A stretch of DNA of 64,000 nt from Desulfosarcina sp. BuS5 (GCF_028752835.1 NZ_CP087952.1:1283041-1347040), one strand, 5' to 3'; counted from the stretch's first letter, positions 1 to 64,000 are shown. Made by a program: numbers and translations. The notes: generated by a model not told the origin, from the letters alone.

Positions 1-640
1 CGTCAGCCATCTGAAAAGCAATGCCGAGATTCATTCCATATGATGCAAGGGCGGCTTCCTTATCCTTTGCGGCGCCGGCAATAAGTGCGCCTGTTTTACA
101 TGCCCCCCGGAACAATACGGCTGTTTTGCATTTTATAATCTTCATATATTCCTTTTTCGAAAGATCTAAGCGTTCTTTGTTCATTAGCTGAAAAATTTCC
201 CCCTGGGACATATATTCCGTAATTTCAGCAAGAACCTCGACAATTGCGGATATCCCTGTTTTTGCAGCTATGGAGAGTGAACGCGCCAGGAGAAAATCGC
301 CTGTAAGCACAGCGGCTGAATTACCCCAGATTGAATTTGCAACAGGTTTGCCCCGTCGTATTGAAGCGCCGTCAATAAGGTCGTCATGTAAAAGTGATGC
401 AGTATGCAGATACTCAAACATTGAGGAAAGGGTCGCATAATTTTTTTTTATATTACCACAGATTCCGGCCGACAGAATCATCAGGAGGGGTCTTAATCTT
501 TTACCCCCCGCAAAGAGAATATGGCCGGCAATGTCTGAAACCAGGTCGAAATGGGGATTTAAATTAATCCTGACGGCTGTTTCAATATCGGCAATCAGGC
601 CTTCAGTTTCAGATATTATCTTTTCTTTAAGGCTGTTCAT
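1..640 (-). CDS. polyprenyl diphosphate synthase (IspA/IspB type), C-terminus outside window
   Basis: Trans-type isoprenyl diphosphate synthase that extends allylic diphosphates with isopentenyl diphosphate to make the quinone side chain or a lipid carrier. The visible reading frame starts MNSLKEKIISETEG at position 640 and runs off the left edge (about 213 residues). It contains GGKRLRPLL and the first aspartate-rich motif LLHDDLIDGASIRRGKP, both hallmarks of the family; the second aspartate motif would lie outside. Its ATG overlaps the rimO stop by 4 bp, so it is the last visible gene of the B12-riboswitch operon. Whether it makes octaprenyl, heptaprenyl or shorter chains cannot be told from this part. 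Confidence 0.9.
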   Translation of the reverse strand, partial: MNSLKEKIISETEGLIADIETAVRINLNPHFDLVSDIAGHILFAGGKRLRPLLMILSAGICGNIKKNYATLSSMFEYLHTASLLHDDLIDGASIRRGKPVANSIWGNSAAVLTGDFLLARSLSIAAKTGISAIVEVLAEITEYMSQGEIFQLMNKERLDLSKKEYMKIIKCKTAVLFRGACKTGALIAGAAKDKEAALASYGMNLGIAFQMAD

Positions 641-1971
641 ATAGCCTCACCTGTAAGATCATATTCATTGGTCCCTGTAATCCTTACCATGGCAAAATCT
701 TCGGCATGATGGTCGCGGTCGCCTGCGGAGATATTCGAATTGACATATGTTATGCCGTCTACTTCCGGAGCCTGGAAAAAGGTGCGCCCCTTAAAATTAT
801 CCCTGGTTAATTCTTCTTCCAGCAGTATTTTGTAAATTTTGTCTATATGCATCCGGTTATTTTCAAGAGATATTTCCGCCTGGCTTGACATCAGTCTGTC
901 ATACCGTTTTTTTGACTTTTCCTTATTGATATGATCAGGCAGTCTGTGAGAAGAAATATCCTCTGAATCCGAGTATATAAAAGCGCCCAAATTGGTAAAA
1001 CGGATTTCCTGGATAAAACTTAAAAGCTCCTGGAAATCCCGGTCCGTTTCACCGGGAAAACCCGTCATAACCGTTGTCCTGAGAGCCGCCTGGGGATCTA
1101 TCAGCCTTATGCTTTCAAAAAGTTTATACAAATCATCACGAGTATATTGTCTACCCATCCTTTTCAGCACTGCATTGCTCGCATGCTGAATCGGTATATC
1201 ATAATAAGAACAAATATTGTCATGTCGTGATATGGTGTTTATCAAAGTCTCATTAATGCTCTCCGGGTGAGAATACAAAACCCTGATCCATATATCATCA
1301 GATATTTTTGATAATTCTTCGAGCAGTTTTGCCAGGTTATCACAGGATGTCAAATCCCTGCCATAGTCGGTTGTTTCCTGGGCCACCAGCAGTATTTCTT
1401 TTACTCCGGCAGATATTAAGCTATCCGCTTCCGCGAGGATATCTGTTATTGAGCGGCTTTTTTGTTTACCACGCAATTTTGGTATTATGCAATAAGTACA
1501 CTTTTTATCGCAACCCTCTGCTATTTTAATATAGGCCATGTGGGAAGTGCTAAGATACCTTGAATCATCCCAATTCTGCAGCGGGAGTAAATCAGGCCGC
1601 GGCAAATGACAGGAACCCGGGGCAAGAGATCCGGCAATCGCTTCCAATATTTTATCAAAAGCGCCGGTTCCCAGGAAAATATCGACTTCAGGCAGAGCCT
1701 CCGTAATTTTTTCTCTAAATCGTTCCGGCAGGCATCCGGCTGCAATAAGCTTTTTACATTTCCCTGTTTGCTTAAATTCTGCAAGCTCAAGAATGGTATC
1801 TATAGATTCATTAATAGCAGATTCAATAAAGCTGCAAGTATTTATTATTATTGTGTCAGCTTCTCCAGGATGCTCAGTTAATACAAAACCGGATTTCAAG
1901 AGTTTTCCGAGCATAAGCTCGGTGTCAACCAGGTTTTTTGCGCAGCCTAAATTGGTGATATGCAGCTTCAA
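637..1971 (-). CDS. rimO: ribosomal protein S12 methylthiotransferase RimO
   Basis: Radical SAM methylthiotransferase that adds a methylthio group to the conserved aspartate of ribosomal protein S12. The 444-residue length is typical. Visible are the N-terminal MTTase domain (ITNLGCAKNLVDTE, with further cysteines in INTCSF and AAGCLPER for the auxiliary cluster), the radical SAM motif GCDKKCTYCIIP around residue 155, and a C-terminal TRAM-like segment. The GCAKNLVDTE start favours RimO over MiaB. It overlaps cobT by 4 bp upstream and the polyprenyl synthase by 4 bp downstream, so translation is probably coupled. No odd features. Confidence 0.95.
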   Translation of the reverse strand: MKLHITNLGCAKNLVDTELMLGKLLKSGFVLTEHPGEADTIIINTCSFIESAINESIDTILELAEFKQTGKCKKLIAAGCLPERFREKITEALPEVDIFLGTGAFDKILEAIAGSLAPGSCHLPRPDLLPLQNWDDSRYLSTSHMAYIKIAEGCDKKCTYCIIPKLRGKQKSRSITDILAEADSLISAGVKEILLVAQETTDYGRDLTSCDNLAKLLEELSKISDDIWIRVLYSHPESINETLINTISRHDNICSYYDIPIQHASNAVLKRMGRQYTRDDLYKLFESIRLIDPQAALRTTVMTGFPGETDRDFQELLSFIQEIRFTNLGAFIYSDSEDISSHRLPDHINKEKSKKRYDRLMSSQAEISLENNRMHIDKIYKILLEEELTRDNFKGRTFFQAPEVDGITYVNSNISAGDRDHHAEDFAMVRITGTNEYDLTGEAI

Positions 1972-3026
1972 TGAGCACCCTTTATTCCGACTTCTTCAAA
2001 GGTTTTGATTTCAGCCAGCACACGGGTTGCAGCGTCTAAAATCTCCATGGCTACCGCAGCGCCCGTACCTTCTCCAAGTCTGAACTTTAAATCGAGCAAA
2101 GGCGACAACCCGAGCCGGTCAAACATAAATTTGTGACCAGCTTCCACTGAATTGTGGCTTGCAAAGAGATATTCTTTTGTAAGCGGCGCAAGCTCGCATG
2201 CAATAAGAGCCCCGGCTGTGGAAATCAGACCGTCACAAATAACAGGGATCTTCCGGCCGGCGGCTCCGATAACGAGTCCGGCCAAAGCGCCTATTTCAAA
2301 TCCGCCTAATTTTGAAAGCACATCAACAGGGTCATCAGGATTCGGCTTATGCAGCTCAATCCCTCTTTCTATTACCTCGATCTTATGCTGCAGCGTCTTG
2401 TCATCTATGCCTGTGCCCCGGCCTGTAAGTTTTTCAGGCTGAATACCTGAAAAAGCGGCTATAATCGCAGTTGACGGGGTTGTATTGCCGATACCCATGT
2501 CCCCGGTTCCGATTATATCGACGGGGCCCTGTTTTAGTAATTCATCAACTATTTCTATACCCGCTTCAATAGATCGTACTGCCTCATCTCTTGTCATTGC
2601 AGGTTCCACAGCCAGGTTCCCGGTTGCTTTACGGATTTTTTTATGAAAAATCGGCAGATCCTGCTCAAAATCATGGTTCACCCCAAGATCAGCCACAACT
2701 ACCCGGGCTCCGGCATGGTGTGCCAGCACACTGATGGAAGCTCCGCCATTTACAAAATTATAAACCATCCGAGCTGTAACTTCCTGTGGGAAGAGGCTTA
2801 CTCCTTCTGCGACAACACCGTGATCACCGGCGCAGGTAACGATAACCTTTTCGGTCAATCTAACGTCTAATACGCCTTTTATGCCAGCCAGTCTGGCGGA
2901 AAGCGGCTCCAGAACACCGAGGCTTCCCGCCGGGCGGGCCTGCTGAGCAAGACGATCCAGGGCTTTTTTGTATATAATTGAATCCGTAGATTCAATCCTG
3001 TTAATTGTCTTCTCAAGTATTTTCAT
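1968..3026 (-). CDS. cobT: nicotinate-nucleotide:dimethylbenzimidazole phosphoribosyltransferase CobT
   Basis: Activates the lower ligand of cobalamin by transferring ribose phosphate from nicotinate mononucleotide to 5,6-dimethylbenzimidazole or a related base. The protein is 352 residues, the usual length. It shows the family segments CAGDHGVVAEGVS, NFVNGGASI, GTGDMGIGNTTPSTAI and CDGLISTAGALIA. The start lies 2 bp from the end of the ThiC-like gene, and the operon is headed by a cobalamin riboswitch. A base-activating enzyme next to a ThiC-type gene suggests that the two act in sequence, base synthesis then activation. Confidence 0.96.
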   Translation of the reverse strand: MKILEKTINRIESTDSIIYKKALDRLAQQARPAGSLGVLEPLSARLAGIKGVLDVRLTEKVIVTCAGDHGVVAEGVSLFPQEVTARMVYNFVNGGASISVLAHHAGARVVVADLGVNHDFEQDLPIFHKKIRKATGNLAVEPAMTRDEAVRSIEAGIEIVDELLKQGPVDIIGTGDMGIGNTTPSTAIIAAFSGIQPEKLTGRGTGIDDKTLQHKIEVIERGIELHKPNPDDPVDVLSKLGGFEIGALAGLVIGAAGRKIPVICDGLISTAGALIACELAPLTKEYLFASHNSVEAGHKFMFDRLGLSPLLDLKFRLGEGTGAAVAMEILDAATRVLAEIKTFEEVGIKGAH

Positions 3027-3028
3027 TT

Positions 3029-4348
3029 TTATCTTTGTGTTGAAACCTTGTCGCCTGCAATATCAGTCATAAAGACTTCCATTCCTTTTTTCATGGCACA
3101 AAAATCACCGCACATAGTGCATGTCTCTTCTTTGGAAGGCTCCCTGCTTTGACGTACAGATCGCGCCACATCAGGAAACATCAAAACCTTTTCAAGGTCT
3201 CCCCAGCGCATATCGCGTCTGGCTTTTGCGGCTTTTTTTTCATTTTCACGCCGATCAGGATATTTAGATATATCTCCGATTCTCACTGCGATACGAGTCA
3301 CCCTGACACCTTCGCGCACGTCATCCTCATTGGGCAGGGCAAGGTGCTCAGCCGGGGTGATGTAACAAATAAGATCGGCTCCGAATCTGGCGGAACTGGC
3401 GGCGCCGATCGCAGCTACAATATGGTCATAACCTGCGCCGGTATCTGCAGGGAGCGGGCCTAGAACATAGTAGGGAGCATTACCGCTCATCCTCTTCTCA
3501 AGCATTATATTACCCTCAATCTCATCAAGGGGCACATGGCCCGGGCCTTCGACCATCATCTGGCATCCCATTTTTCTCCCTTCTTCGGCAAGCTCACAGT
3601 TTATTATCATCTCAGCCATTTGAGCGCGGTCATGGCTGTCGTGTATGGCTCCGGCCCGTATGCCGTTGCCGAGTGAAAGAACGGCATCATATTTTTTCAT
3701 TATTGCGCAGACCCTGTCAAACTGTTCATAAAGAGGGTTCTCCCTGCCTGTTCTGTCCATCCAGGCAACCATGAATGTACCCCCTTTTGATACCAGACCA
3801 CCATATCTATATCCCTGTTTGCGCAGTCTTTCAATCGTATATTGGTTAATACCGCAATGGATCGCCATAAAGCTTAAACCATCCGCCAACTGTTTTTCAA
3901 TAAGATCAAATAGATATTCAGGGTCGAGTTTGCCTGGATCTTTGTATTTCCGGGCCGCTTCACAGAATGCCTGGTACAGGGGAACGTTCCCTACAGGGAG
4001 GCTGGTATTTGCAAGAACCGCCCTGCGGATTGCATCAAGATCACCGCCGGCGGAGAGTTCCATAAGGGTATCGGCTCCTTCTTCCCGGGCTGCTTTGGCC
4101 TTGCGAATTTCAGCATCAATATTACATATATCCGATGAAGTGCCTATGGATGCATTAACTTTGGTTCTAAGCCCTAGGCCTATACCGACAACATTCTGAT
4201 TTATACGGCCGGGATTATTCGGGATAACGATTTCACCGGAAGCCACCCTCTTTAGTATAATTTCAGGTGAAAAGTTTTCATCTTTCGCGACCTTTTTCAT
4301 CTGGGCTGTAATAATTCCTTGTTGTGCGAATTCAATCTGGGTAGTCAT
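3029..4348 (-). CDS. ThiC-family radical SAM enzyme, probably 5-hydroxybenzimidazole synthase (BzaF) or short ThiC
   Basis: ThiC enzymes convert aminoimidazole ribotide into HMP-phosphate. The BzaF paralogue makes 5-hydroxybenzimidazole, the first step of anaerobic lower-ligand synthesis for B12. The protein has 439 residues if started at the ATG at 4348, preceded by AGGAGT; the frame extends upstream to 4411 without a ribosome site. It carries NPGRINQNVVGIGLGLR, MVEGPGHVPLDEIEGN, a YVLGPLPADTGAGYDHI segment and the C-terminal cluster motif CTMCGDFCAMK. The context decides the call: cobT lies 2 bp downstream and a cobalamin (not TPP) riboswitch lies upstream. Both facts are known features of bzaF loci in deltaproteobacteria. 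A true thiamin ThiC of the short type remains possible. Confidence 0.8.
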   Translation of the reverse strand: MTTQIEFAQQGIITAQMKKVAKDENFSPEIILKRVASGEIVIPNNPGRINQNVVGIGLGLRTKVNASIGTSSDICNIDAEIRKAKAAREEGADTLMELSAGGDLDAIRRAVLANTSLPVGNVPLYQAFCEAARKYKDPGKLDPEYLFDLIEKQLADGLSFMAIHCGINQYTIERLRKQGYRYGGLVSKGGTFMVAWMDRTGRENPLYEQFDRVCAIMKKYDAVLSLGNGIRAGAIHDSHDRAQMAEMIINCELAEEGRKMGCQMMVEGPGHVPLDEIEGNIMLEKRMSGNAPYYVLGPLPADTGAGYDHIVAAIGAASSARFGADLICYITPAEHLALPNEDDVREGVRVTRIAVRIGDISKYPDRRENEKKAAKARRDMRWGDLEKVLMFPDVARSVRQSREPSKEETCTMCGDFCAMKKGMEVFMTDIAGDKVSTQR

Positions 4349-4388
4349 AATTATACTCCTTTTTATAAAATATGACCCGCCGGAAATT

Positions 4389-4432
4389 AAAAAAGGGCTC
4401 CGGCAGAACATAACTGTTCTACAGAACCCTTT
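4389..4432 (-). terminator. riboswitch expression-platform terminator
   Basis: On the minus strand, GGGTTC pairs with GAGCCC (one G-U pair) and the stem is followed by a run of T. It sits between the cobalamin aptamer and the ThiC-like start codon, as expected for transcription attenuation by bound adenosylcobalamin. Confidence 0.65.
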
Positions 4433-4454
4433 GCCATCGAATTCTACAAAAAAA

Positions 4455-4612
4455 TTCCCTGGTTCGTCTTCTGACTTACTGATAACAATCGACAGCGCCT
4501 TCCCAGGTTATTTTTCATAACCCAGTGACAGCAAGAAAATTTGCAAGCAATCGATATTTCAGATTACAGCGGCGGGACCGCCACGGAATTGCACCGTGTT
4601 CCGTTAACCAAG
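4455..4612 (-). promoter_or_regulatory. cobalamin riboswitch (B12 element)
   Basis: The reverse complement contains, in order, the conserved B12-aptamer blocks: GGTGCAATTCCGTGGC, GGTCCCGCCGCTGTAA, GTCACTGGG, GGGAAGGCGCTG and AAGTCAGAAGACGAACC. Order and spacing match the cobalamin class rather than the TPP class. It lies about 110 bp upstream of the ThiC-like start and precedes a terminator hairpin, so B12 should shut off the operon. Confidence 0.93.
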
Positions 4613-4647
4613 TAAAAAATTTAATTTATCTTATGATAAATAAGAGG

Positions 4648-6492
4648 TCAAGATTTTTCATGTAAGCCGCCCGGTTTAATTCTGTTTTCTGTTACTGATA
4701 GATTTTTTATTTCTGAATATAGAAGATGTAAAGTTTTCTTACTATCATCCAACCCACTTAGAATACTGGATTTTGTGTCTTCAAATACCTCCTTCAAATC
4801 AGTGAATAAGCTGTAATAATAGTTGATTCCTTCATTTAGATTCTTTGCAAAAGTTAACAGGTATTTTCCTTGTTTCTTTGTCATGGAAACTTTTGTTTTT
4901 TCTATTTTATTTTTTAGAAAATCAATGTAAATTTTTAGTTCTTTTATAAACATATTCGGACGATCGGTTCTTGTGATCATATTCGCTCTGCCGTAAATAT
5001 GATCGGTGATTTCTTTTAAGCTCATTATTTTTGAGAAATACGCCATATTTGGACCCGGACAAATAGAGACTCCATCACCTTCAGCCTTCGTATCTATTTG
5101 ATTCACCAACAATGCAGACGTACCTAACCCCACACAAAGACATGATTTATCAACTATTTTTTTAAATTTATTTTGGTATTCATCAGAAGATAGTCCTTCA
5201 TTATCAAGTTTTTTTATTTTTAAATGTTGGTATTGACGTGAAGCCGTACAAATTTTGTTTTCAGTAAACTCTTTATTGGAAACAAGATATTTTTTAGGGC
5301 ATGGACTACCAGGTTTTCCTTTTGCAATAAAAGATAATTTTGCAAGATCTTTACTGTTCCCTTTAAGATTATTGAAAGGAACGCCCAAAGGAGAGATATT
5401 GCTTAAATACAAATCATCTTCTTTAGCTTCTCTCAATTTATTCATAGTCGGCTTATCAACGTTAGTTACCTCCGGGACTAAAAGAAAAGGGGAGCCCCAT
5501 CCAATGGAATCAAGTTGATAATGTTCGATTAAAAATTGATGTTCTTCAGCCGTACCAACACCACCTTGAGCAGTAATTTTTAACGGTAATTTTTTTTCAG
5601 GTATTGAACGGTTTTTGTTGGAAAGCGCCTGAACCAAGATTTCGTAAATTAATTTCATCAGTTCTTTTCGATTATCCCTGAATTCAGCTAATATAGGTCC
5701 CAAGAGATACCCATCTGTTGCAAAAGCATGTCCACCGCAATTAAGTCCTGATTCAACTCTGTATTCTGAAACCCACAGTCCTTTTTTAGCCAGAAATTTA
5801 CCCTGGATCAAAGCCGATCTGTAATCACTGACCTTTAAAACAATTTTCTTTTTTAGTTCCCCATTTTTATCAGGATGGAAATCTTCAAATTGCTCTAAAT
5901 AGCTATATAATCTAGGATTCATTCCTGCCGAAAGTATTATGGAAGATTTTAAATCGCTATTCGCATACCCCCTGAGCGCAGCATGAGCGTCATTGTATTT
6001 TATGGGTAATTTTTCATCATTAATATAGTTCCCCTTATCAATCTTGGTCATAATATTTACATCAATACTGCCCATTGACAAGTTGTCTTTTATCCAGTTT
6101 CCAACTTCATTTAAATCAAAATATTCTGCCGTTAACCTATTGAATTTTTGATTTATGCTTGAACTGTCAGGTAACATATTGAGGTATTCTTTTATCTTGT
6201 TACCTTTCTCAATAGTGACTTTTTTTAATTTCTCAAATTTTTTTTTTGCCAGGTTGTTCATTAAATTAAGATAGGACGTAATCCTTTTTGCTCTGAAATC
6301 CTCGGTTTTTTCTGTAATCTCATTATAAGGAATTTCAAATTTATCGCAGTACATCTTTCTTAACTTTTCAAGTAGAATGTCATCAACTAAAGAAATTACA
6401 GAATCAATTCCGTATTGAGAAACCTTTAATGGAGTATCAACAGTAAATCCGATTCCCATTACAGGAATATGGAATGAATGTGTTTTTGTCAT
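4648..6492 (-). CDS. conserved hypothetical protein, possible FMN-dependent TIM-barrel enzyme
   Basis: I do not recognise a named family. With the ATG at 6492 the product has 614 residues and begins MTKTHSFHIPVMGIGFTVDT; the frame is open to 6579. The middle contains KITAQGGVGTAEEHQFL and GLNCGGHAFATDGYLLGP, which recall flavin-binding TIM barrels such as nitronate monooxygenase or the glutamate synthase FMN domain. Two CxxxxC-like segments (ENKICTASRQY, DKSCLCVGLGTSALL) could hold metal or be structural. The N-terminal 150 residues and the last 90 look helical and lysine-rich. It stands alone between the riboswitch operon and a repeat-rich gap. The start is uncertain because the GGAAGG upstream is 13 bases away. 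Confidence 0.7.
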   Translation of the reverse strand: MTKTHSFHIPVMGIGFTVDTPLKVSQYGIDSVISLVDDILLEKLRKMYCDKFEIPYNEITEKTEDFRAKRITSYLNLMNNLAKKKFEKLKKVTIEKGNKIKEYLNMLPDSSSINQKFNRLTAEYFDLNEVGNWIKDNLSMGSIDVNIMTKIDKGNYINDEKLPIKYNDAHAALRGYANSDLKSSIILSAGMNPRLYSYLEQFEDFHPDKNGELKKKIVLKVSDYRSALIQGKFLAKKGLWVSEYRVESGLNCGGHAFATDGYLLGPILAEFRDNRKELMKLIYEILVQALSNKNRSIPEKKLPLKITAQGGVGTAEEHQFLIEHYQLDSIGWGSPFLLVPEVTNVDKPTMNKLREAKEDDLYLSNISPLGVPFNNLKGNSKDLAKLSFIAKGKPGSPCPKKYLVSNKEFTENKICTASRQYQHLKIKKLDNEGLSSDEYQNKFKKIVDKSCLCVGLGTSALLVNQIDTKAEGDGVSICPGPNMAYFSKIMSLKEITDHIYGRANMITRTDRPNMFIKELKIYIDFLKNKIEKTKVSMTKKQGKYLLTFAKNLNEGINYYYSLFTDLKEVFEDTKSSILSGLDDSKKTLHLLYSEIKNLSVTENRIKPGGLHEKS

Positions 6493-6913
6493 ATTTCCAT
6501 TATTTCCTTCCAGTTCCCTTATTATTAATGTTTGTGAATAAACAATCTTAGGTATCCACCCTATGTCTGCAATTACCATTTTTTTTAGTCACATATCGAA
6601 TTGATTTGTTGAGTTTGCAAACCATCAGAGCCTGAGCAACGCAGCTATTGAAGTTCAGTCCATTAAATTTATAACTTTATGAGGTATATATATAAAATTT
6701 TATTGATTGCCAAGAAGATTATTAACATCTTATACTTTGGATCCAGTAAAAAATAATAGAAGGGCTTGGCGGAGGGTATAATATTGGACAATATTGGCCG
6801 GTATTGACAAAATGACCGTTTTTTTTTGTTCTGTTTATATCTTCTATAAAAATTATTTTTTTGGGATAAAACCTGATCCAGGCGGCTGCTGTTGCCAACT
6901 GGTTAGGAAATTA

Positions 6914-7016
6914 TATAGATTATCACATAAATAATTTCACTGCGTTATCGATCGTCGGAGTATTATCATACGCCTTTTTCCCCTGATCTTATGGATTAAT
7001 TATTTAAAAAGCCATA
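6914..7016. repeat. TATAGAT repeat family, copy 1 (right end decayed)
   Basis: Left end TATAGATTATCACATAA followed by ATAATTTCACTGCGTTATCG matches the family seen also at 22590, 46430 and 51654. The right end retains only TTAATTATTT and a worn terminal repeat. Confidence 0.75.
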
Positions 7017-7220
7017 GTTAAATAAAAGCTGTATCAATATTTCGGCATTGTTTTTGCAAATTTTATTCTGCTCTATTAGCGCAACAGGTCTGGGGACAAT
7101 TTTATATGACTCAATATTATAATATTCAGACCTTGTAAACTGAATTCGTTTTTGGTATCATATGTTGAATAAAAAGTGACGGTTTACGGTTGAAAATAGA
7201 ACTGTAACGCCGGCAACACA

Positions 7221-7248
7221 GTAGAAACAAGGCATGCCTTGTCTCTAC
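7221..7248. repeat. 28-bp GTAGAGAC...GTCTCTAC palindrome, copy 1
   Basis: Near-perfect palindrome centred on GGCATGCC, with one mismatch; a perfect copy lies at 56339-56366. Could act as a bidirectional hairpin. Confidence 0.8.
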
Positions 7249-7407
7249 AGCCCGGCCGCCATCACCACAATTTCAACAACAACTCAACTATGGGAACGGA
7301 AACGGAAGCTCTGACAAAAATGTCAGCCGTAAACCGGCAACCGTGAACAGTTACAATAAAAAGTTACCATCTGTGTGGTTAACCGCTGACCGTTTAATCG
7401 AATGAGC

Positions 7408-7533
7408 TATAGATTTCCATTTAAATAATTTTACAGCGGTATCGGTCAAAACCTTCGGTCAAAGTACTGCAAGTACGCTGCCCCCCAGGTTTTCCCTTAT
7501 ATACTTGAGAAATTAATTATCTAAAAATCTATA
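7408..7533. repeat. TATAGAT repeat family, copy 2
   Basis: Begins TATAGATTTCCATTTAAA and ends TTATCTAAAAATCTATA, giving imperfect terminal inverted repeats. The interior differs from other copies (no TTCAAGATTTTGAA palindrome). Confidence 0.8.
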
Positions 7534-7548
7534 CAGTTTGAAGTTAAC

Positions 7549-7809
7549 TAGTGCCTGAACGAAAAGCTGAAATTGTCATATTTACGGTAGGTTAAGGATG
7601 TTTTCCAAATCGAAGTTTTTGAGCCGTTAGCCGTTAGCCGTTAGCCGTTAGCCGTTAGCCGTTAGCTGTTAGCTTTTAAAATCAAACAGATAGTTCCTTG
7701 AGCCAATAGCTAACGGCTAAATGCTAACAGCTTTTCGAAAATTTTCGTTTTTTGAATAATGTTTAACTATCCTAAATAGTATCTGTTTTTAGTTTTCGTT
7801 CAGGCACTA
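7549..7809. repeat. CTGAACG-bounded MITE-like element, copy 1
   Basis: Terminal inverted repeats TAGTGCCTGAACGAAAA at the left and its complement at the right enclose about 260 bp without an open frame. A 165-bp relative sits at 34368-34532 and worn halves at 21061-21151 and 29545-29660. Confidence 0.82.
7623..7671. repeat. tandem 7-bp repeat GCCGTTA, seven units
   Basis: Six GCCGTTA units and one GCTGTTA lie inside the element at 7549-7809. Downstream GCTAACGGCTAAATGCTAAC is complementary, so the transcript could fold on itself. Copy number is likely variable. Confidence 0.9.
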
Positions 7810-7931
7810 ACTAAAGTTACTGGATTTTATTAATTTTATAAAATGATGGTGCCAAACGATCCATCAAATCCAGGCGCTTTATACTTACTTGTTATATTAT
7901 CAAAAGGATTATAAAAAGGAGGGTTTTTTTG

Positions 7932-8924
7932 GTGGAAAAACATGAATCTCATAATAATGAAACGGAAGATAATGAACCGGAAGAATTAGATCTTAACGTA
8001 TCTGACGATACCTTGGGTGTGATTACAAATGTTCAATTATTTTCAACAAATGACGGGCCCGGGATAAGAACAACCGTGTTTCTGAAGGGCTGTCTTCTGA
8101 ACTGCAAATGGTGTCATAATCCCGAGGGGATGTCTCAATACCCTGAAATACTGCCTAAAGTTATTAATTGCACAGGCTGCGGTGAATGTGTTAAAGCCTG
8201 TCCAACAGGAGCAATTAGTTTTCCTGAAGAAAAAAAACTGCGCATTGATAAAAATTTATGCATCATGTGTGAAAGCTGTGTGGAAGCCTGCAAGTTTGAC
8301 GCTTTGAATATCTTTGGCATTTTTATCAGGGCCGGCGATCTATTGGATGTTGTTGAAGAGGACCATGTGTTTTATGAAAAATCCGGAGGCGGTCTCACTA
8401 TTTCAGGCGGCGAGCCAACAACAAGGTTTGCGTTTACCCTTGCATTATTAAAAGGTGCCAAGGGACGGGGTATAAATACCGCGCTTGATACATGCGGGTA
8501 TGTGTCATGGCAAAAACTTGATGCGCTGACCGATTGGGCCGATGTTGTTTTATATGATATAAAACATATGGATCCGGCAGTGCATAAGGATTTTACAGGT
8601 AGAGATAATGCTTTATGTCTTGAAAACGCAAAAAAGCTGTCAGCCAAAGGGATTCCCATGAGGATCAGGGTGCCCGTTATTCCCGATCGTACGGATATTC
8701 TTGAAGCTTTAGCCAAAACAGCGGAGTTTGTTGAAACGCTTGATGAGACCGGGCAGATTCTTGGTGTGGACTTGCTGCCTTATCATCCATACGCAGGAGC
8801 AAAATACAGACTTTTTGGTTATGATTATCCTTTCCCTGCTGCGAAAGAGTTTTCGGATGATGATATTTTGAGTTTTGTTGAATTGTTTACCGAGAGGGGC
8901 CTGGATGTAACTGTCGGTGGTTAG
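7932..8924 (+). CDS. glycyl-radical enzyme activating enzyme (orphan copy, AssD/BssD type)
   Basis: Radical SAM activase that generates the glycyl radical on a partner enzyme. The protein has about 330 residues; the GTG at 7932 or the TTG at 7929 both fit the AGGAGGG just upstream. Near residue 35 is the activase signature STNDGPGIRT, followed by the SAM-cluster motif CLLNCKWC and then an inserted double ferredoxin domain (CTGCGECVKACP and CIMCESCVEACKFD). The latter is typical of activases for benzylsuccinate/alkylsuccinate synthases and other non-PFL enzymes. No glycyl-radical enzyme lies next to it; the only one in the window is 18 kb away and has its own activase at 30507. It may serve a second synthase elsewhere or be a spare. 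Confidence 0.92.
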   Translation: MEKHESHNNETEDNEPEELDLNVSDDTLGVITNVQLFSTNDGPGIRTTVFLKGCLLNCKWCHNPEGMSQYPEILPKVINCTGCGECVKACPTGAISFPEEKKLRIDKNLCIMCESCVEACKFDALNIFGIFIRAGDLLDVVEEDHVFYEKSGGGLTISGGEPTTRFAFTLALLKGAKGRGINTALDTCGYVSWQKLDALTDWADVVLYDIKHMDPAVHKDFTGRDNALCLENAKKLSAKGIPMRIRVPVIPDRTDILEALAKTAEFVETLDETGQILGVDLLPYHPYAGAKYRLFGYDYPFPAAKEFSDDDILSFVELFTERGLDVTVGG

Positions 8925-9110
8925 AAACTTGTTGCAGCGCTCAGGCAACATATTATTGATTATATAGATTTGAAGGTGACCTTCCAGCATAGATGCGGAA
9001 TGCCATGAATTTTTTTGAGTCTTATGAATTAAAAATGCCAAAGCCCGGGTTAATAATCGAGCCTGGGAATATATATATTCTAAATATTTTAAATATGCCG
9101 AGTAGAGTTT

Positions 9111-11015
9111 ATGTCCTTATTTGTTTTTTTAACCCAAACCAACAGTATCGCAGCTGAATATTTTGCCGGATTAATACGGGGCGAAGGCGTTCACCGTTTT
9201 GAAATAGTTCCTAATATTGAAGCAGTAATCCAGCTTCGACCTGATTTCGTTCTGATTACAGTTTACGATCAGTTAGCAGAACATATTCTTGCCCGGGAAT
9301 GGGTCAAAGAAATTAAAGATAGGTTGCCGGCCACCAGGATTATACTCGGAGGCCCTGCTTTTAAAAGCAGACCGATATCTTTTTTCAGGAGCTTGAAGGC
9401 CGATTATGCCCTGAGAGGTGAAGCCGATTTTACCTTTAGTTTGCTAATACAAGAGATCACTAAAACAATACCGGATTCAGAACGATTAAAAAATATTCCC
9501 GGCATTATGTTTCTGAAAGACGGCCGCCTGTTTATGAACGGCGAATACCCCCTTTTAACCAGGAATCAACTCGAAGCGCTTGATTTTTCACATTATTGTG
9601 ATTACGGAAGTGATATGGTCTCTGTCTTTACGGAACGTGGGTGTCCGTACGGGTGTACTTTCTGCTCGCGGGTACTCGGCAAAAGGCTTAGGTTTCTTTC
9701 GATAGATCGGATAATAGCTATCCTTAAAGAAATCGCTGAAAATCGTGATATAACGAGGGTAATGTTTTCCAATGACAATATGATTTATAACTTAAGGAGG
9801 GCAAATAAACTATTTGGCAGAATTATTGAAGAGGGATTGAATAAACGTTTCACCTTTTTGATTAACGGCAGGATAGATAATTTCATATCAAATGATAAAA
9901 AATATGCGCCCCACAGGATTAATGTTGAACTTCTTGATCTGCTGCAAAAAGCTGGAGTGAAAAAGATATCCTTCGGCACGGAATCCTTTAATGATGCGGA
10001 TATTGTAAGGCTGAAACCGGAAGCGCGTTATACTGCTGTTGATGCAATGCGTTTGACCAGAAAGTCAGGAGAAAGGGGGATTACGGTTGTACATTTTGTC
10101 ATCTGGCCGAGTCCTGATGCGTATCCGGAAGAGGCCATAGAGTCAACCTGCCGAAGGTTCTTGGTAATGGAATCATATAAAGATTTTATCGAGATCAGCG
10201 CAGTCTTTATTAACCCTGTTAAAATAGGTCTTGTTCGTGGGTCTCCTCTGTATGATCGTGCTGTCAAAAAAGATTTTCAGATTAAAGAGTTATCTGACCC
10301 TGATGAAGGTATAATTGATATTGAGTTCGTCGAGGGTTTGGAAAATATCTCTTTGCAGAAAGCAGGCGGAGAGGTATCGATCCCATTCCCCACACCGGTG
10401 AACCGTTTTCGGACAACTGCCGATCCCTTTATGAATCTGCTGCTGCTGGAGGAAGAGCTTGAGACGTTGATGCAGAATCAAAGTCGTTCCGAACTTGAAG
10501 AAAAAAGGTTTCGCAAGCTTTCTAAAAGCATTAAGACTTACAGGAAGCAGGTTAACCGAATTAACCGGATTATCAAGAATATAAATGTGGAGACCAAAGT
10601 TCGGATAAAGGCCCTGCTCAGAGAAATCGGGGGCTTGGGGCGCTTTCTGCAGGAGTATGCCGGCCTTCCCATGCAGAAGAAAAGGGAGAGGCTGGGCATG
10701 ATTTCCGAGTTTTTTAACCAGGCCTCCCTGCAGGGCCCTGCCAATGTTTTGGAGGCGGATACGCGGCAGATTTTTTATATGCACGTAGTTGAAGCCATAA
10801 GAGAGCTGGTGGTAAATTCTAAAAAGGAAAAACAGATTATCCGTAAGTATAAAAGGTTTACCGATAATATCCTGATTAACAAGATGATGAATGCGAGAAA
10901 GAATACTCCTTTACATATTTTTATGAACTGCCTTGAAAAGGATCTTCCCCTGGACAGACCATCTGTTAAAATATTAAAAAGACATTTAAAAAAATATGAA
11001 TTGAATCCCTGGTAG
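9111..11015 (+). CDS. B12-binding-type radical SAM protein with long helical C-terminus
   Basis: The 634-residue product has an N-terminal Rossmann-like domain (residues 1-130; VLITVYDQLAEHILA, RIILGGPAFKSRP), as in cobalamin-binding radical SAM proteins, but the classical DxHxxG motif is absent, so cobalamin binding is doubtful. The radical SAM motif is ERGCPYGCTFCSRV near residue 180. From about residue 440 onward there are charged helices with coiled-coil character (LEEELETLMQ, KSIKTYRKQVNRINRI). It starts an apparent run with the 173-residue protein and the SPASM protein downstream. The reaction is unknown. Related groups methylate or methylthiolate, or cyclise, but nothing here fixes the substrate. 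Confidence 0.82.
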   Translation: MSLFVFLTQTNSIAAEYFAGLIRGEGVHRFEIVPNIEAVIQLRPDFVLITVYDQLAEHILAREWVKEIKDRLPATRIILGGPAFKSRPISFFRSLKADYALRGEADFTFSLLIQEITKTIPDSERLKNIPGIMFLKDGRLFMNGEYPLLTRNQLEALDFSHYCDYGSDMVSVFTERGCPYGCTFCSRVLGKRLRFLSIDRIIAILKEIAENRDITRVMFSNDNMIYNLRRANKLFGRIIEEGLNKRFTFLINGRIDNFISNDKKYAPHRINVELLDLLQKAGVKKISFGTESFNDADIVRLKPEARYTAVDAMRLTRKSGERGITVVHFVIWPSPDAYPEEAIESTCRRFLVMESYKDFIEISAVFINPVKIGLVRGSPLYDRAVKKDFQIKELSDPDEGIIDIEFVEGLENISLQKAGGEVSIPFPTPVNRFRTTADPFMNLLLLEEELETLMQNQSRSELEEKRFRKLSKSIKTYRKQVNRINRIIKNINVETKVRIKALLREIGGLGRFLQEYAGLPMQKKRERLGMISEFFNQASLQGPANVLEADTRQIFYMHVVEAIRELVVNSKKEKQIIRKYKRFTDNILINKMMNARKNTPLHIFMNCLEKDLPLDRPSVKILKRHLKKYELNPW

Positions 11016-11117
11016 GAAGCTTGAAGGTAAAAAAAATAAAACAATTACGAAAGCGCTAAAACAGGGCACGAAATTATTTTTATGAAAACCCATAGTATAA
11101 AATTCAGGAGTTAAAAC

Positions 11118-11639
11118 ATGATTGTCGATCAGCCTCAATCTCATTTTATTTTTGGTTATCATTCTGAAATATATAAAGGATATCAATATGTTGCTTATCA
11201 AGGCAAAGCGTTGACCAATCGGGAATATCTTGAACATTGGGGGAAATGGCTTATTTCCGGAGATAGAAACAAGCTTGATGCATTGGCAATCAGACTGGAT
11301 CCATATGTAGAATCCGGTCTGATTGCCTGCTTTAAATATGACCGTCGGCCTCTTACTAATTTAAGACTGCAGGAATGTTTTATGTGTGTTTTTTGCGATG
11401 ATCGGAATCGGGATGAGATCTGGAAAATATTAGCAATCCAGGGAGAAAGGCTCAAAGCCTGGATTCATGATCGGGAAACCGTTAATATGTGGCTGCCCGG
11501 GGGAAGATTGCTGGAGAACTGGATTCGGTCTGAGAAACTGGATGAAATTAAAGCGGAAGAGGTTCGGAATGATTCCAGGGGCAGATTTTCACAAATCCTG
11601 GATTATCCGGACAGGCCTTTTGCAGGCTGGCCGCAGTAG
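11118..11639 (+). CDS. unknown protein, paralogue A of a ~170-residue family
   Basis: I do not recognise the family. The 173-residue product starts MIVDQPQSHFIFGYHS and is closely related along its whole length to the 170-residue product at 18564. Both share GKWLISG/GKWLVLG, GLIACFKYDR and NMWLPGGRLLE. Composition is aromatic-rich and soluble, without signal peptide or membrane segment; two or three cysteines (ECFMCVFCDD) lie mid-protein, but only part of this cluster is kept in the paralogue (ECIMYVYCDK). It follows the B12-type radical SAM gene and precedes a SPASM radical SAM gene; its paralogue precedes a VWA gene. A role as adaptor or substrate of these machines is inference only. Confidence 0.8.
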   Translation: MIVDQPQSHFIFGYHSEIYKGYQYVAYQGKALTNREYLEHWGKWLISGDRNKLDALAIRLDPYVESGLIACFKYDRRPLTNLRLQECFMCVFCDDRNRDEIWKILAIQGERLKAWIHDRETVNMWLPGGRLLENWIRSEKLDEIKAEEVRNDSRGRFSQILDYPDRPFAGWPQ

Positions 11640-11726
11640 GATATTTTTATAACCTGACGTGTTTTGTAACCGGCTTGGAAAGTAAAATTTTCTTTTACGT
11701 TTGTTCAGCCGGTCAAGGCAGAAATT

Positions 11727-12857
11727 TTGGAGGAGACGCTGACAGCGATTTTATCAATGAATTTTTTAGAAATAACTAAAAAAAAATATTACGATGCGGT
11801 TAAAAATCCGGTTCCTTTAATGGTTGGTTTCAGTATAACCAATGCTTGTAACCTTAACTGCAAGTTGTGTGGTGCAGGTGCCGGAGAGCCTGTTGAAGGC
11901 GAATTGACCACCAAAGAGGCTAAAAAGGTTATTGACAACCTTGCCGGCTCGGGGATTAGTCATCTATCCTTTGGGGGCGGTGAACCCCTGGTACGGCAGG
12001 ATATTATTGAGCTGGCCGCTTATGCTGCTCGCAAGATAGATAGTGTTGGCATAGTTTCCAATGGGCTGGCCCTGAACAGCAACATGGCCCGCCGGATTGC
12101 GAGTGCTGGTGTGAAACAGGTCATGGTAAGCCTGGACGGGGTCGACATTGAGACCCATGATGCCAACCGGGGCGCCGGGAGTTATGCCCAGGTAATCGCA
12201 GCTATGAAGAATTTGCAGGATGCCCGTCTGACGGTGCGCATTTCCTTTACTATTTCCCGAACCAATTGTCATCAGCTTCCTGGAATGATCGAGATTGCAG
12301 CCAAATATGGCGTTAATCTGAATGTGCAGGAATTTTTTGCAAGAGGCCGGGCCGCAGGTCAGGACTCCCTGATCCTAACCAGGAGGGAGCGCCGGGATAT
12401 GCAGCGCCTCCTTTATAAAACCCAGGCTGAACGAGGGGCAGGCTCAATTGGTTTTGAGAACCGCTATATTATCTCCGAGGATAAAAAAGGGCAACGAATA
12501 TGTACCAATTTAAACCTGGGCACCAATTTTTATGATTTTTGTGTTGGCTGCTTTGCAGGAATATACTCATTATTTGTATCTCCCACCGGTGAAGTAAGAC
12601 TTTGCGGCGGATATGGTGACGGTTTGCTGGGGAATTTAAAGGAAACGCCTCTCTCTAAAATCTGGCAGGACTCAGAAATTCTTAAAGAGCTGCGGGACCG
12701 TGAAAAGTTGACCGGCCGGTGTGGAAAATGTTCCTACAAATATATCTGTGGAGGCTGTCGGAGAAACGCCTACCATATGCAAAAAGATGTCTTTGCGGAA
12801 GACCCCCTTTGCTGGCGCGGTCGTTCTGAAGAAAAATTGGATAATATAGATTTTTAG
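11727..12857 (+). CDS. SPASM-domain radical SAM protein (PqqE/AhbD/NirJ-like), copy 1
   Basis: Radical SAM protein with auxiliary-cluster SPASM domain; relatives modify peptides or haem precursors. The N-terminal motif is CNLNCKLC, with LSFGGGEPL shortly after. The C-terminal SPASM block comprises VRLCGGYGDG, CGKCSYKYICGGCRRNA and a final DPLC. It is about 376 residues from the TTG at 11727; the ATG at 11757 is an alternative, since neither has an ideal ribosome site. It is paralogous to the product at 34590 (same FLxITKxKY start and CGGCRR block). The last codons and the TAG stop are contributed by a TATAGAT repeat inserted at the 3' end. Substrate unknown; no obvious precursor peptide adjoins it. 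Confidence 0.88.
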   Translation: MEETLTAILSMNFLEITKKKYYDAVKNPVPLMVGFSITNACNLNCKLCGAGAGEPVEGELTTKEAKKVIDNLAGSGISHLSFGGGEPLVRQDIIELAAYAARKIDSVGIVSNGLALNSNMARRIASAGVKQVMVSLDGVDIETHDANRGAGSYAQVIAAMKNLQDARLTVRISFTISRTNCHQLPGMIEIAAKYGVNLNVQEFFARGRAAGQDSLILTRRERRDMQRLLYKTQAERGAGSIGFENRYIISEDKKGQRICTNLNLGTNFYDFCVGCFAGIYSLFVSPTGEVRLCGGYGDGLLGNLKETPLSKIWQDSEILKELRDREKLTGRCGKCSYKYICGGCRRNAYHMQKDVFAEDPLCWRGRSEEKLDNIDF

Positions 12858-12925
12858 ATAATGACATGATTTTAAAATTTGGCACAAGGCCAGAGGGGTA
12901 GAGACGCAAAATTTTGCGTCTCTAC
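12845..12925. repeat. half TATAGAT repeat fused to a GTAGAGAC palindrome
   Basis: TATAGATTTTTAGATAAT through AAATTTGGCACAAGGCC is one half of the repeat family. It is followed at 12898-12925 by a perfect 28-bp palindrome centred on AAAATTTT (GTAGAGACGC...GCGTCTCTAC). The repeat supplies the stop codon of the preceding gene. Confidence 0.85.
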
Positions 12926-12953
12926 TGTTATACTTCGGAAGGAATAGCCCGGT

Positions 12954-13829
12954 ATGATTGAAATACATTGTGCAGTCTTTTTATTCGGCCTGGCCGGTTT
13001 ATTCGGAAAGTTTCTTTCGTTGCCGCCCTTGCTGATTGTTTTGGGACGCACCGTTTTCGCCTCTATATGTTTAATTTTAATAATAGCTTGTCATAAAAAA
13101 AGTTTAACAATTAAATCCGGTAGGGATTTTAAAATTCTGGCAGCGATGGGCATTATTCTATCAATTCATTGGGTTACTTTTTTTCATTCTATCCAGGTTT
13201 CAACAGTGGCGGTAGGGTTGTTAACCTTTTCAACTTACCCTTTTTTCGTCACAATCCTGGAGCCTTATTTTTTTAAGGAAAAATTAACCTTTTTCTCTGT
13301 TTGCCTGGCGGTTTTGGTTTGTATCGGGGTAGCGTTGATCATTCCTTCTTTTAGTTTTAGTAATAATATTACCCAGGGTATTTCCTGGGGCATTTTGTCA
13401 GGATTTACATTTGCTGTATTATCGCTGTTAAACAGAAAGTATGTTCAAACCTATTCACCCTTAATAATAACATTTTTTCAGAATTCATTTGCCGCGGTTG
13501 TTCTTTTTCCATTTCTGTTTTTTGAAGAATGGGAGATCCACACCGGAGATATTTTTTTTTTGATGGTTCTGGGTATATTTTGCACGGCCCTGGCACATAC
13601 GTTGTTTATTAGTGGTTTGATGCATGTAAAAGCACAAATTGCAAGCATCGTGGCCGGACTTGAACCGGTCTATGGAATTATATTTGCGTTGATCCTGTTT
13701 GGTGAGGTTCCATCGCTTAGAACTTTGAGCGGTGGTGTTTTAATCATGGGAACGGCAGTCCTGGCAACTTTGAAACAGGTTCCAAGGGTAGGGAGTAAGA
13801 ATTATTTATGGAAACAGATATTGAAATAA
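12954..13829 (+). CDS. EamA/DMT-family transporter
   Basis: Drug/metabolite-type exporter of 291 residues with about ten hydrophobic segments (for example LFGLAGLFGKF, GIILSIHWVTFFHSI, TFAVLSLLNRKY, ILIMGTAVLATL) in two repeated EamA halves. The motif LEPVYGIIFALILFGE in the second half is characteristic. Located in the inner membrane; the substrate of such carriers cannot be read from sequence. It overlaps the next radical SAM gene by 22 bp, suggesting co-expression and a possible role in exporting a product or side product of the radical SAM enzymes. Confidence 0.9.
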   Translation: MIEIHCAVFLFGLAGLFGKFLSLPPLLIVLGRTVFASICLILIIACHKKSLTIKSGRDFKILAAMGIILSIHWVTFFHSIQVSTVAVGLLTFSTYPFFVTILEPYFFKEKLTFFSVCLAVLVCIGVALIIPSFSFSNNITQGISWGILSGFTFAVLSLLNRKYVQTYSPLIITFFQNSFAAVVLFPFLFFEEWEIHTGDIFFLMVLGIFCTALAHTLFISGLMHVKAQIASIVAGLEPVYGIIFALILFGEVPSLRTLSGGVLIMGTAVLATLKQVPRVGSKNYLWKQILK

Positions 13830-15058
13830 ATTCAAAATATCCGATATTGAGCCGGTTAGAGTTCAGTGCGGGAATTCGTAAAAAAAAAGAGGGATTGAAA
13901 AATCTTTTCGAGATTGACAACCATGAACTATCCGTCTGGGCAAAACCTCCCAGCGGCAAGATAGTGTCGAAGGGATGCCAGGCATGCCGGGCTGGAAGAT
14001 ATTTATGTTTCTATGTCGGAAAAAAATGTAATGTGGACTGCATATATTGCGCTCAAGGTACAAAACAGGAGAAGTGGAATCAGCCGGAAGACCCTGACCT
14101 AATAAATGACAAATATCATCTTACGGAAATTATGGAAATGTTTAATAATCCGGATGCAATATGGGCAGGTCCCAATGTCCGGTGCATCGCTTATTCGGGC
14201 GGGGAGCCTTTTATATATCTGGATAAAGTTTTAAGTTTATCATATTTCGTATCCAGATATTACAGCCATATCTATCAGATGATAATTACAAACGGTTTGC
14301 TTGTTACCGAAGATAAACTAAAGGCGCTGTACGACAATGGAGTAAAAGAAATAAAATTTCATATCGGAGCAACAAATTTCAGCAAAAAGGTTCTTGATAA
14401 TCTGGAAATGGCCAGTGGAATTATGGATTACGTAAACATAGAGACACCGGCAACTCCTGAGCTAAAGGAGTTTTTGATTGACAAGAAGAGAATACACTGG
14501 CTGGAGAATGTCGGTGTATACCAGATAGGCATGGGTGAACTTGGCTCCACTTCTATTTTACATTTAAATAAGATAAATGAGATTGGAGACAAGCGGGTCA
14601 TAGAATATTTTCAGAAACTTGGCCAACTTTATGTTTGTGAATCCGTTATTGGGAAATCGACAACCGCTAAAGATATGTCGGAAGTTTATATATCTCCAAT
14701 AGTTTCTAAAGAGATTATGTATGATATAATGAAATATGCAGTGGAGAATAAGGTAGATGTTGTGATAAATGATTGTTCCCAGGATGCCAAGCATTTTCAA
14801 AGGTTTCAGAGAAATGTTATTGAACTCACGACAAGCATGGCGAAAAGTGCTGCTTTTCAGCCTCCTGAATATATTCAAGGAGAATTGGCAAAAATCGAAT
14901 CACAAAAGATGAAAATGCTGGAACAATACAACGGACCTCAGGCACAGGACTGGCTGAAACCGTTAATCCGGCGGACCACCCGCAAAGACGAAAATGGCTG
15001 GCATATTAAACTGGAAGAATTGGCAAAATCAATTATTGATTATCTGGAGAAAGCTTAA
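13808..15058 (+). CDS. unfamiliar radical SAM protein, tandem copy A
   Basis: The 416-residue product carries a radical SAM motif KKCNVDCIYCAQGTKQE near residue 75, preceded by GCQACRAG and a further cysteine (RYLCF), and followed by AYSGGEPFIYLDKV and IITNGLLVTEDKL. Near the C-terminus NDCSQDAKHFQR adds another conserved cysteine. The extra cysteines before the SAM motif hint at a second cluster. It lacks SPASM, TRAM and B12 domains. It is strongly similar throughout to the next gene (GCQACxAG, YCAQGTKQE, SGGEPFIYLDKV, NDCSQDAKH), separated by only 3 bp. I cannot assign a function; a heterodimer made by duplication is plausible. Start ATG lies inside the end of the EamA gene. Confidence 0.85.
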   Translation: METDIEINSKYPILSRLEFSAGIRKKKEGLKNLFEIDNHELSVWAKPPSGKIVSKGCQACRAGRYLCFYVGKKCNVDCIYCAQGTKQEKWNQPEDPDLINDKYHLTEIMEMFNNPDAIWAGPNVRCIAYSGGEPFIYLDKVLSLSYFVSRYYSHIYQMIITNGLLVTEDKLKALYDNGVKEIKFHIGATNFSKKVLDNLEMASGIMDYVNIETPATPELKEFLIDKKRIHWLENVGVYQIGMGELGSTSILHLNKINEIGDKRVIEYFQKLGQLYVCESVIGKSTTAKDMSEVYISPIVSKEIMYDIMKYAVENKVDVVINDCSQDAKHFQRFQRNVIELTTSMAKSAAFQPPEYIQGELAKIESQKMKMLEQYNGPQAQDWLKPLIRRTTRKDENGWHIKLEELAKSIIDYLEKA

Positions 15059-15061
15059 CTG

Positions 15062-16318
15062 ATGATTTCTTTAAAAGACATAAATATAAATAGTCCATAT
15101 CCTATATTAAGCCGGATGGAGTTTCTTGAAAAAATTTACAAAAGACGGGAAGAGCTGAAAGATTCACTTGAAATTTCTGATGATGAATTATCCGTGTGGA
15201 CTAAAACTCCAAGCTCCAAGACTCTGTCAAAGGGCTGTCAGGCCTGTAAAGCCGGGAAATGGCTGTGCCTGTATATGGGCAAGAAATGTAATATAGATTG
15301 TGTCTATTGCGCCCAGGGCACAAAGCAGGAGAAAATGATGGATCCGGAGCGTCCGGATCTCATAAATGATACATATCATATTGAAGACGCTAAAAATATG
15401 TTCAATGATCCAGAGGCAATTTGGTCAGCTAAAAATACAGGTGGCATTGGCTATTCCGGGGGCGAACCATTCATATATCTGGACAAGGTTTTCAACCTGG
15501 CTCATTTTATTTCTACATATCATAATCACATTTATCAGTGGATATATACGAATGGTCTGCTTGTTACTGAGGATAAGCTGAAAATGCTTTATGATGTCGG
15601 TATAAGAGAAATAAGATTCCATATAGGAGGAAGTAATTTTAATCCCAAAGTCCTGGATAATCTCAAAATTGCGACAGGAATAATGGATTATGTAAATGTA
15701 GAGACCCCTGGATGCCGGAAGCTCAAGGAGTTTTTGATTGATAAAGAGTGGATCTACCGCCTGGAAGAGATGGGTGTGTATCAAATGAATTTTGGAGAAA
15801 TGAGCACGGTGGGAGTAAACGAAATGCAAAAATTTCTCCAGGGACATAAAAGAGTCATTGAATATTTTCAGAGAAATCAAGTCTATGTTTATGATTCTTT
15901 CCTGGGCAGATCTGTTCTGGACCGGAACTTGTCCCAGTTTTATATATCCCCGATGATATCCAGGGAAAGCACGTATGATATCATGAAATATGTTATTGAT
16001 AATAAAATAGATATATTGATCAATGATTGTTCCCAGGATGCTAAACATGTTCAAAGGACCCAGAGAAACCTGAGTGAGCAAAATATAAAAATAGCAAGTG
16101 AAAATATTGATAAAGGCGATGAGTACATCACCAAACTTCAAAAAGATAATAATGAATTAAAACAAAAAATGGTAGAGGAGCATAAAAAACCTGATATGCG
16201 GGGATATGACATGAAGTCAATAATCAAAAGTGTCACAAGGCAGGTTGATAATAAGTATCAACTTAACCTGGAGGAACTGCAAAAAGAGATTGGGAAATCA
16301 GCCCAAATTGAGTGGTAA
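15062..16318 (+). CDS. unfamiliar radical SAM protein, tandem copy B
   Basis: The 418-residue sister of the preceding product has the same architecture: GCQACKAGKWLCL, then KKCNIDCVYCAQG, YSGGEPFIYLDKV, YTNGLLVTEDKLKML and LINDCSQDAKHVQR. The C-terminal 70 residues (SENIDKGDEYITKLQKDN onward) are more charged and helical than in copy A. Both copies keep all three SAM-cluster cysteines, so both should bind a cluster. The copies have diverged in the substrate-facing region (for example GELGSTS against GEMSTVG). The gene ends 75 bp before the convergent FKBP gene. Confidence 0.85.
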   Translation: MISLKDININSPYPILSRMEFLEKIYKRREELKDSLEISDDELSVWTKTPSSKTLSKGCQACKAGKWLCLYMGKKCNIDCVYCAQGTKQEKMMDPERPDLINDTYHIEDAKNMFNDPEAIWSAKNTGGIGYSGGEPFIYLDKVFNLAHFISTYHNHIYQWIYTNGLLVTEDKLKMLYDVGIREIRFHIGGSNFNPKVLDNLKIATGIMDYVNVETPGCRKLKEFLIDKEWIYRLEEMGVYQMNFGEMSTVGVNEMQKFLQGHKRVIEYFQRNQVYVYDSFLGRSVLDRNLSQFYISPMISRESTYDIMKYVIDNKIDILINDCSQDAKHVQRTQRNLSEQNIKIASENIDKGDEYITKLQKDNNELKQKMVEEHKKPDMRGYDMKSIIKSVTRQVDNKYQLNLEELQKEIGKSAQIEW

Positions 16319-16336
16319 TAATTACGAATTTAAAAT

Positions 16337-16360
16337 AGGGGCACGATGCATCGTGCCCCT
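16337..16360. repeat. perfect 24-bp palindrome between convergent genes
   Basis: AGGGGCACGATG and its exact complement, centred on ATGCAT, lie between the radical SAM pair and the FKBP gene. It probably folds as a bidirectional hairpin and may serve as terminator, though no long T run follows. Confidence 0.75.
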
Positions 16361-16392
16361 GCGGGCCAACATTGGTGCTCATTTCGATGAGC

Positions 16393-16833
16393 CTAATCTT
16401 TGCCATCATCAGGCAGAATATCCATCAATGTAATCTCAAAAGTAAGAGTTTGACCGGCAAGTAGATGGTTGGCATCCATAGTTATCTTATCTTCATTGAT
16501 ATCTTTTATATAGGCATCAACGACATTTCCCTGATCAGATCTACCCTGCATCAATTTTCCCTTCTTAGGTACAAAATCCGGTGGAAAGTCTGATCTGTTT
16601 ATTATGAATAAAAGTTGATCATTATATTCCCCATAAGCATCCTGAGGTGCAATTGTAATAGTCTTGCTCTCATTTTTTTGCATTCCAACCAGGCTATTTT
16701 CAAATAAAGGCAGCATAGTTTTTTTACCAATTTTAAATTTAATCGGCTCCATCGAAGAATCAAAAATCGACCCATCATCAAGTTTTCCGACAAAATGGAC
16801 TTCTACGGTATCACCTGTTTTTGCTTGCGTCAT
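16393..16833 (-). CDS. FKBP-type peptidyl-prolyl isomerase, SlyD-like
   Basis: Prolyl isomerase and chaperone of 146 residues. FKBP strands are split by an insert-in-flap domain, as in SlyD: GDTVEVHFVGKLDDGSIFDSS, then KKTMLPLFENSLVGM, APQDAYGEYND, the insert QGRSDQGNVVDAYIKDI, and DANHLLAGQTLTFEI. The histidine/cysteine-rich metal-binding tail of E. coli SlyD is missing, as in many short relatives. Upstream AAGGAG at 16845-16850 supports the start. It is transcribed against its neighbours and is probably an unrelated resident of the island. Confidence 0.93.
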   Translation of the reverse strand: MTQAKTGDTVEVHFVGKLDDGSIFDSSMEPIKFKIGKKTMLPLFENSLVGMQKNESKTITIAPQDAYGEYNDQLLFIINRSDFPPDFVPKKGKLMQGRSDQGNVVDAYIKDINEDKITMDANHLLAGQTLTFEITLMDILPDDGKD

Positions 16834-16877
16834 TTGTAACTCCTTTTATTAATTTTATTTCAAGCGGAATTTTAACT

Positions 16878-17043
16878 TATAGATTTTTGGATAATTACCT
16901 GAGGGAGGCGTACTGTTATAGATTTTTAGATAATTATCCTATTTTAAAATTTGGCACAAGGCCGGGTGGCGTAAGGGTTCAAAATCTTGAACCCTTACGC
17001 CGACGACCGATAACGCAGTGAAATTATTTATTTGAACATCTAT
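16878..17043. repeat. TATAGAT repeat family, copy 3 (reverse) with a truncated neighbour
   Basis: The full copy spans 16917-17043: TATAGATTTTTAGATAATT, TTTGGCACAAGGCC, an internal GGGTTCAAAATCTTGAACCC palindrome, then GATAACGCAGTGAAATTATTTAT. A 35-bp truncated end precedes it at 16878. Confidence 0.85.
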
Positions 17044-17419
17044 CAATCTTATTAGAAAGCATAATTGAAGATGAAACGAAAGTCAAAGAACTTTTCCAGG
17101 GTGCAATATAAAAAAGGTTACACAAGGTTAAAATTTTATGCATTTATATAATATTATGGTATAATGTTATATAATTGGATTGAACGTATAGCAGGAGCCG
17201 GATAAAATGATTGACATAACAGCAGAACATGATTAATTTGTTACATTAGGTTTTTAAAAAGGGGTATCCTTAACCTGATGTTACTGATGACGGGGCATGG
17301 GAATGAAAAAAAGCATTGAGTTTTCCCCGGTAATTTAAATATGCAACTGTAACAAGAATGAAAGCTGCAGGTTAAAAAGGATTTGTACCCCCTAACATTT
17401 TATTAAAGGAGATAAGAAT
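17044..17419. other. gap before the 111-residue gene
   Basis: AT-rich, no gene seen. At 17099-17130 lies a worn end of the GGGTGCAATA element (compare 20898). TATAATGTTATATAATTGG around 17159 could hold a -10 box, but no clear -35 is visible. An AAAGGAGATAAG ribosome site ends the gap. Confidence 0.5.
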
Positions 17420-17755
17420 ATGTCTAAAGGGGATAAGGATATGTCTGAAACACGTGATTATGGATTATGGGATGAGGAAATGTGGGAGATCTGGGAAAAT
17501 CCATCTGGTTATTATACCATAGATAATAACCGTTTTGAATATGGTACGGTTGCTGAAACAGATACTGTGTGGTTACGTCCCGAAGGCAAGGAATCACCCG
17601 TAGTTGACTCAAATATAAGAAGAAATGATCCAATTTATGTTAATGGCACTGATGAATTTAAAGCTATGGTGGAAGCCGTCAGGATGATTTGTAATATAAG
17701 AAACGCAAAAGAAGCTGCTAAACAGATATCGGTTATAGCTTCCGCCATGACTTGA
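17420..17755 (+). CDS. unknown small acidic protein with duplicated start site
   Basis: The family is not recognised. Product of 111 residues (or 104 from the second ATG at 17441), rich in Glu, Asp, Trp and Tyr at the N-terminal half (LWDEEMWEIWENPSGYY) and ending in a hydrophobic helix-like segment (KAMVEAVRMICNIRN). A 21-bp segment comprising ribosome site plus start codon is tandemly duplicated, giving two in-frame initiation sites (AAAGGAGATAAGAATATG, then AAAGGGGATAAGGATATG). It precedes the zinc-ribbon gene carrying the UGA. Small size and position beside radical SAM genes make it a conceivable partner or substrate, without direct evidence. Confidence 0.65.
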   Translation: MSKGDKDMSETRDYGLWDEEMWEIWENPSGYYTIDNNRFEYGTVAETDTVWLRPEGKESPVVDSNIRRNDPIYVNGTDEFKAMVEAVRMICNIRNAKEAAKQISVIASAMT

Positions 17756-17813
17756 TTATCAAGTATGCTTCTAAAAAAATGCCGACTTGAATTGTTTGGG
17801 ATTAAAGAGGTGA

Positions 17814-17928
17814 TATAGATGCCCACGTAAATAATTTCATTGCGTTATCGGGCGTCGGAGTAGGGGTTCAAGATTTTGAACCCCTACCACCTCTGGCCTT
17901 GTGCAATTAATTATCTGAAAATACTATA
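17814..17928. repeat. TATAGAT repeat family, copy 4
   Basis: TATAGATGCCCACGTAAATAA, TTGCGTTATCGGGCGTCGG, GGGGTTCAAGATTTTGAACC palindrome, CTCTGGCCTTGTGC and a worn right end ACTATA. Confidence 0.88.
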
Positions 17929-17964
17929 AGTATCTCATATAAAAAATTAAAAGGAGGTTTTCTT

Positions 17965-18312
17965 ATGAAATGCGATAAATGTGAGTATGAAGGTTTGATT
18001 TCCGATTTTAAATATATCTGTCAAAGCTCTTGAAGCGGCCCTGTTGATGTGAGGGAATGCCCTCGCTGTGGCGCTCAGGTGAGCTGCAATCGACATATTG
18101 AATTAGAATCGGAAGTGCCTGACCAGTTACGTCAGGCTCGGGAATTTATTAAAAACGGACAATATGATGAAGCAAAGCAACTTATCAATAATGCTTCTGA
18201 AAAAAATCGTGTCCTCACATTGCCTGGAATTGAGGAGGAAATAAGAATTTTATATAAAAAATTAAAGGAAATAAAATCTAAAACAAAAAAAGTTGCCGCT
18301 TGGGCAGCATAA
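17965..18312 (+). CDS. zinc-ribbon protein interrupted by in-frame UGA (selenocysteine candidate or nonsense mutation)
   Basis: An ATG at 17965 with a strong AAGGAGG site 8 bases upstream opens a frame that continues to 18312 if the TGA at 18031 (codon 23) is read through; 115 codons in all. The translation begins MKCDKCEYEGLISDF and, after the UGA, continues with RECPRCGAQVSC. The two CxxC pairs form a rubredoxin-like zinc ribbon. It aligns without gaps over the first 35 residues with the products at 25609 and 25883, where codon 23 is Val and Leu. Residues 50-115 form charged helices (EFIKNGQYDEAKQLIN). A 7-bp hairpin starts 15 bases after the UGA, and SelB is encoded at the window's end. 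A simple TTA-to-TGA mutation is equally possible, since the paralogues are hydrophobic there. Confidence 0.6.
18049..18066 (+). promoter_or_regulatory. candidate bacterial SECIS-like hairpin
   Basis: GTGAGGG and CCCTCGC pair over seven positions (one G-U) around loop AATG; opening the top pair gives a loop starting with G. The UGA-to-loop distance of 22 bases fits the bacterial SECIS range. The same bases encode the conserved second CxxC, so the hairpin may be incidental. Confidence 0.35.
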
Positions 18313-18441
18313 TATAGATTTTTATATAAATTATCCGATCTTAAAATTCGGCTCAAGGCCGGAGGTGGTAGGGGTTCAAAATCTTGAACCCCTACTCCGA
18401 CGACTGATAACGTAGTGAAATTATTTATATACAGACATATC
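18313..18441. repeat. TATAGAT repeat family, copy 5 (reverse)
   Basis: Abuts the stop codon of the zinc-ribbon gene. TATAGATTTTTATATAAATT, GGCTCAAGGCC, GGGGTTCAAAATCTTGAACC palindrome, GATAACGTAGTGAAATTATT and a decayed right end. Confidence 0.88.
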
Positions 18442-18451
18442 TTTCTATGAG

Positions 18452-18479
18452 GTAGAGACGCAAAATTTTGCGTCTCTAT
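18452..18479. repeat. GTAGAGACGC palindrome, second copy
   Basis: Same AAAATTTT-centred palindrome as at 12898-12925, differing only at the last base of the right arm. Confidence 0.85.
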
Positions 18480-18563
18480 CGCGGGCTTTTAACCTGGAGT
18501 AAGTTTTGGATGAATCCTTAAAGATTACCTTTCCGGATGAGGTAATAGATCAGGTTCCATATA

Positions 18564-19076
18564 ATGATTGTTGATCAACCTGCCAGCCATTTTATTTTTG
18601 GTTACCATTCGCGTATTTATCAAGGATACAAATACGTAGCCTATAAAGGAAAGCCCTTAACCAATCAAGAGTATCTTGATTATTGGGGCAAATGGCTTGT
18701 TTTGGGATCAAAAGATATGCATGACAAGCTTGCTGAAAAATTGGATCCTTATTTGGAAGAAGGGTTAATCGCATGTTTTAAATATGACCGGAAGCCGCTT
18801 GAACATCTTGGGCTGGAAGAATGCATCATGTATGTTTATTGTGATAAACGGAACAGTGAAAAAGTTTGGGATATATTGAAACAGTACGGAATAAAACTTA
18901 AAGCATGGGTTCCTGAAAGGGACACAGTTTCAATGTGGCTCCCCGGTGGCAGGTTATTGGAAGATTGGATTAAATCGGAAAATTTAAGTGAAAAAGAGGC
19001 CGAAAAAGTAAGAAAGGATTCACTTCAAAAATTTGGTGCAATTCTTGATCATCCGCACGAGCCTTTTGCCGGATAA
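18564..19076 (+). CDS. unknown protein, paralogue B of a ~170-residue family
   Basis: The 170-residue product starts MIVDQPASHFIFGYHS and matches the product at 11118 end to end: GKPLTNQEYLDYWGKW, EGLIACFKYDRKP, SMWLPGGRLLEDWIKSE and DHPHEPFAG against DYPDRPFAG. It is soluble, without signal peptide or obvious cofactor motif. The cysteine cluster of paralogue A is reduced to ECIMYVYCDK. It lies 102 bp upstream of the VWA gene. Retaining two diverged copies, each beside a different large gene of the island, argues for two specialised functions. Confidence 0.8.
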   Translation: MIVDQPASHFIFGYHSRIYQGYKYVAYKGKPLTNQEYLDYWGKWLVLGSKDMHDKLAEKLDPYLEEGLIACFKYDRKPLEHLGLEECIMYVYCDKRNSEKVWDILKQYGIKLKAWVPERDTVSMWLPGGRLLEDWIKSENLSEKEAEKVRKDSLQKFGAILDHPHEPFAG

Positions 19077-19178
19077 ACTCTATTGACTTGTTTTTTAAGA
19101 TTTTTTTGAAAATAATTTTATATTTTAACATTACTTTCCCAGGTTTTTTGTCGAGTTAGCGTTTACAGGAAAAATATT

Positions 19179-20894
19179 ATGAGCACTTCTCAATCGTATG
19201 GATACTCTGAATATTGGAGAAAAGATAAGTCTCCCGTAGAATCCCAGGAATTGCTGAAGATTTTATTATCTTTGCGCAAAGTTGGGGGGCATATAGCTAC
19301 TAATTTAAAAGAGATTGAATGGACAGGAATGTCTGCTCCCAATCCCAGAAAAAAAATTGAAATCGACATTAATCTGGCAAAAGGTGCCTATCCATTGTCT
19401 CCTGGAAAGATGGATATTCTTGTGGGCGTCACTGCAAGGGAGGCATTCCATTGTAAAGTTCTTTCAGATGTGGTTATATCAATGCTCAAAAAAAAGCTTA
19501 ACAAAAAATTTGGTACAATGCCTGCGAAAAGGGAGGAACTCGTAGAATTGTTTGTCAATATTTTCGAAGATATTTATATTAGGGAATTGGCCAATGATAC
19601 TGTTTGGAGATATTATCTCCCGGATTGCTGGCAATATATTAGACCCCAAAATAAATCTAATATAAAAAATAAGCCGACCCTCAGAAACCTTCTATCTGTT
19701 TTTTCCGACCATATTTTCCTCGATAAATTAGCTGTTTATATGAATCCGGAATATTATCCCCTGTTTGAAAGACTGCTTCAGGCAAAAAAAGAAATCATTA
19801 AATTTTTGGAGATAAAGTCTATCTCAAAATGTTTTCAGGCCAGGATCGAGTTTTATCTAAATATCTGGTATGATTTAATAGCCGGATCCGATACCTGGGT
19901 TGAACCTGTTTATGAAAAATATTCAGCCCCTGATAAGGAAGGAGAAACTGAAGGGGAATCTGAAGAAGGAGATGAAGCTGAAGGAGAAGATCAGCTTGCT
20001 GAAAATGAAGAAGTGCAAGAGGATAGCCCGGAGATTGAATCAAATCTTGTTTTAATGCAGAATATTAAGGATTCTTTGGAAAAACGGGAAGGTAAAACTC
20101 TTGATGAAAAAATTGAAGAAATTTCCGATAATGAACAAGGTAGAATAATGGAAACCTGCTTTGTAAAATCAACCTTGCGCTGTCTCATTGACCCGGATGT
20201 AGACCTGGTGGCAAGATTAAGGCGGATTTTCAAGCAGCAGAGAAACCTCAGAAGCAGGCGTTATCGATATCGACGTTATCTGACATTGGGAAAACTTGAT
20301 GGAAGACGACTCTACCGATCCGGAATTGATGGTTTGGTATTCAGGCAAAAACAGTATTTTTTGAATGATAATACCAGGAATATAGCCATCCTGGTTGATG
20401 GTTCAGCTTCCATGTCGGGAGGGGTGACACGTGGGGGAAAGGATTGGGTAAAAACCGAACGTATTTTTGCATCACTTTGCCAGGCAGTTAAAGGTACTGA
20501 AAACAGACTGGTTGTGTATGCCTATTTTGAAAGCGGCGGAATTTGCAAAGTAAATGATTTATCTTACAGCAGCACACTTTACACTGTCCGTCCCACAGGA
20601 AGAACCCCAACAGGTCAGGCCATTGTTACTACTGCCATGAAATTGCCGGATGATAAGCGGAAACTTGTTATTCATCTTACCGACGGGGAACCTAACTGTG
20701 GTCTTAGCGTAAAAAAAGCCCTTGAATTTTGCAAAAGGCAACATGTCGATTTTGTTACCATTGGTGTTTGCGAAGATGAAGAAATGAAAGCAATATTATC
20801 CAGGCAGTATGGTAATGATGCAATCCTTTTGGATTCCCTGGATCAACTGCCAATGCGTTTAGAAGAAGTTCTTAAATCAAAATTATTGGTTTAA
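19179..20894 (+). CDS. NorD/CbbO-like VWA-domain protein, copy 1
   Basis: The 571-residue protein of the NorD/CbbO kind works with a MoxR ATPase to remodel metalloenzymes. The C-terminal VWA domain (from about residue 400) has an intact MIDAS: ILVDGSASMSGG, then PTGRTPTGQAI and HLTDGEPNCG. The N-terminal 240 residues are shared with the VWA protein at 32496 (GHIATNLKEIEW against GHIGINVGRVVW; PPGKMD/SPGKMDxLxGVTA). Between them lies a very acidic linker (GETEGESEEGDEAEGEDQ). No MoxR gene is adjacent; the unpaired MoxR gene at 35845 is a candidate partner. Substrate enzyme unknown, probably the glycyl-radical synthase. Confidence 0.85.
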   Translation: MSTSQSYGYSEYWRKDKSPVESQELLKILLSLRKVGGHIATNLKEIEWTGMSAPNPRKKIEIDINLAKGAYPLSPGKMDILVGVTAREAFHCKVLSDVVISMLKKKLNKKFGTMPAKREELVELFVNIFEDIYIRELANDTVWRYYLPDCWQYIRPQNKSNIKNKPTLRNLLSVFSDHIFLDKLAVYMNPEYYPLFERLLQAKKEIIKFLEIKSISKCFQARIEFYLNIWYDLIAGSDTWVEPVYEKYSAPDKEGETEGESEEGDEAEGEDQLAENEEVQEDSPEIESNLVLMQNIKDSLEKREGKTLDEKIEEISDNEQGRIMETCFVKSTLRCLIDPDVDLVARLRRIFKQQRNLRSRRYRYRRYLTLGKLDGRRLYRSGIDGLVFRQKQYFLNDNTRNIAILVDGSASMSGGVTRGGKDWVKTERIFASLCQAVKGTENRLVVYAYFESGGICKVNDLSYSSTLYTVRPTGRTPTGQAIVTTAMKLPDDKRKLVIHLTDGEPNCGLSVKKALEFCKRQHVDFVTIGVCEDEEMKAILSRQYGNDAILLDSLDQLPMRLEEVLKSKLLV

Positions 20895-20897
20895 TTA

Positions 20898-21060
20898 GGG
20901 TGCAATACAAAAAAGTTACACAAATTGTAACCGTTCACAGTTATAGGTTCACAGTTAACGTTGGTTATAGGATATTAAAATCCCAGGGCCGTTGTGCCCT
21001 GGGCTGGTATGTATAGCCCTTTCAGGGCTGATAATCGAATAACTTTTTTATATTGCACCC
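20898..21060. repeat. GGGTGCAATA-bounded MITE-like element
   Basis: GGGTGCAATACAAAAAAGTTA at the left and its near complement at the right enclose about 120 bp that includes a CCCAGGGC...GCCCTGGG hairpin and AGCCCTTTCAGGGCT. A worn end occurs at 17099. Confidence 0.82.
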
Positions 21061-21151
21061 GCTAATACCTAACGCCTAAAAGCTAATCGCTTTAAATCTT
21101 CGTTTAGAAAAAAAGCTCGAAATGATAGATGGTTTTCGTCCATGCACTAGT
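21061..21151. repeat. worn half of the CTGAACG-bounded element
   Basis: CCTAACGCCTAAAAGCTAATC and the end TTTTCGTCCATGCACTA resemble the elements at 7549 and 29545. Read on the minus strand, its terminal TAGTGC provides the stop codon of the response regulator. Confidence 0.7.
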
Positions 21152-22544
21152 TAAAATCTCTTTTATTCAATTTATACTGTTCCATTTTTCGGAAAAGTGT
21201 GCGGGCATTTAATCCCGATCGCTCCGCTACATCTTTTATCCTGCCATGATATCTTTCAAGTGCCAGACAAAGATACCTTTGCTCCAGGAGGCTAATCTGT
21301 TCTTTTAAGGGAGGATCCAGACTGATTTTTGTTGTTATTGAAAAGTTGTCTTCCGGTTCATGCTCATCACTAAGATAAAATTTATTGATCGTATTGCCCG
21401 GTGTCATAATAATTGTGCGCTCAATTACATTGATAAGTTCTCTGACATTACCGGGCCATGAATAGTTGATGAGTAATTTTATTGATTCCGGGGTGATTTC
21501 CATAGGCTTTTGTTCAAGGCGTTTTGTGTAAATATCTACGAAATAGCGTGTCAATAAAGGAATGTCTTCGGTTCTTTCTCTCAAAGGGGGAATATTAATG
21601 GGAACTACGTTCAGGCGGTAATAAAGATCCTGCCTGAATTTTTTTTCCCTTACCAGTTGAAGCAGATTCTGGTTGGAAGCGGCGATAACCCGAACATTCA
21701 CCTTGATGGGGGCATCACCACCGAGCCTTTGAAATGTTTTTTCCTGGATAAGTCTTAAAAGTTTTTTTTGAACTGCCGGCGATGCATTTTCAACCTCATC
21801 CAAAAATATGGTTCCACCGTCAGCCTGTTCAAAGCGGCCCCGTTTAGTTCCCACAGCTCCGGTAAAGGCCCCTTGTTCATAACCAAACAGTTCCGCTTCC
21901 AGGAGAGTTTCCGTCAGGGTGCCGCAATCAACTGTAATTATTGGGCCGTCCTTTCGTGTACCTACATGATAAATAGCCTTTGCAATCATTTCTTTGCCGG
22001 TACCTGTCTCACCTGAAAGCAAAATAGTGGTGTTCAAGGGTGCAACTTTAGTGATAAGTTTAAATATTTCCCGCATTTTTTTGCTTTTACCCACCAGGTT
22101 GTACATACGGTCTTGCTGCTCGATTTTATTTTTCAGCTCTCCGACCCGGTCTTTAAGGAGACGGTTTTCTTCTTTTAAAGCAATTCGTTCACAGATTTTA
22201 TCAATAACAATATGTATTTGATCAAAATTAAGGGGTTTTACAAAAAAATCGGTAATCCCTTCTTTCATTATATCTACAGCTACTTCCACTGAGGCATAAC
22301 CGGTAATAACCACAATTTCGGTTTCAGGATGGTTTTGTTTTATTAATTTTACTATTTTTTCTCCACCCATACCCGGCATTTTCAGATCAGTAACAACAAG
22401 ATCGCAATCAACCTGGGACAATAAATCCATACCGAAATTTCCGTCTGAAGCCAGGAAAACTTCATGCCCCCAGCGGGTAAGCCGTAACTTGAACGTTTGA
22501 AGGATTGATTTTTCATCATCAATTACCAGTATTTTTAATTTCAT
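21147..22544 (-). CDS. NtrC-family sigma-54-dependent response regulator
   Basis: 465 residues: receiver domain (VIDDEKS, phospho-acceptor Asp in LVVTDLKMPG, Lys in VKPL), AAA+ sigma-54 activation domain (Walker A GETGTGKE, sigma-54 contact loop GAFTGA, Walker B GTIFLDEV) and a C-terminal Fis-type helix-turn-helix (DVAERSGLNARTLFRKM). It should bind upstream of -24/-12 promoters, and one such promoter lies at 25152-25167 ahead of the synthase genes. It is encoded after the kinase on the same strand, with a TATAGAT repeat between them. Its TAG stop falls inside a repeat end. Analogous regulators control toluene and alkane fumarate-addition operons in some anaerobes. Confidence 0.95.
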   Translation of the reverse strand: MKLKILVIDDEKSILQTFKLRLTRWGHEVFLASDGNFGMDLLSQVDCDLVVTDLKMPGMGGEKIVKLIKQNHPETEIVVITGYASVEVAVDIMKEGITDFFVKPLNFDQIHIVIDKICERIALKEENRLLKDRVGELKNKIEQQDRMYNLVGKSKKMREIFKLITKVAPLNTTILLSGETGTGKEMIAKAIYHVGTRKDGPIITVDCGTLTETLLEAELFGYEQGAFTGAVGTKRGRFEQADGGTIFLDEVENASPAVQKKLLRLIQEKTFQRLGGDAPIKVNVRVIAASNQNLLQLVREKKFRQDLYYRLNVVPINIPPLRERTEDIPLLTRYFVDIYTKRLEQKPMEITPESIKLLINYSWPGNVRELINVIERTIIMTPGNTINKFYLSDEHEPEDNFSITTKISLDPPLKEQISLLEQRYLCLALERYHGRIKDVAERSGLNARTLFRKMEQYKLNKRDFN

Positions 22545-22589
22545 TTTTTGCTCCCGCTTCTCCTGGGAGATCCCTTGTTTTGTAAGTTA

Positions 22590-22717
22590 TATAGATTGTC
22601 ACATAAATAATTTCACTGCGTTATCGGTCGTATGTGTAGGGGTTCAAAATTTTGAACCCCTACACCCCCCGGCCTTGCGTCCAATTTTAAAATCGGGTAA
22701 TTATCTGATAATCTATA
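22590..22717. repeat. TATAGAT repeat family, copy 6
   Basis: TATAGATTGTCACATAAATAA, TGCGTTATCGGTCG, GGGGTTCAAAATTTTGAACC palindrome, TTATCTGATAATCTATA. It sits between kinase and regulator and supplies the kinase stop codon. Confidence 0.92.
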
Positions 22718-24683
22718 TTTCAATTTTTCTTAAAAAACGCAAAATATCCCGGCGGCTGAATGGTTTGTGCAGAATTGGAATATTCGGCGCTTCAATAACA
22801 CTTTCCATATGTGATTCTGAAAAACCGGTCATAAATGCAAACTGTTTCACCGATTTTTTGTATTTTTCTTTTGCTTGATTGTATAATACCAGTCCGTTCA
22901 TGTTAGCCATCCTTAAATCGGAAAGCATCAGATCATAAACTTGTGCTTTTAATTTATCCAGGGCGTTCTTGCCATTTGAAGCAGTATCTACCCGGCACCC
23001 CAGGTCAGTTAAATATTTTGAAAGGGTAAGACGAATATTTTTTTCATCATCAACAACAAGTACTTTTGACGGAATCCAGGGATGGCCTATTACTTGTTGA
23101 ACAGGCTTGGGTATAAAATCGGTATAAACCGGAAGATGGATAATAAAAGTGGAGCCGCCTGTTGGAGGTGAATTCACTGTAATAGAACCACCATGCTCCT
23201 GGATAATTTCGTAAGCAATGGAAAGACCAAGGCCTGTTCCCTTGCCATGTGGTTTGGTAGTGAAAAAGGGGTCAAAAATCTTTGATAAGTGTTCCTCAGA
23301 GATACCGGGACCGTTGTCTGCTATCTCCACAACAATCCAATCCCCATCCATATTACTCCGAATAATAATTTTATTCCCGATCCTGCTGGATCCAATCGCA
23401 TCTACTGCGTTGCTGAGCAGGTTGAGAATCACTTGTTGCATCTTGGTCAAGTCTGCCTTTACCGGTTTAATTTCTTCGGTAAGCTTTAGAACGGCCTTAA
23501 TTCTCCTTTCTATCAACTGATGTACCCTGATCCCCATAACAGTTCTGATAACCTCATTTATATTGACAGCCTTTCCGTCAAAAGTGGATTTCCATGAAAA
23601 CGCAAGCAGGTTTTTCACAATCTTGCCGGCTCTTTTGGCATCGTTTTCTATGATCCGGGCTGCTTCATTGACGTCATTGGTTAAATTTGCGTCTTCCATA
23701 AGAAATTCCGCACAGCCAATGATACTGGTTAGAGGATTGTTAAGCTCATGAGCGATCCCTGAAATAAGGAGTTTAATTGAGCTCATTTTTTCCGATCGGA
23801 TTCGTACTTTAAGTAATTTTTCTTCCAGACCTTTACGTTCAGTAACATCATCAAAAATCAGAACAGTTCCCTTGTAATTATTTGAAATGCCTCTAAGGGG
23901 AGCGGCATGAACCTCAAAATACATTTTTATATTTTTATTATGACAAAAAAGCATTTTTACCTGGCCCGGGCTGATTTCCAGGAGCGAATCGTTATTTATC
24001 TTTTTCCAGAAGGAATCGGCTTGAAAAATACCAATCTCGGATAATTTTTTATTTTTTATGGAGTTCCCGGCAATTCCCAATGCCGTTATTATATGCTTCA
24101 TCCGGGGATTGGCAAACAAAAGTCGACCCTGTTCATTAATAAAAATTATACCGACAGGTGCGGAATCAACAAGATTTCTATTGAGCCGGTTGGTTTTTTT
24201 AAGCGCCTTGGCAACTTTATGGATTTTGGTTTCAAGGCGGGTTGAATATTCTCTTTGAAGATTTTTCAATTCCTGGATTACTTTTGCTTCAGAAATTAAT
24301 GCAATAATGTTTTCGTTGGAATCCCGGATTGGGGATATTGAAAACAGAACAGGGATCAACCTGTCAGGTGCGGCGATTGAGTCTTCTGCCACGACAGACC
24401 TGCCGGAAAGAGCGTTTTTTATCATTGCGGCAGTAATGTTTTTGGCTTTAGGGGAATAGTTTCTCCAGGGTGACTCGCCCAAAAAAGACCCTTCAACCCG
24501 GTTTAACGAGATATCCGCACACTTCAGAGCTGCTGAATTTGAAAATAAAATTTTTCCTTCGGTATCTAAAACCCAGGTCATGGAATCCATTTGATCAAAA
24601 GCATGGGCCAGGATTTTTAAAAAAGAATAGGAACAATTTTTTGGATCAAATAAAGGCAGATTTGTTTTTTGCATCATAGACAC
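22713..24683 (-). CDS. soluble hybrid PAS histidine kinase
   Basis: Cytoplasmic sensor of about 656 residues (GTG at 24683; ATGs at 24677 and 24674 are alternatives). It has no membrane segment. N-terminal PAS-like domains ([16 protein letters not shown] and [17 protein letters not shown]) are followed by HisKA with the phospho-acceptor in [12 protein letters not shown], HATPase ([26 protein letters not shown]) and a C-terminal receiver domain ([17 protein letters not shown]). The layout with soluble PAS sensing and a receiver recalls TodS/TutC-type kinases for hydrophobic substrates. It is paired with the NtrC-type regulator downstream. The stop codon TAG and last codon lie in the TATAGAT repeat. 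Confidence 0.93.
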
Positions 24684-25031
24684 TCATCTTTTTGGATTTC
24701 ATATTTCAAAATTATTGTCTATTTTTAGTTCAGGCATTCAATAATTTCGTCCCCGTTCCCATACTAAAAAATAAAGTATGCCTGAAAATCTATAATTAAA
24801 TTCCGTCCAGATATTGAAGCAGATTATGTTATTAAGATATATCAATTCAGCCAAAGTAGCAAGCAAAAATACTGATTTGAAACGGAACCAGGATAGATTT
24901 CAATAGAAATAATTTCACTGCGTTATAGATAACAATTGACGTCATCGTTCATTGCAAAAAGTTACCTGGCTGGGGTGATTGATTTCAAAGAAGGCGCCTT
25001 GCCTGTTTTTCAAAAAGCCGGCCGGCATATC

Positions 25032-25044
25032 GGACATATTGTCC
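25032..25044. promoter_or_regulatory. possible upstream activator site (GGACA-N3-TGTCC)
   Basis: A perfect 5-bp inverted repeat with a 3-bp spacer, about 120 bp upstream of the sigma-54 core promoter, which is the usual distance for NtrC-type activator binding. Confidence 0.4.
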
Positions 25045-25151
25045 TAAAAAGAATTTTTGGCCGAAATTGAAAAAATTTATTTTTGGAATAAGTTTAAAAT
25101 AACTTATTGATATCACATTAAATCAATAAAATAATATTTATTTAAAAATCT

Positions 25152-25167
25152 TGGCATATCTATTGCT
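25152..25167 (+). promoter_or_regulatory. sigma-54 (-24/-12) promoter of the synthase operon
   Basis: TGGCATATCTATTGCT matches the RpoN consensus: GG and GC separated by ten bases, with TTGC at -12. It lies about 180 bp upstream of the first small-subunit gene and opposite a sigma-54 activator gene. Confidence 0.85.
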
Positions 25168-25344
25168 TGTAGAAACAGCATGAACATGAATTACTGCTAA
25201 TCCATATGAACAGAAATTAAAAGGGGGGTGATGAAGTTAATAACTAAATTGAAATTTATGTTCTATTAAACATCAGAAAACTGAAAAATATTATCAAATT
25301 GAATAAGCATTAATATTAACATGTTAAAAAAAAGGAGAGCTAGA

Positions 25345-25578
25345 ATGCCAAGACACGGTGATTGCCAGTTTTTTATGCCTGATGGAGCAAACATAGCTGC
25401 TGAAGAAGGGACTTGTATGGAAATGGCGGATGAAGATGGATTCCCCGCAATCGTTAATATTTATGAAGATATAAAAGGTTGTCCGAAGTTCAAAGAAATT
25501 GAGAGGGTAAAGACTGATTCATCTGAAGAGATGTGGGGTCCTGCAGTTCGGGCCGGCAGAGGTTTTGACGAGAAATAG
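25345..25578 (+). CDS. small cysteine-containing subunit of the fumarate-adding synthase (candidate)
   Basis: 77 residues from the ATG at 25345 (AGGAGAGC just upstream; the frame is open from 25321). Cysteines occur as GDCQFF, GTCMEM and GCPKF, a pattern like the HiPIP-type small subunits of benzylsuccinate synthase (C-FF, G-C, final C). Those bind a [4Fe-4S] cluster and modulate the catalytic subunit. It is the first gene after the sigma-54 promoter. I am fairly sure of the role by position and cysteine pattern, less sure which named subunit (AssB/MasE/BssC-like) it equals. Confidence 0.7.
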   Translation: MPRHGDCQFFMPDGANIAAEEGTCMEMADEDGFPAIVNIYEDIKGCPKFKEIERVKTDSSEEMWGPAVRAGRGFDEK

Positions 25579-25602
25579 GAATACTATGGGAGGTTGCGGG
25601 TT

Positions 25603-25863
25603 GTGGTCATGAAATGCTCAAAATGTGGTTGTGAAGGTGGAAGGGGTATCTGGAAATTTATCGGTAATCTCAATGTAACCGGAACTCTGGCATACAGGCA
25701 ATGTCCCGAGTGCGGGCATCTGGAAGTCTGCGATGAGTTTTTCAGCAACGAGGAGTACAGGGGGCCGCAATCCTGGGGAACAGGGAAATTCCGTGGGAAG
25801 GTGTTTAAAGGGAAGAAGAAAAAGCCTGACCGGGAATTAAATCAGGATACAAATATTATATAA
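25603..25863 (+). CDS. zinc-ribbon/rubredoxin-like small protein 1 of the synthase operon
   Basis: 86 residues from the GTG at 25603 (GGGAGG nine bases upstream; the ATG at 25609 is an alternative). Two CxxC pairs (MKCSKCGCEG and RQCPECGHLEVC) form a rubredoxin-like knuckle fold. The tail is basic (KFRGKVFKGKKKKPDR). It aligns without gaps with the next product and with the UGA-containing gene at 17965. Small proteins of this sort occur in alkylsuccinate synthase operons; whether it is a subunit, electron carrier or assembly factor is unknown. Confidence 0.75.
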   Translation: MVMKCSKCGCEGGRGIWKFIGNLNVTGTLAYRQCPECGHLEVCDEFFSNEEYRGPQSWGTGKFRGKVFKGKKKKPDRELNQDTNII

Positions 25864-25882
25864 ATTGAGGAGGAATTTATTA

Positions 25883-26116
25883 ATGAACGTTAAATGTGAG
25901 AAATGCGGCCATGAAGGTCCAAAAGAGACTTTTGCATATCTGTATAACATCAGGCTTGATGATGGAATGAGCTGGCATGAGTGCCCAAAATGTCATGCAA
26001 TGAACTGGATTGCCGAAGCAACAGGTGAAGTTACTGATTTTACCGCGCATTGCAAAAGTTTTCCATTTCATTCCGATAAGGGTATCGGGATTCATTCCGA
26101 CAAACAGGGTGGCTGA
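25883..26116 (+). CDS. zinc-ribbon/rubredoxin-like small protein 2 of the synthase operon
   Basis: 77 residues from the ATG at 25883, with GAGGAGG eleven bases upstream. Motifs are VKCEKCGHEG and HECPKCHAMNW, the same spacing as in the previous product. The C-terminal part has HCKSFPFHSDKGIGIHSDK, histidine-rich and absent from its relatives. Position two genes before the catalytic subunit suggests a structural or maturation role in the synthase complex. Confidence 0.75.
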   Translation: MNVKCEKCGHEGPKETFAYLYNIRLDDGMSWHECPKCHAMNWIAEATGEVTDFTAHCKSFPFHSDKGIGIHSDKQGG

Positions 26117-26286
26117 TAAAAAGTGCTGGGCCTGATCCTGATAGTTGTATTGTAAAGTGAGTTTGAGCCGAAAGGATCATAATGCAATTCGGTTGATTAT
26201 TAACCAGTATGGATTGCGCTTATATCTGACAGTATGATCTCGGATTCTAAAATTCTTGTAAAATTAAATGAAGGAGATAAAACATA

Positions 26287-26475
26287 ATGGCTGCAAAAAG
26301 TTATGAAGGTGAAAAGTGGTTTTTCCCTTTTGAAGATGATAAAGAACAGGGGGAACTGGTTGAACGTGTTATTGATGCACGTTGCGGATATTGGACATCA
26401 AAGCCGATGAAAAAGAGCGATCTTCCCTCAGGTGTAAAGATGGGCGCTCCAACCGATAAAAATTATTACAGATAG
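26287..26475 (+). CDS. second small subunit of the fumarate-adding synthase (candidate)
   Basis: 62 residues, starting MAAKSYEGEKWFFPF, with GAAGGAGAT upstream and only 13 bp between its stop and the catalytic gene. It has a single cysteine (DARCGYWTSKPMKKSD); the YWTSKP stretch is reminiscent of small-subunit sequences of the benzylsuccinate synthase family. Tight coupling to the catalytic gene supports a stoichiometric subunit. The preceding 170 bp hold no gene. Confidence 0.72.
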   Translation: MAAKSYEGEKWFFPFEDDKEQGELVERVIDARCGYWTSKPMKKSDLPSGVKMGAPTDKNYYR

Positions 26476-26488
26476 TGGAGGTATAAAA

Positions 26489-28981
26489 ATGGCTGACGCA
26501 AAAGAAGCAAAATTGCAAGGATTTTTGGATAATAACCAGCATTGGTGGTGGGCCGAGCAAGCACGTTCACCCAGGATTGATTATTTGAGAAAAGCAGTTT
26601 GGTCAAAAGGCGCTAAAGCAGGCGCATATCTGCCCGGCACAAAAGTCGGTGCTGACGGCCCAATCCTTTTTGCTGAAATTTTTGATGATGAGGATGCCAG
26701 GTCTGATCCCTATATGACAACCTTTTCAAGGGCGCTGGAAAATACTAATAAAAAGTTGCCTGTTTATATTGTTGATAATTCACGAATCGTAGGTTGCTGC
26801 GCCGCTGCTCCCCATGAGGTATTCTGGGTACCGAACCTGTCATTCGGTCTTAATGAAGATATATTTAATGACCGTGATGAACTGGTTGACATGGATAAAC
26901 GTGATGAAGTTGAAAAATGCCTGAAAATCATGAAGCCTTATACCCAGCAGTTTATGGCTGAGAAGGTTATGAGCAAGCGTCACAAAATCATGTGCCGTAC
27001 ATCCCAGACCTATACCGGTGGACCTCACCTGGAAGGCCTTTTTTACTGCACATCCCAGTTTACTTATTACAGTAAGGGTTTTAATGCCATTATCGAAGAG
27101 ATTGACGCGGGCCTTAAAGAAGCAAGTAACGTTCTTTACAAGATGGGCGCGGTGCCGAATTTTCCGGATGAAGAACATTACCTGCAGAGAGTTCCTGTTT
27201 GGGAGGCAATGAAGCGGACTCTTCAATCTGAAATTCTTTATGCTAAACGTCTGGCAAGACTGGCGCGGATTATTTCCGAAAATTTTGAAACCGATTCTGA
27301 AAGAAAGCAAGAGCTTTTGGATATTTCCGAAAGATGTGAATGGGTACCGGCAAATCGGCCCAGAAATTTCCCTGAAGCGCTTCAGTTTGAGCATTTCCAG
27401 ACTATGGCCAGGAAAAGAGAAAAACCGGATGGCGCCTGGCCGGCACATCCTGACTGGTGGTTCGGCGACTGGTTTGACGCGGATATGAAAAGCGGTTATA
27501 TAACAAGAGAGGATGCCGTAGATTATGTTGGAGAATACCTGATCAGATCTTATGAATACGGAAGCTGCCGGAACAGGCAATGGCGTGAGCTGATGACAGG
27601 TGACCCCGGCCCGTATGTATGGACCTTTGGCGGAATGCGTCCTGATGGAACCATGGACTACAGGGATTTGATTAATGTATTTATGGAAGCAGCCAGGTAT
27701 GTAAGATGCGTATCCCCGACCTTTGCACTCCGTTATAATAAAGAGATGCCGGAAGATATTTTGAAAAACTGTTTCGATTGTATTCGCCACGGGCTTGGTT
27801 ATCCAAATATCCGTAATGATCAGGTTCTCATCAAGGCCAATATGTTCTGGAGCAACACTCCCGAAGAAGAGGCCCGGACCTGGGTTGCCCAGGCTTGTAT
27901 TGTACCTGCCCCGGAAACCAAGCACGGCTGCATGCCGATGCGTTATTCTTCCTGCACTACACTGGGTTCAAAATGTATGGAGCTCGCCTTGTGGAACGGC
28001 TTTAATCCTGTATTTAATATGCAGATCGGCCCCAAGACAGGCGATCCCTGCGAGATGACTTTTGATCAGCTTATGGATGCGTTTATTGAGCAGTTCAAGG
28101 TTATTCATTGGGATGCGGTCAAGATTAGAAATATTGTCCATCATATTGAAGAAATCCATGGGCGGCCGCATTTGAGCGCTACCTATGAAATGTGTGTGGA
28201 AGACGGTATTAATGCCTTTACACGGAAAGAATACGGTAATGCCTGGGTTACAACCTTTATCTGGATGGACGGGTGTGATGCTCTGGTGGCCTGCAAGAAA
28301 CTGATCTATGATGAAAAGAAATATACAATGGCTCAGCTTCTTGAGTTCTTGAAGGCCAATTGGGAAGGTTATGAAAAAGAACGGATGGATTTTGTCAAGG
28401 CTCCTAAGTGGGGTAATGATGATCCATATGCGGATGATATTATTGTCAAGATTCATGAAAGAGTTCGTGATGAAGTCTGCATGCCCTGCAAGTGCTGGGG
28501 TACTCATGCTCAAGGCGTTCCGTGCGTTCCGCAAAATGTTGCTGCTTACACAGTTTGCTCGAATCTCCTTGGCGCTCTGCCCAATGGCCGGCGATTAGGC
28601 GATACTTGCTATGACGGCGGCTGTTCGCCCGGAGCGGGGAATGACAAAAAAGGTCCTACTGCGGTATTGAATTCAGTTGGAAAACTGGAGCATGAAAATA
28701 TGTTCAGGGCCAATCTGCTTAACCAGAGACTTTCACCAACCCAGCTTGCTGGTGACAAGGGTTTTGATATTTGGAATTCCTATATCCAAAGCTGGTGTGA
28801 TCTTGGCATTAACCATGTTCAGTTTAATATTGTGGATAATGAAACACTTCTTGCAGCCCAGGAAAAACCGGAGGATTTTGAAGAGATGATCGTCCGGGTT
28901 GCGGGTTACAGCGCCCAGTTTGTAGGGCTTAATAAGAAAACACAGGATACAATCATTGCACGAACAATTCAGGAGCTTTAA
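26489..28981 (+). CDS. assA: alkylsuccinate/arylsuccinate synthase catalytic subunit (glycyl-radical enzyme, AssA/MasD family)
   Basis: Glycyl-radical enzyme of 830 residues that adds a hydrocarbon radical to fumarate. Catalytic Cys470 lies in WVAQACIVPAPETKHG, and the radical-bearing Gly806 in RVAGYSAQF, 25 residues from the end. Other family blocks are LYDGGCSPG-like CYDGGCSPGAGNDKKG, LLNQRLSPTQLAGDKG and HVQFNIVDNETL. The N-terminus (NNQHWWWAEQARSPR, LRKAVWSKGAK, GTKVGADGPILFAE) resembles alkane-type AssA/MasD more than toluene BssA as I recall them, but naphthylmethyl- or cymene-type enzymes are not excluded. It is surrounded by small subunits, an activase and chaperones, under a sigma-54 promoter. 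Substrate range cannot be read directly; the cysteine-rich loop KHGCMPMRYSSCTTLGSKC is unusual and may shape the pocket. Confidence 0.9.
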   Translation: MADAKEAKLQGFLDNNQHWWWAEQARSPRIDYLRKAVWSKGAKAGAYLPGTKVGADGPILFAEIFDDEDARSDPYMTTFSRALENTNKKLPVYIVDNSRIVGCCAAAPHEVFWVPNLSFGLNEDIFNDRDELVDMDKRDEVEKCLKIMKPYTQQFMAEKVMSKRHKIMCRTSQTYTGGPHLEGLFYCTSQFTYYSKGFNAIIEEIDAGLKEASNVLYKMGAVPNFPDEEHYLQRVPVWEAMKRTLQSEILYAKRLARLARIISENFETDSERKQELLDISERCEWVPANRPRNFPEALQFEHFQTMARKREKPDGAWPAHPDWWFGDWFDADMKSGYITREDAVDYVGEYLIRSYEYGSCRNRQWRELMTGDPGPYVWTFGGMRPDGTMDYRDLINVFMEAARYVRCVSPTFALRYNKEMPEDILKNCFDCIRHGLGYPNIRNDQVLIKANMFWSNTPEEEARTWVAQACIVPAPETKHGCMPMRYSSCTTLGSKCMELALWNGFNPVFNMQIGPKTGDPCEMTFDQLMDAFIEQFKVIHWDAVKIRNIVHHIEEIHGRPHLSATYEMCVEDGINAFTRKEYGNAWVTTFIWMDGCDALVACKKLIYDEKKYTMAQLLEFLKANWEGYEKERMDFVKAPKWGNDDPYADDIIVKIHERVRDEVCMPCKCWGTHAQGVPCVPQNVAAYTVCSNLLGALPNGRRLGDTCYDGGCSPGAGNDKKGPTAVLNSVGKLEHENMFRANLLNQRLSPTQLAGDKGFDIWNSYIQSWCDLGINHVQFNIVDNETLLAAQEKPEDFEEMIVRVAGYSAQFVGLNKKTQDTIIARTIQEL

Positions 28982-28990
28982 TTAGCCCGG

Positions 28991-29050
28991 ATCAGCAATC
29001 ATCCTATCAATTATCCTATCAATCAATTATCAGGGTGATTGCTGATTTTA
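28991..29050 (+). terminator. hairpin after the catalytic gene (terminator or attenuator)
   Basis: ATCAGCAATCA and TGATTGCTGAT pair over 11 bp with a long loop containing CTATCAATTATC repeats; TTTTAATATTTTT follows. It could lower expression of downstream genes relative to the synthase. Confidence 0.65.
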
Positions 29051-29134
29051 ATATTTTTATTCCTGCTTTTTTCCGGATAACTTGAAGGAGGAGAGCAGGA
29101 ATTTTTATATGTAATCTATGGAGGGGAACTGGAA

Positions 29135-29527
29135 ATGGCTGTTATTCCGGATAATGTACTTGATATCCTGGCTGAGCCAGAGTCGGTTAAAATGTTGGGG
29201 ACTGTAAATGATCTGGGAGAGCCGAATGTGGTAATTATATCAACCCTATCTGTTTTAACTCCTGAAAAAATAGCATTTGCGGATGTCTGTCTTGGAAAAA
29301 CAAAAGCAAATCTTAAACAAAATGGAAAACTTACCATAGGGGTTATTGGATATGAAAAAAAGGCGTATCAGATTAAATGTAAATTTGTTCATTTTGATAA
29401 CAAAACCTCAATATTTGAGTCCTGGTATGACGCGGTTTATGAAAGAATGATGATGCATCAGCTTAGATCCGTGGCTATCGCCAACGTAATCGAGGTGTCT
29501 GAAGCCGGCCTGGATCTGCCCGGATAA
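29135..29527 (+). CDS. FMN-binding split-barrel protein (PNPOx-like), copy 1
   Basis: 130 residues of the pyridoxamine-phosphate-oxidase-like split-barrel type: ILAEPESVKMLGTVNDLGEPNV at the start, then KANLKQNGKLTIGVIG and KCKFVHFDNKTSIF. Such proteins bind FMN or F420, often as dimers, and reduce or sense small molecules. It follows the catalytic subunit by about 150 bp, after the hairpin, and has a divergent sister at 29789. A function in protecting or supplying electrons to the oxygen-sensitive synthase is inference. Confidence 0.78.
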   Translation: MAVIPDNVLDILAEPESVKMLGTVNDLGEPNVVIISTLSVLTPEKIAFADVCLGKTKANLKQNGKLTIGVIGYEKKAYQIKCKFVHFDNKTSIFESWYDAVYERMMMHQLRSVAIANVIEVSEAGLDLPG

Positions 29528-29544
29528 AATAAAAAATAAAGATT

Positions 29545-29660
29545 CATTAGCTAATATCAACGCCTGAAAGCTAATCGCTTTAAATTTTTGTTAGAAAAAA
29601 AGCTGGAAATAGAGATTGTATTAATATGGCATCTATTTTTCGTTCAGGCGCTGCCGATTA
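29545..29660. repeat. worn CTGAACG-bounded element
   Basis: AACGCCTGAAAGCTAATCGC and the end TTTTTCGTTCAGGCGCTG match the family at 7549 and 34368; the left end is decayed. Confidence 0.7.
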
Positions 29661-29788
29661 ATTTCACAAGGTTAGGAAAAAAACTGGAGAGGCATAATAG
29701 GCGGCCGAAGTTTTTCAGCGATAACCCCTTGAAATTATTTAGATAAAAATTTAGGTGGACCAAATAATTGTTGGGAGGGTAAATAATT

Positions 29789-30202
29789 GTGTATCTGAAA
29801 ATTCCTGAAGAAATTATGGAAATACTGGAAAAACCTGAAACATATAAAATGGTTGGGTCTCTTGATGGTTCGGATAGCGTACCGGAAAGTATAAATTTGG
29901 ATTCGGTTAATACTGTTAAAATAGTTGATAAAGATACTATAGCTTTTCCATTTTCTAATGAAAAACGTAAGTTTATCTTGGATAATTTTAAAAAATTTTC
30001 ACGTTTGTCTTTAGCGGTTTTTGAACCTGCTATGGTCGGTTTTCAATTAAAAGGAAGGCTTGCAAGTGTTGCGCGTAACGGTGATTTGCTAGATTCTTTT
30101 AAAGAGCTTTGTGATGAGCCAAAGCCTTTTGCCGTTATCCTGATGAAGGTGACCGAAATTTATGCTCTTACCATGGGTATTGCAGGCGAAAAAATTCTTT
30201 AG
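29789..30202 (+). CDS. FMN-binding split-barrel protein, copy 2
   Basis: 137 residues from GTG, with GGGAGGG upstream. It is paralogous to the product at 29135: IMEILEKPETYKMVGSLDG against VLDILAEPESVKMLGTVND, and FILDNFKKFSRLSLAVFEP in place of the KANLKQNGKL segment. Flavin-contact positions are less obvious than in copy 1, so it may have lost the cofactor. It lies between the first split-barrel gene and the activase; a heterodimer of the two is possible. Confidence 0.72.
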   Translation: MYLKIPEEIMEILEKPETYKMVGSLDGSDSVPESINLDSVNTVKIVDKDTIAFPFSNEKRKFILDNFKKFSRLSLAVFEPAMVGFQLKGRLASVARNGDLLDSFKELCDEPKPFAVILMKVTEIYALTMGIAGEKIL

Positions 30203-30228
30203 CTCAGTTGGTGTGGTGATTCTGAAGG

Positions 30229-30328
30229 TATAGATTTCCATATAAATAATTTTACTGTCTACTACCATTACACCTTCCCCGGATTTTTTTCTCTATCCCC
30301 GTGAAATTAATTATCTGAAAATGCTATA
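30229..30328. repeat. TATAGAT repeat family, copy 7
   Basis: TATAGATTTCCATATAAATAA at left, TTAATTATCTGAAAATGCTATA-like right end, interior diverged. The rest of the 30203-30506 gap shows no gene and no clear promoter. Confidence 0.75.
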
Positions 30329-30506
30329 GCATCTCTCCGACCGTTTGATTCAAGCAGCGGATTGTCAGGAAATATATTGCAATGGTCTGTTAAATTGTAT
30401 ATAAATAGCTTAGCTGGATTACTTTCAGGAGAATCTATGTGAAATTTTTTTCAGGGGCTGTTTGTAAACACCAACAAGAGAGTACTGAAAAATATTAGGA
30501 GAAAAT

Positions 30507-31451
30507 TTGATGACTGAAAAATGTTTAATTACAAATATGCAACGCTTTTCGACAAATGATGGGCCCGGTATTAGAACCCTTGTAATCGGTGTTGGCTGCA
30601 ATCTTAAATGCAAATGGTGTCATAATCCGGAAACAATCCCGATGCATAATACTATTTTCTGGAAGTCAGCATTATGTGTTCAGTGCGGCCTTTGTCTTGA
30701 ATCATGCCCGGAAGAGGCTATCAGGCCCCCCATTCCTGTCGAGGAAGCTATAGCAGAAGGAAGCACTTACCATAAAATTGATCGGAGTAAATGCACTGAC
30801 TGTATGAAGTGTGTTGAAGCGTGTGATTTTGATGCTCTTGTGCCGGTTGCAAAAATGCTGACGGTTGATGATGTTTTGGATGAGGTAATGCGGGATGAAC
30901 TTTTTTACAAGAATTCAGGTGGTGGTATGACCCTTGGTGGCGGGGAACCTACCGTGCATCCCAAATTTATGCTGGAGCTCCTCCAAAAGGCCAGGGAAAA
31001 GGGCATTCATATCTGTCTCGATACAAATGGCACAGCTCCATGGAAGGTTTATGAACAAACCCTTCCTTTTGTTGATTTTTATTTGGTTGATATGAAAAAC
31101 ATGGATACCGAACTGCACAAGTTGGGAACAGGTGCTGGAAATGAAAAAATTCTTGAAAACATAAAGAAACTTTCAGAAGCTGGTGCAAAGATTATTATTC
31201 GGGTTCCGGTAATGTATGATTATAATGATACTGCTGAAAATTTTGAACAGATGGGTGAATTTTTAAAAGGACTCCCCAATCCTGTCCACAGGTTAGACCT
31301 TTTGCCGTTTCACAACTGGTGCCAGAATAAATACAATTGGATGGGTATTTACTGGCCGCTTATAGAAGAAGAAAATATGGACCCTATTGAATGTGAAGAT
31401 TTTAAAGAGATACTTGAAACATATGGGATTAATTGTACAATCGGCGGTTAA
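30507..31451 (+). CDS. assD: glycyl-radical enzyme activating enzyme of the synthase operon (AssD/MasG type)
   Basis: 314-residue radical SAM activase. Signature STNDGPGIRTL, SAM-cluster motif CNLKCKWC, then an inserted double ferredoxin domain (CVQCGLCLESCP and CTDCMKCVEACDFD), a MTLGGGEPT SAM-binding motif and the C-terminal LDLLPFHNW block. AGGAG lies 8 bases upstream of the ATG. Distance to the catalytic gene is 1.5 kb with the split-barrel genes between. It is clearly related to, but distinct from, the orphan activase at 7932. The shared operon makes this the likely partner of the 830-residue synthase. Confidence 0.93.
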   Translation: MMTEKCLITNMQRFSTNDGPGIRTLVIGVGCNLKCKWCHNPETIPMHNTIFWKSALCVQCGLCLESCPEEAIRPPIPVEEAIAEGSTYHKIDRSKCTDCMKCVEACDFDALVPVAKMLTVDDVLDEVMRDELFYKNSGGGMTLGGGEPTVHPKFMLELLQKAREKGIHICLDTNGTAPWKVYEQTLPFVDFYLVDMKNMDTELHKLGTGAGNEKILENIKKLSEAGAKIIIRVPVMYDYNDTAENFEQMGEFLKGLPNPVHRLDLLPFHNWCQNKYNWMGIYWPLIEEENMDPIECEDFKEILETYGINCTIGG

Positions 31452-31474
31452 GTAATTAAAACAACAGCAGTATC

Positions 31475-31592
31475 TATAACCGTAGCTTGTCGGATAATTA
31501 CTTGATTTTAAAATTTGGCAAAAGGGAAGAGGGCGTATTATAATACTTCTATAACAGATAACGCAGTGAAATTATTTATGTGACGATCTGTA
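31475..31592. repeat. TATAGAT repeat family, copy 8 (reverse, decayed)
   Basis: TATAACCGTAGCTTGTCGGA, AAAATTTGGCAAAAGG, an internal GTATTATAATAC palindrome and GATAACGCAGTGAAATTATT with GTGACGATCTGTA at the right. Confidence 0.75.
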
Positions 31593-31663
31593 TTTATTTC
31601 ATTTACTGTTGCAGGTTGTTTTTTTGTTTTATTTTTTAAAAATTGGAGTGAAATATTATAAAT

Positions 31664-32515
31664 ATGGATAAAAAAGATTCATTACAAGATGTTCTTATTC
31701 CTGAAAATGATCCACACTATTTTTTATCAAGGGAGATAGCATCCACTCTGGATAGATTTAACAATATGTCCGCCAGTACTCCTGTTAATTTGCTTGTAGT
31801 AGGTAAACAGGGCTGTGGTAAATCTTCTTTGGTGAGTCAATTTGCTGCAAGGCATCAAAGGCCGCTGGCAACTTTTCAGGTTGGTATTCTTTCAGAACCG
31901 GGACAGTTATTTGGAGAATTAAGGTTAAAAGACGGTGAAACCTACTACCAGCAATTTTTATTTCCCCAGGCTATTTCGACTCCAAACTGTGTGATTCACC
32001 TGGAAGAAATAAACAGACCTGAACATCCCAAGGCGCTTAATATGCTTTTTTCAATTTTAAGTGATGATCGGCAGGCTTGGCTGGATGATTTGGGTAATGT
32101 AAAGGTTGCAGATGGAGTTGTATTTTTTGCAACCTTGAATGAAGGCGAGGAATTTTCCGGTACTGAGATGCTTGATGCGGCCTTAAGAGACAGGTTTTAT
32201 GTTATTTCAATGGATTATTTACCCCTTGATGTTGAAAAAGAGGTTTTAATCCGTAAAACAGGACTAAATGAGGTAGAAGCCCAAAGGGTTGTGTCAATCT
32301 TGAATGATTTAAGATATAATACTAAAATGCCCATGGCGGTTTCAACCAGGCATAGCCTGATGATCGGCAATTTGGTAAAAGCCGGCGCCAGTATTAGGGA
32401 AGCTTTAATTTTTAGCCTCCAAATGAGCAAAGAAGCTCTTGAAGCTATTCTGCTAACGGTTCAGATGGAGTTAGGAGAGAAAGAGGTACCTAAAGATGCC
32501 TATGAATTATATTGA
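31664..32515 (+). CDS. MoxR-type AAA+ ATPase (NorQ/CbbQ/BssE-like), copy 1
   Basis: 283 residues: Walker A GKQGCGKSS, Walker B CVIHLEEINR, sensor-1 FFATLNEGEEF, arginine finger ALRDRFY. Length and motifs match the MoxR ATPases that pair with VWA proteins to activate or rescue metalloenzymes; BssE in toluene operons is of this type. It overlaps the VWA gene by 20 bp, a classic NorQ-NorD arrangement. It probably acts on the synthase complex, by analogy. Confidence 0.92.
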   Translation: MDKKDSLQDVLIPENDPHYFLSREIASTLDRFNNMSASTPVNLLVVGKQGCGKSSLVSQFAARHQRPLATFQVGILSEPGQLFGELRLKDGETYYQQFLFPQAISTPNCVIHLEEINRPEHPKALNMLFSILSDDRQAWLDDLGNVKVADGVVFFATLNEGEEFSGTEMLDAALRDRFYVISMDYLPLDVEKEVLIRKTGLNEVEAQRVVSILNDLRYNTKMPMAVSTRHSLMIGNLVKAGASIREALIFSLQMSKEALEAILLTVQMELGEKEVPKDAYELY

Positions 32516-34205
32516 TCGACTGGACATCTATTGCATGAATCAACCAAGCAATATTTGGTCTAAGCCAAGTTGGTATTTTAAAGGGGATTCCGATTATTGG
32601 CGGATACTCAAGTCGGGTTATGAAGCAGCCGAGCTCGCTGCTGTTTTAAGGGCCTTAACCCTGTTTGTCGGTCATATCGGGATAAATGTGGGACGTGTTG
32701 TTTGGGCTGGACAAATAGCCTCAGGCCTGGATGAAGGATCCATTGTATTGCCGGCTGCATTTGTATTAGATGTATATCCGGTCCCCCCCGGCAAAATGGA
32801 TGTTCTGATAGGTGTTACAGCTCATGAAGCGCGTCGCCAAACCGAATGGAGCCATAATGCCTGGCTGGAACTGCTGAAAATTAATGAGGAACTTGCCAGG
32901 CCTTCAAAATATTTAATCAAGGATATATACTGGAAGTTTTTTTCAGCCTGTGAAAATATATATCTGGAACAAAAAGCTTCAAGCAGTATACTGGGTGAGT
33001 ATACCAGGAAGGCTCGGAAAGTTATTATTTCCGGACTAATGCGGGATCCGAGGCGTAATCCAACAGCCTGGCACCTTTTTGACTTATGGGAACAGTTGGC
33101 AGTTGACGGCCGCTATTATGAGCCTTTAAATCCTCTTTATGAAAAACCATTAGATGTTTTACGTAAAAGGACACCTGAAATCTGTTCAGTTGCAACTAAT
33201 GGAAGTCCTTCTGTTATTGCCAGAAGTAAAAAAAGAGCTGCTCTTTATTCCAGCATAATCAAGGATATTTTACCACTTATAAAAGAATGGCAGAAAGATC
33301 CGGTTTCATACTTTGAAAAAGGTTTATACGAGGAAAAAGAGCTTAAAAAGAAAAAAAGAAAAAAAGAAAAAAAGAGAAAAACGGCTATCAGCCGTGAAGT
33401 ATTTAATCAGATTGAGGTTGAGCTGGCCAGTGGAGGACGGGATCTGACTCCTTTGATAAGGAAAATATGTAATAATGATGAGAAGGTAATCAGAACAACT
33501 TTGTCAAATTTTACTATTCCGGCAAATGCCGCTATAGATCGACTTTTGGTGAAACGTTTGAAAAATGTTTTTTATTATTATGCCCAAAGAGTGAAAACAA
33601 CAAGCCGGGGCCTTGAAAGCGGCAAGATTGACCGAAGACGTTTGTACCGCGCCCCTATTTCCGGAAGATGCTTCAAAGTTGATCAGATGATGGTGGAATT
33701 TGCCTGGAATTTTACTGTAGTGGTCGATGCATCCTTATCAATGGGTGGTTATAAATGGAATGTCGTTGAAAATTCAATGAGCGCACTCCATAAGGCTTTG
33801 GCCGGGTATCAAAATACTTTACGAATATTTGGATACTTTGAATGGGATGGTGTTTCAATTTTATCTGAACTATTACGAAACAATGTGCTTTATTCAATAG
33901 CGCCGACAGGACGGACTCCTTCCGGTCAGGCTATAATTGGCGCGGGCTTGCTTATGCCGAGAAATACATTTTCAAGGAAATTTATTCTTCATATTACTGA
34001 TGGAGAGTCAAATGCAGGTGTGGATGTTCAGTATGCCCTTGATTATTGTAAGCAAGATAATATTGATATAATAACACTTGGTTGTGGTAAAAAAAGTAAA
34101 GAGGCCATGCTTGAACAGTATGGAAAATCCTTGCAGTTTATTGAAACAATTGATCAATTACCTGCCGCACTTGAGCGCCTTTTTCAGCGGCTGCTTAAGT
34201 TTTAG
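32496..34205 (+). CDS. NorD/CbbO-like VWA-domain protein, copy 2
   Basis: 569 residues. VWA domain at the C-terminus with MIDAS residues in VVVDASLSMGGY, PTGRTPSGQAI and HITDGESNAG. The N-terminal part is shared with the product at 19179. The linker here is strongly basic (KKKKRKKEKKRKT around residue 285) whereas the linker of copy 1 is strongly acidic. The start ATG lies within the end of the MoxR gene, indicating translational coupling and complex formation. The opposite linker charges are worth noting (see findings). Confidence 0.9.
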   Translation: MPMNYIDRLDIYCMNQPSNIWSKPSWYFKGDSDYWRILKSGYEAAELAAVLRALTLFVGHIGINVGRVVWAGQIASGLDEGSIVLPAAFVLDVYPVPPGKMDVLIGVTAHEARRQTEWSHNAWLELLKINEELARPSKYLIKDIYWKFFSACENIYLEQKASSSILGEYTRKARKVIISGLMRDPRRNPTAWHLFDLWEQLAVDGRYYEPLNPLYEKPLDVLRKRTPEICSVATNGSPSVIARSKKRAALYSSIIKDILPLIKEWQKDPVSYFEKGLYEEKELKKKKRKKEKKRKTAISREVFNQIEVELASGGRDLTPLIRKICNNDEKVIRTTLSNFTIPANAAIDRLLVKRLKNVFYYYAQRVKTTSRGLESGKIDRRRLYRAPISGRCFKVDQMMVEFAWNFTVVVDASLSMGGYKWNVVENSMSALHKALAGYQNTLRIFGYFEWDGVSILSELLRNNVLYSIAPTGRTPSGQAIIGAGLLMPRNTFSRKFILHITDGESNAGVDVQYALDYCKQDNIDIITLGCGKKSKEAMLEQYGKSLQFIETIDQLPAALERLFQRLLKF

Positions 34206-34207
34206 GG

Positions 34208-34339
34208 GTATCCTATTCAAATTTCGGGGTAAACGCCGTTTAATCTCAAAAAGCAAATTTTGAGCATTAATAAAAATAGTAAGTTATAATAATATTTATT
34301 GATATCATAAAATTCTACCCCGGAATTTGAATAGGATAC
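34208..34339. repeat. GTATCCTATTC-bounded MITE-like element
   Basis: GTATCCTATTCAAATTTC and a near-perfect complement 90 bp away form about 23-bp terminal inverted repeats with no open frame between. It starts 3 bp after the VWA stop codon. Only copy seen in the window. Confidence 0.82.
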
Positions 34340-34367
34340 ATTTAGGGCATGTTTTTATGTTTTTAGA

Positions 34368-34532
34368 TAGTGCCTGAACGAAAAGTTAATAGATTAAGGG
34401 TGTTTTCCAAATCAAAGTTTTTGAGCCAATAGCTAACGGCTAAATGCTGACAGCTTTTTGAAAATTTTTGTTTCTTGAATAATGTTTAAATATTCGAAAT
34501 AGTATCTGTTTTTAATTTTCGTTCAAGCACTA
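34368..34532. repeat. CTGAACG-bounded MITE-like element, copy 2
   Basis: TAGTGCCTGAACGAAAAG at left, TTTTCGTTCAAGCACTA at right; interior shares GGGTGTTTTCCAAATC and GCTAACGGCTAAATGCT with copy 1 at 7549 but lacks the GCCGTTA tandem array. Confidence 0.88.
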
Positions 34533-34589
34533 ATTAATTATGATTATTTCGTATACCAGCTTTACCGGCTTAAAAAAGGAAGGCAGCAT

Positions 34590-35741
34590 ATGAAATTTAA
34601 AAGATCGGGCAAGATTTCGAATGAAGAATTTTTGACAATTACTAAATTAAAGTATCAGCGCGCCATAAAAAATGCAACCCCCCTGTTTGCCTGGTTCAGT
34701 CTTACTGAGGATTGTAATCTGCACTGTCGTTATTGTTTCGCCGATGCTCATTTTTGTATAAAAAGAACACAACCTAAAGATGAGTTAGAAACCGATCAGG
34801 TCTTTACTATTCTGGATAATGTTGCCAGAGCAGGAACTGTAGCTATTCAATTCGCTGGTGGTGAACCTTCGTTGCGGCGCGATTTGGTTGAAATTGTTGA
34901 GCATGCGGTAAATAACAATATTTTTGTGGCCCTTAATACCAATGGCACTCTTATCAAGGCTGATACTGTTCGCAGGCTGGCGAAGGCTGGTTTGTCCCAG
35001 GTAAAAGTGAGTGTCGACGGGTTTAAAAAAAATCATGACTGGAATAGAGGAAAAGGAAATTTTGATAAAGCAATCAATGCCTTAAAACTGTTCAGGGATA
35101 ATGGAATACCTAGTGTTTATTTGATAATGACACTCTCAAATGTCAATTATGATGACCTTGAACCGTTAATTGAATTAACAGCCGAGCTTGGTATCAGATT
35201 TATAATGGTTGAGTTTTTGCCGGTTGGTCATTCTGAAGGTTTAATTAAATGGGGGTTGAACAAAGAGCAGCGCCGCAAGGCACAAAGACTTTTGTTAAAA
35301 TATCAGAAAGAAAGAGGAATGGACGATATCCAGTTTGAAAATCGTTACATAGTTAGTGAACAGGAAAATACAAAGATACTTCTTGCTGATCCTCACTCGG
35401 ATTGCGATTTTTATAATTTTGGGGTTGGCTGTATTACTGGTATCTATAGTTATATGATCACAGCTCAAGGACGGGTCGCTACCGGCTGTCTTATACAGGA
35501 AGAGGTCGGCAATTCGAATCTGCTGGAAAGAAATTTAAGGGATATCTGGAATGAGGGGGATTTATTTAAAAAACTTCGAAATCGGGAAAAATTAAAAGGA
35601 AAATGCGGTCAATGTGTTTATCGGTATGTTTGTGGAGGATGTCGACGTTCAGCATTTATTCAGACCGGCGATTTTATGGGCCCTGATCCAAATTGCTGGG
35701 TTGAAGAGTCTACCTTGTCATCTTGCTGTTCCGGGAATTAA
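34590..35741 (+). CDS. SPASM-domain radical SAM protein, copy 2
   Basis: 383 residues. SAM-cluster motif CNLHCRYC, IQFAGGEPSLRRD, and SPASM block CLIQEE, CGQCVYRYVCGGCRRSA and DPNC. It is paralogous to the product at 11727, but with sequence drift throughout. RBS AAGGAAGG lies upstream of the ATG. It sits between the MoxR/VWA pair and the second MoxR gene, so a task in maturing the synthase or a peptide associated with it is possible. AhbD/NirJ haem-synthesis enzymes share the SPASM signature, yet no haem genes adjoin. Confidence 0.88.
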   Translation: MKFKRSGKISNEEFLTITKLKYQRAIKNATPLFAWFSLTEDCNLHCRYCFADAHFCIKRTQPKDELETDQVFTILDNVARAGTVAIQFAGGEPSLRRDLVEIVEHAVNNNIFVALNTNGTLIKADTVRRLAKAGLSQVKVSVDGFKKNHDWNRGKGNFDKAINALKLFRDNGIPSVYLIMTLSNVNYDDLEPLIELTAELGIRFIMVEFLPVGHSEGLIKWGLNKEQRRKAQRLLLKYQKERGMDDIQFENRYIVSEQENTKILLADPHSDCDFYNFGVGCITGIYSYMITAQGRVATGCLIQEEVGNSNLLERNLRDIWNEGDLFKKLRNREKLKGKCGQCVYRYVCGGCRRSAFIQTGDFMGPDPNCWVEESTLSSCCSGN

Positions 35742-35844
35742 TTGTGTCTTTGAATCTTTTTAATTATTAAGGCCTGTTTCAAAAATAAAATGTTAAAATA
35801 TGAAGTTGTTTTTGGCAGGCTCCTAAACTTGTGAGGTAATATTG

Positions 35845-36684
35845 ATGATACCTGAATTACATATCCCTGAGTTGGATAATTTTTTCTACCTGCCTGAGGA
35901 AATTATTAATGTTTTGGATAGTCTTGAGAAACTGACGAAAAAACATTCGGTAAATATTCTGGTTGTTGGCCGCCAGGGTTGCGGAAAATCATCATTGATA
36001 AGTCAGTTTGCAGCTTATTATAAACGCCCTATTGCTGTTTTCCAAATTGGCCAGCTTTCAGAGCCTGGCCAGCTTTTTGGTGAACATGCTTTAAAAGGCG
36101 GGGATACCTATTATCAGGAATTCCTATTTCCAAGAGCTATCTCTACTCCAAATTGTGTTGTACACCTTGAAGAGATTAATCGACCGGAACATCCTAAAGC
36201 ACTTAATGAACTTTTTTCAGTCCTTTCCGAAGATCGGTCAATCTGGTCGGATCAGCTTGGTCTTATAAAAGTAGCTAAGGGTGTAGTTTTTTTTGCCAGT
36301 ATGAATGAAGGAGAAGAGTTTACCGGTACTGATTCTTTAGATGTCGCGCTAAGAGATAGATTTTATATCTTGCCGGTTGATTATCCTTCAGTTGATATTG
36401 AAAAAAAAATACTTACCAACAAGACCGGGATCGATGAGACTCAAGCCGAGATGATTTTAAAAATAATCGGAAATTTACGAAGTGATCCAAATATTGATGA
36501 AACTATTTCTGTCCGGCACAGTTTAATGATTGCAGAACTTATGGTTGCAGGCGGCTCCTTAAGGGAATCCTTGATATATAGTCTTTCTGTATCAAGGGAT
36601 TTAATTGAGAGCCTGCTCCTTGCGGTTCATGTGGAAACCAAGGAAACAATAATTAAATCATCGGAATATAAGTTGTTTCTTTAG
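35845..36684 (+). CDS. MoxR-type AAA+ ATPase, copy 2
   Basis: 279 residues from the ATG at 35845. Walker A GRQGCGKSS, Walker B CVVHLEEINR, sensor FFASMNEGEEF and arginine finger ALRDRFY; very close to the product at 31664 over its whole length. It stands without a VWA gene next to it, while the VWA gene at 19179 stands without a MoxR gene. The two may form a second pair separated by rearrangement. Confidence 0.92.
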   Translation: MIPELHIPELDNFFYLPEEIINVLDSLEKLTKKHSVNILVVGRQGCGKSSLISQFAAYYKRPIAVFQIGQLSEPGQLFGEHALKGGDTYYQEFLFPRAISTPNCVVHLEEINRPEHPKALNELFSVLSEDRSIWSDQLGLIKVAKGVVFFASMNEGEEFTGTDSLDVALRDRFYILPVDYPSVDIEKKILTNKTGIDETQAEMILKIIGNLRSDPNIDETISVRHSLMIAELMVAGGSLRESLIYSLSVSRDLIESLLLAVHVETKETIIKSSEYKLFL

Positions 36685-36693
36685 GGTTCGAGC

Positions 36694-36830
36694 AAAAATA
36701 AGTTCGCAATTTTGAGTGTTGAGGCGCTTGGCTGGCAAGGCGCGCAAACGTAGGAATATCAAGATATTTCTACGTTTGCGTAACGCAGCCAGATAGGATG
36801 CATCGACGCTTAAAATGTAAAGTTATTTTT
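36694..36830. repeat. palindromic intergenic element with 18-bp stem
   Basis: Central stem at 36743-36780 (CGCAAACGTAGGAATATC and its near complement), flanked by weaker outer repeats (AAAAATAAGTT and AAGTTATTTTT). No gene lies between 36685 and 37107; a worn TATAGAT end lies at 37027-37050. Confidence 0.8.
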
Positions 36831-37107
36831 GTGGGAGCCCTTAGTAAGTTTCAGTAATTCAGGATGGAATGTATTACCCCCTCCATCCTGTCCGGTTTTT
36901 ATTTATCTGTCTGCATTTTATTTATCTGGCCGATGATGGATCGGATAAAAATGTCATTAACTTTGTCCTTCTCGCGTCTTTCCCTGCGAGTCCCCTTATA
37001 TTTTTGAAAAGGGATACTTGAAAGTGAAATTATTTAGGTGGAAATCTATAGGTTGACATAAATGTTTAAAATTGTGTTGTTTTGATATTTTAGGAGGAGA
37101 ATTGATA

Positions 37108-38448
37108 ATGGTAGAAAAAAGCATTGATTTAACCCGTGAAATTGCGCACTTTATAGTCAATACTGATGCTGCAGATATTCCTCAACCGGATATAGAGCAT
37201 GCCAAAGTTACTTTAATGGACTGGATAGCGGTCACCCTGGTAGGCAAAGAGGACCCCCTGGTTGCCAAACTGGTTAATTATGCCGATTTGCTGGGAGGCA
37301 AGGAACAGGCAACCGTGATCGGTTATGGTCTTAAGAAAAATATCATTGAAACCGCCTTGATCAATGGCGCGGCATCCCATGCCCTTGATTTTGACGATAC
37401 CCTTGAAATTATTATTGGACATCCAACTGTTACACTCTATCCGGCGCTGGTTGCACTTGCCGAATGGAAAGGCTTTTCTGGCAAGGAATTGCTGGCAGCA
37501 TATCTGATAGGCCTTAAAACAGCCGCTTTAATTGGCCATTGCGGTGGGATGGATCATTATATGCATGGTTGGCACGGTACATCAACCATAGGCCATTTTG
37601 CTTCAGCAGCAGGATGCTCGAAACTTCTGGGACTTGATGAACAGCAAACAGTTTATGCCCTGGGCATAGCCGGCACACAGGCTTCAGGACTAAAGAGCGC
37701 TTTTGGAACCATGTGCAAGCCTTTTCATGCCGGGAAAGCATCCCAGGCAGGCTTGATGTCGGCCTTGCTGGCAGCGGATGGCTTTACCAGCACCGATAAT
37801 ATTCTTGAGGTTGATTTTGGTTTTCTTAAAGTTCTTAATGGAAAATTGAATAAAAATGCAGCCGAAGTTCTGAACGCTCCTTGGGAAGCGGCTGATTTGG
37901 CTCAGAAATATCACGCCTCCTGCCATGCCACCCATTCCCCCATTGAAGGGACCTTGGCCATTCTTGAAAAAGAAGGGCTGGGTATTGATGATATTAAATC
38001 TATTAAACTACATGTTTCCGAGCTTGCCCTGGGCGCTGCAGGAAAAACAGACCCGCAAACAGGGCTTGCAGGTAAGTTCAGCATACCGTACTGTGTTGCC
38101 AATGCGCTTCTCAGGGGCGATACCGGCACCAAGGCTTTTACCGATGAAAAGGTAAATGACCCACAGGTCAAAGAGTTTATGAAAAAAATATCTCTTGCCC
38201 GGAATGATGATTTTGTGCTTGTTGAGGCTATAATAGATTTGGAAACAACCACCGGTAAAATGTATACCCGGGAACTTGATGTTATGAAAGATATTCCGGG
38301 ACTGGAAACGAAAAGAGAAAAAATTACGGCCAAGTTCCTTGATCTTTCTGATGCATATCTTGGCAATGAAAAGGCAGAGAAAATGGTCGCAGCGATTAAC
38401 AACCTGGACCAAATTGATAATGTGCAGCAACTGACGGAAGAATTATAG
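37108..38448 (+). CDS. MmgE/PrpD family protein (2-methylcitrate dehydratase/cis-aconitate decarboxylase superfamily)
   Basis: 446 residues from the ATG at 37108, preceded by TAGGAGGAG; the frame is open from 37072. Family blocks are LMDWIAVTLVG, NGAASHALDFDDTLE, GWHGTSTIGHFASAA, MCKPFHAGKASQAG and CHATHSPIEG. Members dehydrate or decarboxylate tricarboxylic and related acids. It heads the right part of the island, followed by MeaB and a TRAP transporter. It could act on a branched dicarboxylate from fumarate addition or belong to a methylcitrate-like route; no other prp genes are nearby. Confidence 0.92.
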   Translation: MVEKSIDLTREIAHFIVNTDAADIPQPDIEHAKVTLMDWIAVTLVGKEDPLVAKLVNYADLLGGKEQATVIGYGLKKNIIETALINGAASHALDFDDTLEIIIGHPTVTLYPALVALAEWKGFSGKELLAAYLIGLKTAALIGHCGGMDHYMHGWHGTSTIGHFASAAGCSKLLGLDEQQTVYALGIAGTQASGLKSAFGTMCKPFHAGKASQAGLMSALLAADGFTSTDNILEVDFGFLKVLNGKLNKNAAEVLNAPWEAADLAQKYHASCHATHSPIEGTLAILEKEGLGIDDIKSIKLHVSELALGAAGKTDPQTGLAGKFSIPYCVANALLRGDTGTKAFTDEKVNDPQVKEFMKKISLARNDDFVLVEAIIDLETTTGKMYTRELDVMKDIPGLETKREKITAKFLDLSDAYLGNEKAEKMVAAINNLDQIDNVQQLTEEL

Positions 38449-38611
38449 ATTTTTTAATTTTCAATGGCCCTGAACATCAATAGCTGTGTTGCGCAGGCTT
38501 GCAATAGCCCGCTATTACGAGCTTTCCCGCCTTGCTCTTGATGCTCATTGCTCACCGAAAAAATGCAATTTATAACCTTCCGAGGTATAAAACCGGAGGT
38601 TTTTTTTATAA

Positions 38612-39565
38612 ATGTTTAATGACTGGCAGAATTTAATAGATGAAATGAAAGCAGGATCCGAGCGTGCCCTGGCCAGGCTTATTTCCAGGGTTGAGAATCG
38701 TGCGCCGGGCTGGCTTGAAGCCATGAAAATATTGCACAACATGTCCGGAAAAGCACAGGTTGTGGGAATTACAGGTGCGCCGGGAGCAGGGAAGAGCACA
38801 CTTACTGATAAATTAACACGTGAACTTGTAACACGGGGGTATACAATCGGCGTAATTGCTGTGGATCCCTCCAGCCCTTTTTCCGGCGGCGCCTTGCTTG
38901 GTGACCGCCTGCGCATGACCAAAGTATGCAGCATCGAAGGCGTCTTTGTTCGTTCTATGGCCACCCGCGGGGCCTTGGGCGGTCTGAGCCTGGCAGCGCG
39001 GGATGTTGTAAAAATTATGGATGCGGCAGGCAAGGATATTATCCTGATAGAAACGGTCGGGGTCGGCCAGGATGAGATTGATGTTGTCAAAACCGCTGAT
39101 AATGTAATGGTTATCTGTGTGCCGGGAATGGGAGACGGGATTCAGGCCATAAAAGCGGGGATCATGGAGATAGCCAGTATATTTGTTGTTAATAAGGCTG
39201 ATAGGGAAGGGGCCAATAGAACGGCTGCGGAGATCCAAATGATGCTTACTATGACTTCGAATCCATCAGATAAAAAGATTCCTATCCTGAAAACTATCGC
39301 ATCCACCGGTGAAGGCGTTACGGAGCTGATCGATGTACTTTTGGAGGATCTTGAATCCGAAGGCGGGAAAAAAAACTGGCAGGAAGAGCGCGCCAGGGAA
39401 GAAATTTTTACCTTGCTGGAAAAAGAGGTGGCCCGTTATGTGCGTGGAAGATGGGATGAAAAAGGTGAAATGGATAATACTGTAAAGCAGGTTATTGCCA
39501 GGGAACGTGATCCTTATTCCGTTGTTGAAGAGATGCTTGAATCTTTGATTGCTGATAATAAATAA
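38612..39565 (+). CDS. meaB: MeaB/ArgK-type GTPase, chaperone of an adenosylcobalamin mutase
   Basis: 317 residues of the G3E GTPase family: P-loop GAPGAGKSTLTDKL, VIAVDPSSPFSGGALLGDR, ETVGVGQDEID and NKAD. It protects and reloads methylmalonyl-CoA mutase-type enzymes with B12. No mutase gene occurs in the window. In alkane degradation the alkylsuccinyl-CoA is rearranged by such a mutase, so MeaB here fits the pathway and the B12 regulation at 4.5 kb. Confidence 0.95.
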   Translation: MFNDWQNLIDEMKAGSERALARLISRVENRAPGWLEAMKILHNMSGKAQVVGITGAPGAGKSTLTDKLTRELVTRGYTIGVIAVDPSSPFSGGALLGDRLRMTKVCSIEGVFVRSMATRGALGGLSLAARDVVKIMDAAGKDIILIETVGVGQDEIDVVKTADNVMVICVPGMGDGIQAIKAGIMEIASIFVVNKADREGANRTAAEIQMMLTMTSNPSDKKIPILKTIASTGEGVTELIDVLLEDLESEGGKKNWQEERAREEIFTLLEKEVARYVRGRWDEKGEMDNTVKQVIARERDPYSVVEEMLESLIADNK

Positions 39566-39577
39566 GAACAGTTTTAA

Positions 39578-40648
39578 ATGAAAAAACGATTTGAATTATT
39601 TCTGATAATTTTTCTTGTTGTCTTTATGCTGGTCCCTGCTGCTGTTCATGCGAAGAGCAGCGGAAACAAAGAACTGAGATTAATTCTTGCTTCATATATT
39701 CCGGTAGGGTATCCTTATTTTTACGATGTTCAAAAGCTATTTATTGATATGGTCAATGAGCGCGGTCGTGGAATTGTGCACCTGGATGCGTATTTCAGCG
39801 GCACACTTTTAAAGGGTAAGGAGTTGCTGCCCGGGCTGATAGCCGGAACTGCGGATATAATTATCCAGACTAATGGTTATTTATTAGGCACCTTTCCTAT
39901 TATAGGTTTCCAGATATTACCTGTTTGGAATGGCTGTATTCAATACAACTGTTCCCAGAAAATTGGATCAGATTTGTACAATTTTTTAAATGAGGAATTA
40001 AAGAAAAAAAATTTTTTTCAGCTTGCAGCATCAGGAGCTGTTTTTGATTGTATCTGGACCAAAAAAAAATTGGTGCGAAAACCATCAGACTTAAAGGGAT
40101 TAAAAATCAGGGTACCTGGCAAGATACAGGCCATGCTGTTTCAGGCCATGGGGGCTTCGCCGGTTACAATGGCTTCGGCAGAAATCCCCCAGGCCCTGCA
40201 AAGGGGAGTTATTGACGGCGCAGCAATCTGTCCATGGACGGCCAAGGGTCGCGGGATTGAAGAATTTTGTAAATATATGACTGTTTATCCTGTTTCTTAT
40301 CAGTCTACTCCTATCTATATGTTGAGGGATAAATGGGAAAGCTGGCCTGCTGAAGTTAAAAATCTGATTTTAGAGGTTGCTGTGGATTGGGGAAAAAGGG
40401 TTAAATACTTTGGGTATAATAATAATGCCCTTATGAATGATGGTCAATTGACAAAAGAAATCATCCCATTTTTTAAGAAAAAAGGTATGCAGGCTGTTTT
40501 TTTAACGGATGAGGAAAAAAATGCCTTTGTGCAGGCCGCTGAACCGGTTATTAAAGGTTGGGTTAATGACGTGGGAGAGGAGCGGGGGAGAAGGGTCTTA
40601 ATGTTTATTAAAGAGTCCTTTCACAATAAGTCAAATGGAACAGAATAA
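39578..40648 (+). CDS. dctP: TRAP transporter substrate-binding protein DctP
   Basis: 356 residues with a signal peptide (MKKRFELFLIIFLVVFM, cleavage near VHAKS). Blocks DLKGLKIRVPG, ASPVTMASAEIPQALQRG and VIDGAAICPW are typical of the periplasmic DctP binding protein. It is followed without gap by DctQ and DctM genes (14-bp overlap with dctQ). The substrate is probably an organic acid: the conserved arginine in KIRVPGK that grips carboxylates is present. Confidence 0.95.
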   Translation: MKKRFELFLIIFLVVFMLVPAAVHAKSSGNKELRLILASYIPVGYPYFYDVQKLFIDMVNERGRGIVHLDAYFSGTLLKGKELLPGLIAGTADIIIQTNGYLLGTFPIIGFQILPVWNGCIQYNCSQKIGSDLYNFLNEELKKKNFFQLAASGAVFDCIWTKKKLVRKPSDLKGLKIRVPGKIQAMLFQAMGASPVTMASAEIPQALQRGVIDGAAICPWTAKGRGIEEFCKYMTVYPVSYQSTPIYMLRDKWESWPAEVKNLILEVAVDWGKRVKYFGYNNNALMNDGQLTKEIIPFFKKKGMQAVFLTDEEKNAFVQAAEPVIKGWVNDVGEERGRRVLMFIKESFHNKSNGTE

Positions 40649-41162
40649 TAATTTTTTAAAAAAACTGTTTTATGGAACTGTCGCCCTGGGTTCGGTATCT
40701 ATCAGGTGGGTGCTCTTTTTCATGGCGTTTATAATGTTTTATGATGTTGTTATGAGATACGTTTTTAATTCACCTACCGTATGGGCCCAGGAAACATGTG
40801 AATATATGATGGTATTTTTGACTTTTATCGGCTTGGCTGAAACCCAGAAACAGAAAGCGCATATCAGGATGGATTATCTCTATGCCAGGTTTCCTGAAAG
40901 CCTTCGAAGGTGTCTGGATCTTTTTTCCCATTTTCTGGTGGCACTGTTTGCATTGTTGATCTTTTCCACTTCATTCAGGATGTCGCTTTTAGCTTTGCAA
41001 TACGGTTCCAAATCTAACTCTCTTATGGAAACACCCCTTTTTTTAATGTATGCAATAATTCCTGTGGGAATGATTTTGCTGTTAATGCAGTGTGTTATAG
41101 ATATAGCAAAATCAATAAAAAGCCTATTAGGGGTCGATTCCGGAAAGACTTGTAAATTTTAA
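40635..41162 (+). CDS. dctQ: TRAP transporter small permease DctQ
   Basis: 175 residues with four predicted membrane helices (IRWVLFFMAFIMFYDVV, TCEYMMVFLTFIGLA, FLVALFALLIFSTS, MYAIIPVGMILLLM) and the VWAQETCEY signature of the family. Its start lies inside the dctP gene and its stop abuts the DctM start. Confidence 0.93.
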   Translation: MEQNNNFLKKLFYGTVALGSVSIRWVLFFMAFIMFYDVVMRYVFNSPTVWAQETCEYMMVFLTFIGLAETQKQKAHIRMDYLYARFPESLRRCLDLFSHFLVALFALLIFSTSFRMSLLALQYGSKSNSLMETPLFLMYAIIPVGMILLLMQCVIDIAKSIKSLLGVDSGKTCKF

Positions 41163-42482
41163 ATGAGCGTAACCCTTATAGTTATCCTGTCGATCCTGAT
41201 CGCTCTCCTTCTTCTCTTTCTGGGGAGTCCTGTTTTCGTCAGCCTCGGTCTGGCCGGAGCGTTAGGTATATTTTTTAATGATATTTTTCTTGGCGGCGTC
41301 GGACTTTCCGTACTTCAAACAAATGTTTTCGGTTCTGTTTCAAAAACCACTCTTGTGGCGGCGCCTTTATTCATCCTGATGGGTGAAATAATATTTCGCA
41401 GCGGCATCGGGGCAGATCTTTATACTGCTATAAGCCGTTTGCTGCATCGTCTGCCCGGAGGACTGGCCATAGCAACGGTTGCCGCCTCTACTATATTCGG
41501 AGCCATGTGCGGCGTTAGTATTGCGGCAGTGGCGACCATCGGAGTAATCGCCCTGCCGGAGATGCTGAAACGGGATTATGACCCAAAACTTGCCGCCGGC
41601 TCTGTATGCGCTCCCGGAGCGCTTGCCATGCTTGTGCCGCCGAGCCTGTTATTTATACTTTACGGCGAGGTTTCCGGAGTTTCGGTTGCCAAGCTTTTTA
41701 CGGCAGGTTTTTTCCCTGGTCTTTTGCTTGCTCTCTTAATGTGCGCTTATATCCTGGTACACGAGACCAGACCGCAGCACAAAAAAAAATCCAACGAAGA
41801 TGTCGAGCATCTTACCATAAATGAAATCGTCCGGATCATATTGGGATTGTGGTCTCCCCTGCTCCTTATCGGCGCGGTGCTCCTTTCTATCTATGTTGGC
41901 ATTGCAACGCCTACAGAGTCTGCGGCCATAGGCGTTTTCGGGGCATATCTGATCGCATTTTTTAAATACAGGAATATGGACTGGCAGACTTTTACCGGAA
42001 CATTGCAACAGGCCGCCAAGGTGACTTCAACAATTCTTATTATTCTTGTTGGAGCATCGATTTTTACCCAGTTTTTAAACTTGCTGAGGGTTCCGGATGC
42101 TTGTGCCGGCTTTGTAATTTCTTTGGACATCTCTCCCTGGGTCACCATGCTCATGATACAAGTTATGCTGCTTTTTTTGGGCATGTTTATTGACGGAGCA
42201 TCCATGGTTCTGATAACAACGCCTATCCTGCTGCCCACCATGCTGGCCCTGCACTGGGATCCGATCTGGTTCGGGGTTTTGATGATAACCAATATCAATA
42301 TAGCTGTTATAACTCCTCCTGTCGGTTTAAATTTGTATACCCTGGCCAGCATCACTAAGGAAGTTAGTATGGAGACGATTTTAAAAGGGACTTTACCATA
42401 CGTGATCGTCGAGTTTGTCGGTCTGCTGCTACTGATATTTTTTCCGCAAATCAGTTTATGGTTGCCGAGTCTGATGCGATAG
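41163..42482 (+). CDS. dctM: TRAP transporter large permease DctM
   Basis: 439 residues, about twelve hydrophobic helices. Blocks include LFILMGEIIFRSG, GAMCGVSIAAVATIG, CAPGALAMLVPPSLLFI and NINIAVITPPVGLNLY. It forms the sodium-driven channel with DctQ. The ATG directly follows the dctQ stop. Confidence 0.95.
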   Translation: MSVTLIVILSILIALLLLFLGSPVFVSLGLAGALGIFFNDIFLGGVGLSVLQTNVFGSVSKTTLVAAPLFILMGEIIFRSGIGADLYTAISRLLHRLPGGLAIATVAASTIFGAMCGVSIAAVATIGVIALPEMLKRDYDPKLAAGSVCAPGALAMLVPPSLLFILYGEVSGVSVAKLFTAGFFPGLLLALLMCAYILVHETRPQHKKKSNEDVEHLTINEIVRIILGLWSPLLLIGAVLLSIYVGIATPTESAAIGVFGAYLIAFFKYRNMDWQTFTGTLQQAAKVTSTILIILVGASIFTQFLNLLRVPDACAGFVISLDISPWVTMLMIQVMLLFLGMFIDGASMVLITTPILLPTMLALHWDPIWFGVLMITNINIAVITPPVGLNLYTLASITKEVSMETILKGTLPYVIVEFVGLLLLIFFPQISLWLPSLMR

Positions 42483-42520
42483 CTGTTATTTGTTCTCATT
42501 CATAAAAGGAAAATTCAAAA

Positions 42521-43297
42521 ATGGAAAAGGGAATCATAAGAGATGACAAGGGATATGTAAGTACGATTATATTCAATCGTCCCGAAAAAAGGAATGCTTT
42601 AGATGCTGATGCCCTTTTTCTTTTTGGTGATACCATTAAAGCGATTGAAAAAGAGAAGCAGTCAAGAGTTATTATTTTAAGAGGAACGGGGAAAAAAGTT
42701 TTTACATCCGGGGTTGATCTGGCAGGCGGTAAAAAAGAGTTCAAGCGGACGATTGAAGCCCTTGACTATTCTCTCAACAGTATGATGGAGTATCCTTTGC
42801 CGATAATTGCCATGATTTGCGGCCCTGCTATTGGAGCCGGTCTGGATTTTGCGGTGATTTCGGATTTTCGTATATCTGCCGATAACGCACGTTTCGGCGC
42901 TCCCCTGGTCAGGTTGGGCCGGACTTACTATTACACGGCCATAGAGCGTTTAACCCGGCTTGTCGGTCTGGCCGGTTCCAAAGAGATGCTGCTTACCGGA
43001 AAACTTATCGATGCGGCCAGAGCCGTAGAGTTAGGTCTTGTAAACAGGGTGGTAAGCCTGGATGAGATTGAATCCGTTATATTCGATCTGGCCGTCGAAC
43101 TTTCTGAAAAGACTGCCCCTATGGCAGTTAAAGTTACTAAATACACAATCAGGAAACTGTTTGAAACGACCTCTATAAATTCTGAATTGGGTAATGATCT
43201 TCACAAATTAGTGGAAGAGATTAACAAGAGTGAGGATGCCGGGGAAGGAATTAATGCCATGCTTGAGAAAAGGAAACCAGTTTTTAAAGGGAGGTAA
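42521..43297 (+). CDS. enoyl-CoA hydratase/isomerase family (crotonase) protein, copy 1
   Basis: 258 residues with a crotonase fold: NRPEKRNALDADAL, CGPAIGAGLDFAVISDFRIS and LTGKLIDAARAVELGLVN. The two glutamates of classical hydratase are replaced: GAGLD has Asp at the first position, and PLVRLG has no Glu at the second. It is therefore unlikely to be a plain hydratase and may be an isomerase, hydrolase or decarboxylase of a CoA ester. It forms an operon with the TRAP genes and the ATC-hydrolase-like gene (5-bp gap). Confidence 0.88.
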   Translation: MEKGIIRDDKGYVSTIIFNRPEKRNALDADALFLFGDTIKAIEKEKQSRVIILRGTGKKVFTSGVDLAGGKKEFKRTIEALDYSLNSMMEYPLPIIAMICGPAIGAGLDFAVISDFRISADNARFGAPLVRLGRTYYYTAIERLTRLVGLAGSKEMLLTGKLIDAARAVELGLVNRVVSLDEIESVIFDLAVELSEKTAPMAVKVTKYTIRKLFETTSINSELGNDLHKLVEEINKSEDAGEGINAMLEKRKPVFKGR

Positions 43298-43302
43298 TAA
43301 TA

Positions 43303-43743
43303 ATGGGGAATAACGATCAATTTGAAGTCAACACCGCCAGAGATGCTCTTTCCTTGTTAACCATTAAAATGTATAACAAATTCGGCGAAGAAGCGCTATC
43401 GGATATTGAAGAAGTATGGTATAAGCTCGGTTTATCCATCGGTAAAAAGATGAAAAAGAGCCTTCCTGAAAACGGTCTTGCGGCTGTGGGACAACTTTTT
43501 GTCGATTCGGGACGAAAGCGCGGAACCAAAATAGATATCATTGAATTGACCGATCAAAAATTTCATATTAAAGGATACAGTTGCGGTCTAGGCTTAAAAG
43601 GAAGGGGCAGGGAAATTTGCAAGGCTGCCATGGGTTGTGATCGGGGTATTTTTGAGGCTGCTGCCGGCGTACCAGTCAAGCTGAAAATCGATAAAACCGT
43701 GGCTGATAATGATGGTTTTTGTGAGGTCGTCATTGAAATTTAG
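43303..43743 (+). CDS. L-2-amino-thiazoline-4-carboxylate hydrolase-like protein
   Basis: 146 residues. The C-terminal half (YSCGLGLKGRGREICKAAMGCDRGIFEAAAG, ending in FCEVVIEI) resembles the ATC-hydrolase-like family found widely in anaerobes, whose true reactions are mostly unknown. The family was named for one enzyme; the name is not evidence of that reaction here. It lies 5 bp after the crotonase gene and is likely to be co-translated. Three cysteines (SCG, EICK, MGC) could bind a metal. Confidence 0.6.
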   Translation: MGNNDQFEVNTARDALSLLTIKMYNKFGEEALSDIEEVWYKLGLSIGKKMKKSLPENGLAAVGQLFVDSGRKRGTKIDIIELTDQKFHIKGYSCGLGLKGRGREICKAAMGCDRGIFEAAAGVPVKLKIDKTVADNDGFCEVVIEI

Positions 43744-43788
43744 GCATCTTTCAGATTTAGTTTACATTTATTTTGTATAAAAAATTGG

Positions 43789-43878
43789 ATTTCACCGCAG
43801 AGAACGCAGAGTTCGCTGAGATATTACATTAAAAATTAAGCAGTTCCTCTGCGCTTTCTGCGTACTCTGCGGTGAACA
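43789..43878. repeat. TTTCACCGCAGAG inverted repeat element
   Basis: TTCACCGCAGAGAACGCAGAG at left and CTCTGCG...TACTCTGCGGTGAA at right, about 90 bp. This is a widespread bacterial intergenic repeat type; no gene in the 43744-43972 gap. Confidence 0.85.
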
Positions 43879-43972
43879 TACCGGTTATTATATGAGGAAA
43901 AGTGTTAACTACTTTTAAGCCTCATTGAAAGACGCCGAAATTTAATATGAAAAAATAACAGGAGAATATGAC

Positions 43973-44782
43973 ATGGATTTTGAAACAATTCAACTGGAGA
44001 AGAAAGAACGCCTAGCCACGTTAAGATTTAACAGGCCGGACAAGAGTAACGCCTTGAACCGGACCATGATGACTGAGCTGTCTGCTGCTATTGAGGATGT
44101 TGCTGCGGATGACGAGATCAGGGCTTTGCTCTTGACAGGAGTTGGCAAGGCCTTTTGCGCCGGCGCCGACCTTGACATTATGCCGGGCGGTGGCGCCAGT
44201 GATATGGGTGAGCTGGGGGTTGAAATCTTGCGGCGTTCATTCCTGTTTAAAACCGCTAAAAGGATAATTTCCGGGATCCAGAAGATGGAAAAACCTACTA
44301 TCGCCATGATCAACGGCGCTTGTGTGGGAGCCGGTTTTGATATTGCCCTGGCTTGTGATATCAGAATTGCCAGTGAAAAATCAAAATTCATGTGCGGGTT
44401 TGTCAAGCTGGGTATTTTTCCAGGTTTTGGAGCTGCATGGCTTTATCCTAGAACCATGGGCCTGGGAAAAGCTTTCGAGATGCTTTATACTGGTGATATG
44501 CTTAAAGCTCAGGAGGCCAAAGAAATAGGTATGCTTAATAAAATTGCGCCGCCGGAAGAGCTTGAGTCAGTTACAATGGAGATGGTGCAAAAGATTGTAA
44601 ACGGCCCTCCAATAGCTTTAAGATTTATGAAGGCACAGGTCTATAAGGGGTTCGGCACTGATCTGGATACGGCTTTGGATGAAGCGGCAGTTTGTGAATC
44701 GATTACCCTTGCCTCAAAAGATTTTATTGAAGGCGTAGCATCGTTTAGAGAAAAAAGACCGGTATCTTTCAAAGGTAATTAA
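43973..44782 (+). CDS. enoyl-CoA hydratase/isomerase family (crotonase) protein, copy 2
   Basis: 269 residues: NRPDKSNALNRTMM, INGACVGAGFDIALACDIRIAS, LGIFPGFGAAWLYPRTMG and LYTGDMLKAQEAKEIGML. As in copy 1, Asp (GAGFD) stands at the first catalytic position and the Pro-Glu of hydratases is changed (CGFVKLG), so the activity is not a standard hydratase. It lies 31 bp upstream of the carboxyltransferase gene and probably acts with it on a CoA ester. Confidence 0.88.
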   Translation: MDFETIQLEKKERLATLRFNRPDKSNALNRTMMTELSAAIEDVAADDEIRALLLTGVGKAFCAGADLDIMPGGGASDMGELGVEILRRSFLFKTAKRIISGIQKMEKPTIAMINGACVGAGFDIALACDIRIASEKSKFMCGFVKLGIFPGFGAAWLYPRTMGLGKAFEMLYTGDMLKAQEAKEIGMLNKIAPPEELESVTMEMVQKIVNGPPIALRFMKAQVYKGFGTDLDTALDEAAVCESITLASKDFIEGVASFREKRPVSFKGN

Positions 44783-44813
44783 TTTTTTATTTAGTTTGGG
44801 AGTGATTATTATT

Positions 44814-46388
44814 ATGGATAAATTTACTGAAGATAGAATCAATGAGTTAAGAGAGAAAAAAAAGGCTGCAAAGCTGGGTGGTGGTCAAAAAAAACTGGAA
44901 GCGCAGCGTAAAAAAGGAAGAATGACTGCCAGGGAAAGGATCGAATATTTTTTAGATGATGGTAGTTTTCATGAACATTCTGTCTTGATCGGCCTGGAAG
45001 ACGGTAGCCCGACTGACGGAATAATATGCGGATACGGCACTGTAAACGGAAAAAAAGTTAGTGTATATTCACAAGACCCTACGATCAGGGGAGGATCGGT
45101 TGGGGTTTTAAGTGGTTACAGGATGTACAAAACAGTCGAAAAGGCGCTGCAGTTGGGAATCCCTTTTATCGGGCTGCATGATTCACCAGGAGCAAGACTT
45201 CCCAAGCTAACCGAAAGTAAAACCGCGATAGGAATGCTGATGGAAAAAAACGGTGGCTCAATCTTTTATCCTAATACCCAGGGTTCCGGAGTTATTCCCC
45301 AGATCTGCGGTATGATGGGAAGCTGTGCCGGCCTTTCTGTATACTCCCCGGCTCTTACAGATTTTATATTTATGGTAGATAAACAGAGTCATATGTATAT
45401 CACCGGACCGGCCATGGTTAAAACTGTTACCGGCGAGGATCTGACCCACGATGAGCTGGGAGGAGCCGAGGTTCACTGTACGAAGAGCGGCGTAGCAGAT
45501 GGAAGATTTGAGAGCGAAAAAGCATTAATGGATAATCTAAAGGAACTGCTTGGTTATTTACCCCAGAATGCGGATGAACAGCCTCCTGTAGTCAATACCG
45601 GCGATGATCCTAATAGAACTGTTGATGAATTGACTGATATTGTATCCTCCAAAGCTAGCAGGGCCTATGATGTTCATAAAGTTATTGAGGTCATTGTGGA
45701 TAATGGCAAATTTTTTGAAATAAAACCGGAGTTTGCCAAAGAGATGGTTGTCGGATTTGCTCGGTTGAACGGCAAAACAGTTGGTATAGTTGCAAATCAG
45801 CCTATGGTTTACGCCGGCAGTCTTACAGTCGACAGTTCTGATAAGCAGACCAGGTTTATGAGATTTTGCGACTGTTTTAATATTCCTGTCGTACTGCTTA
45901 TAGATACTCCGGCATACATGCCCGGAAGCGATCAGGAACATAGCGGCATCATTCGTCATGGTGCTAAAGTATTATATTCACTTTGTGAAATGTCTGTTCC
46001 ACGTATATCTCTCGTAATGAGAAAATCATACGGTGGCGGGAATCTCGGCATGGGGACAATCCCGGGTATGAAAACCGATATGGTTTACTATTGGCCCATT
46101 GCGGAAGCAGGCGTACTCGGAGCTCCTGCATCGGTTGAACTCCATTTTGGCAAGGAGATAAGGGCGGCGGAAGATCCACAAGCAATGAGAGCGCAAAAGT
46201 TGGAAGAATATATTACACAATATGCCAATCCAATGCGTGAAGCCTCCGGCAACTGGAGCTTTGAGGATGTTATTGAGCCAAGGGATACAAGAAAGATCTT
46301 GATCAGAAGCCTTGAATATCTTTCAACTAAAAGACAGGATATTACTCATAGAACTATTAAAAAGAAACATGGAAATATTCCACTATAG
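44814..46388 (+). CDS. biotin-dependent acyl-CoA carboxyltransferase subunit (PccB/MmdA family)
   Basis: 524 residues from the ATG at 44814 (GGGAG upstream). Blocks RMTARERIEYFLDDGSF, DSPGARL, GPAMVKTVTGEDLTHDELGG, DTPAYMPGSDQEHSGIIRHGAK and RKSYGGGNLGMG identify the carboxyltransferase of propionyl-CoA carboxylase or methylmalonyl-CoA decarboxylase. No biotin carboxylase or carrier gene follows, so it may share partners encoded elsewhere. In an alkane pathway it could decarboxylate the rearranged malonyl-CoA intermediate. Confidence 0.94.
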   Translation: MDKFTEDRINELREKKKAAKLGGGQKKLEAQRKKGRMTARERIEYFLDDGSFHEHSVLIGLEDGSPTDGIICGYGTVNGKKVSVYSQDPTIRGGSVGVLSGYRMYKTVEKALQLGIPFIGLHDSPGARLPKLTESKTAIGMLMEKNGGSIFYPNTQGSGVIPQICGMMGSCAGLSVYSPALTDFIFMVDKQSHMYITGPAMVKTVTGEDLTHDELGGAEVHCTKSGVADGRFESEKALMDNLKELLGYLPQNADEQPPVVNTGDDPNRTVDELTDIVSSKASRAYDVHKVIEVIVDNGKFFEIKPEFAKEMVVGFARLNGKTVGIVANQPMVYAGSLTVDSSDKQTRFMRFCDCFNIPVVLLIDTPAYMPGSDQEHSGIIRHGAKVLYSLCEMSVPRISLVMRKSYGGGNLGMGTIPGMKTDMVYYWPIAEAGVLGAPASVELHFGKEIRAAEDPQAMRAQKLEEYITQYANPMREASGNWSFEDVIEPRDTRKILIRSLEYLSTKRQDITHRTIKKKHGNIPL

Positions 46389-46429
46389 AAAAGCTTACTA
46401 TCTTTGATTTTTGAATTAATACCTCGAAG

Positions 46430-46554
46430 ATAGATTGTCACATAAATAATTTCATTGCGTTATCGGGCGTCGGAGTAGGGGTTCAAGATTTTGAACCCCT
46501 ACTCCCTCTGGCCTTGTGCCAAATTTTAAAATTGGGTTATTATCTGACAATCTA
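46430..46554. repeat. TATAGAT repeat family, copy 9
   Basis: TAGATTGTCACATAAATAA, TTGCGTTATCGGGCGTCGG, GGGGTTCAAGATTTTGAACC palindrome, TGGCCTTGTGCCAAATTTTA and TTATCTGACAATCTA. Confidence 0.92.
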
Positions 46555-46572
46555 CAGAAATGAAGGCAGGTA

Positions 46573-46620
46573 AAAAAAAGATTTCAGTTGTTTACAAGCA
46601 ACAGAAATCTTTTTTTGTTT
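46573..46620 (+). terminator. rho-independent terminator, probably bidirectional
   Basis: AAAAAAAGATTTCAGTTG and CAACAGAAATCTTTTTTT form a long stem with A and T tracts at both sides. It closes the island operon before alr. Confidence 0.85.
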
Positions 46621-46635
46621 TTTTAAGGTGACAGT

Positions 46636-47769
46636 TTGATTGCTCCCTCTGCATGGGTTGAAATAAATACTGAAAGATTATGTTATAATTTGTTGGAAAT
46701 ACGGCAGATTATTAGTTCCAAGACGCGTCTGATGGCTGTGGTTAAGGCCAATGCTTACGGCCATGGAATGATTGAGGTTGCTCAACAGGCTAAAAAAAGC
46801 GGTGCAGATATGCTGGGGGTTGCAAGGATTGATGAAGGGATAAAACTCAGAAAAGCGGGGCTTGATCTGCCTGTTTTAATTTTTGGTTTTACCCATCAAT
46901 CTCATGCTTTAAAACTAATTGAATACGATCTTACCCAGACTGTTTTTTCGCTTCAAAGCGCCGAGGCCCTGTCCGAAACCGCCCAGGCAGCCGGGAAAAA
47001 AATCAGGGTTCACTTGAAAATCGACACAGGTATGGGCCGGCTCGGGTTCTGGTCTGACAAAATAGACAGAATTGTTAATGAAGTTATATCGACTGTCGGC
47101 CTGGAAGGTCTGGAAATTGAGGGAGTTTATACGCATTTTGCCAGTGCTGACTGGCGGAACAAGGATTATACACAAAGGCAGTTTGACTTTTTTATTGATA
47201 TTTTAAACAGGCTTGAATTAAAGGGGTTTCAGGTTCCTATCCGACATGCCGCAAACAGCGCCGCAATAATTGATCTTCCTGAAACATATCTGGATATGGT
47301 GCGAGCCGGTATTATGATATACGGTCTTTATCCTTCTGGTGAAGTAAAAAAAGAACGTATAAATCTGAAGCCGGTAATGACATTAAAGACCAGGGTTACA
47401 CATGTAAAAAGAGTACCGGCCGGTTTTAAGGTGAGCTATGGCTCTACTTATGAAGCGATCAATCCCACCACCATTGCAACTGTTTCAATCGGATATTCGG
47501 ACGGACTAAACCGTCTGCTCTCTTCCAGGGGCCATATGCTGCTTCACGGCTGCAAGGCGCCCATAGCAGGCCGGGTCTGTATGGACATGACAATGCTTGA
47601 TACCGGTAACATATCGGATGTGATGGCAGGGGACGAAGTGGTGGTTTTTGGGGAACAGGGCGATGAATCCATTGCTGTCGACCAGATCGCAAAAATCACA
47701 AGTACAATCAACTATGAAGTCGTGACGGGCATAGCAGGCAATTTGCCAAGAATAACCAACACAAATTGA
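46636..47769 (+). CDS. alr: alanine racemase
   Basis: 377 residues. PLP lysine in MAVVKANAYGHG, LKIDTGMGRLGF, RHAANSAAIIDLPE, VSIGYSDGLNR and GRVCMDMTMLD. Supplies D-alanine for peptidoglycan. Start TTG at 46636, with AAGGTG 6 bases upstream. It lies right after a terminator and begins the core-gene section. Confidence 0.96.
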   Translation: MIAPSAWVEINTERLCYNLLEIRQIISSKTRLMAVVKANAYGHGMIEVAQQAKKSGADMLGVARIDEGIKLRKAGLDLPVLIFGFTHQSHALKLIEYDLTQTVFSLQSAEALSETAQAAGKKIRVHLKIDTGMGRLGFWSDKIDRIVNEVISTVGLEGLEIEGVYTHFASADWRNKDYTQRQFDFFIDILNRLELKGFQVPIRHAANSAAIIDLPETYLDMVRAGIMIYGLYPSGEVKKERINLKPVMTLKTRVTHVKRVPAGFKVSYGSTYEAINPTTIATVSIGYSDGLNRLLSSRGHMLLHGCKAPIAGRVCMDMTMLDTGNISDVMAGDEVVVFGEQGDESIAVDQIAKITSTINYEVVTGIAGNLPRITNTN

Positions 47770-48063
47770 ATATATAGAACGTACATAAATAGTTTCACCC
47801 TGTTATTGATGAAAATATTTGTCGCCTTCCTTTCACTTGAAAAAAAAATTATTTTCCTTCCCCGTTCCTAAGGGGAAGATCAAATAATGTGAATTTTTTT
47901 TTTTTCTCTTGCAAAAAAAACAATCAAAATATATTAATAATGTTTATGGGTAGTATGTACTTGATTCATTATATACTTAAATGCCGGAATGGTTTCCCAA
48001 CAGTCTGTAATTTTTAATAAAATGACCATCTCTTGAACCGATGGAAATAAGGAGGCGATACAT
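47770..48063. other. gap between alr and rpsU
   Basis: A worn TATAGAT half (ACGTACATAAATAGTTTCAC near 47780), a CTTCCCC...GGGGAAG hairpin at 47857-47878 followed downstream by a T run (possible alr terminator), and an AAGGAGG site. No gene is visible; a rpsU promoter is likely but not obvious. Confidence 0.5.
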
Positions 48064-48276
48064 TTGAAAGAAATTGAGGTCAAGGTTTACGATAATGACC
48101 TTGAAAAGGCTATGCGCATTTTGAAAAAAAAGATTCAAAACGACGGTCTTTTTAAACGATTAAAAATAAAAAAAAGTTACGAAAAGCCCAGCGAATACAA
48201 ACGGCGTAAACAGCGTGAAGCCTTAAGAAGACAGAGGATTGCCGCTTCTAGAACCAGATATAGGAATAGATTCTAA
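48064..48276 (+). CDS. rpsU: 30S ribosomal protein S21
   Basis: 70 residues, start TTG at 48064 with AAGGAGG upstream. Basic, with KVYDNDLEKAMRILKKKI and YKRRKQREALRRQR as in S21. Small-subunit protein contacting the anti-Shine-Dalgarno region. Confidence 0.96.
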   Translation: MKEIEVKVYDNDLEKAMRILKKKIQNDGLFKRLKIKKSYEKPSEYKRRKQREALRRQRIAASRTRYRNRF

Positions 48277-48306
48277 TAAGTAGTTTTTTTTAAGTAAAAT
48301 ATATTT

Positions 48307-48341
48307 AACCCGGTATGAATGTTAAATCTACCGGGTTTTTT
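48307..48341 (+). terminator. rho-independent terminator of rpsU
   Basis: AACCCGGTA pairs with TACCGGGTT around a 13-base loop and is followed by a T run. Confidence 0.92.
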
Positions 48342-48345
48342 TACC

Positions 48346-48383
48346 TATAGATTTTCATTTAATTATTTATGTGAAAATCTATA
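48346..48383. repeat. minimal TATAGAT repeat (ends only)
   Basis: TATAGATTTTCA and its exact complement separated by 14 bases; an internal-deletion form of the family, located just before folC. Confidence 0.8.
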
Positions 48384-48405
48384 CAGCTCATTCAGGTTTT
48401 ATTAT

Positions 48406-49701
48406 ATGACCGAACAGGATATATATGCAAATTGTCTTGAGTCGATGTTTGGGCTCAGGAGATTCGGTATCAAGCTTGGCCTTGATACGATCAGGTCTAT
48501 ACTGGATGATCTTGGAAATCCTCAAGAACGGTTTGCGTGTATACATGTTGCCGGGACCAATGGCAAGGGATCGATAGCTTCAGCAATTGCTTCAATATTA
48601 TTTACCTCCGGATATAAAGCAGGACTTTATACATCCCCTCATCTTGTAAAATTCAATGAGAGGATATCGATAAACAATAAAAACATTTCCGACAATAATG
48701 TTGTCGCATCTTATAATGCTGTGAAAAATGCCGACTACGGAACCAGGGAGCCGACTTTTTTTGAGTTTGCAACGGCGATGGCGCTTTATGAATTCGGCAA
48801 AGAAGAGGTTGAGTGGGCTGTTATAGAAACAGGCATGGGCGGGCGGCTGGACGCCACCAATATTTTAAATCCCGAGATTTCTATAATATCAAATATAGCC
48901 CTTGAACATCAATTTTACCTGGGTAATACAATAGCGCAAATAGCAGGTGAAAAGGGTGGTATCATAAAAGAATCGACTCCGGTTGTGTCCGGTGCAAGGC
49001 AAAAGAGCGCAAAAGATGTAATAAAAGATATCGCAAAACAACACTCAGCTCCTTTATACTTTTCCGGAGATGATTTTCGGATAAGGAAAACTCAAAAAGG
49101 GATGTTTTCATATTTTGGGCTTGAAAAAGAGTGGCACAATATACGTCCCGGTTTGCCAGGAGAGCATCAGATAGATAATGCTGCTATTGTTCTTGCCGTA
49201 TGTGAAATATTGAGATCTAATGGCTTGGATCTTCCCTTTTCAAAAATCCGGGAAGGCCTTTTAAATACTCAATGGCCAGGAAGACTCGAGATAGTCTGCC
49301 AATCTCCTGTTGTTATCCTGGACGGAGCGCATAACCTTGTTGCGTCAAAAATGCTGGCTGATTATTTATCACAAAATATGGCAGGCAAAAAGATAACCCT
49401 TGTAGTCGGTATACTGGATGACAAGCCATATGAAGATATGCTCAGATGTCTGATACCGGTTTGCAGCAGGGTAATCCTGACCCAGCCTGAAATCGACCGA
49501 TCTCTATCACCGGATCAACTCTATCCGGTTGCGGAAAAAATGATCTCTGATGTCAGTATGATTCCTGATGTGGGAGAGGCAGTAAAGCATGCTGTTGATA
49601 CGGTACTGCCGGATGAAGCGGTCTGTATAGCCGGTTCTCTCTATGTTGTGGGTGAGGCTAAGGAGGCTTTGGGGGAGCGCTTCGCTGGAGGAGCGGCCTG
49701 A
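48406..49701 (+). CDS. folC: folylpolyglutamate synthase/dihydrofolate synthase
   Basis: 431 residues from the ATG at 48406; the frame is open to 48319 but that part is repeat and terminator sequence. Blocks HVAGTNGKGSIASAIA (P-loop), SPHLVKFNERI, IETGMGGRLDATN, and DGAHNLVASKML. Adds glutamates to folates; substrate specificity for dihydrofolate synthesis is not distinguishable here. Confidence 0.95.
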   Translation: MTEQDIYANCLESMFGLRRFGIKLGLDTIRSILDDLGNPQERFACIHVAGTNGKGSIASAIASILFTSGYKAGLYTSPHLVKFNERISINNKNISDNNVVASYNAVKNADYGTREPTFFEFATAMALYEFGKEEVEWAVIETGMGGRLDATNILNPEISIISNIALEHQFYLGNTIAQIAGEKGGIIKESTPVVSGARQKSAKDVIKDIAKQHSAPLYFSGDDFRIRKTQKGMFSYFGLEKEWHNIRPGLPGEHQIDNAAIVLAVCEILRSNGLDLPFSKIREGLLNTQWPGRLEIVCQSPVVILDGAHNLVASKMLADYLSQNMAGKKITLVVGILDDKPYEDMLRCLIPVCSRVILTQPEIDRSLSPDQLYPVAEKMISDVSMIPDVGEAVKHAVDTVLPDEAVCIAGSLYVVGEAKEALGERFAGGAA

Positions 49702-49763
49702 GGGCCTTGAGGAGCGCTTCGTTTAGGGTCGGCCTTCGGCTTTGAGTGGAGGGTGATAAATTG

Positions 49764-50927
49764 ATGCATATCAATTCCATACTGAACAGGTATCTTTTTA
49801 AGGAGATGCTGGCACCCTTTGTTATCTCACTTATGTTTTTCACCTTTGTCTTTATGATGGCAAAGATCCTTGATATCACCAACATGATAGTTAACTACAG
49901 CATAAGTCTCACCTCTGTTTTAATGCTGCTTCTTTACACCATTCCCCATTTTCTTGAGTTTGTAATTCCCATTTCTATTATGGTGTCAGTCCTTGTAACC
50001 TTCCTACGCCTTGCAGGTGATAACGAAATCGTCGCCATGAAAGCTGGGGGCTTCAGCCTGTACCGGCTTCTTCCTCCGGTGCTGGCTTTTTGTCTTATAG
50101 GATCGGTTTTGACGACCTTTATGACTATCTACGGTGTTCCATGGGGTAGGCTTGCGTTAAAAAAAATGACATACGAAATTGCATCATCCAATATTGATAT
50201 CGGCCTTAAAGAAAGAACATTTAATGATATGTTTAAAGGCGTTATGATATATATTAACAGGGTTGACATTACAAACAAAACCATTGCAGATGTGTTTATA
50301 GAGGATCAGAGAGATAAAGATATTGTCAGCACTATACTCTCTCCTGAAGGTGTAATTTTCAGTGATCCTGCCAAGCTGTTTTTCAAGATTCGTTTATATA
50401 ACGGCCTGATAAACAGGGTAGATCTTGACAAACGATCAGTTCAGACTATTAATTTTGGAACATACGATATAAATCTCGACATTAACAAGGCCGGTTATGA
50501 TTTTAAAAAGATCAAAAAAAAGGAAAAAGATATGAGCCTTTCAGAACTGCGAGGTTATTTAAAAAAAAAATCTCCCGGTGATGAGAAATATATTCAGGCG
50601 CAGATGGAATATTACAAAAAATTTTCAATTCCATTCGCATGCTTTGCCCTGGGGTTACTTGCAGTTCCATTAGGAGTGCAGACAAGTTCGTCAAAACGTT
50701 CATACGGCATTGGGCATGGTCTATTGTTTATTCTTTTATATTATCTCCTCATGTCGGCCGGATTTGTTTTTGGCGAGGCTGGTCTATATCCACCTGTAAT
50801 CGGAATGTGGGCTCCTGATATTGTTATAGGCGGCATCGCTATATTTCTGCTTGTGAGAGCCGCTGGAGATTCACCGGTCAATCTTATATTTCTATACAAT
50901 TTTTTAAAAAGAATTTTTCAAAAATAA
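49764..50927 (+). CDS. lptF: LPS export permease LptF (YjgP/YjgQ family)
   Basis: About 387 residues from the ATG at 49764 (GGAGGG 10 bases upstream; the frame is open from 49746). N-terminal two to three helices (EMLAPFVISLMFFTFVFMM, LTSVLMLLLYTIPHFLEF), beta-rich periplasmic jelly-roll segment, and C-terminal helices (GHGLLFILLYYLLMSAG). Works with LptG, LptB and LptC to extract lipopolysaccharide. In many genomes lptF and lptG adjoin; here a toxin-antitoxin pair and a repeat lie between. Confidence 0.92.
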   Translation: MHINSILNRYLFKEMLAPFVISLMFFTFVFMMAKILDITNMIVNYSISLTSVLMLLLYTIPHFLEFVIPISIMVSVLVTFLRLAGDNEIVAMKAGGFSLYRLLPPVLAFCLIGSVLTTFMTIYGVPWGRLALKKMTYEIASSNIDIGLKERTFNDMFKGVMIYINRVDITNKTIADVFIEDQRDKDIVSTILSPEGVIFSDPAKLFFKIRLYNGLINRVDLDKRSVQTINFGTYDINLDINKAGYDFKKIKKKEKDMSLSELRGYLKKKSPGDEKYIQAQMEYYKKFSIPFACFALGLLAVPLGVQTSSSKRSYGIGHGLLFILLYYLLMSAGFVFGEAGLYPPVIGMWAPDIVIGGIAIFLLVRAAGDSPVNLIFLYNFLKRIFQK

Positions 50928-51040
50928 TATGGGCATCCTTCATTTACCAGTTCCACGAATGTCATGAATGGGATACGAATTAATTGACATCAGTGCCATA
51001 GGAAAGCTATTATAAGAGAAACTTTTCAGGAGGACTTGTG

Positions 51041-51271
51041 ATGATTATAATGGACAGAATTGAGCTTGATCCAAGAGTTTGCAATGGAAAGCCTGTGATC
51101 AAAGGAACACGAGTTCCTGTTTCTGTTATTTTAGAACAGATAGCAGAAAGTGAGTCTTGGGATATTTTGCTTGCCGGCTATCCGGAATTAAAGAAGGAAG
51201 ATATTCAGGCAACCTTGCTTTATGCCAAGGCATTTATTGATCACACAGAGATCAGAGCAGCCTGTGCCTGA
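51041..51271 (+). CDS. DUF433-family antitoxin-like protein
   Basis: 76 residues from ATG at 51041 (CAGGAGGAC upstream; GTG at 51038 also possible). Characteristic DUF433 start LDPRVCNGKPVIKGTRVPVSVILEQIA and the YPELKKEDIQATLLYAKA repeat of winged-helix antitoxins. Pairs with the overlapping DUF5615 gene. Confidence 0.88.
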   Translation: MIIMDRIELDPRVCNGKPVIKGTRVPVSVILEQIAESESWDILLAGYPELKKEDIQATLLYAKAFIDHTEIRAACA

Positions 51272-51635
51272 GTTTCTTAAGCTTTATCTGGATCAAATGT
51301 TGCGACTGGATGTAGCTAAGGCTTTGCGTGTTGAAGGCCATGATGTTATTCGTGCGGCTGAAGTCGGCCAGGCCAGAGCAGACGACTATGAAATATTGCA
51401 GAAAGCAATTGCTGGAAATCGAATTCTTGTGACTCTTGATGAACATTTTGGTGATTGGGTAGTCCTCCCTCTTAGCAAGCATTCAGGTGTAATTCGGTTG
51501 AAGGTCAATCCTACAACGTCGCAAAACGCTATAAAGCTTCTTCTACCATTTTTACGCCTCCATTCTTCAGAGCAATTTAAAAATCATCTTGTCATACTCT
51601 CACCAAAGCGTGCAAAGTGGATTCATACGGTTTAA
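51264..51635 (+). CDS. DUF5615-family PIN-like toxin
   Basis: 123 residues from the GTG at 51264, which overlaps the antitoxin gene by 8 bp. PIN-like features: DQMLRLDVAKALRVEGHDV, the acidic RADDYEILQKA and VTLDEHFGDW. The N-terminal segment VPEFLKLYLDQML resembles the usual KxLLDxxLP. The frame extends back to 51222, but the shorter start agrees with the family. Confidence 0.8.
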   Translation: MPEFLKLYLDQMLRLDVAKALRVEGHDVIRAAEVGQARADDYEILQKAIAGNRILVTLDEHFGDWVVLPLSKHSGVIRLKVNPTTSQNAIKLLLPFLRLHSSEQFKNHLVILSPKRAKWIHTV

Positions 51636-51653
51636 TTTTTGCCAAAGTAGTAA

Positions 51654-51781
51654 TATAGATTGTCACATAAATAATTTCACTGCGTTATCGGTCGTCGGAG
51701 TAGGGGTTCAAGATTTTGAACCCCTACCCCCTCTGGACTTGTGCCAAATTTTAACTTCGGGTAATTATGTGACAATCTATA
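51654..51781. repeat. TATAGAT repeat family, copy 10 (best preserved)
   Basis: 128 bp with perfect 17-bp terminal inverted repeats TATAGATTGTCACATAA. Internal GGGGTTCAAGATTTTGAACC palindrome. It lies between the toxin and lptG. Confidence 0.96.
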
Positions 51782-51843
51782 GATCGAAAGAAAATAGGGA
51801 AGGATGGGATGTTCCTTTATATGTTGATTACTTATTTTGCAAT

Positions 51844-52923
51844 ATGCCTATAATATACAGATATATCCTGAAAGAGATTATTAAATTTTCCGGTATCGTA
51901 CTGGGTGTTGTTACTGGTATATATCTGGTCGTCGATTTTTTTGAAAAGATAGATGATTTTTTAGAAGCCAAAGTCACCATTTCCAAAGCTTTCTTCTTTT
52001 TTATACTTAAAACACCTTTTATAATTGCCCAGGTACTCCCGGTTGCGGTTCTTCTGGCCGTTCTTATCGTCTTCTGTATAATGATCAAAAACAATGAGAT
52101 GGTAGCGCTAAAAAGCGGGGGTGCAAGCATTTTTTACATTTTGAAACCGGTTCTCCTGCTGGGCCTTTTTTTTACTCTCTTCCTTTTTATAATTTCCGAA
52201 GTGGTTGTTCCTGTCACTACGGAAAGATCAAACAGGATATGGCTAACGGACGTTAAGAAGAAGAATACTCTTCTATCAAAGGAGAAGGATGTCTGGATCA
52301 AGGGGGTATCGTCAATAACTCATATCAAGTATTATGACCCTGCGATCAAGGCTGCCTTTGGAATTACCATCCATAATTTTGATAAAAATTTCAATTTGAT
52401 TAAAAGAATAGATGCAAAAAAAGGACTTTTTAAAGACGACAAGTGGTTTTTTTATGATGTTCTGGAACAGAATCCAACAGAAAAAGATGAGAAAAGGCGG
52501 GTAAAATTCAATGCTGAAAAAGAGGGAATGCTTAATATTATGCCTGAAGATCTTAAAAAAGTCATAAAAAAATCCGAGGAGATGAGTTTAGTTGAGCTGT
52601 TTGCATATATTAACAAGATAGAGGAAGAAGGATATAACGCAGAAAAATACAGAGTCGATTTTTATGCAAAAATAGTTTTTCCTTTTGTCTGTTTTATTAT
52701 GTGCCTGACAGGATCGGGCATTGCGCTCAAGGGTGGTGCAAAGGAAGCTATGCCGGTTAAAATTGCTATTGGTATAGGAACAGCATTCCTCTACTGGGTT
52801 TTTTACAGTTTTTGTGTCTCCCTGGGATATGGCCGGATGCTGCCGCCTGTAATTGCTGTATGTACAGCAAATATTGTTTTTTTATGTTTAGGGGGATATT
52901 TGTTATTAAATGCAGAGGCGTAG
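51844..52923 (+). CDS. lptG: LPS export permease LptG
   Basis: 359 residues from the ATG at 51844; the frame is open upstream to 51589 but that part is repeat and toxin sequence. Helices IVLGVVTGIYLVVDFFEKI, FILKTPFIIAQVLPVAVLL, FPFVCFIMCLTGSGIALKGG and AFLYWVFYSFCVSLGYG; the FEKIDDF and MVALKSGG segments are typical. Partner of LptF. Its TAG stop lies at the beginning of a palindrome. Confidence 0.92.
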   Translation: MPIIYRYILKEIIKFSGIVLGVVTGIYLVVDFFEKIDDFLEAKVTISKAFFFFILKTPFIIAQVLPVAVLLAVLIVFCIMIKNNEMVALKSGGASIFYILKPVLLLGLFFTLFLFIISEVVVPVTTERSNRIWLTDVKKKNTLLSKEKDVWIKGVSSITHIKYYDPAIKAAFGITIHNFDKNFNLIKRIDAKKGLFKDDKWFFYDVLEQNPTEKDEKRRVKFNAEKEGMLNIMPEDLKKVIKKSEEMSLVELFAYINKIEEEGYNAEKYRVDFYAKIVFPFVCFIMCLTGSGIALKGGAKEAMPVKIAIGIGTAFLYWVFYSFCVSLGYGRMLPPVIAVCTANIVFLCLGGYLLLNAEA

Positions 52924-52980
52924 GGGCAGAATCCATTTCGCCCCTGTATCATTTTGGGCGGATATGGAATCCGCCCCTAC
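52920..52980. repeat. GTAGGGGC...GCCCCTAC palindromic pair
   Basis: Outer 8-bp inverted repeats enclose two smaller hairpins (GGGGCAGAATCCATTTCGCC and GGGCGGATATGGAATCCGCC). The first TAG is the lptG stop. Confidence 0.82.
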
Positions 52981-53032
52981 CTTGTTTTATTTTGATTAAT
53001 AGGGTTTTTGTTCAGGCACCAATTGTTGAAAC

Positions 53033-54082
53033 ATGTTTGCAATATCAGATTATAGCTACAAACTGCCCTCAAAGCTTATTGCCCAGGAACCAGTGGGAAA
53101 CAGGGACAGATCAAGGCTTCTCTTTATGAATCGTAAGACCGGAGCGCTGCAGCATCATGAATTTGCTCAACTTGGAGGTCTTTTAAATGATTCCGACATT
53201 CTAGTTGTAAATAATACCGAGGTGATACCTGGTCGGCTCTTGGGGCATAAGAAAACAGGCGGAAAGGTGGAAGCACTGATTTTGGACTTTGCAAACGGGC
53301 ACAAAAACGGTGATCTGATTTTCAAATGCCTGGTCAAATCTTCAAAACGCCCCAAACTCGGCGACACGCTAAGTTTCAGTCGTGATCTTTCAGCGCAAGT
53401 GCTTGAATATAAAAATGAAATTTGTACCTTACGTTTTTTGTGTGATACTGACTTTGAAAAAGTTCTTTACAGAATCGGCAGGCCCCCGCTTCCGCCATAT
53501 ATAAAACGGGACAATAATGAGATTCGGGATAATGACAGGGTCTCATACCAGACCATATATGCGGAACAAAAAGGAGCCATTGCCGCTCCTACGGCGGGAC
53601 TTCATTTTACCAGGGAGCTGCTCGGAGAGATTGAATCGAAAGGAATCAGAGTGGTGAATATTACCTTGCATGTTGGGTATGGAACATTTTTGCCGGTCAG
53701 GGTAAATGATATCAGGGATCATCAAATACATTCCGAAAGTTTTAACATCTCAAAAGAGTGCGCTGATATTATAAACAGCGCCAAATCCGACGGAAAGCGC
53801 ATAGTTGCTGTAGGTACAACATGCGTAAGGACTTTGGAATATGCATCTGATAATTGCGGGATAGTATCTCCCGGAAGAGGGGAGTGTGACATGTTTATAT
53901 ACCCGGGTTACAAGTTTAAAGTTGTTGATGCACTTGTAACAAATTTTCATCTCCCCTGTTCTACCCTCCTTATGCTGGTCTCAGCCTTTGCCGAGCGTGG
54001 GAGAATACTTGATGCATACCGGGAAGCTATCAATAATAATTACAGATTTTACAGTTATGGCGATGCCATGTTGATTCTTTAA
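53033..54082 (+). CDS. queA: S-adenosylmethionine:tRNA ribosyltransferase-isomerase QueA
   Basis: 349 residues. DYSYKLPSKLIAQEP, GALQHHEF, DILVVNNTEVIPGRLLGHK, AAPTAGLHFT, HVGYGTFLPVR and THLPCSTLLMLV-like NFHLPCSTLLMLVSAF. Penultimate step of queuosine synthesis. Three bp separate it from tgt. Confidence 0.96.
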   Translation: MFAISDYSYKLPSKLIAQEPVGNRDRSRLLFMNRKTGALQHHEFAQLGGLLNDSDILVVNNTEVIPGRLLGHKKTGGKVEALILDFANGHKNGDLIFKCLVKSSKRPKLGDTLSFSRDLSAQVLEYKNEICTLRFLCDTDFEKVLYRIGRPPLPPYIKRDNNEIRDNDRVSYQTIYAEQKGAIAAPTAGLHFTRELLGEIESKGIRVVNITLHVGYGTFLPVRVNDIRDHQIHSESFNISKECADIINSAKSDGKRIVAVGTTCVRTLEYASDNCGIVSPGRGECDMFIYPGYKFKVVDALVTNFHLPCSTLLMLVSAFAERGRILDAYREAINNNYRFYSYGDAMLIL

Positions 54083-56338
<2,256 letters not shown>

Positions 56339-56342
<4 letters not shown>

Positions 56343-56366
56343 AGACAAGGCATGCCTTGTCTCTAC
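56339..56366. repeat. GTAGAGAC palindrome (perfect 28 bp), GGCATGCC centre
   Basis: Same palindrome as at 7221-7248, here perfect. It supplies the stop codon of hemW and may act as terminator. Confidence 0.88.
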
Positions 56367-56427
56367 TATTGCAATGATTGTTTCATAATATGCTAATTGT
56401 ATAGGGAATATAATATATTTCCAGGAA

Positions 56428-56721
56428 TTATTTCGTCCTCGTTCCTAAAAAAAATGCAAGGTCGAATTTTTCATTAAGCAACGCTGCACATGCAAATATT
56501 TTTATAGATTCAGGAGTTTGATAAAGGGAATATGAACGTCTGGCATGATAAAGCATCCGGCTGAAATTATCCACTTTGTATGCTGCATTTGCTTTAGCTG
56601 TGTGCGAGGCTGCCATTCCCTTGATATCAAGCAGTGGTCCCAGATTGGTTTTGCAGCGGTGGCAAATCCTTTTTCCTGAATATTTAGCATTGCATGTTGG
56701 ACATCTTTTCATAATCTTCAA
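56428..56721 (-). CDS. small zinc-ribbon protein at end of the Hsp70-like operon
   Basis: 97 residues; CPTCNAKYSGKRICHRCKTNL forms a zinc ribbon, followed by a helical TPR-like segment (AYKVDNFSRMLYHARRSYSLY). ATG overlaps the Hsp70 stop by 4 bp. Not assigned to a named family. Such zinc ribbons occur in Hsp70-associated J or adaptor proteins. Confidence 0.72.
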   Translation of the reverse strand: MKIMKRCPTCNAKYSGKRICHRCKTNLGPLLDIKGMAASHTAKANAAYKVDNFSRMLYHARRSYSLYQTPESIKIFACAALLNEKFDLAFFLGTRTK

Positions 56722-58460
56722 CCAAGATAAAATAAAATTTCTTCGAGTTCATTGCCTGACTCCCTGGCATCATCGAGTCTGTCGGCATTAACGGCGTCCT
56801 TGATATCCTCAATAAGATTAATTATCTCATCACGATCTTCTTCTGGAGCTTCCTCAAGAGCAGCTTCGGCTTGTTCTATAATTTTATGAAGTTCCTTGGG
56901 TATTGTTGTAGGTATTCCTGTTTCCGGGCTGTCGCTATCCAAAGGCTCTGGGTTGTTTCCCCAGCCCTGTTCTATCTTTGCTTTTGAGGCAGCCAGGTCC
57001 TGGCCTGAAAATTCAGAGAGCGCATTTTCTACGACCGCATTTATTTTTTTGCCGGTCTCTTTTTCAACAGCTTCAATTTTCAGGATGCCGTTTATGTCAA
57101 GCTCAAAACGTATAATAATAACGCTTCCAATCGGCGCTTTGCTCAAGGTAAATGAATATGTGCCGATAAGTACATTGTCGAGGGCATTAGATTTTTCACC
57201 TTGGTATACTGTTATCTCCACCTCTTCCTGATTATCTACGGCAGTATAAAATGCCTCGCTTTTTCCTGCCGGCAGTTTGGAATTGCGGCGTATCAGGGGA
57301 ACAAATTTTGTAATGCTGTAAACGCCGTCAATATATCCTATGGCCGAGGTGCCGAATGTATAGGGAGTTATATCCAGCAGAATACTTGATGAATCCATAC
57401 CCATTTCCCTGCCGGCCTGGATGGCTGCCCCAAGCGCCACGCAAAGATCGGGATCTATTTCACTATGTGGCAGTTTCCCGAATTTTTCCTCTATCATTTC
57501 TGATATTTTAGGAATTCTTGTGGAGCCGCCCACAAGAATGATTTTGTCGATTGCAGACGGCAGCAAGGCAGCATCCTTGAGCGCCTTGCTGATGGAGTCG
57601 TTTGTCCTGGAAAGATATTCATCAATCATTTCTTCAAAATCAATGCGCGCAAGCTCATAGGAAAGATGGATATCTTTCCATTTTTTTTTTGCGATATGAT
57701 CTTCTTCTATTTTAACATATGGGAAATTTGATAATGTTATTTTTGCCGCAGTGGCCGCTCGTTTAAGCCTTGCCATAACAGTTTTGTCATCAGTTACGGA
57801 AATTTTATTTTTTTCAGAAAGATGCTTTGCAAGCAGATCAACAATTTTCATATCAAAATCATCGCCGCCGAGATGATTGTCGCCCGTGCTGGACAATACT
57901 TCCACAATACCGTTTTCTATCCTTACAATTGATACATCAAAAGTTCCGCCCCCAAGATCATAAACAAGAATTTTTTGATTATCAGGGTTGTCGCTTTCAT
58001 ATGCCAGGGCTGCTGCGGTTGGTTCGTTAATTATCCTTACAACTTCCAGTCCTGCAATTTCTCCGGCTTCTTTTGTGGCATTACGCTGTACATCTGTAAA
58101 ATAGGCCGGCACTGTTATTACCGCTTTTGATATTTTTTGGTTGATTTTTTTTTCAGCCCTTTCTTTCAAGGCCTTTAGAATAAACGCAGAGATTTCCTGC
58201 GGAAGATATGAGAAATCTTTTAAAACAATTTTTTCATTAGTTCCCATCAAGCGTTTAACAGAAAGAATCGTGGCCCCAGGGGCAATTATAGCCCTGTTCA
58301 ACGCTTCCATACCTACAATAATTTGTTCATTATCTCCCAAGCTGACACACGAAGGGACAATTCCGTTGTCGTTATCCGTGATGATTTCAGCATTCTCATT
58401 AATTATAAAAGCAATCTCGGAATTTGTTGTTCCAAGGTCTATGCCAACTATCGGTTCCAT
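56718..58460 (-). CDS. Hsp70 (DnaK) paralogue of divergent type
   Basis: 580 residues. Nucleotide-binding domain motifs GIDLGTTNSEIA, VPAYFTDVQRNATKEAG, VYDLGGGTFDVS, NEPTAAALAYE and VGGSTRIPKI are all present, so ATP binding should work. The substrate-binding domain is shorter than in DnaK, and the lid is replaced by an acidic helical tail (EEAPEEDRDEIINLIEDI). It is operon-linked to GrpE-like and J-like genes. This appears to be a dedicated system, not the housekeeping DnaK. Confidence 0.88.
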   Translation of the reverse strand: MEPIVGIDLGTTNSEIAFIINENAEIITDNDNGIVPSCVSLGDNEQIIVGMEALNRAIIAPGATILSVKRLMGTNEKIVLKDFSYLPQEISAFILKALKERAEKKINQKISKAVITVPAYFTDVQRNATKEAGEIAGLEVVRIINEPTAAALAYESDNPDNQKILVYDLGGGTFDVSIVRIENGIVEVLSSTGDNHLGGDDFDMKIVDLLAKHLSEKNKISVTDDKTVMARLKRAATAAKITLSNFPYVKIEEDHIAKKKWKDIHLSYELARIDFEEMIDEYLSRTNDSISKALKDAALLPSAIDKIILVGGSTRIPKISEMIEEKFGKLPHSEIDPDLCVALGAAIQAGREMGMDSSSILLDITPYTFGTSAIGYIDGVYSITKFVPLIRRNSKLPAGKSEAFYTAVDNQEEVEITVYQGEKSNALDNVLIGTYSFTLSKAPIGSVIIIRFELDINGILKIEAVEKETGKKINAVVENALSEFSGQDLAASKAKIEQGWGNNPEPLDSDSPETGIPTTIPKELHKIIEQAEAALEEAPEEDRDEIINLIEDIKDAVNADRLDDARESGNELEEILFYLG

Positions 58461-58484
58461 TGAAAATCTCCTTTGAGCGAGTTC

Positions 58485-59255
58485 TTAATTATTTACGACT
58501 ACCTCTGCTATTCTAAGCAGTTCATCATTGCGTATAAATCCGCACACATGCTCTTCAAGCACAATCTCCTTTTTAATACCCTCAACAGTTTTTTTTTCCA
58601 CCGCTCTCATTGTTCTGGGATTAAATGGATGACCAACGGTCTGAACGGGATATATCTCAATTATGGATAATGCCCGGTCAAAACGCCGTACAGCCATTTT
58701 ATATCCCTCCACAATTTCCTCAATACCTTTGGGAGGAGGGCGGAAAAAACTTTTTGATTTTACTGCCTTTGTGGCTGCTGATAATCCGCGAACAAGTGCG
58801 TCACGCAAATCCAGAAAAAGTTTAACTGTTTTTTTTTCGGATTCAAGTCTGATTCTTTCTTCCAAAGCATCCAGTTCCCTTGACCTCTGCCTGAAAAGCT
58901 CCGACGTCTCCCGGTATGCATCTATAAAAGATGTAAATTTATTCAGCGTTTTTGACTGCTCCCGGTTCTGCATTTTAATCTCTTGTCGCAGCGCTGTAAA
59001 TTCGGATAAAAGCGTAAAAAGGTCACAGGGATCCAGGGTTTCGTTTTTACCCCGGGGTATATCAGGTAGTTCTGCCAGCCATGAGCCAAAATCGTTCATG
59101 ACCTGCTCCTTCCACTCAACCTGTTTATCCCGCTCTTCCAACATTTTTGACAAAAAAATTACAAACCGCTTAATTAGCGGCAGAATAATTTTTTTTCGGA
59201 ATTTTTTATAATATAACTGAATTTTTTTTTGTATTTTATTACGAAACATTGGCAT
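58485..59255 (-). CDS. GrpE-like nucleotide exchange factor
   Basis: 256 residues with a basic N-terminus, a long helical dimerisation region (QNREQSKTLNKFTSFID) and a C-terminal beta wing (DRALSIIEIYPVQTVGHPFN then EEHVCGFIRNDELLRIAEV) as in GrpE. It lies 24 bp upstream of the Hsp70 gene. Sequence is divergent, so the call rests on fold pattern and context. Confidence 0.72.
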   Translation of the reverse strand: MPMFRNKIQKKIQLYYKKFRKKIILPLIKRFVIFLSKMLEERDKQVEWKEQVMNDFGSWLAELPDIPRGKNETLDPCDLFTLLSEFTALRQEIKMQNREQSKTLNKFTSFIDAYRETSELFRQRSRELDALEERIRLESEKKTVKLFLDLRDALVRGLSAATKAVKSKSFFRPPPKGIEEIVEGYKMAVRRFDRALSIIEIYPVQTVGHPFNPRTMRAVEKKTVEGIKKEIVLEEHVCGFIRNDELLRIAEVVVNN

Positions 59256-59355
59256 CCTTCATATCACTTTAAAAATACTTCACATGTTTTTTAAAAACAT
59301 ACCCATCTGTGTCCCCTTGTAGCTTCAAAAGTATCAACGGAGAAATGAAGGATGC

Positions 59356-59664
59356 CTATTTTTCACGCAATTCTTTTTCAGCCTTGAACAGTTCCCGCAA
59401 GCCTGCCCGTGCTCTTTTCATTTCACGAGCTGTAACCAGTTCATACAGAGCTTGTTCATAATTGCTGATTGCCAGCCCATTAAAAATTTTTGCTTCAATA
59501 CGTCTTCTTCTGGTGCTGATTTTTTCATAAGCTTCTGTAATTTGTCTGAATCGACCGGGATTTTTTTCAGGTGTATTTTTTTTTACCAAATTCAGATAGG
59601 ATTTACGGATATCATCATCCGATACATCAGGTGAAAGACCAAGGGTAAGATAATAAGTAAGCAT
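59356..59664 (-). CDS. J-domain-like protein lacking the HPD motif
   Basis: 102 residues. YYLTLGLSPDVSDDDIRKSY followed by KKNTPEKNPGRFRQITEAYEKI matches a J domain, but HPD is replaced by TPE (residues 31-33), which in canonical J proteins abolishes stimulation of Hsp70 ATPase. It lies 2 bp after the TPR gene. It may be a regulatory or specialised J-like protein. Confidence 0.78.
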   Translation of the reverse strand: MLTYYLTLGLSPDVSDDDIRKSYLNLVKKNTPEKNPGRFRQITEAYEKISTRRRRIEAKIFNGLAISNYEQALYELVTAREMKRARAGLRELFKAEKELREK

Positions 59665-59665
59665 T

Positions 59666-62344
59666 CTATTTTTTTGTCCCCTTTCCTAAAAACAATATTT
59701 TTACTTCACGGGATATCTCTTTATCTTTAATTTGTTTTAGCATGTTGCATATAACGTCAAACTCCTTACGTATTTTAAAATCGGAACGCATAGCATTTCT
59801 TAATTCCTTAATTATTCCATTCGGTGCGCCTTTAATGCCTAAAGATTGAACCAGAAGCTCTGCTGATTTTAGAGCCATATCAGCCGCAGGAAGCATATCA
59901 TTTTCATCAAAATCGAAACCGAAATCCGGATTCAGCATGTTAAAAATATTATCAAAATCATCGTCATCGTAATCGTCGTAATCGTCGTCATCAAATATAT
60001 TGTTAAAACAAAACCCATCAAGCATATCAAAATTAAATACGGCGAGGGCTGATTGCAGGGGGCCTGAAGTATGGGCTGCAAGTTTCCGTGAAATTGTCTG
60101 AAGTTCTTTAAGAGTACCTGGGTCGGCATTATTGATTAGAGCATTAAACCGGGATGAACCAATATTTTCATTATTTATATATTTAATAACAGCAAGGTAA
60201 AAATTCATAATGGTTCTCTGGGGCTCTACGGCCCCTGATGTTCTTTTATGAATCTCTTTTTCTATTAATCCAAAAGTGTTTTCTTCAAATATGTAATCAA
60301 AAATTATGATAAGATCGGTATCTTTTATATGTTTTGATAGATATTTCCACCTTTTTATAAAAATATCCGATATCCTGACTGACGGCAGTAGCGCGAGATA
60401 CGCCCGCTCAAGAGGCGCCATGAGACTGATAATATTCGAAGATGACAGCTCATTGATCTGCTTCAGTTCTTTATTAAATATTTTTGTAATTTTGTTTAAT
60501 GCTTTGTTTGGAAAAACTTTGTTACTGGCAGTTAAATCCAAAAGCAAAATTGATAATATCCGTAATTTTTCATATAGCACCAGACCTTTAATTTCGGAAG
60601 ATATGATGCTGTCCGATTTTTTCGGCTCATCCATTATCTGGAAAAATATTTTTTTTTCGGCCAGAAAAGGAGCAATTTTACTGCAGTTAACGGCCGCTGC
60701 TTTTTTAATGTCATCTATAACAAGATGAAATTTACCCCTATTAAAATTTATTCCTGCTGATATGAGAAAAGAGAGGGCATGCCGCTCTAAAACCTTGTTG
60801 TCATAGGGGGCTCTTTTAATCGCTTCCTTTAAAATGGTTTCAGCTTTTCTGAAGGCATTTTTTTCATATAAAATAGTGGCAAGCTCAAGACATGGAGCAG
60901 GATCATCAGGCAGCGCTTTTATGACAAGGTTAAGGGATTCTTCAACCTTTGCTTTGGCTGACCGTGAAGTGCGCTGCAACTGTACAAGAATTTCATATCC
61001 TTTTATATTGTAAGGATCGAGCTGCACGGCTTTGGCAGCCATATCAATTAATATCATTTCATCGTTCCGGAGATTGGCAGGTTCAATCCCCAGAAAATCA
61101 GCATATTGCTCCATGGGATATTTATTTGATGGTATATGAATATTCTCATTATAGATTCTGTTTACTGTAAGTATAAGCACCATGGAATGAGCTATTTTTC
61201 TGTCCTGCTCATCAGTGAATTCATCCTTTAGAATTTTTATATATTCAGATGCGCTTACCCAGGGTGTTTCCGAATATAGTAAATTAATTTTACAATTTAA
61301 CTGATTAATTTCTTCGGGTGTCAAATTTTTTTCTGCAAGTGCATTAAACCTGTCATCATTGAACGAGGCGTATTGGAATCCGGCCTCTTTGTTTTTTTTC
61401 CATATAAATTGTATTAATAACATCCTGACAACCTGCGGTGATTCAGGATAAAGTGTGTCGGAAATAGTGCGGATTAACTTTGCCGTTCGATCCGGGCTGT
61501 TTAAATCAGATTTTTGGATAAAATCTGCTATAATCCTTTCATGGTTTACAGGCGTCTCCCAGAGACATTGGGGAAGGGGAAATGATTCTTTTTTGGAATT
61601 ATATTCCATTCCGGCGCTGGAAATAGAAGATAAGCCTTTTACTATGGAAATAAGAGGAAAATTATCAGGAATTAACGAAAGAGCTTTAAACATATCAGCG
61701 TCATTCTCGTTATAAAAAGAAACCATGGCACGACAAAAGAGCCTGATATGGGCAAATGGAGACGATCTTGGTATGGGACGCAGCACGTTCAGAGCATCTT
61801 CCCATAACCCATCGTTCATTAATAAAATTCCTCTATAAGCTGTATCCGCGTCTCGTTTTAAAGGCGAAGCTTCATCGAGATTATTTATGAAATCCGGATT
61901 CTGACCTGTAAAAATCCGATTTGCAAAAATTATTTCCGTTTCCGGTGAAATTTTATGTACAGCAATATATTTATTATAAGCATTTAAAGCTTCTTTATTT
62001 GAACTGGTAGATACATATAATGTAATATCGTTACCAGAAAGCTGATCCATTTCAGGGAAATACCCGTTCGCCTGTTTTTTTATTGCTTCAGCTTCACGTA
62101 CCATACCTTTTTCACGTAACTGCGATTCCCTTAAAAGGTAAGCGCGGAAAATATAAATATTTACCTGTTCAGCCGAAGCGCCTTTTTTTAAAGCCATCTT
62201 AAAATAATTTAAAGCTTTCCTGGGATTTTTGTTTGCAAGAAACTGTTTTCCCTGTGAAAGAAGCTGATCTAAATTCAGTTTTTTAAATTGCGGTTGAACC
62301 TGTTTATCTTTATTACGTTGAGTTTTCTTTTTTTTTTTAGCCAT
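59666..62344 (-). CDS. large TPR-type protein with acidic patch
   Basis: 892 residues. N-terminal lysine tract (MAKKKKKTQRNKDK), then many helical repeats of TPR character (QFLANKNPRKALNYFKMALK; NAFRKAETILKEAIKRAPYD) and a run DDDDYDDYDDDDFDNIF near residue 790. It could hold clients for the Hsp70 pair downstream. No enzyme motif is seen. Confidence 0.7.
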   Translation of the reverse strand: MAKKKKKTQRNKDKQVQPQFKKLNLDQLLSQGKQFLANKNPRKALNYFKMALKKGASAEQVNIYIFRAYLLRESQLREKGMVREAEAIKKQANGYFPEMDQLSGNDITLYVSTSSNKEALNAYNKYIAVHKISPETEIIFANRIFTGQNPDFINNLDEASPLKRDADTAYRGILLMNDGLWEDALNVLRPIPRSSPFAHIRLFCRAMVSFYNENDADMFKALSLIPDNFPLISIVKGLSSISSAGMEYNSKKESFPLPQCLWETPVNHERIIADFIQKSDLNSPDRTAKLIRTISDTLYPESPQVVRMLLIQFIWKKNKEAGFQYASFNDDRFNALAEKNLTPEEINQLNCKINLLYSETPWVSASEYIKILKDEFTDEQDRKIAHSMVLILTVNRIYNENIHIPSNKYPMEQYADFLGIEPANLRNDEMILIDMAAKAVQLDPYNIKGYEILVQLQRTSRSAKAKVEESLNLVIKALPDDPAPCLELATILYEKNAFRKAETILKEAIKRAPYDNKVLERHALSFLISAGINFNRGKFHLVIDDIKKAAAVNCSKIAPFLAEKKIFFQIMDEPKKSDSIISSEIKGLVLYEKLRILSILLLDLTASNKVFPNKALNKITKIFNKELKQINELSSSNIISLMAPLERAYLALLPSVRISDIFIKRWKYLSKHIKDTDLIIIFDYIFEENTFGLIEKEIHKRTSGAVEPQRTIMNFYLAVIKYINNENIGSSRFNALINNADPGTLKELQTISRKLAAHTSGPLQSALAVFNFDMLDGFCFNNIFDDDDYDDYDDDDFDNIFNMLNPDFGFDFDENDMLPAADMALKSAELLVQSLGIKGAPNGIIKELRNAMRSDFKIRKEFDVICNMLKQIKDKEISREVKILFLGKGTKK

Positions 62345-62436
62345 TATATTTATCAGGATTATGAGATATTGTTTTATGGTTTAAGGTAGAGGTAAAATTT
62401 TAATAAGTATTTGATACTGTTAGGGGCATGGTTGCC

Positions 62437-63567
62437 CTAAGTCGACAGTATTTTAATCAGCACCCCGATATAAAAACGGGCATGGCTTATTGAGGCCGCA
62501 ATATTGGCACGATGATTGGCAAGAATCCCGTCCATATCGCCATTTGTAATTATCCAGGGTGAGATAGTTGAAGCTGTTTCACACATTGCATGGGCATGAT
62601 GAAGAACTTCCAGACCGCTGCGGGATGCTATGATTACATGAAAATCCTTTTCAATAGCTTCCAGCATCGTAACCATGGCGCTTGCAACACCTTTGGCATA
62701 AAAGAAATAGTCATCAGCCTGAAAGAAGCTTACCCGGGTTCCGTCATCCTCCTTTGATTTGATCAGGTTTTCATCACAACTTCCCAGCAAATCTTCATAT
62801 GTCATCAGGAGAGGTAAAAGATTATCCGCCCTGTTATAAAAAAAAGCCCTGTGATTTTCCAGTTCATCCCGATACGCTGCCAGCTCTTTTAAGCCTGCAT
62901 GATATTTTGATTCGGGTGAAGGGAACCAATATTTGTCCGCTTTTATCATGAACCAGTTCATGGCATGCTCAAGGTGAGCATTAAAAGCAGCGCTGGAGCC
63001 GGTGCGGGATATTCTTTCAGTAAGAATTACAACTGTTCGGCGTGTGATTTCAAGAACACCAAGCTGAAAATTATTAACATTATCTGTAATATTTATTATA
63101 TCATTAGGTCTCCAGCCCCAGAAGCGTTCATCAAGTTCATATGCAAGCGGTTTTATAACAGCAGAAATAAAAGCAACACCGTTGACCTGCGGCGATGATT
63201 TTAAAACCGATATAGGGGACTTTTTTGATAACTGTTTAGGCAGCGCAGTCGAATGCTGTGTTGACTGCTTAAATGTATCTCCATTCTTTTGGGTGGCCGC
63301 CACCGTTTTAATTACCTGGGTGTCGGGCTTATCTAAATGCCTGGCCGAGTTTGAATTTACGCTTGAATCTTGCTTTGTAGCAGGTCTTTGTTCCCCTGAT
63401 TTGAAATTATTATATGCAATAAGGTTATCAGATGTTTTGTATGTTTGAGCTTTATGTTCATAGGCATCCTTGTCAAAAAAACCTGATATAGCGGCGAAAA
63501 TCCATATTACTACGATCACTAATAACAGAACAACTGCTATGCCGGGAACACTTTTTAATTTTTCCAT
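62437..63567 (-). CDS. DUF2333-like single-pass membrane protein
   Basis: 376 residues. One N-terminal transmembrane helix (IAVVLLLVIVVIWIFAAIS), a low-complexity serine/glutamine-rich linker, and a C-terminal domain with WGWRPNDIINITDNVNN, QLGVLEITRRTVVILTERI and DKYWFPSPESKYHAG that resembles the DUF2333 family. Function unknown. It lies 14 bp downstream of selB on the same strand; whether they share a transcript is not established. Confidence 0.65.
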   Translation of the reverse strand: MEKLKSVPGIAVVLLLVIVVIWIFAAISGFFDKDAYEHKAQTYKTSDNLIAYNNFKSGEQRPATKQDSSVNSNSARHLDKPDTQVIKTVAATQKNGDTFKQSTQHSTALPKQLSKKSPISVLKSSPQVNGVAFISAVIKPLAYELDERFWGWRPNDIINITDNVNNFQLGVLEITRRTVVILTERISRTGSSAAFNAHLEHAMNWFMIKADKYWFPSPESKYHAGLKELAAYRDELENHRAFFYNRADNLLPLLMTYEDLLGSCDENLIKSKEDDGTRVSFFQADDYFFYAKGVASAMVTMLEAIEKDFHVIIASRSGLEVLHHAHAMCETASTISPWIITNGDMDGILANHRANIAASISHARFYIGVLIKILST

Positions 63568-63581
63568 AAAATTTCTCCTGG

Positions 63582-64000
63582 TTATTTATGCCTGAGCTTG
63601 CGTATATCACCAATACGGATAGTAAGATTAATTGAGTCAAAATATTCAATTAACGGAATTAGATATTTTCTTGATACACCGGCCAGTTCCTTAAAATCCG
63701 GGGTGGTCAGCTCTTTGTTGGTTGCAAAAAAATCTACCAGCTTTTTTTTTAAAATATCTACACCCTCCCGGTCAAAATAGAGATCATCCTTTGCTTTAAT
63801 TATTATACTTTCTTCAATCAGAAGCATGAGCACATCTTTCGCTGACTGAGGATCGATATCCAGTTGCCTGGTGATGTCTCTGAAGTAGGGCGGCTTTAAT
63901 CCGGCCTTTTTATATATTTCGTGTATCTTTTTCTTTCGTTCAGCCTGATCAGCGCCCAGAAAAACAGAATGACCGGGCAGACGCACAGTATCATCCTCAG
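63582..64000 (-). CDS. selB: selenocysteine-specific elongation factor SelB, C-terminal part
   Basis: About 139 residues at the right edge, open to the window end. The sequence DDTVRLPGHSVFLGADQ and AGLKPPYFRDI, followed by winged-helix repeats and ending YFDSINLTIRIGDIRKLR, matches the C-terminal winged helices of SelB that bind the SECIS element. The GTPase part lies outside. It shows that the organism inserts selenocysteine, relevant to the UGA at 18031. Confidence 0.92.
   Translation of the reverse strand, partial: EDDTVRLPGHSVFLGADQAERKKKIHEIYKKAGLKPPYFRDITRQLDIDPQSAKDVLMLLIEESIIIKAKDDLYFDREGVDILKKKLVDFFATNKELTTPDFKELAGVSRKYLIPLIEYFDSINLTIRIGDIRKLRHK

Follow-up and report, generated by a model that had tools for sequence, protein, structure and literature searches.

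The (1-methylalkyl)succinate synthase locus of Desulfosarcina sp. BuS5: a probable co-inherited module of radical SAM proteins and a candidate selenoprotein

Results

Genes of the locus

The window analyzed here is a 64,000-nucleotide stretch of the genome of Desulfosarcina sp. BuS5 (NZ_CP087952.1:1283041-1347040), a genome reportedly presented by Chen et al. 2022 in Environ Microbiol. Positions are counted from the first letter of the window, and genes lie on the plus strand unless stated otherwise. The sole match to PF02901 (PFL-like) in the whole genome is the product at 26489..28981 (329 bits; PF01228: 101 bits). Its best match in the PDB is MasD (9o8u_A, 738 bits, versus 398 bits for benzylsuccinate synthase), and an alignment with other alpha subunits reveals both the RVAGYSA motif and the catalytic-loop cysteine (QACIVP loop). 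Judged by its sequence, this product is the alpha subunit of an X-succinate synthase, nearer to MasD than to BssA, and it is called MasD below, being assigned to (1-methylalkyl)succinate synthase. According to the tree, its clade is fully supported (100/100) and sister to 29 other alkyl-type rows, a topology flagged for possible long-branch attraction. The sections of the literature considered here describe a single putative masD for BuS5, whose product falls into cluster III together with Firmicutes (PMC4402382, PMC4703814), and report alkane and fumarate addition products from BuS5 cultures (PMC4402382).

Four genes for small proteins precede masD: a Cys-containing protein (25321..25578), possibly MasB (MASS beta), whose only PDB match is a weak one to MasB (E 0.88) and which is conserved upstream of MasD in the genomes G306 and G294; two copies of a MasE-like (MASS delta) rubredoxin-like subunit (25594..25863 and 25865..26116; 9o8u_D with E 5e-5 and 2e-8); and a MasC/BssC-like small subunit (MASS gamma; 26287..26475), with a weak match to 9o8u_C (E 0.009) and a BssC_TutF score of 22.1 bits, below the cut-off of 25. 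Two activases are encoded, AE1 (7929..8924) and AE2 (30507..31451), which reach 304 and 321 bits for the glycyl-radical enzyme activating protein model TIGR02494 (cut-off 174). In the tree, AE2 falls into the main lineage; AE1 represents a second one and clusters with AE1 of G313, G294 and seven other alkyl-type genomes. A sequence-only reading of this DNA had noted the pair of activases; the pair proves to be ordinary, since both lineages occur together in seven further alkyl-type genomes.

Two von Willebrand A proteins, VWA1 (19179..20894; PF00092: 27.6 bits, cut-off 23.8) and VWA2 (32496..34205; 31.3 bits), presumably play a BssF-like role, and the AAA+ ATPase MoxR1 (31664..32515; PF07728: 65.7 bits) presumably a BssE-like one; a second such ATPase, MoxR2, follows at 35842..36684 (68.5 bits). 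On the minus strand lie a sigma-54 response regulator (21147..22544; PF00158: 224 bits, PF00072: 83 bits) and a sensor histidine kinase with PAS domains (22713..24683; PF02518, PF00512). Among the smaller accessory genes, SP173 (11118..11639) is matched in 20 of the 45 genomes and by no Pfam or NCBIfam model; its predicted model is confident (pLDDT 91.8), and the fold matches are weak only. SP170 (18564..19076) is a paralogue, 64% identical to SP173. The product of sm111 (17420..17755), equally without Pfam or NCBIfam match, has homologues that adjoin AE1 in G313 and G294 and MasD in G294. An EamA-family transporter (12954..13829; PF00892: 131.9 bits), found elsewhere among the fetched loci only in L022/L102, is apparently a genus-level insertion. 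A palindromic repeat element occurs at six sites within the 64-kb window.

Five further radical SAM proteins

The sequence-only reading also counted five radical SAM proteins in addition to the activases around the glycyl radical enzyme. All seven are present; each carries a single, intact CxxxCxxC motif and matches the Radical_SAM domain (Pfam: PF04055) with 36.7 to 118.8 bits (cut-off 29.5). The protein encoded at 9111..11015 (B12rSAM; PF04055: 55.9 bits) is likely to be of the B12 type, as had been read; this designation is soft, because the scores for PF02310 (28.2 bits, cut-off 32.1) and for the best NCBIfam model, rSAM_ladder_B12 (82 bits, cut-off 360), both fall short. Its homologues in G313 and G294 are 61% and 57% identical.

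Of the two proteins called SPASM-type, SPASM1 (11727..12857; PF04055: 91 bits) is clear, with 37.6 bits for PF13186 (cut-off 21.5), while SPASM2 (34590..35741; PF04055: 118.8 bits) stands as a paralogue – 38% identical to SPASM1, with most SPASM cysteines aligned – that has no match to the SPASM model PF13186 at E 1e-3. The best NCBIfam matches of both are the tetrapyrrole enzymes AhbD and NirJ2 (heme/heme d1). With 235 and 182 bits against an equivalog cut-off of 500, SPASM1 and SPASM2 were rejected as AhbD heme b synthases. Peptide maturase models yield 164 bits for SPASM1 (mycofactocin maturase) and 156 bits for SPASM2 (WgkB). The remaining two, rSAMa (13808..15058; PF04055: 40.3 bits) and rSAMb (15062..16318; 36.7 bits), are indeed tandem paralogues (55% identical). 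No full-length homologue of this pair is known from outside the genus; those of rSAMa were found only in the BuS5 genome itself and in G306/L022.

A candidate selenoprotein

Between sm111 and SP170 lies SEL (17965..18312), a candidate selenoprotein with a rubredoxin-like domain and a three-helix domain. Its in-frame TGA (18031..18033), probably read as selenocysteine, is conserved in 24 of 28 distinct rows; the other four – two in G001 and one each in G016 and G282 – have TGC (Cys) at this position, and both reading frame and protein similarity are kept on either side. An ORF finder that treats UGA as stop truncates the gene to a start at 18049, whereby the rubredoxin half is lost. Downstream of the UGA lies a SECIS-like 7-bp hairpin (18049..18066) with 7/7 pairs in all four rows of the window's clade, and folding of 60 nt counted from the UGA gives z = -1.96. 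For the 20 UGA rows outside this clade, 96% of the hairpin positions are paired, compared with a mean of 60% and a maximum of 74% in 2000 synonymous shuffles, which control neither for relatedness nor for codon bias. The hairpin is not simply lost in the Cys forms, because these rows retain 6, 5, 4 and 7 of the 7 pairs (79% versus a mean of 53%). The BuS5 genome contains a tRNA-Sec (75.6 bits, cut-off 47). Of the 45 genomes, 38 score above the cut-off; among the seven that do not, six are drafts whose SEL is of the UGA type (G306, G313, G139, G080, G312, G365).

Across 17 aligned rows the two cysteine pairs are invariant, and both C and U residues are conserved; a cysteine four residues ahead of Sec (C-x3-U) is usual and missing in 2 of 28 rows. 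The model of the N-terminal domain resembles MASS delta (probability 0.99, 30% identity over 43 columns, Foldseek E 0.17), and a sequence search of the PDB gives the same subunit weakly (E 0.58). SEL is a probable selenoprotein with a MASS delta-like rubredoxin-like domain.

The order sample comprises 30 alkyl-type genomes, 14 whose synthase-like enzymes are all more distant, and 345 without a synthase match. SEL is found in 25, 0 and 2 of them, respectively (25/30 versus 2/359: Fisher 3e-32, relatedness ignored). Three of the five alkyl-type genomes without a SEL match (G160, G172, G060) have assA and moxR on one contig. In 22 of the 24 rows outside the window's clade, SEL is located directly 5' of moxR.

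Co-occurrence of the radical SAM set with the synthase

A BuS5-like MasD (at least 69% identical) occurs in four genomes of the sample, which belong to three genera and two families. All four contain B12rSAM. Of the 40 further genomes in the order sample that carry a synthase, 26 of them alkyl-type, none has it, and two of the 345 that lack a synthase match carry a fragment of the gene, within 5,127 bases identical between them (4/4 versus 2/385: Fisher 1.6e-8, relatedness ignored). Strong SPASM matches (at least 539 bits) were obtained in the same four genomes only among 45 tested; the best score elsewhere is 205 bits. The co-occurrence of B12-type and SPASM-type homologues with the synthase, proposed as a check by the sequence-only reading, is therefore borne out. 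Other fetched synthase loci – those of G159, G054, G090, G131, G193 and G305 being outside this search – contain none of the five extra types, save an 18-bit B12rSAM match in L062. The B12-type and strong SPASM enzymes have so far been found only with the closest synthase relatives of BuS5 MasD.

G313 and G294, two of the four clade genomes, represent two other genera (MasD 69-72% identical) and share the order sm111-AE1-SEL-B12rSAM-SP173-VWA-SPASM. The same order in other genera, with B12rSAM proteins that are 57-61% identical, indicates that the B12/SPASM set has been kept together over a long divergence. Few independent events underlie this association, because the set is known from three genera only, two of the four genomes are congeneric, and three are fragmented drafts; G294 is the sole genome of its family in the sample. 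SPASM homologues also occur in other surroundings: SPASM2 of G294 sits among NadA, LolA and channel genes, and the BuS5 genome has a third homologue (G000:C1:3394337) whose neighbours include a transposase, a sigma factor and a subunit of cytochrome bd, with no synthase nearby. G258, a genome of the same genus (83% complete), has no match to MasD, B12rSAM, SPASM, SP173 or SEL.

Discussion

A proposed enlarged maturation module

Taken together, the locus is very probably the (1-methylalkyl)succinate synthase (mas) locus of BuS5 jointly with a co-inherited module, and this marine bacterium probably uses it for the O2-independent attack on propane and butane. As the best explanation of the whole, we propose that this MasD lineage has a mas locus with an enlarged maturation and radical-handling module, a model to which we give an even chance. 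The synthase would add propane and n-butane to fumarate, AE1 or AE2 would generate the glycyl radical on MasD, and the MoxR/VWA machines would open or remodel the synthase complex. MASS delta occupies the region of activase binding, according to the part of PMC12358834 considered here; as MASS delta does, SEL may place its rubredoxin-like part close to the glycyl radical domain, forming a bridge to the MoxR/VWA machine; its selenocysteine, mostly preceded by a Cys four residues earlier, may hold the site in a reduced state or quench a stray radical. Post-translational modifications peculiar to this lineage could be introduced into the synthase complex by the B12-type and SPASM enzymes and adapt the complex to gaseous alkanes; rSAMa/rSAMb would be a later, genus-level addition. 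We infer that the radical SAM proteins may mature the synthase, and for the maturation role of the module we consider the case evenly balanced.

In a rival reading, the B12-type and SPASM proteins might modify a small accessory protein (SEL, sm111 or MasE-like), for instance by a thioether, selenoether or methyl group, and not MasD. The SEL and sm111 genes right by AE1 and B12rSAM in G313 and G294, the good scores of both SPASM proteins on peptide maturase models, and the conserved C and U residues in SEL would suit such a role. We nevertheless hold it to be unlikely: alkyl-type genomes in which B12rSAM and strong SPASM proteins are both absent still encode a SEL with these cysteine pairs and the UGA, so that SEL has no need of them there, while sm111 is conserved along its length and, by eye, does not have the look of a leader and core. 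In another reading, the SPASM and B12 proteins would build something diffusible, be it a modified tetrapyrrole, a cofactor or a signal, for the pathway or the sensor kinase and leave the synthase untouched; this is suggested by AhbD and NirJ2 as best SPASM matches and by the transporter, sensor kinase and sigma-54 regulator within the island. The AhbD scores of 235 and 182 are far below the equivalog cut-off of 500, though, EamA was not found in the G313 and G294 modules, and the genes around them there encode an activase and chaperone-type proteins, all of which makes this possibility quite improbable.

The radical SAM genes could also be passengers of a mobile island with no part in alkane activation, for which one may cite the repeat element at six sites, the congeneric genome G258 without any of the genes searched, and the lateral transfer of cluster III MasD proposed in the portion of PMC4703814 considered; given an order retained in two other genera at the identities stated above, we regard passengers as very unlikely. 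Selenocysteine insertion is itself a prediction, and several UGA-bearing drafts are without tRNA-Sec above cut-off, so that the TGA in SEL might be a true stop, leaving two short proteins or a pseudogene. Such a stop is scarcely credible in view of the single TGA position in 24 of 28 rows with TGC in the other four, the frame and similarity kept on both sides, a post-UGA hairpin paired far above synonymous shuffles, and the tRNA-Sec of BuS5.

Building on the maturation model, one may go further: activation of gaseous alkanes in cluster III would depend on radical SAM rewriting of synthase residues, and the Sec rubredoxin-like protein with MoxR/VWA would control glycyl/thiyl radical loading, quenching or repair across alkyl-type synthases. 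We regard this combined conjecture as doubtful; if true, it would describe a selenium-dependent glycyl radical system and a parallel to the modified alkyl-CoM reductases. A SEL-type protein with predicted Sec, mostly directly before moxR, offers a testable handle on activation and protection of these synthases, the lineage-bound radical SAM set would be a lead on the difference between propane/butane and medium-chain synthases, and supplying a missing helper could aid heterologous expression.

Comparison with known systems

B12-type radical SAM enzymes modify another alkane-activating enzyme, the methyl- and ethyl-CoM reductase; the likeness is an analogy only, as enzyme and chemistry differ. 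Within the radical SAM-SPASM enzymes, the AhbD/NirJ2 family gives the best match of both SPASM proteins, yet at under half the equivalog cut-off. BuS5 MasD forms a separate cluster with the loop ACIVPxPETK, whereas most aligned alkyl-type rows have ACMSPCPTTK or a sequence near it. The bss operon, bssDCABEF(GIJKL), shares activase, alpha and small subunits, the AAA+ protein BssE and the VWA protein BssF with our locus; the parts of PMC5874301 and PMC7285207 considered describe no B12, SPASM or tandem radical SAM gene and no selenoprotein in it. The mas genes of Azoarcus sp. HxN1, which encode the MASS complex (9o8u), resemble the locus in the MasD alpha, the MasC- and MasE-like subunits and an activase, but masA-masG include one activase and, in the corresponding part of PMC12358834, no moxR/VWA, selenoprotein or further radical SAM genes. 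To that extent these three sources are in line with the earlier statement that such genes are missing from described operons, the BuS5 genome paper being outside this comparison; in the sections considered of the literature on BuS5 masD (PMC4402382, PMC4703814), the accessory genes around masD are not discussed.

The zinc ribbon-containing (seleno)protein DG, NF049953 (deep-Sep), is a predicted Sec protein of Desulfobacterota, according to an excerpt of PMC12013277. In a search with this model (length 172), 2 of 17 SEL members match at E up to 1, both aligned from the UGA residue onward; with 20.2 bits at best against a cut-off of 130, SEL was rejected as a member. With MASS delta (MasE), SEL has the rubredoxin-like domain and the two cysteine pairs in common; it differs from that subunit by its C-terminal three-helix domain and by the predicted Sec, which mostly stands in a C-x3-U arrangement.

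Synthase phylogeny and the two activases

MasD of the window (26489..28981) is the sole PF02901 match in its genome, and the genes 5' of it encode two MasE-like proteins, one MasC-like protein and one possible MasB. Our synthase scan covered 389 genomes sampled from the order, with E 1e-100 or better taken as a match; 44 genomes were positive. Enzymes at least 69% identical to the window's MasD occur in the window's own genome, in G306 of the same genus, in G313 of another genus and in G294 of another family. A further 26 genomes possess an enzyme of 42-52% identity (alkyl-type), and 14 contain only more distant matches of about 33-36% identity, presumably aryl-type enzymes. In the synthase tree, the five MasD rows of the four genomes form a clade (100/100) whose stem is long and whose sister group comprises 29 alkyl-type rows; the program gives a warning about the meeting of long branches. 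Members of this MasD clade have ACIVPxPETK as their catalytic loop, and the other alkyl-type rows aligned mostly have ACMSPCPTTK. The synthase itself is already known. Distant glycyl radical enzymes, accompanied by one or two activases and a protein like SP173 (see below), were also observed in loci L129 and L130 (G294) and L131 (G313); they are possibly further X-succinate synthases.

The activases AE1 (7929..8924) and AE2 (30507..31451) fall in two separate, well supported lineages of a tree of 49 activases. The idea that such a pair is unusual was rejected, because one activase of each lineage is found, adjacent, in seven other alkyl-type genomes (G139, G138, G010, G235, G023, G016, G001). 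Having two activases is ordinary.

Radical SAM proteins of the island

The sequence-only reading had counted five radical SAM proteins besides the two activases in the island (7932-36684), and the count holds: all seven match Radical_SAM over the cut-off and carry one CxxxCxxC each. The types it had named are right overall, with two weaker points. For the B12-type protein (9111), the B12-binding domain scores under the Pfam cut-off; the second SPASM-type protein (34590) has no SPASM Pfam hit, although its cysteines mostly line up with those of the first (11727). The co-occurrence with synthase genes that it had proposed to check was borne out for the B12-type protein, present in all four MasD-clade genomes, and for strong SPASM matches, present in the same four; for the tandem pair (13808 and 15062), full-length relatives were found within the genus only.

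The B12-type protein matches in 6 of the 389 genomes of the order scan. Four are those of the MasD clade; the gene is full length in three, and in G306 a fragment of it sits at the end of a contig. G311 and G276, which account for the remaining two, are drafts of different families without a synthase match; they have 5,127 identical bases in common, ending in the B12-type gene (L188, L189), and at least one of the bins is therefore contaminated. Association with the MasD clade gives a Fisher p of 1.6e-8 when relatedness is ignored, and within this sample the protein is tied to the synthase. For a search of the B12 module in the family of G294, the family sample consists of one genome, G294 itself.

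The SPASM search covered 45 genomes, i.e. the 44 with a synthase and G258. Matches at E 1e-50 occur in 38 of them, those of at least 539 bits only in the four MasD-clade genomes; elsewhere the best reaches 205 bits. One of three SPASM copies in the window's genome and one of two strong copies in G294 lie away from synthase genes. The former (G000:C1:3394337-3395434; L132:9337-10443), 72% identical to the product at 11727 and outside the island, has a sigma factor, an IS1-type transposase and a cytochrome bd subunit as neighbours.

Outside the genus, a class scan for the tandem proteins (291 genomes) returned only partial matches, which align some 170-220 of the 416 residues at 29-40% identity and occur in 58 other genomes. 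A global scan yielded one locus, L022, to judge by length and matches apparently contig G306:C298, with peptide patterns that bypassed the cysteine motif and may miss distant relatives. Apart from an 18-bit match to the B12-type protein in L062, none of the five extra types turned up in the other synthase loci fetched and searched (3-40 kb each), a comparison that leaves aside the synthase contigs of G159, G054, G090, G131, G193 and G305.

Contigs G313:C62 and G294:C135 share one gene order: sm111, AE1, SEL, the B12-type gene, SP173, VWA1, SPASM. In the window these genes, including sm111 (17420..17755), SP173 (11118..11639) and VWA1 (19179..20894), are scattered over 7929-20894, with EamA (12954..13829) and the tandem pair interspersed. 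SP173 was rejected as a specific member of the new set, since it is found in 20 of 45 genomes, alkyl-type and more distant alike; its fold search gave weak matches only (BLES03 1ztp, E 1e-3; eIF4E-like; PII/CutA-like).

A candidate selenoprotein family

Between sm111 and SP170 (18564..19076), a paralogue of SP173, lies SEL, whose frame (17965-18312) is interrupted solely by a TGA at 18031-18033, codon 23. Homologues keep the reading frame on either side of this codon. Among 28 distinct rows from the loci fetched at that stage, the position is TGA in 24 and TGC in four, and a cysteine stands four residues ahead of it in 26. A stem of 7 bp lies 3' of the UGA. For the 20 UGA rows that do not belong to the window's clade, pairing reaches 96% of the pair cells; 2000 synonymous-codon shuffles, which ignore relatedness and codon bias, average 60% and never exceed 74%. 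The four window-type rows have a different 7-bp stem, fully paired, in which one row shows a two-sided change from G-C to A-U. The four Cys rows keep 6, 5, 4 and 7 of the 7 pairs (79% versus a shuffle mean of 53%), so a Cys codon does not simply go with loss of the stem. In the window, the 60 bases from the UGA onward fold only mildly better than shuffles (z -1.96). A tRNA-Sec scores 75.6 bits in the window's genome (cut-off 47); 38 of the 45 genomes have one over the cut-off, and the other seven are all drafts, six of them with UGA-type SEL. Judged from these sequence features, SEL is probably a selenoprotein, its UGA being read as a predicted selenocysteine.

Of the 389 genomes in the order scan, 27 have a SEL match. 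They comprise 25 of the 30 with an alkyl-type enzyme and two of the 345 without a synthase match; the 14 that have only more distant enzymes gave none. In the two genomes without a synthase match, G234 and G282, the contig ends beside the SEL gene. No match was obtained in that scan for the alkyl-type genomes G235, G010, G160, G172 and G060; in the latter three, assA and moxR share one contig. A phylum sample has SEL in 14 of 297 genomes, and among the 12 new ones the best match contains one TGA, at whatever position, in ten and none in two. Of the 24 rows outside the window's clade, 22 have SEL immediately 5' of a co-oriented moxR. In the other two rows, no moxR lies within the fetched stretch of 16.6 kb (G191) or the gene is at a contig end (G234). 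Inside the clade, G313 and G294 have SEL between AE1 and the B12-type gene; in the window and in G306, the gene after it is SP170. L022 and L102 (6653-6913) contain a chimera of the sm111 start and the C-terminal half of SEL, without the Sec domain.

No Pfam family matches SEL over its cut-off. The nearest meaningful NCBIfam model, the predicted zinc ribbon (seleno)protein DG, gives 20 bits against a cut-off of 130, a score at which distant kinship is possible. Identity with hypothetical protein DW, which the accessible part of PMC12013277 reports from BuS5, was rejected: the DW model NF041197 is absent from the hits of the first SEL member and of the singly scanned members, and from the 25 of 27 families listed for the SEL alignment. 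It is also contradicted by D. widdelii PP31, which has DW according to the same part of that paper, yet whose genome (taken as G360) has no SEL match. SEL may be among the "known" selenoproteins that this paper, as far as accessible, counts for BuS5 without itemising. A 2026 inventory of 119 selenoprotein families includes DG and a dual-CXXC/DW family (PMC13188914); the portion available shows no entry naming the SEL family or tied to a hydrocarbon synthase. Nor is SEL described in the available portions of PMC1924859, PMC13188914, PMC5029168, PMC9312934 and PMC8318568.

The AlphaFold model of SEL (mean pLDDT 89.5) consists of a small beta domain, with two cysteine pairs and the Sec position, followed by three helices. 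Foldseek places MASS delta (MasE) of PDB 9o8u at rank 4 (probability 0.99, 30% identity over 43 columns, E 0.17). The helices were also considered as an MIT-like AAA docking domain; Z of about 8-9 to several MIT domains is an uninformative level for helical bundles, and the proposal is kept as an idea.

Other features of the window

A palindromic repeat beginning GTAGGGGTTCAA occurs at 16971-16998, 17860-17887, 18368-18395, 22636-22663, 46475-46502 and 51700-51727. At three of these six sites, which surround the group of small genes at 17-18.4 kb, it is embedded in an inverted repeat of greater length (77-90 nt). Its appearance is that of a short mobile element or a regulatory one. Two small proteins between masD and AE2 (29135-29527 and 29789-30202) have sub-threshold PNPOx_N matches and are conserved in G306. 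Located 3' of the island, 37072-46388 encodes MmgE/PrpD, MeaB, a TRAP transporter, two enoyl-CoA hydratases and a carboxyl transferase. This gene content agrees with a route that rearranges the carbon skeleton of alkylsuccinates and decarboxylates them; in many other alkyl-type loci, too, the activase has a PrpD-type gene nearby. At 1968-4411, CobT adjoins a ThiC-family protein, to which the BzaB exception model also gives 497 bits against a cut-off of 700. At E 1e-5, neither Pfam nor NCBIfam has a match for the 643-aa protein encoded at 4648-6579 on the reverse strand.

Proposed roles and comparison with known systems

According to the available text of PMC12358834, MASS delta is rubredoxin-like, binds one Fe and overlaps the activase site, and its tail touches the glycyl radical domain. 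The accessible parts of PMC5874301 (gene types from PMC7285207) call BssE (AAA+) essential and report that a bssF (VWA) disruptant no longer grew on toluene, an outcome to which genes downstream may have contributed. Based on the fold likeness to MASS delta, the site which that subunit occupies and these reports on BssE and BssF, we infer that SEL could form a connection between the glycyl radical domain and the MoxR/VWA machine. There it would manage redox or radical events.

For the radical SAM set, a post-translational change of the synthase complex is the most likely mode of action, given that its genes stand amid those for an activase, chaperone-type proteins and SEL and are restricted to cluster III MasD. 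Firmicutes with a cluster III MasD, among them Peptococcaceae SCADC and Propane60GuB, are named in PMC4402382 and PMC4703814. Modification of small accessory proteins is our second choice, and synthesis of a diffusible product our third. To a maturation role of the set we give roughly even chances. In the literature searched, as far as accessible and with the BuS5 genome paper outside it, we found no report of a lineage-bound B12/SPASM set or of a Sec protein of alkyl-type genomes. SEL, as a candidate new selenoprotein family, is the most interesting part of the locus. For a radical SAM-dependent change of an alkane-activating enzyme, the modified alkyl-CoM reductases provide an analogy.
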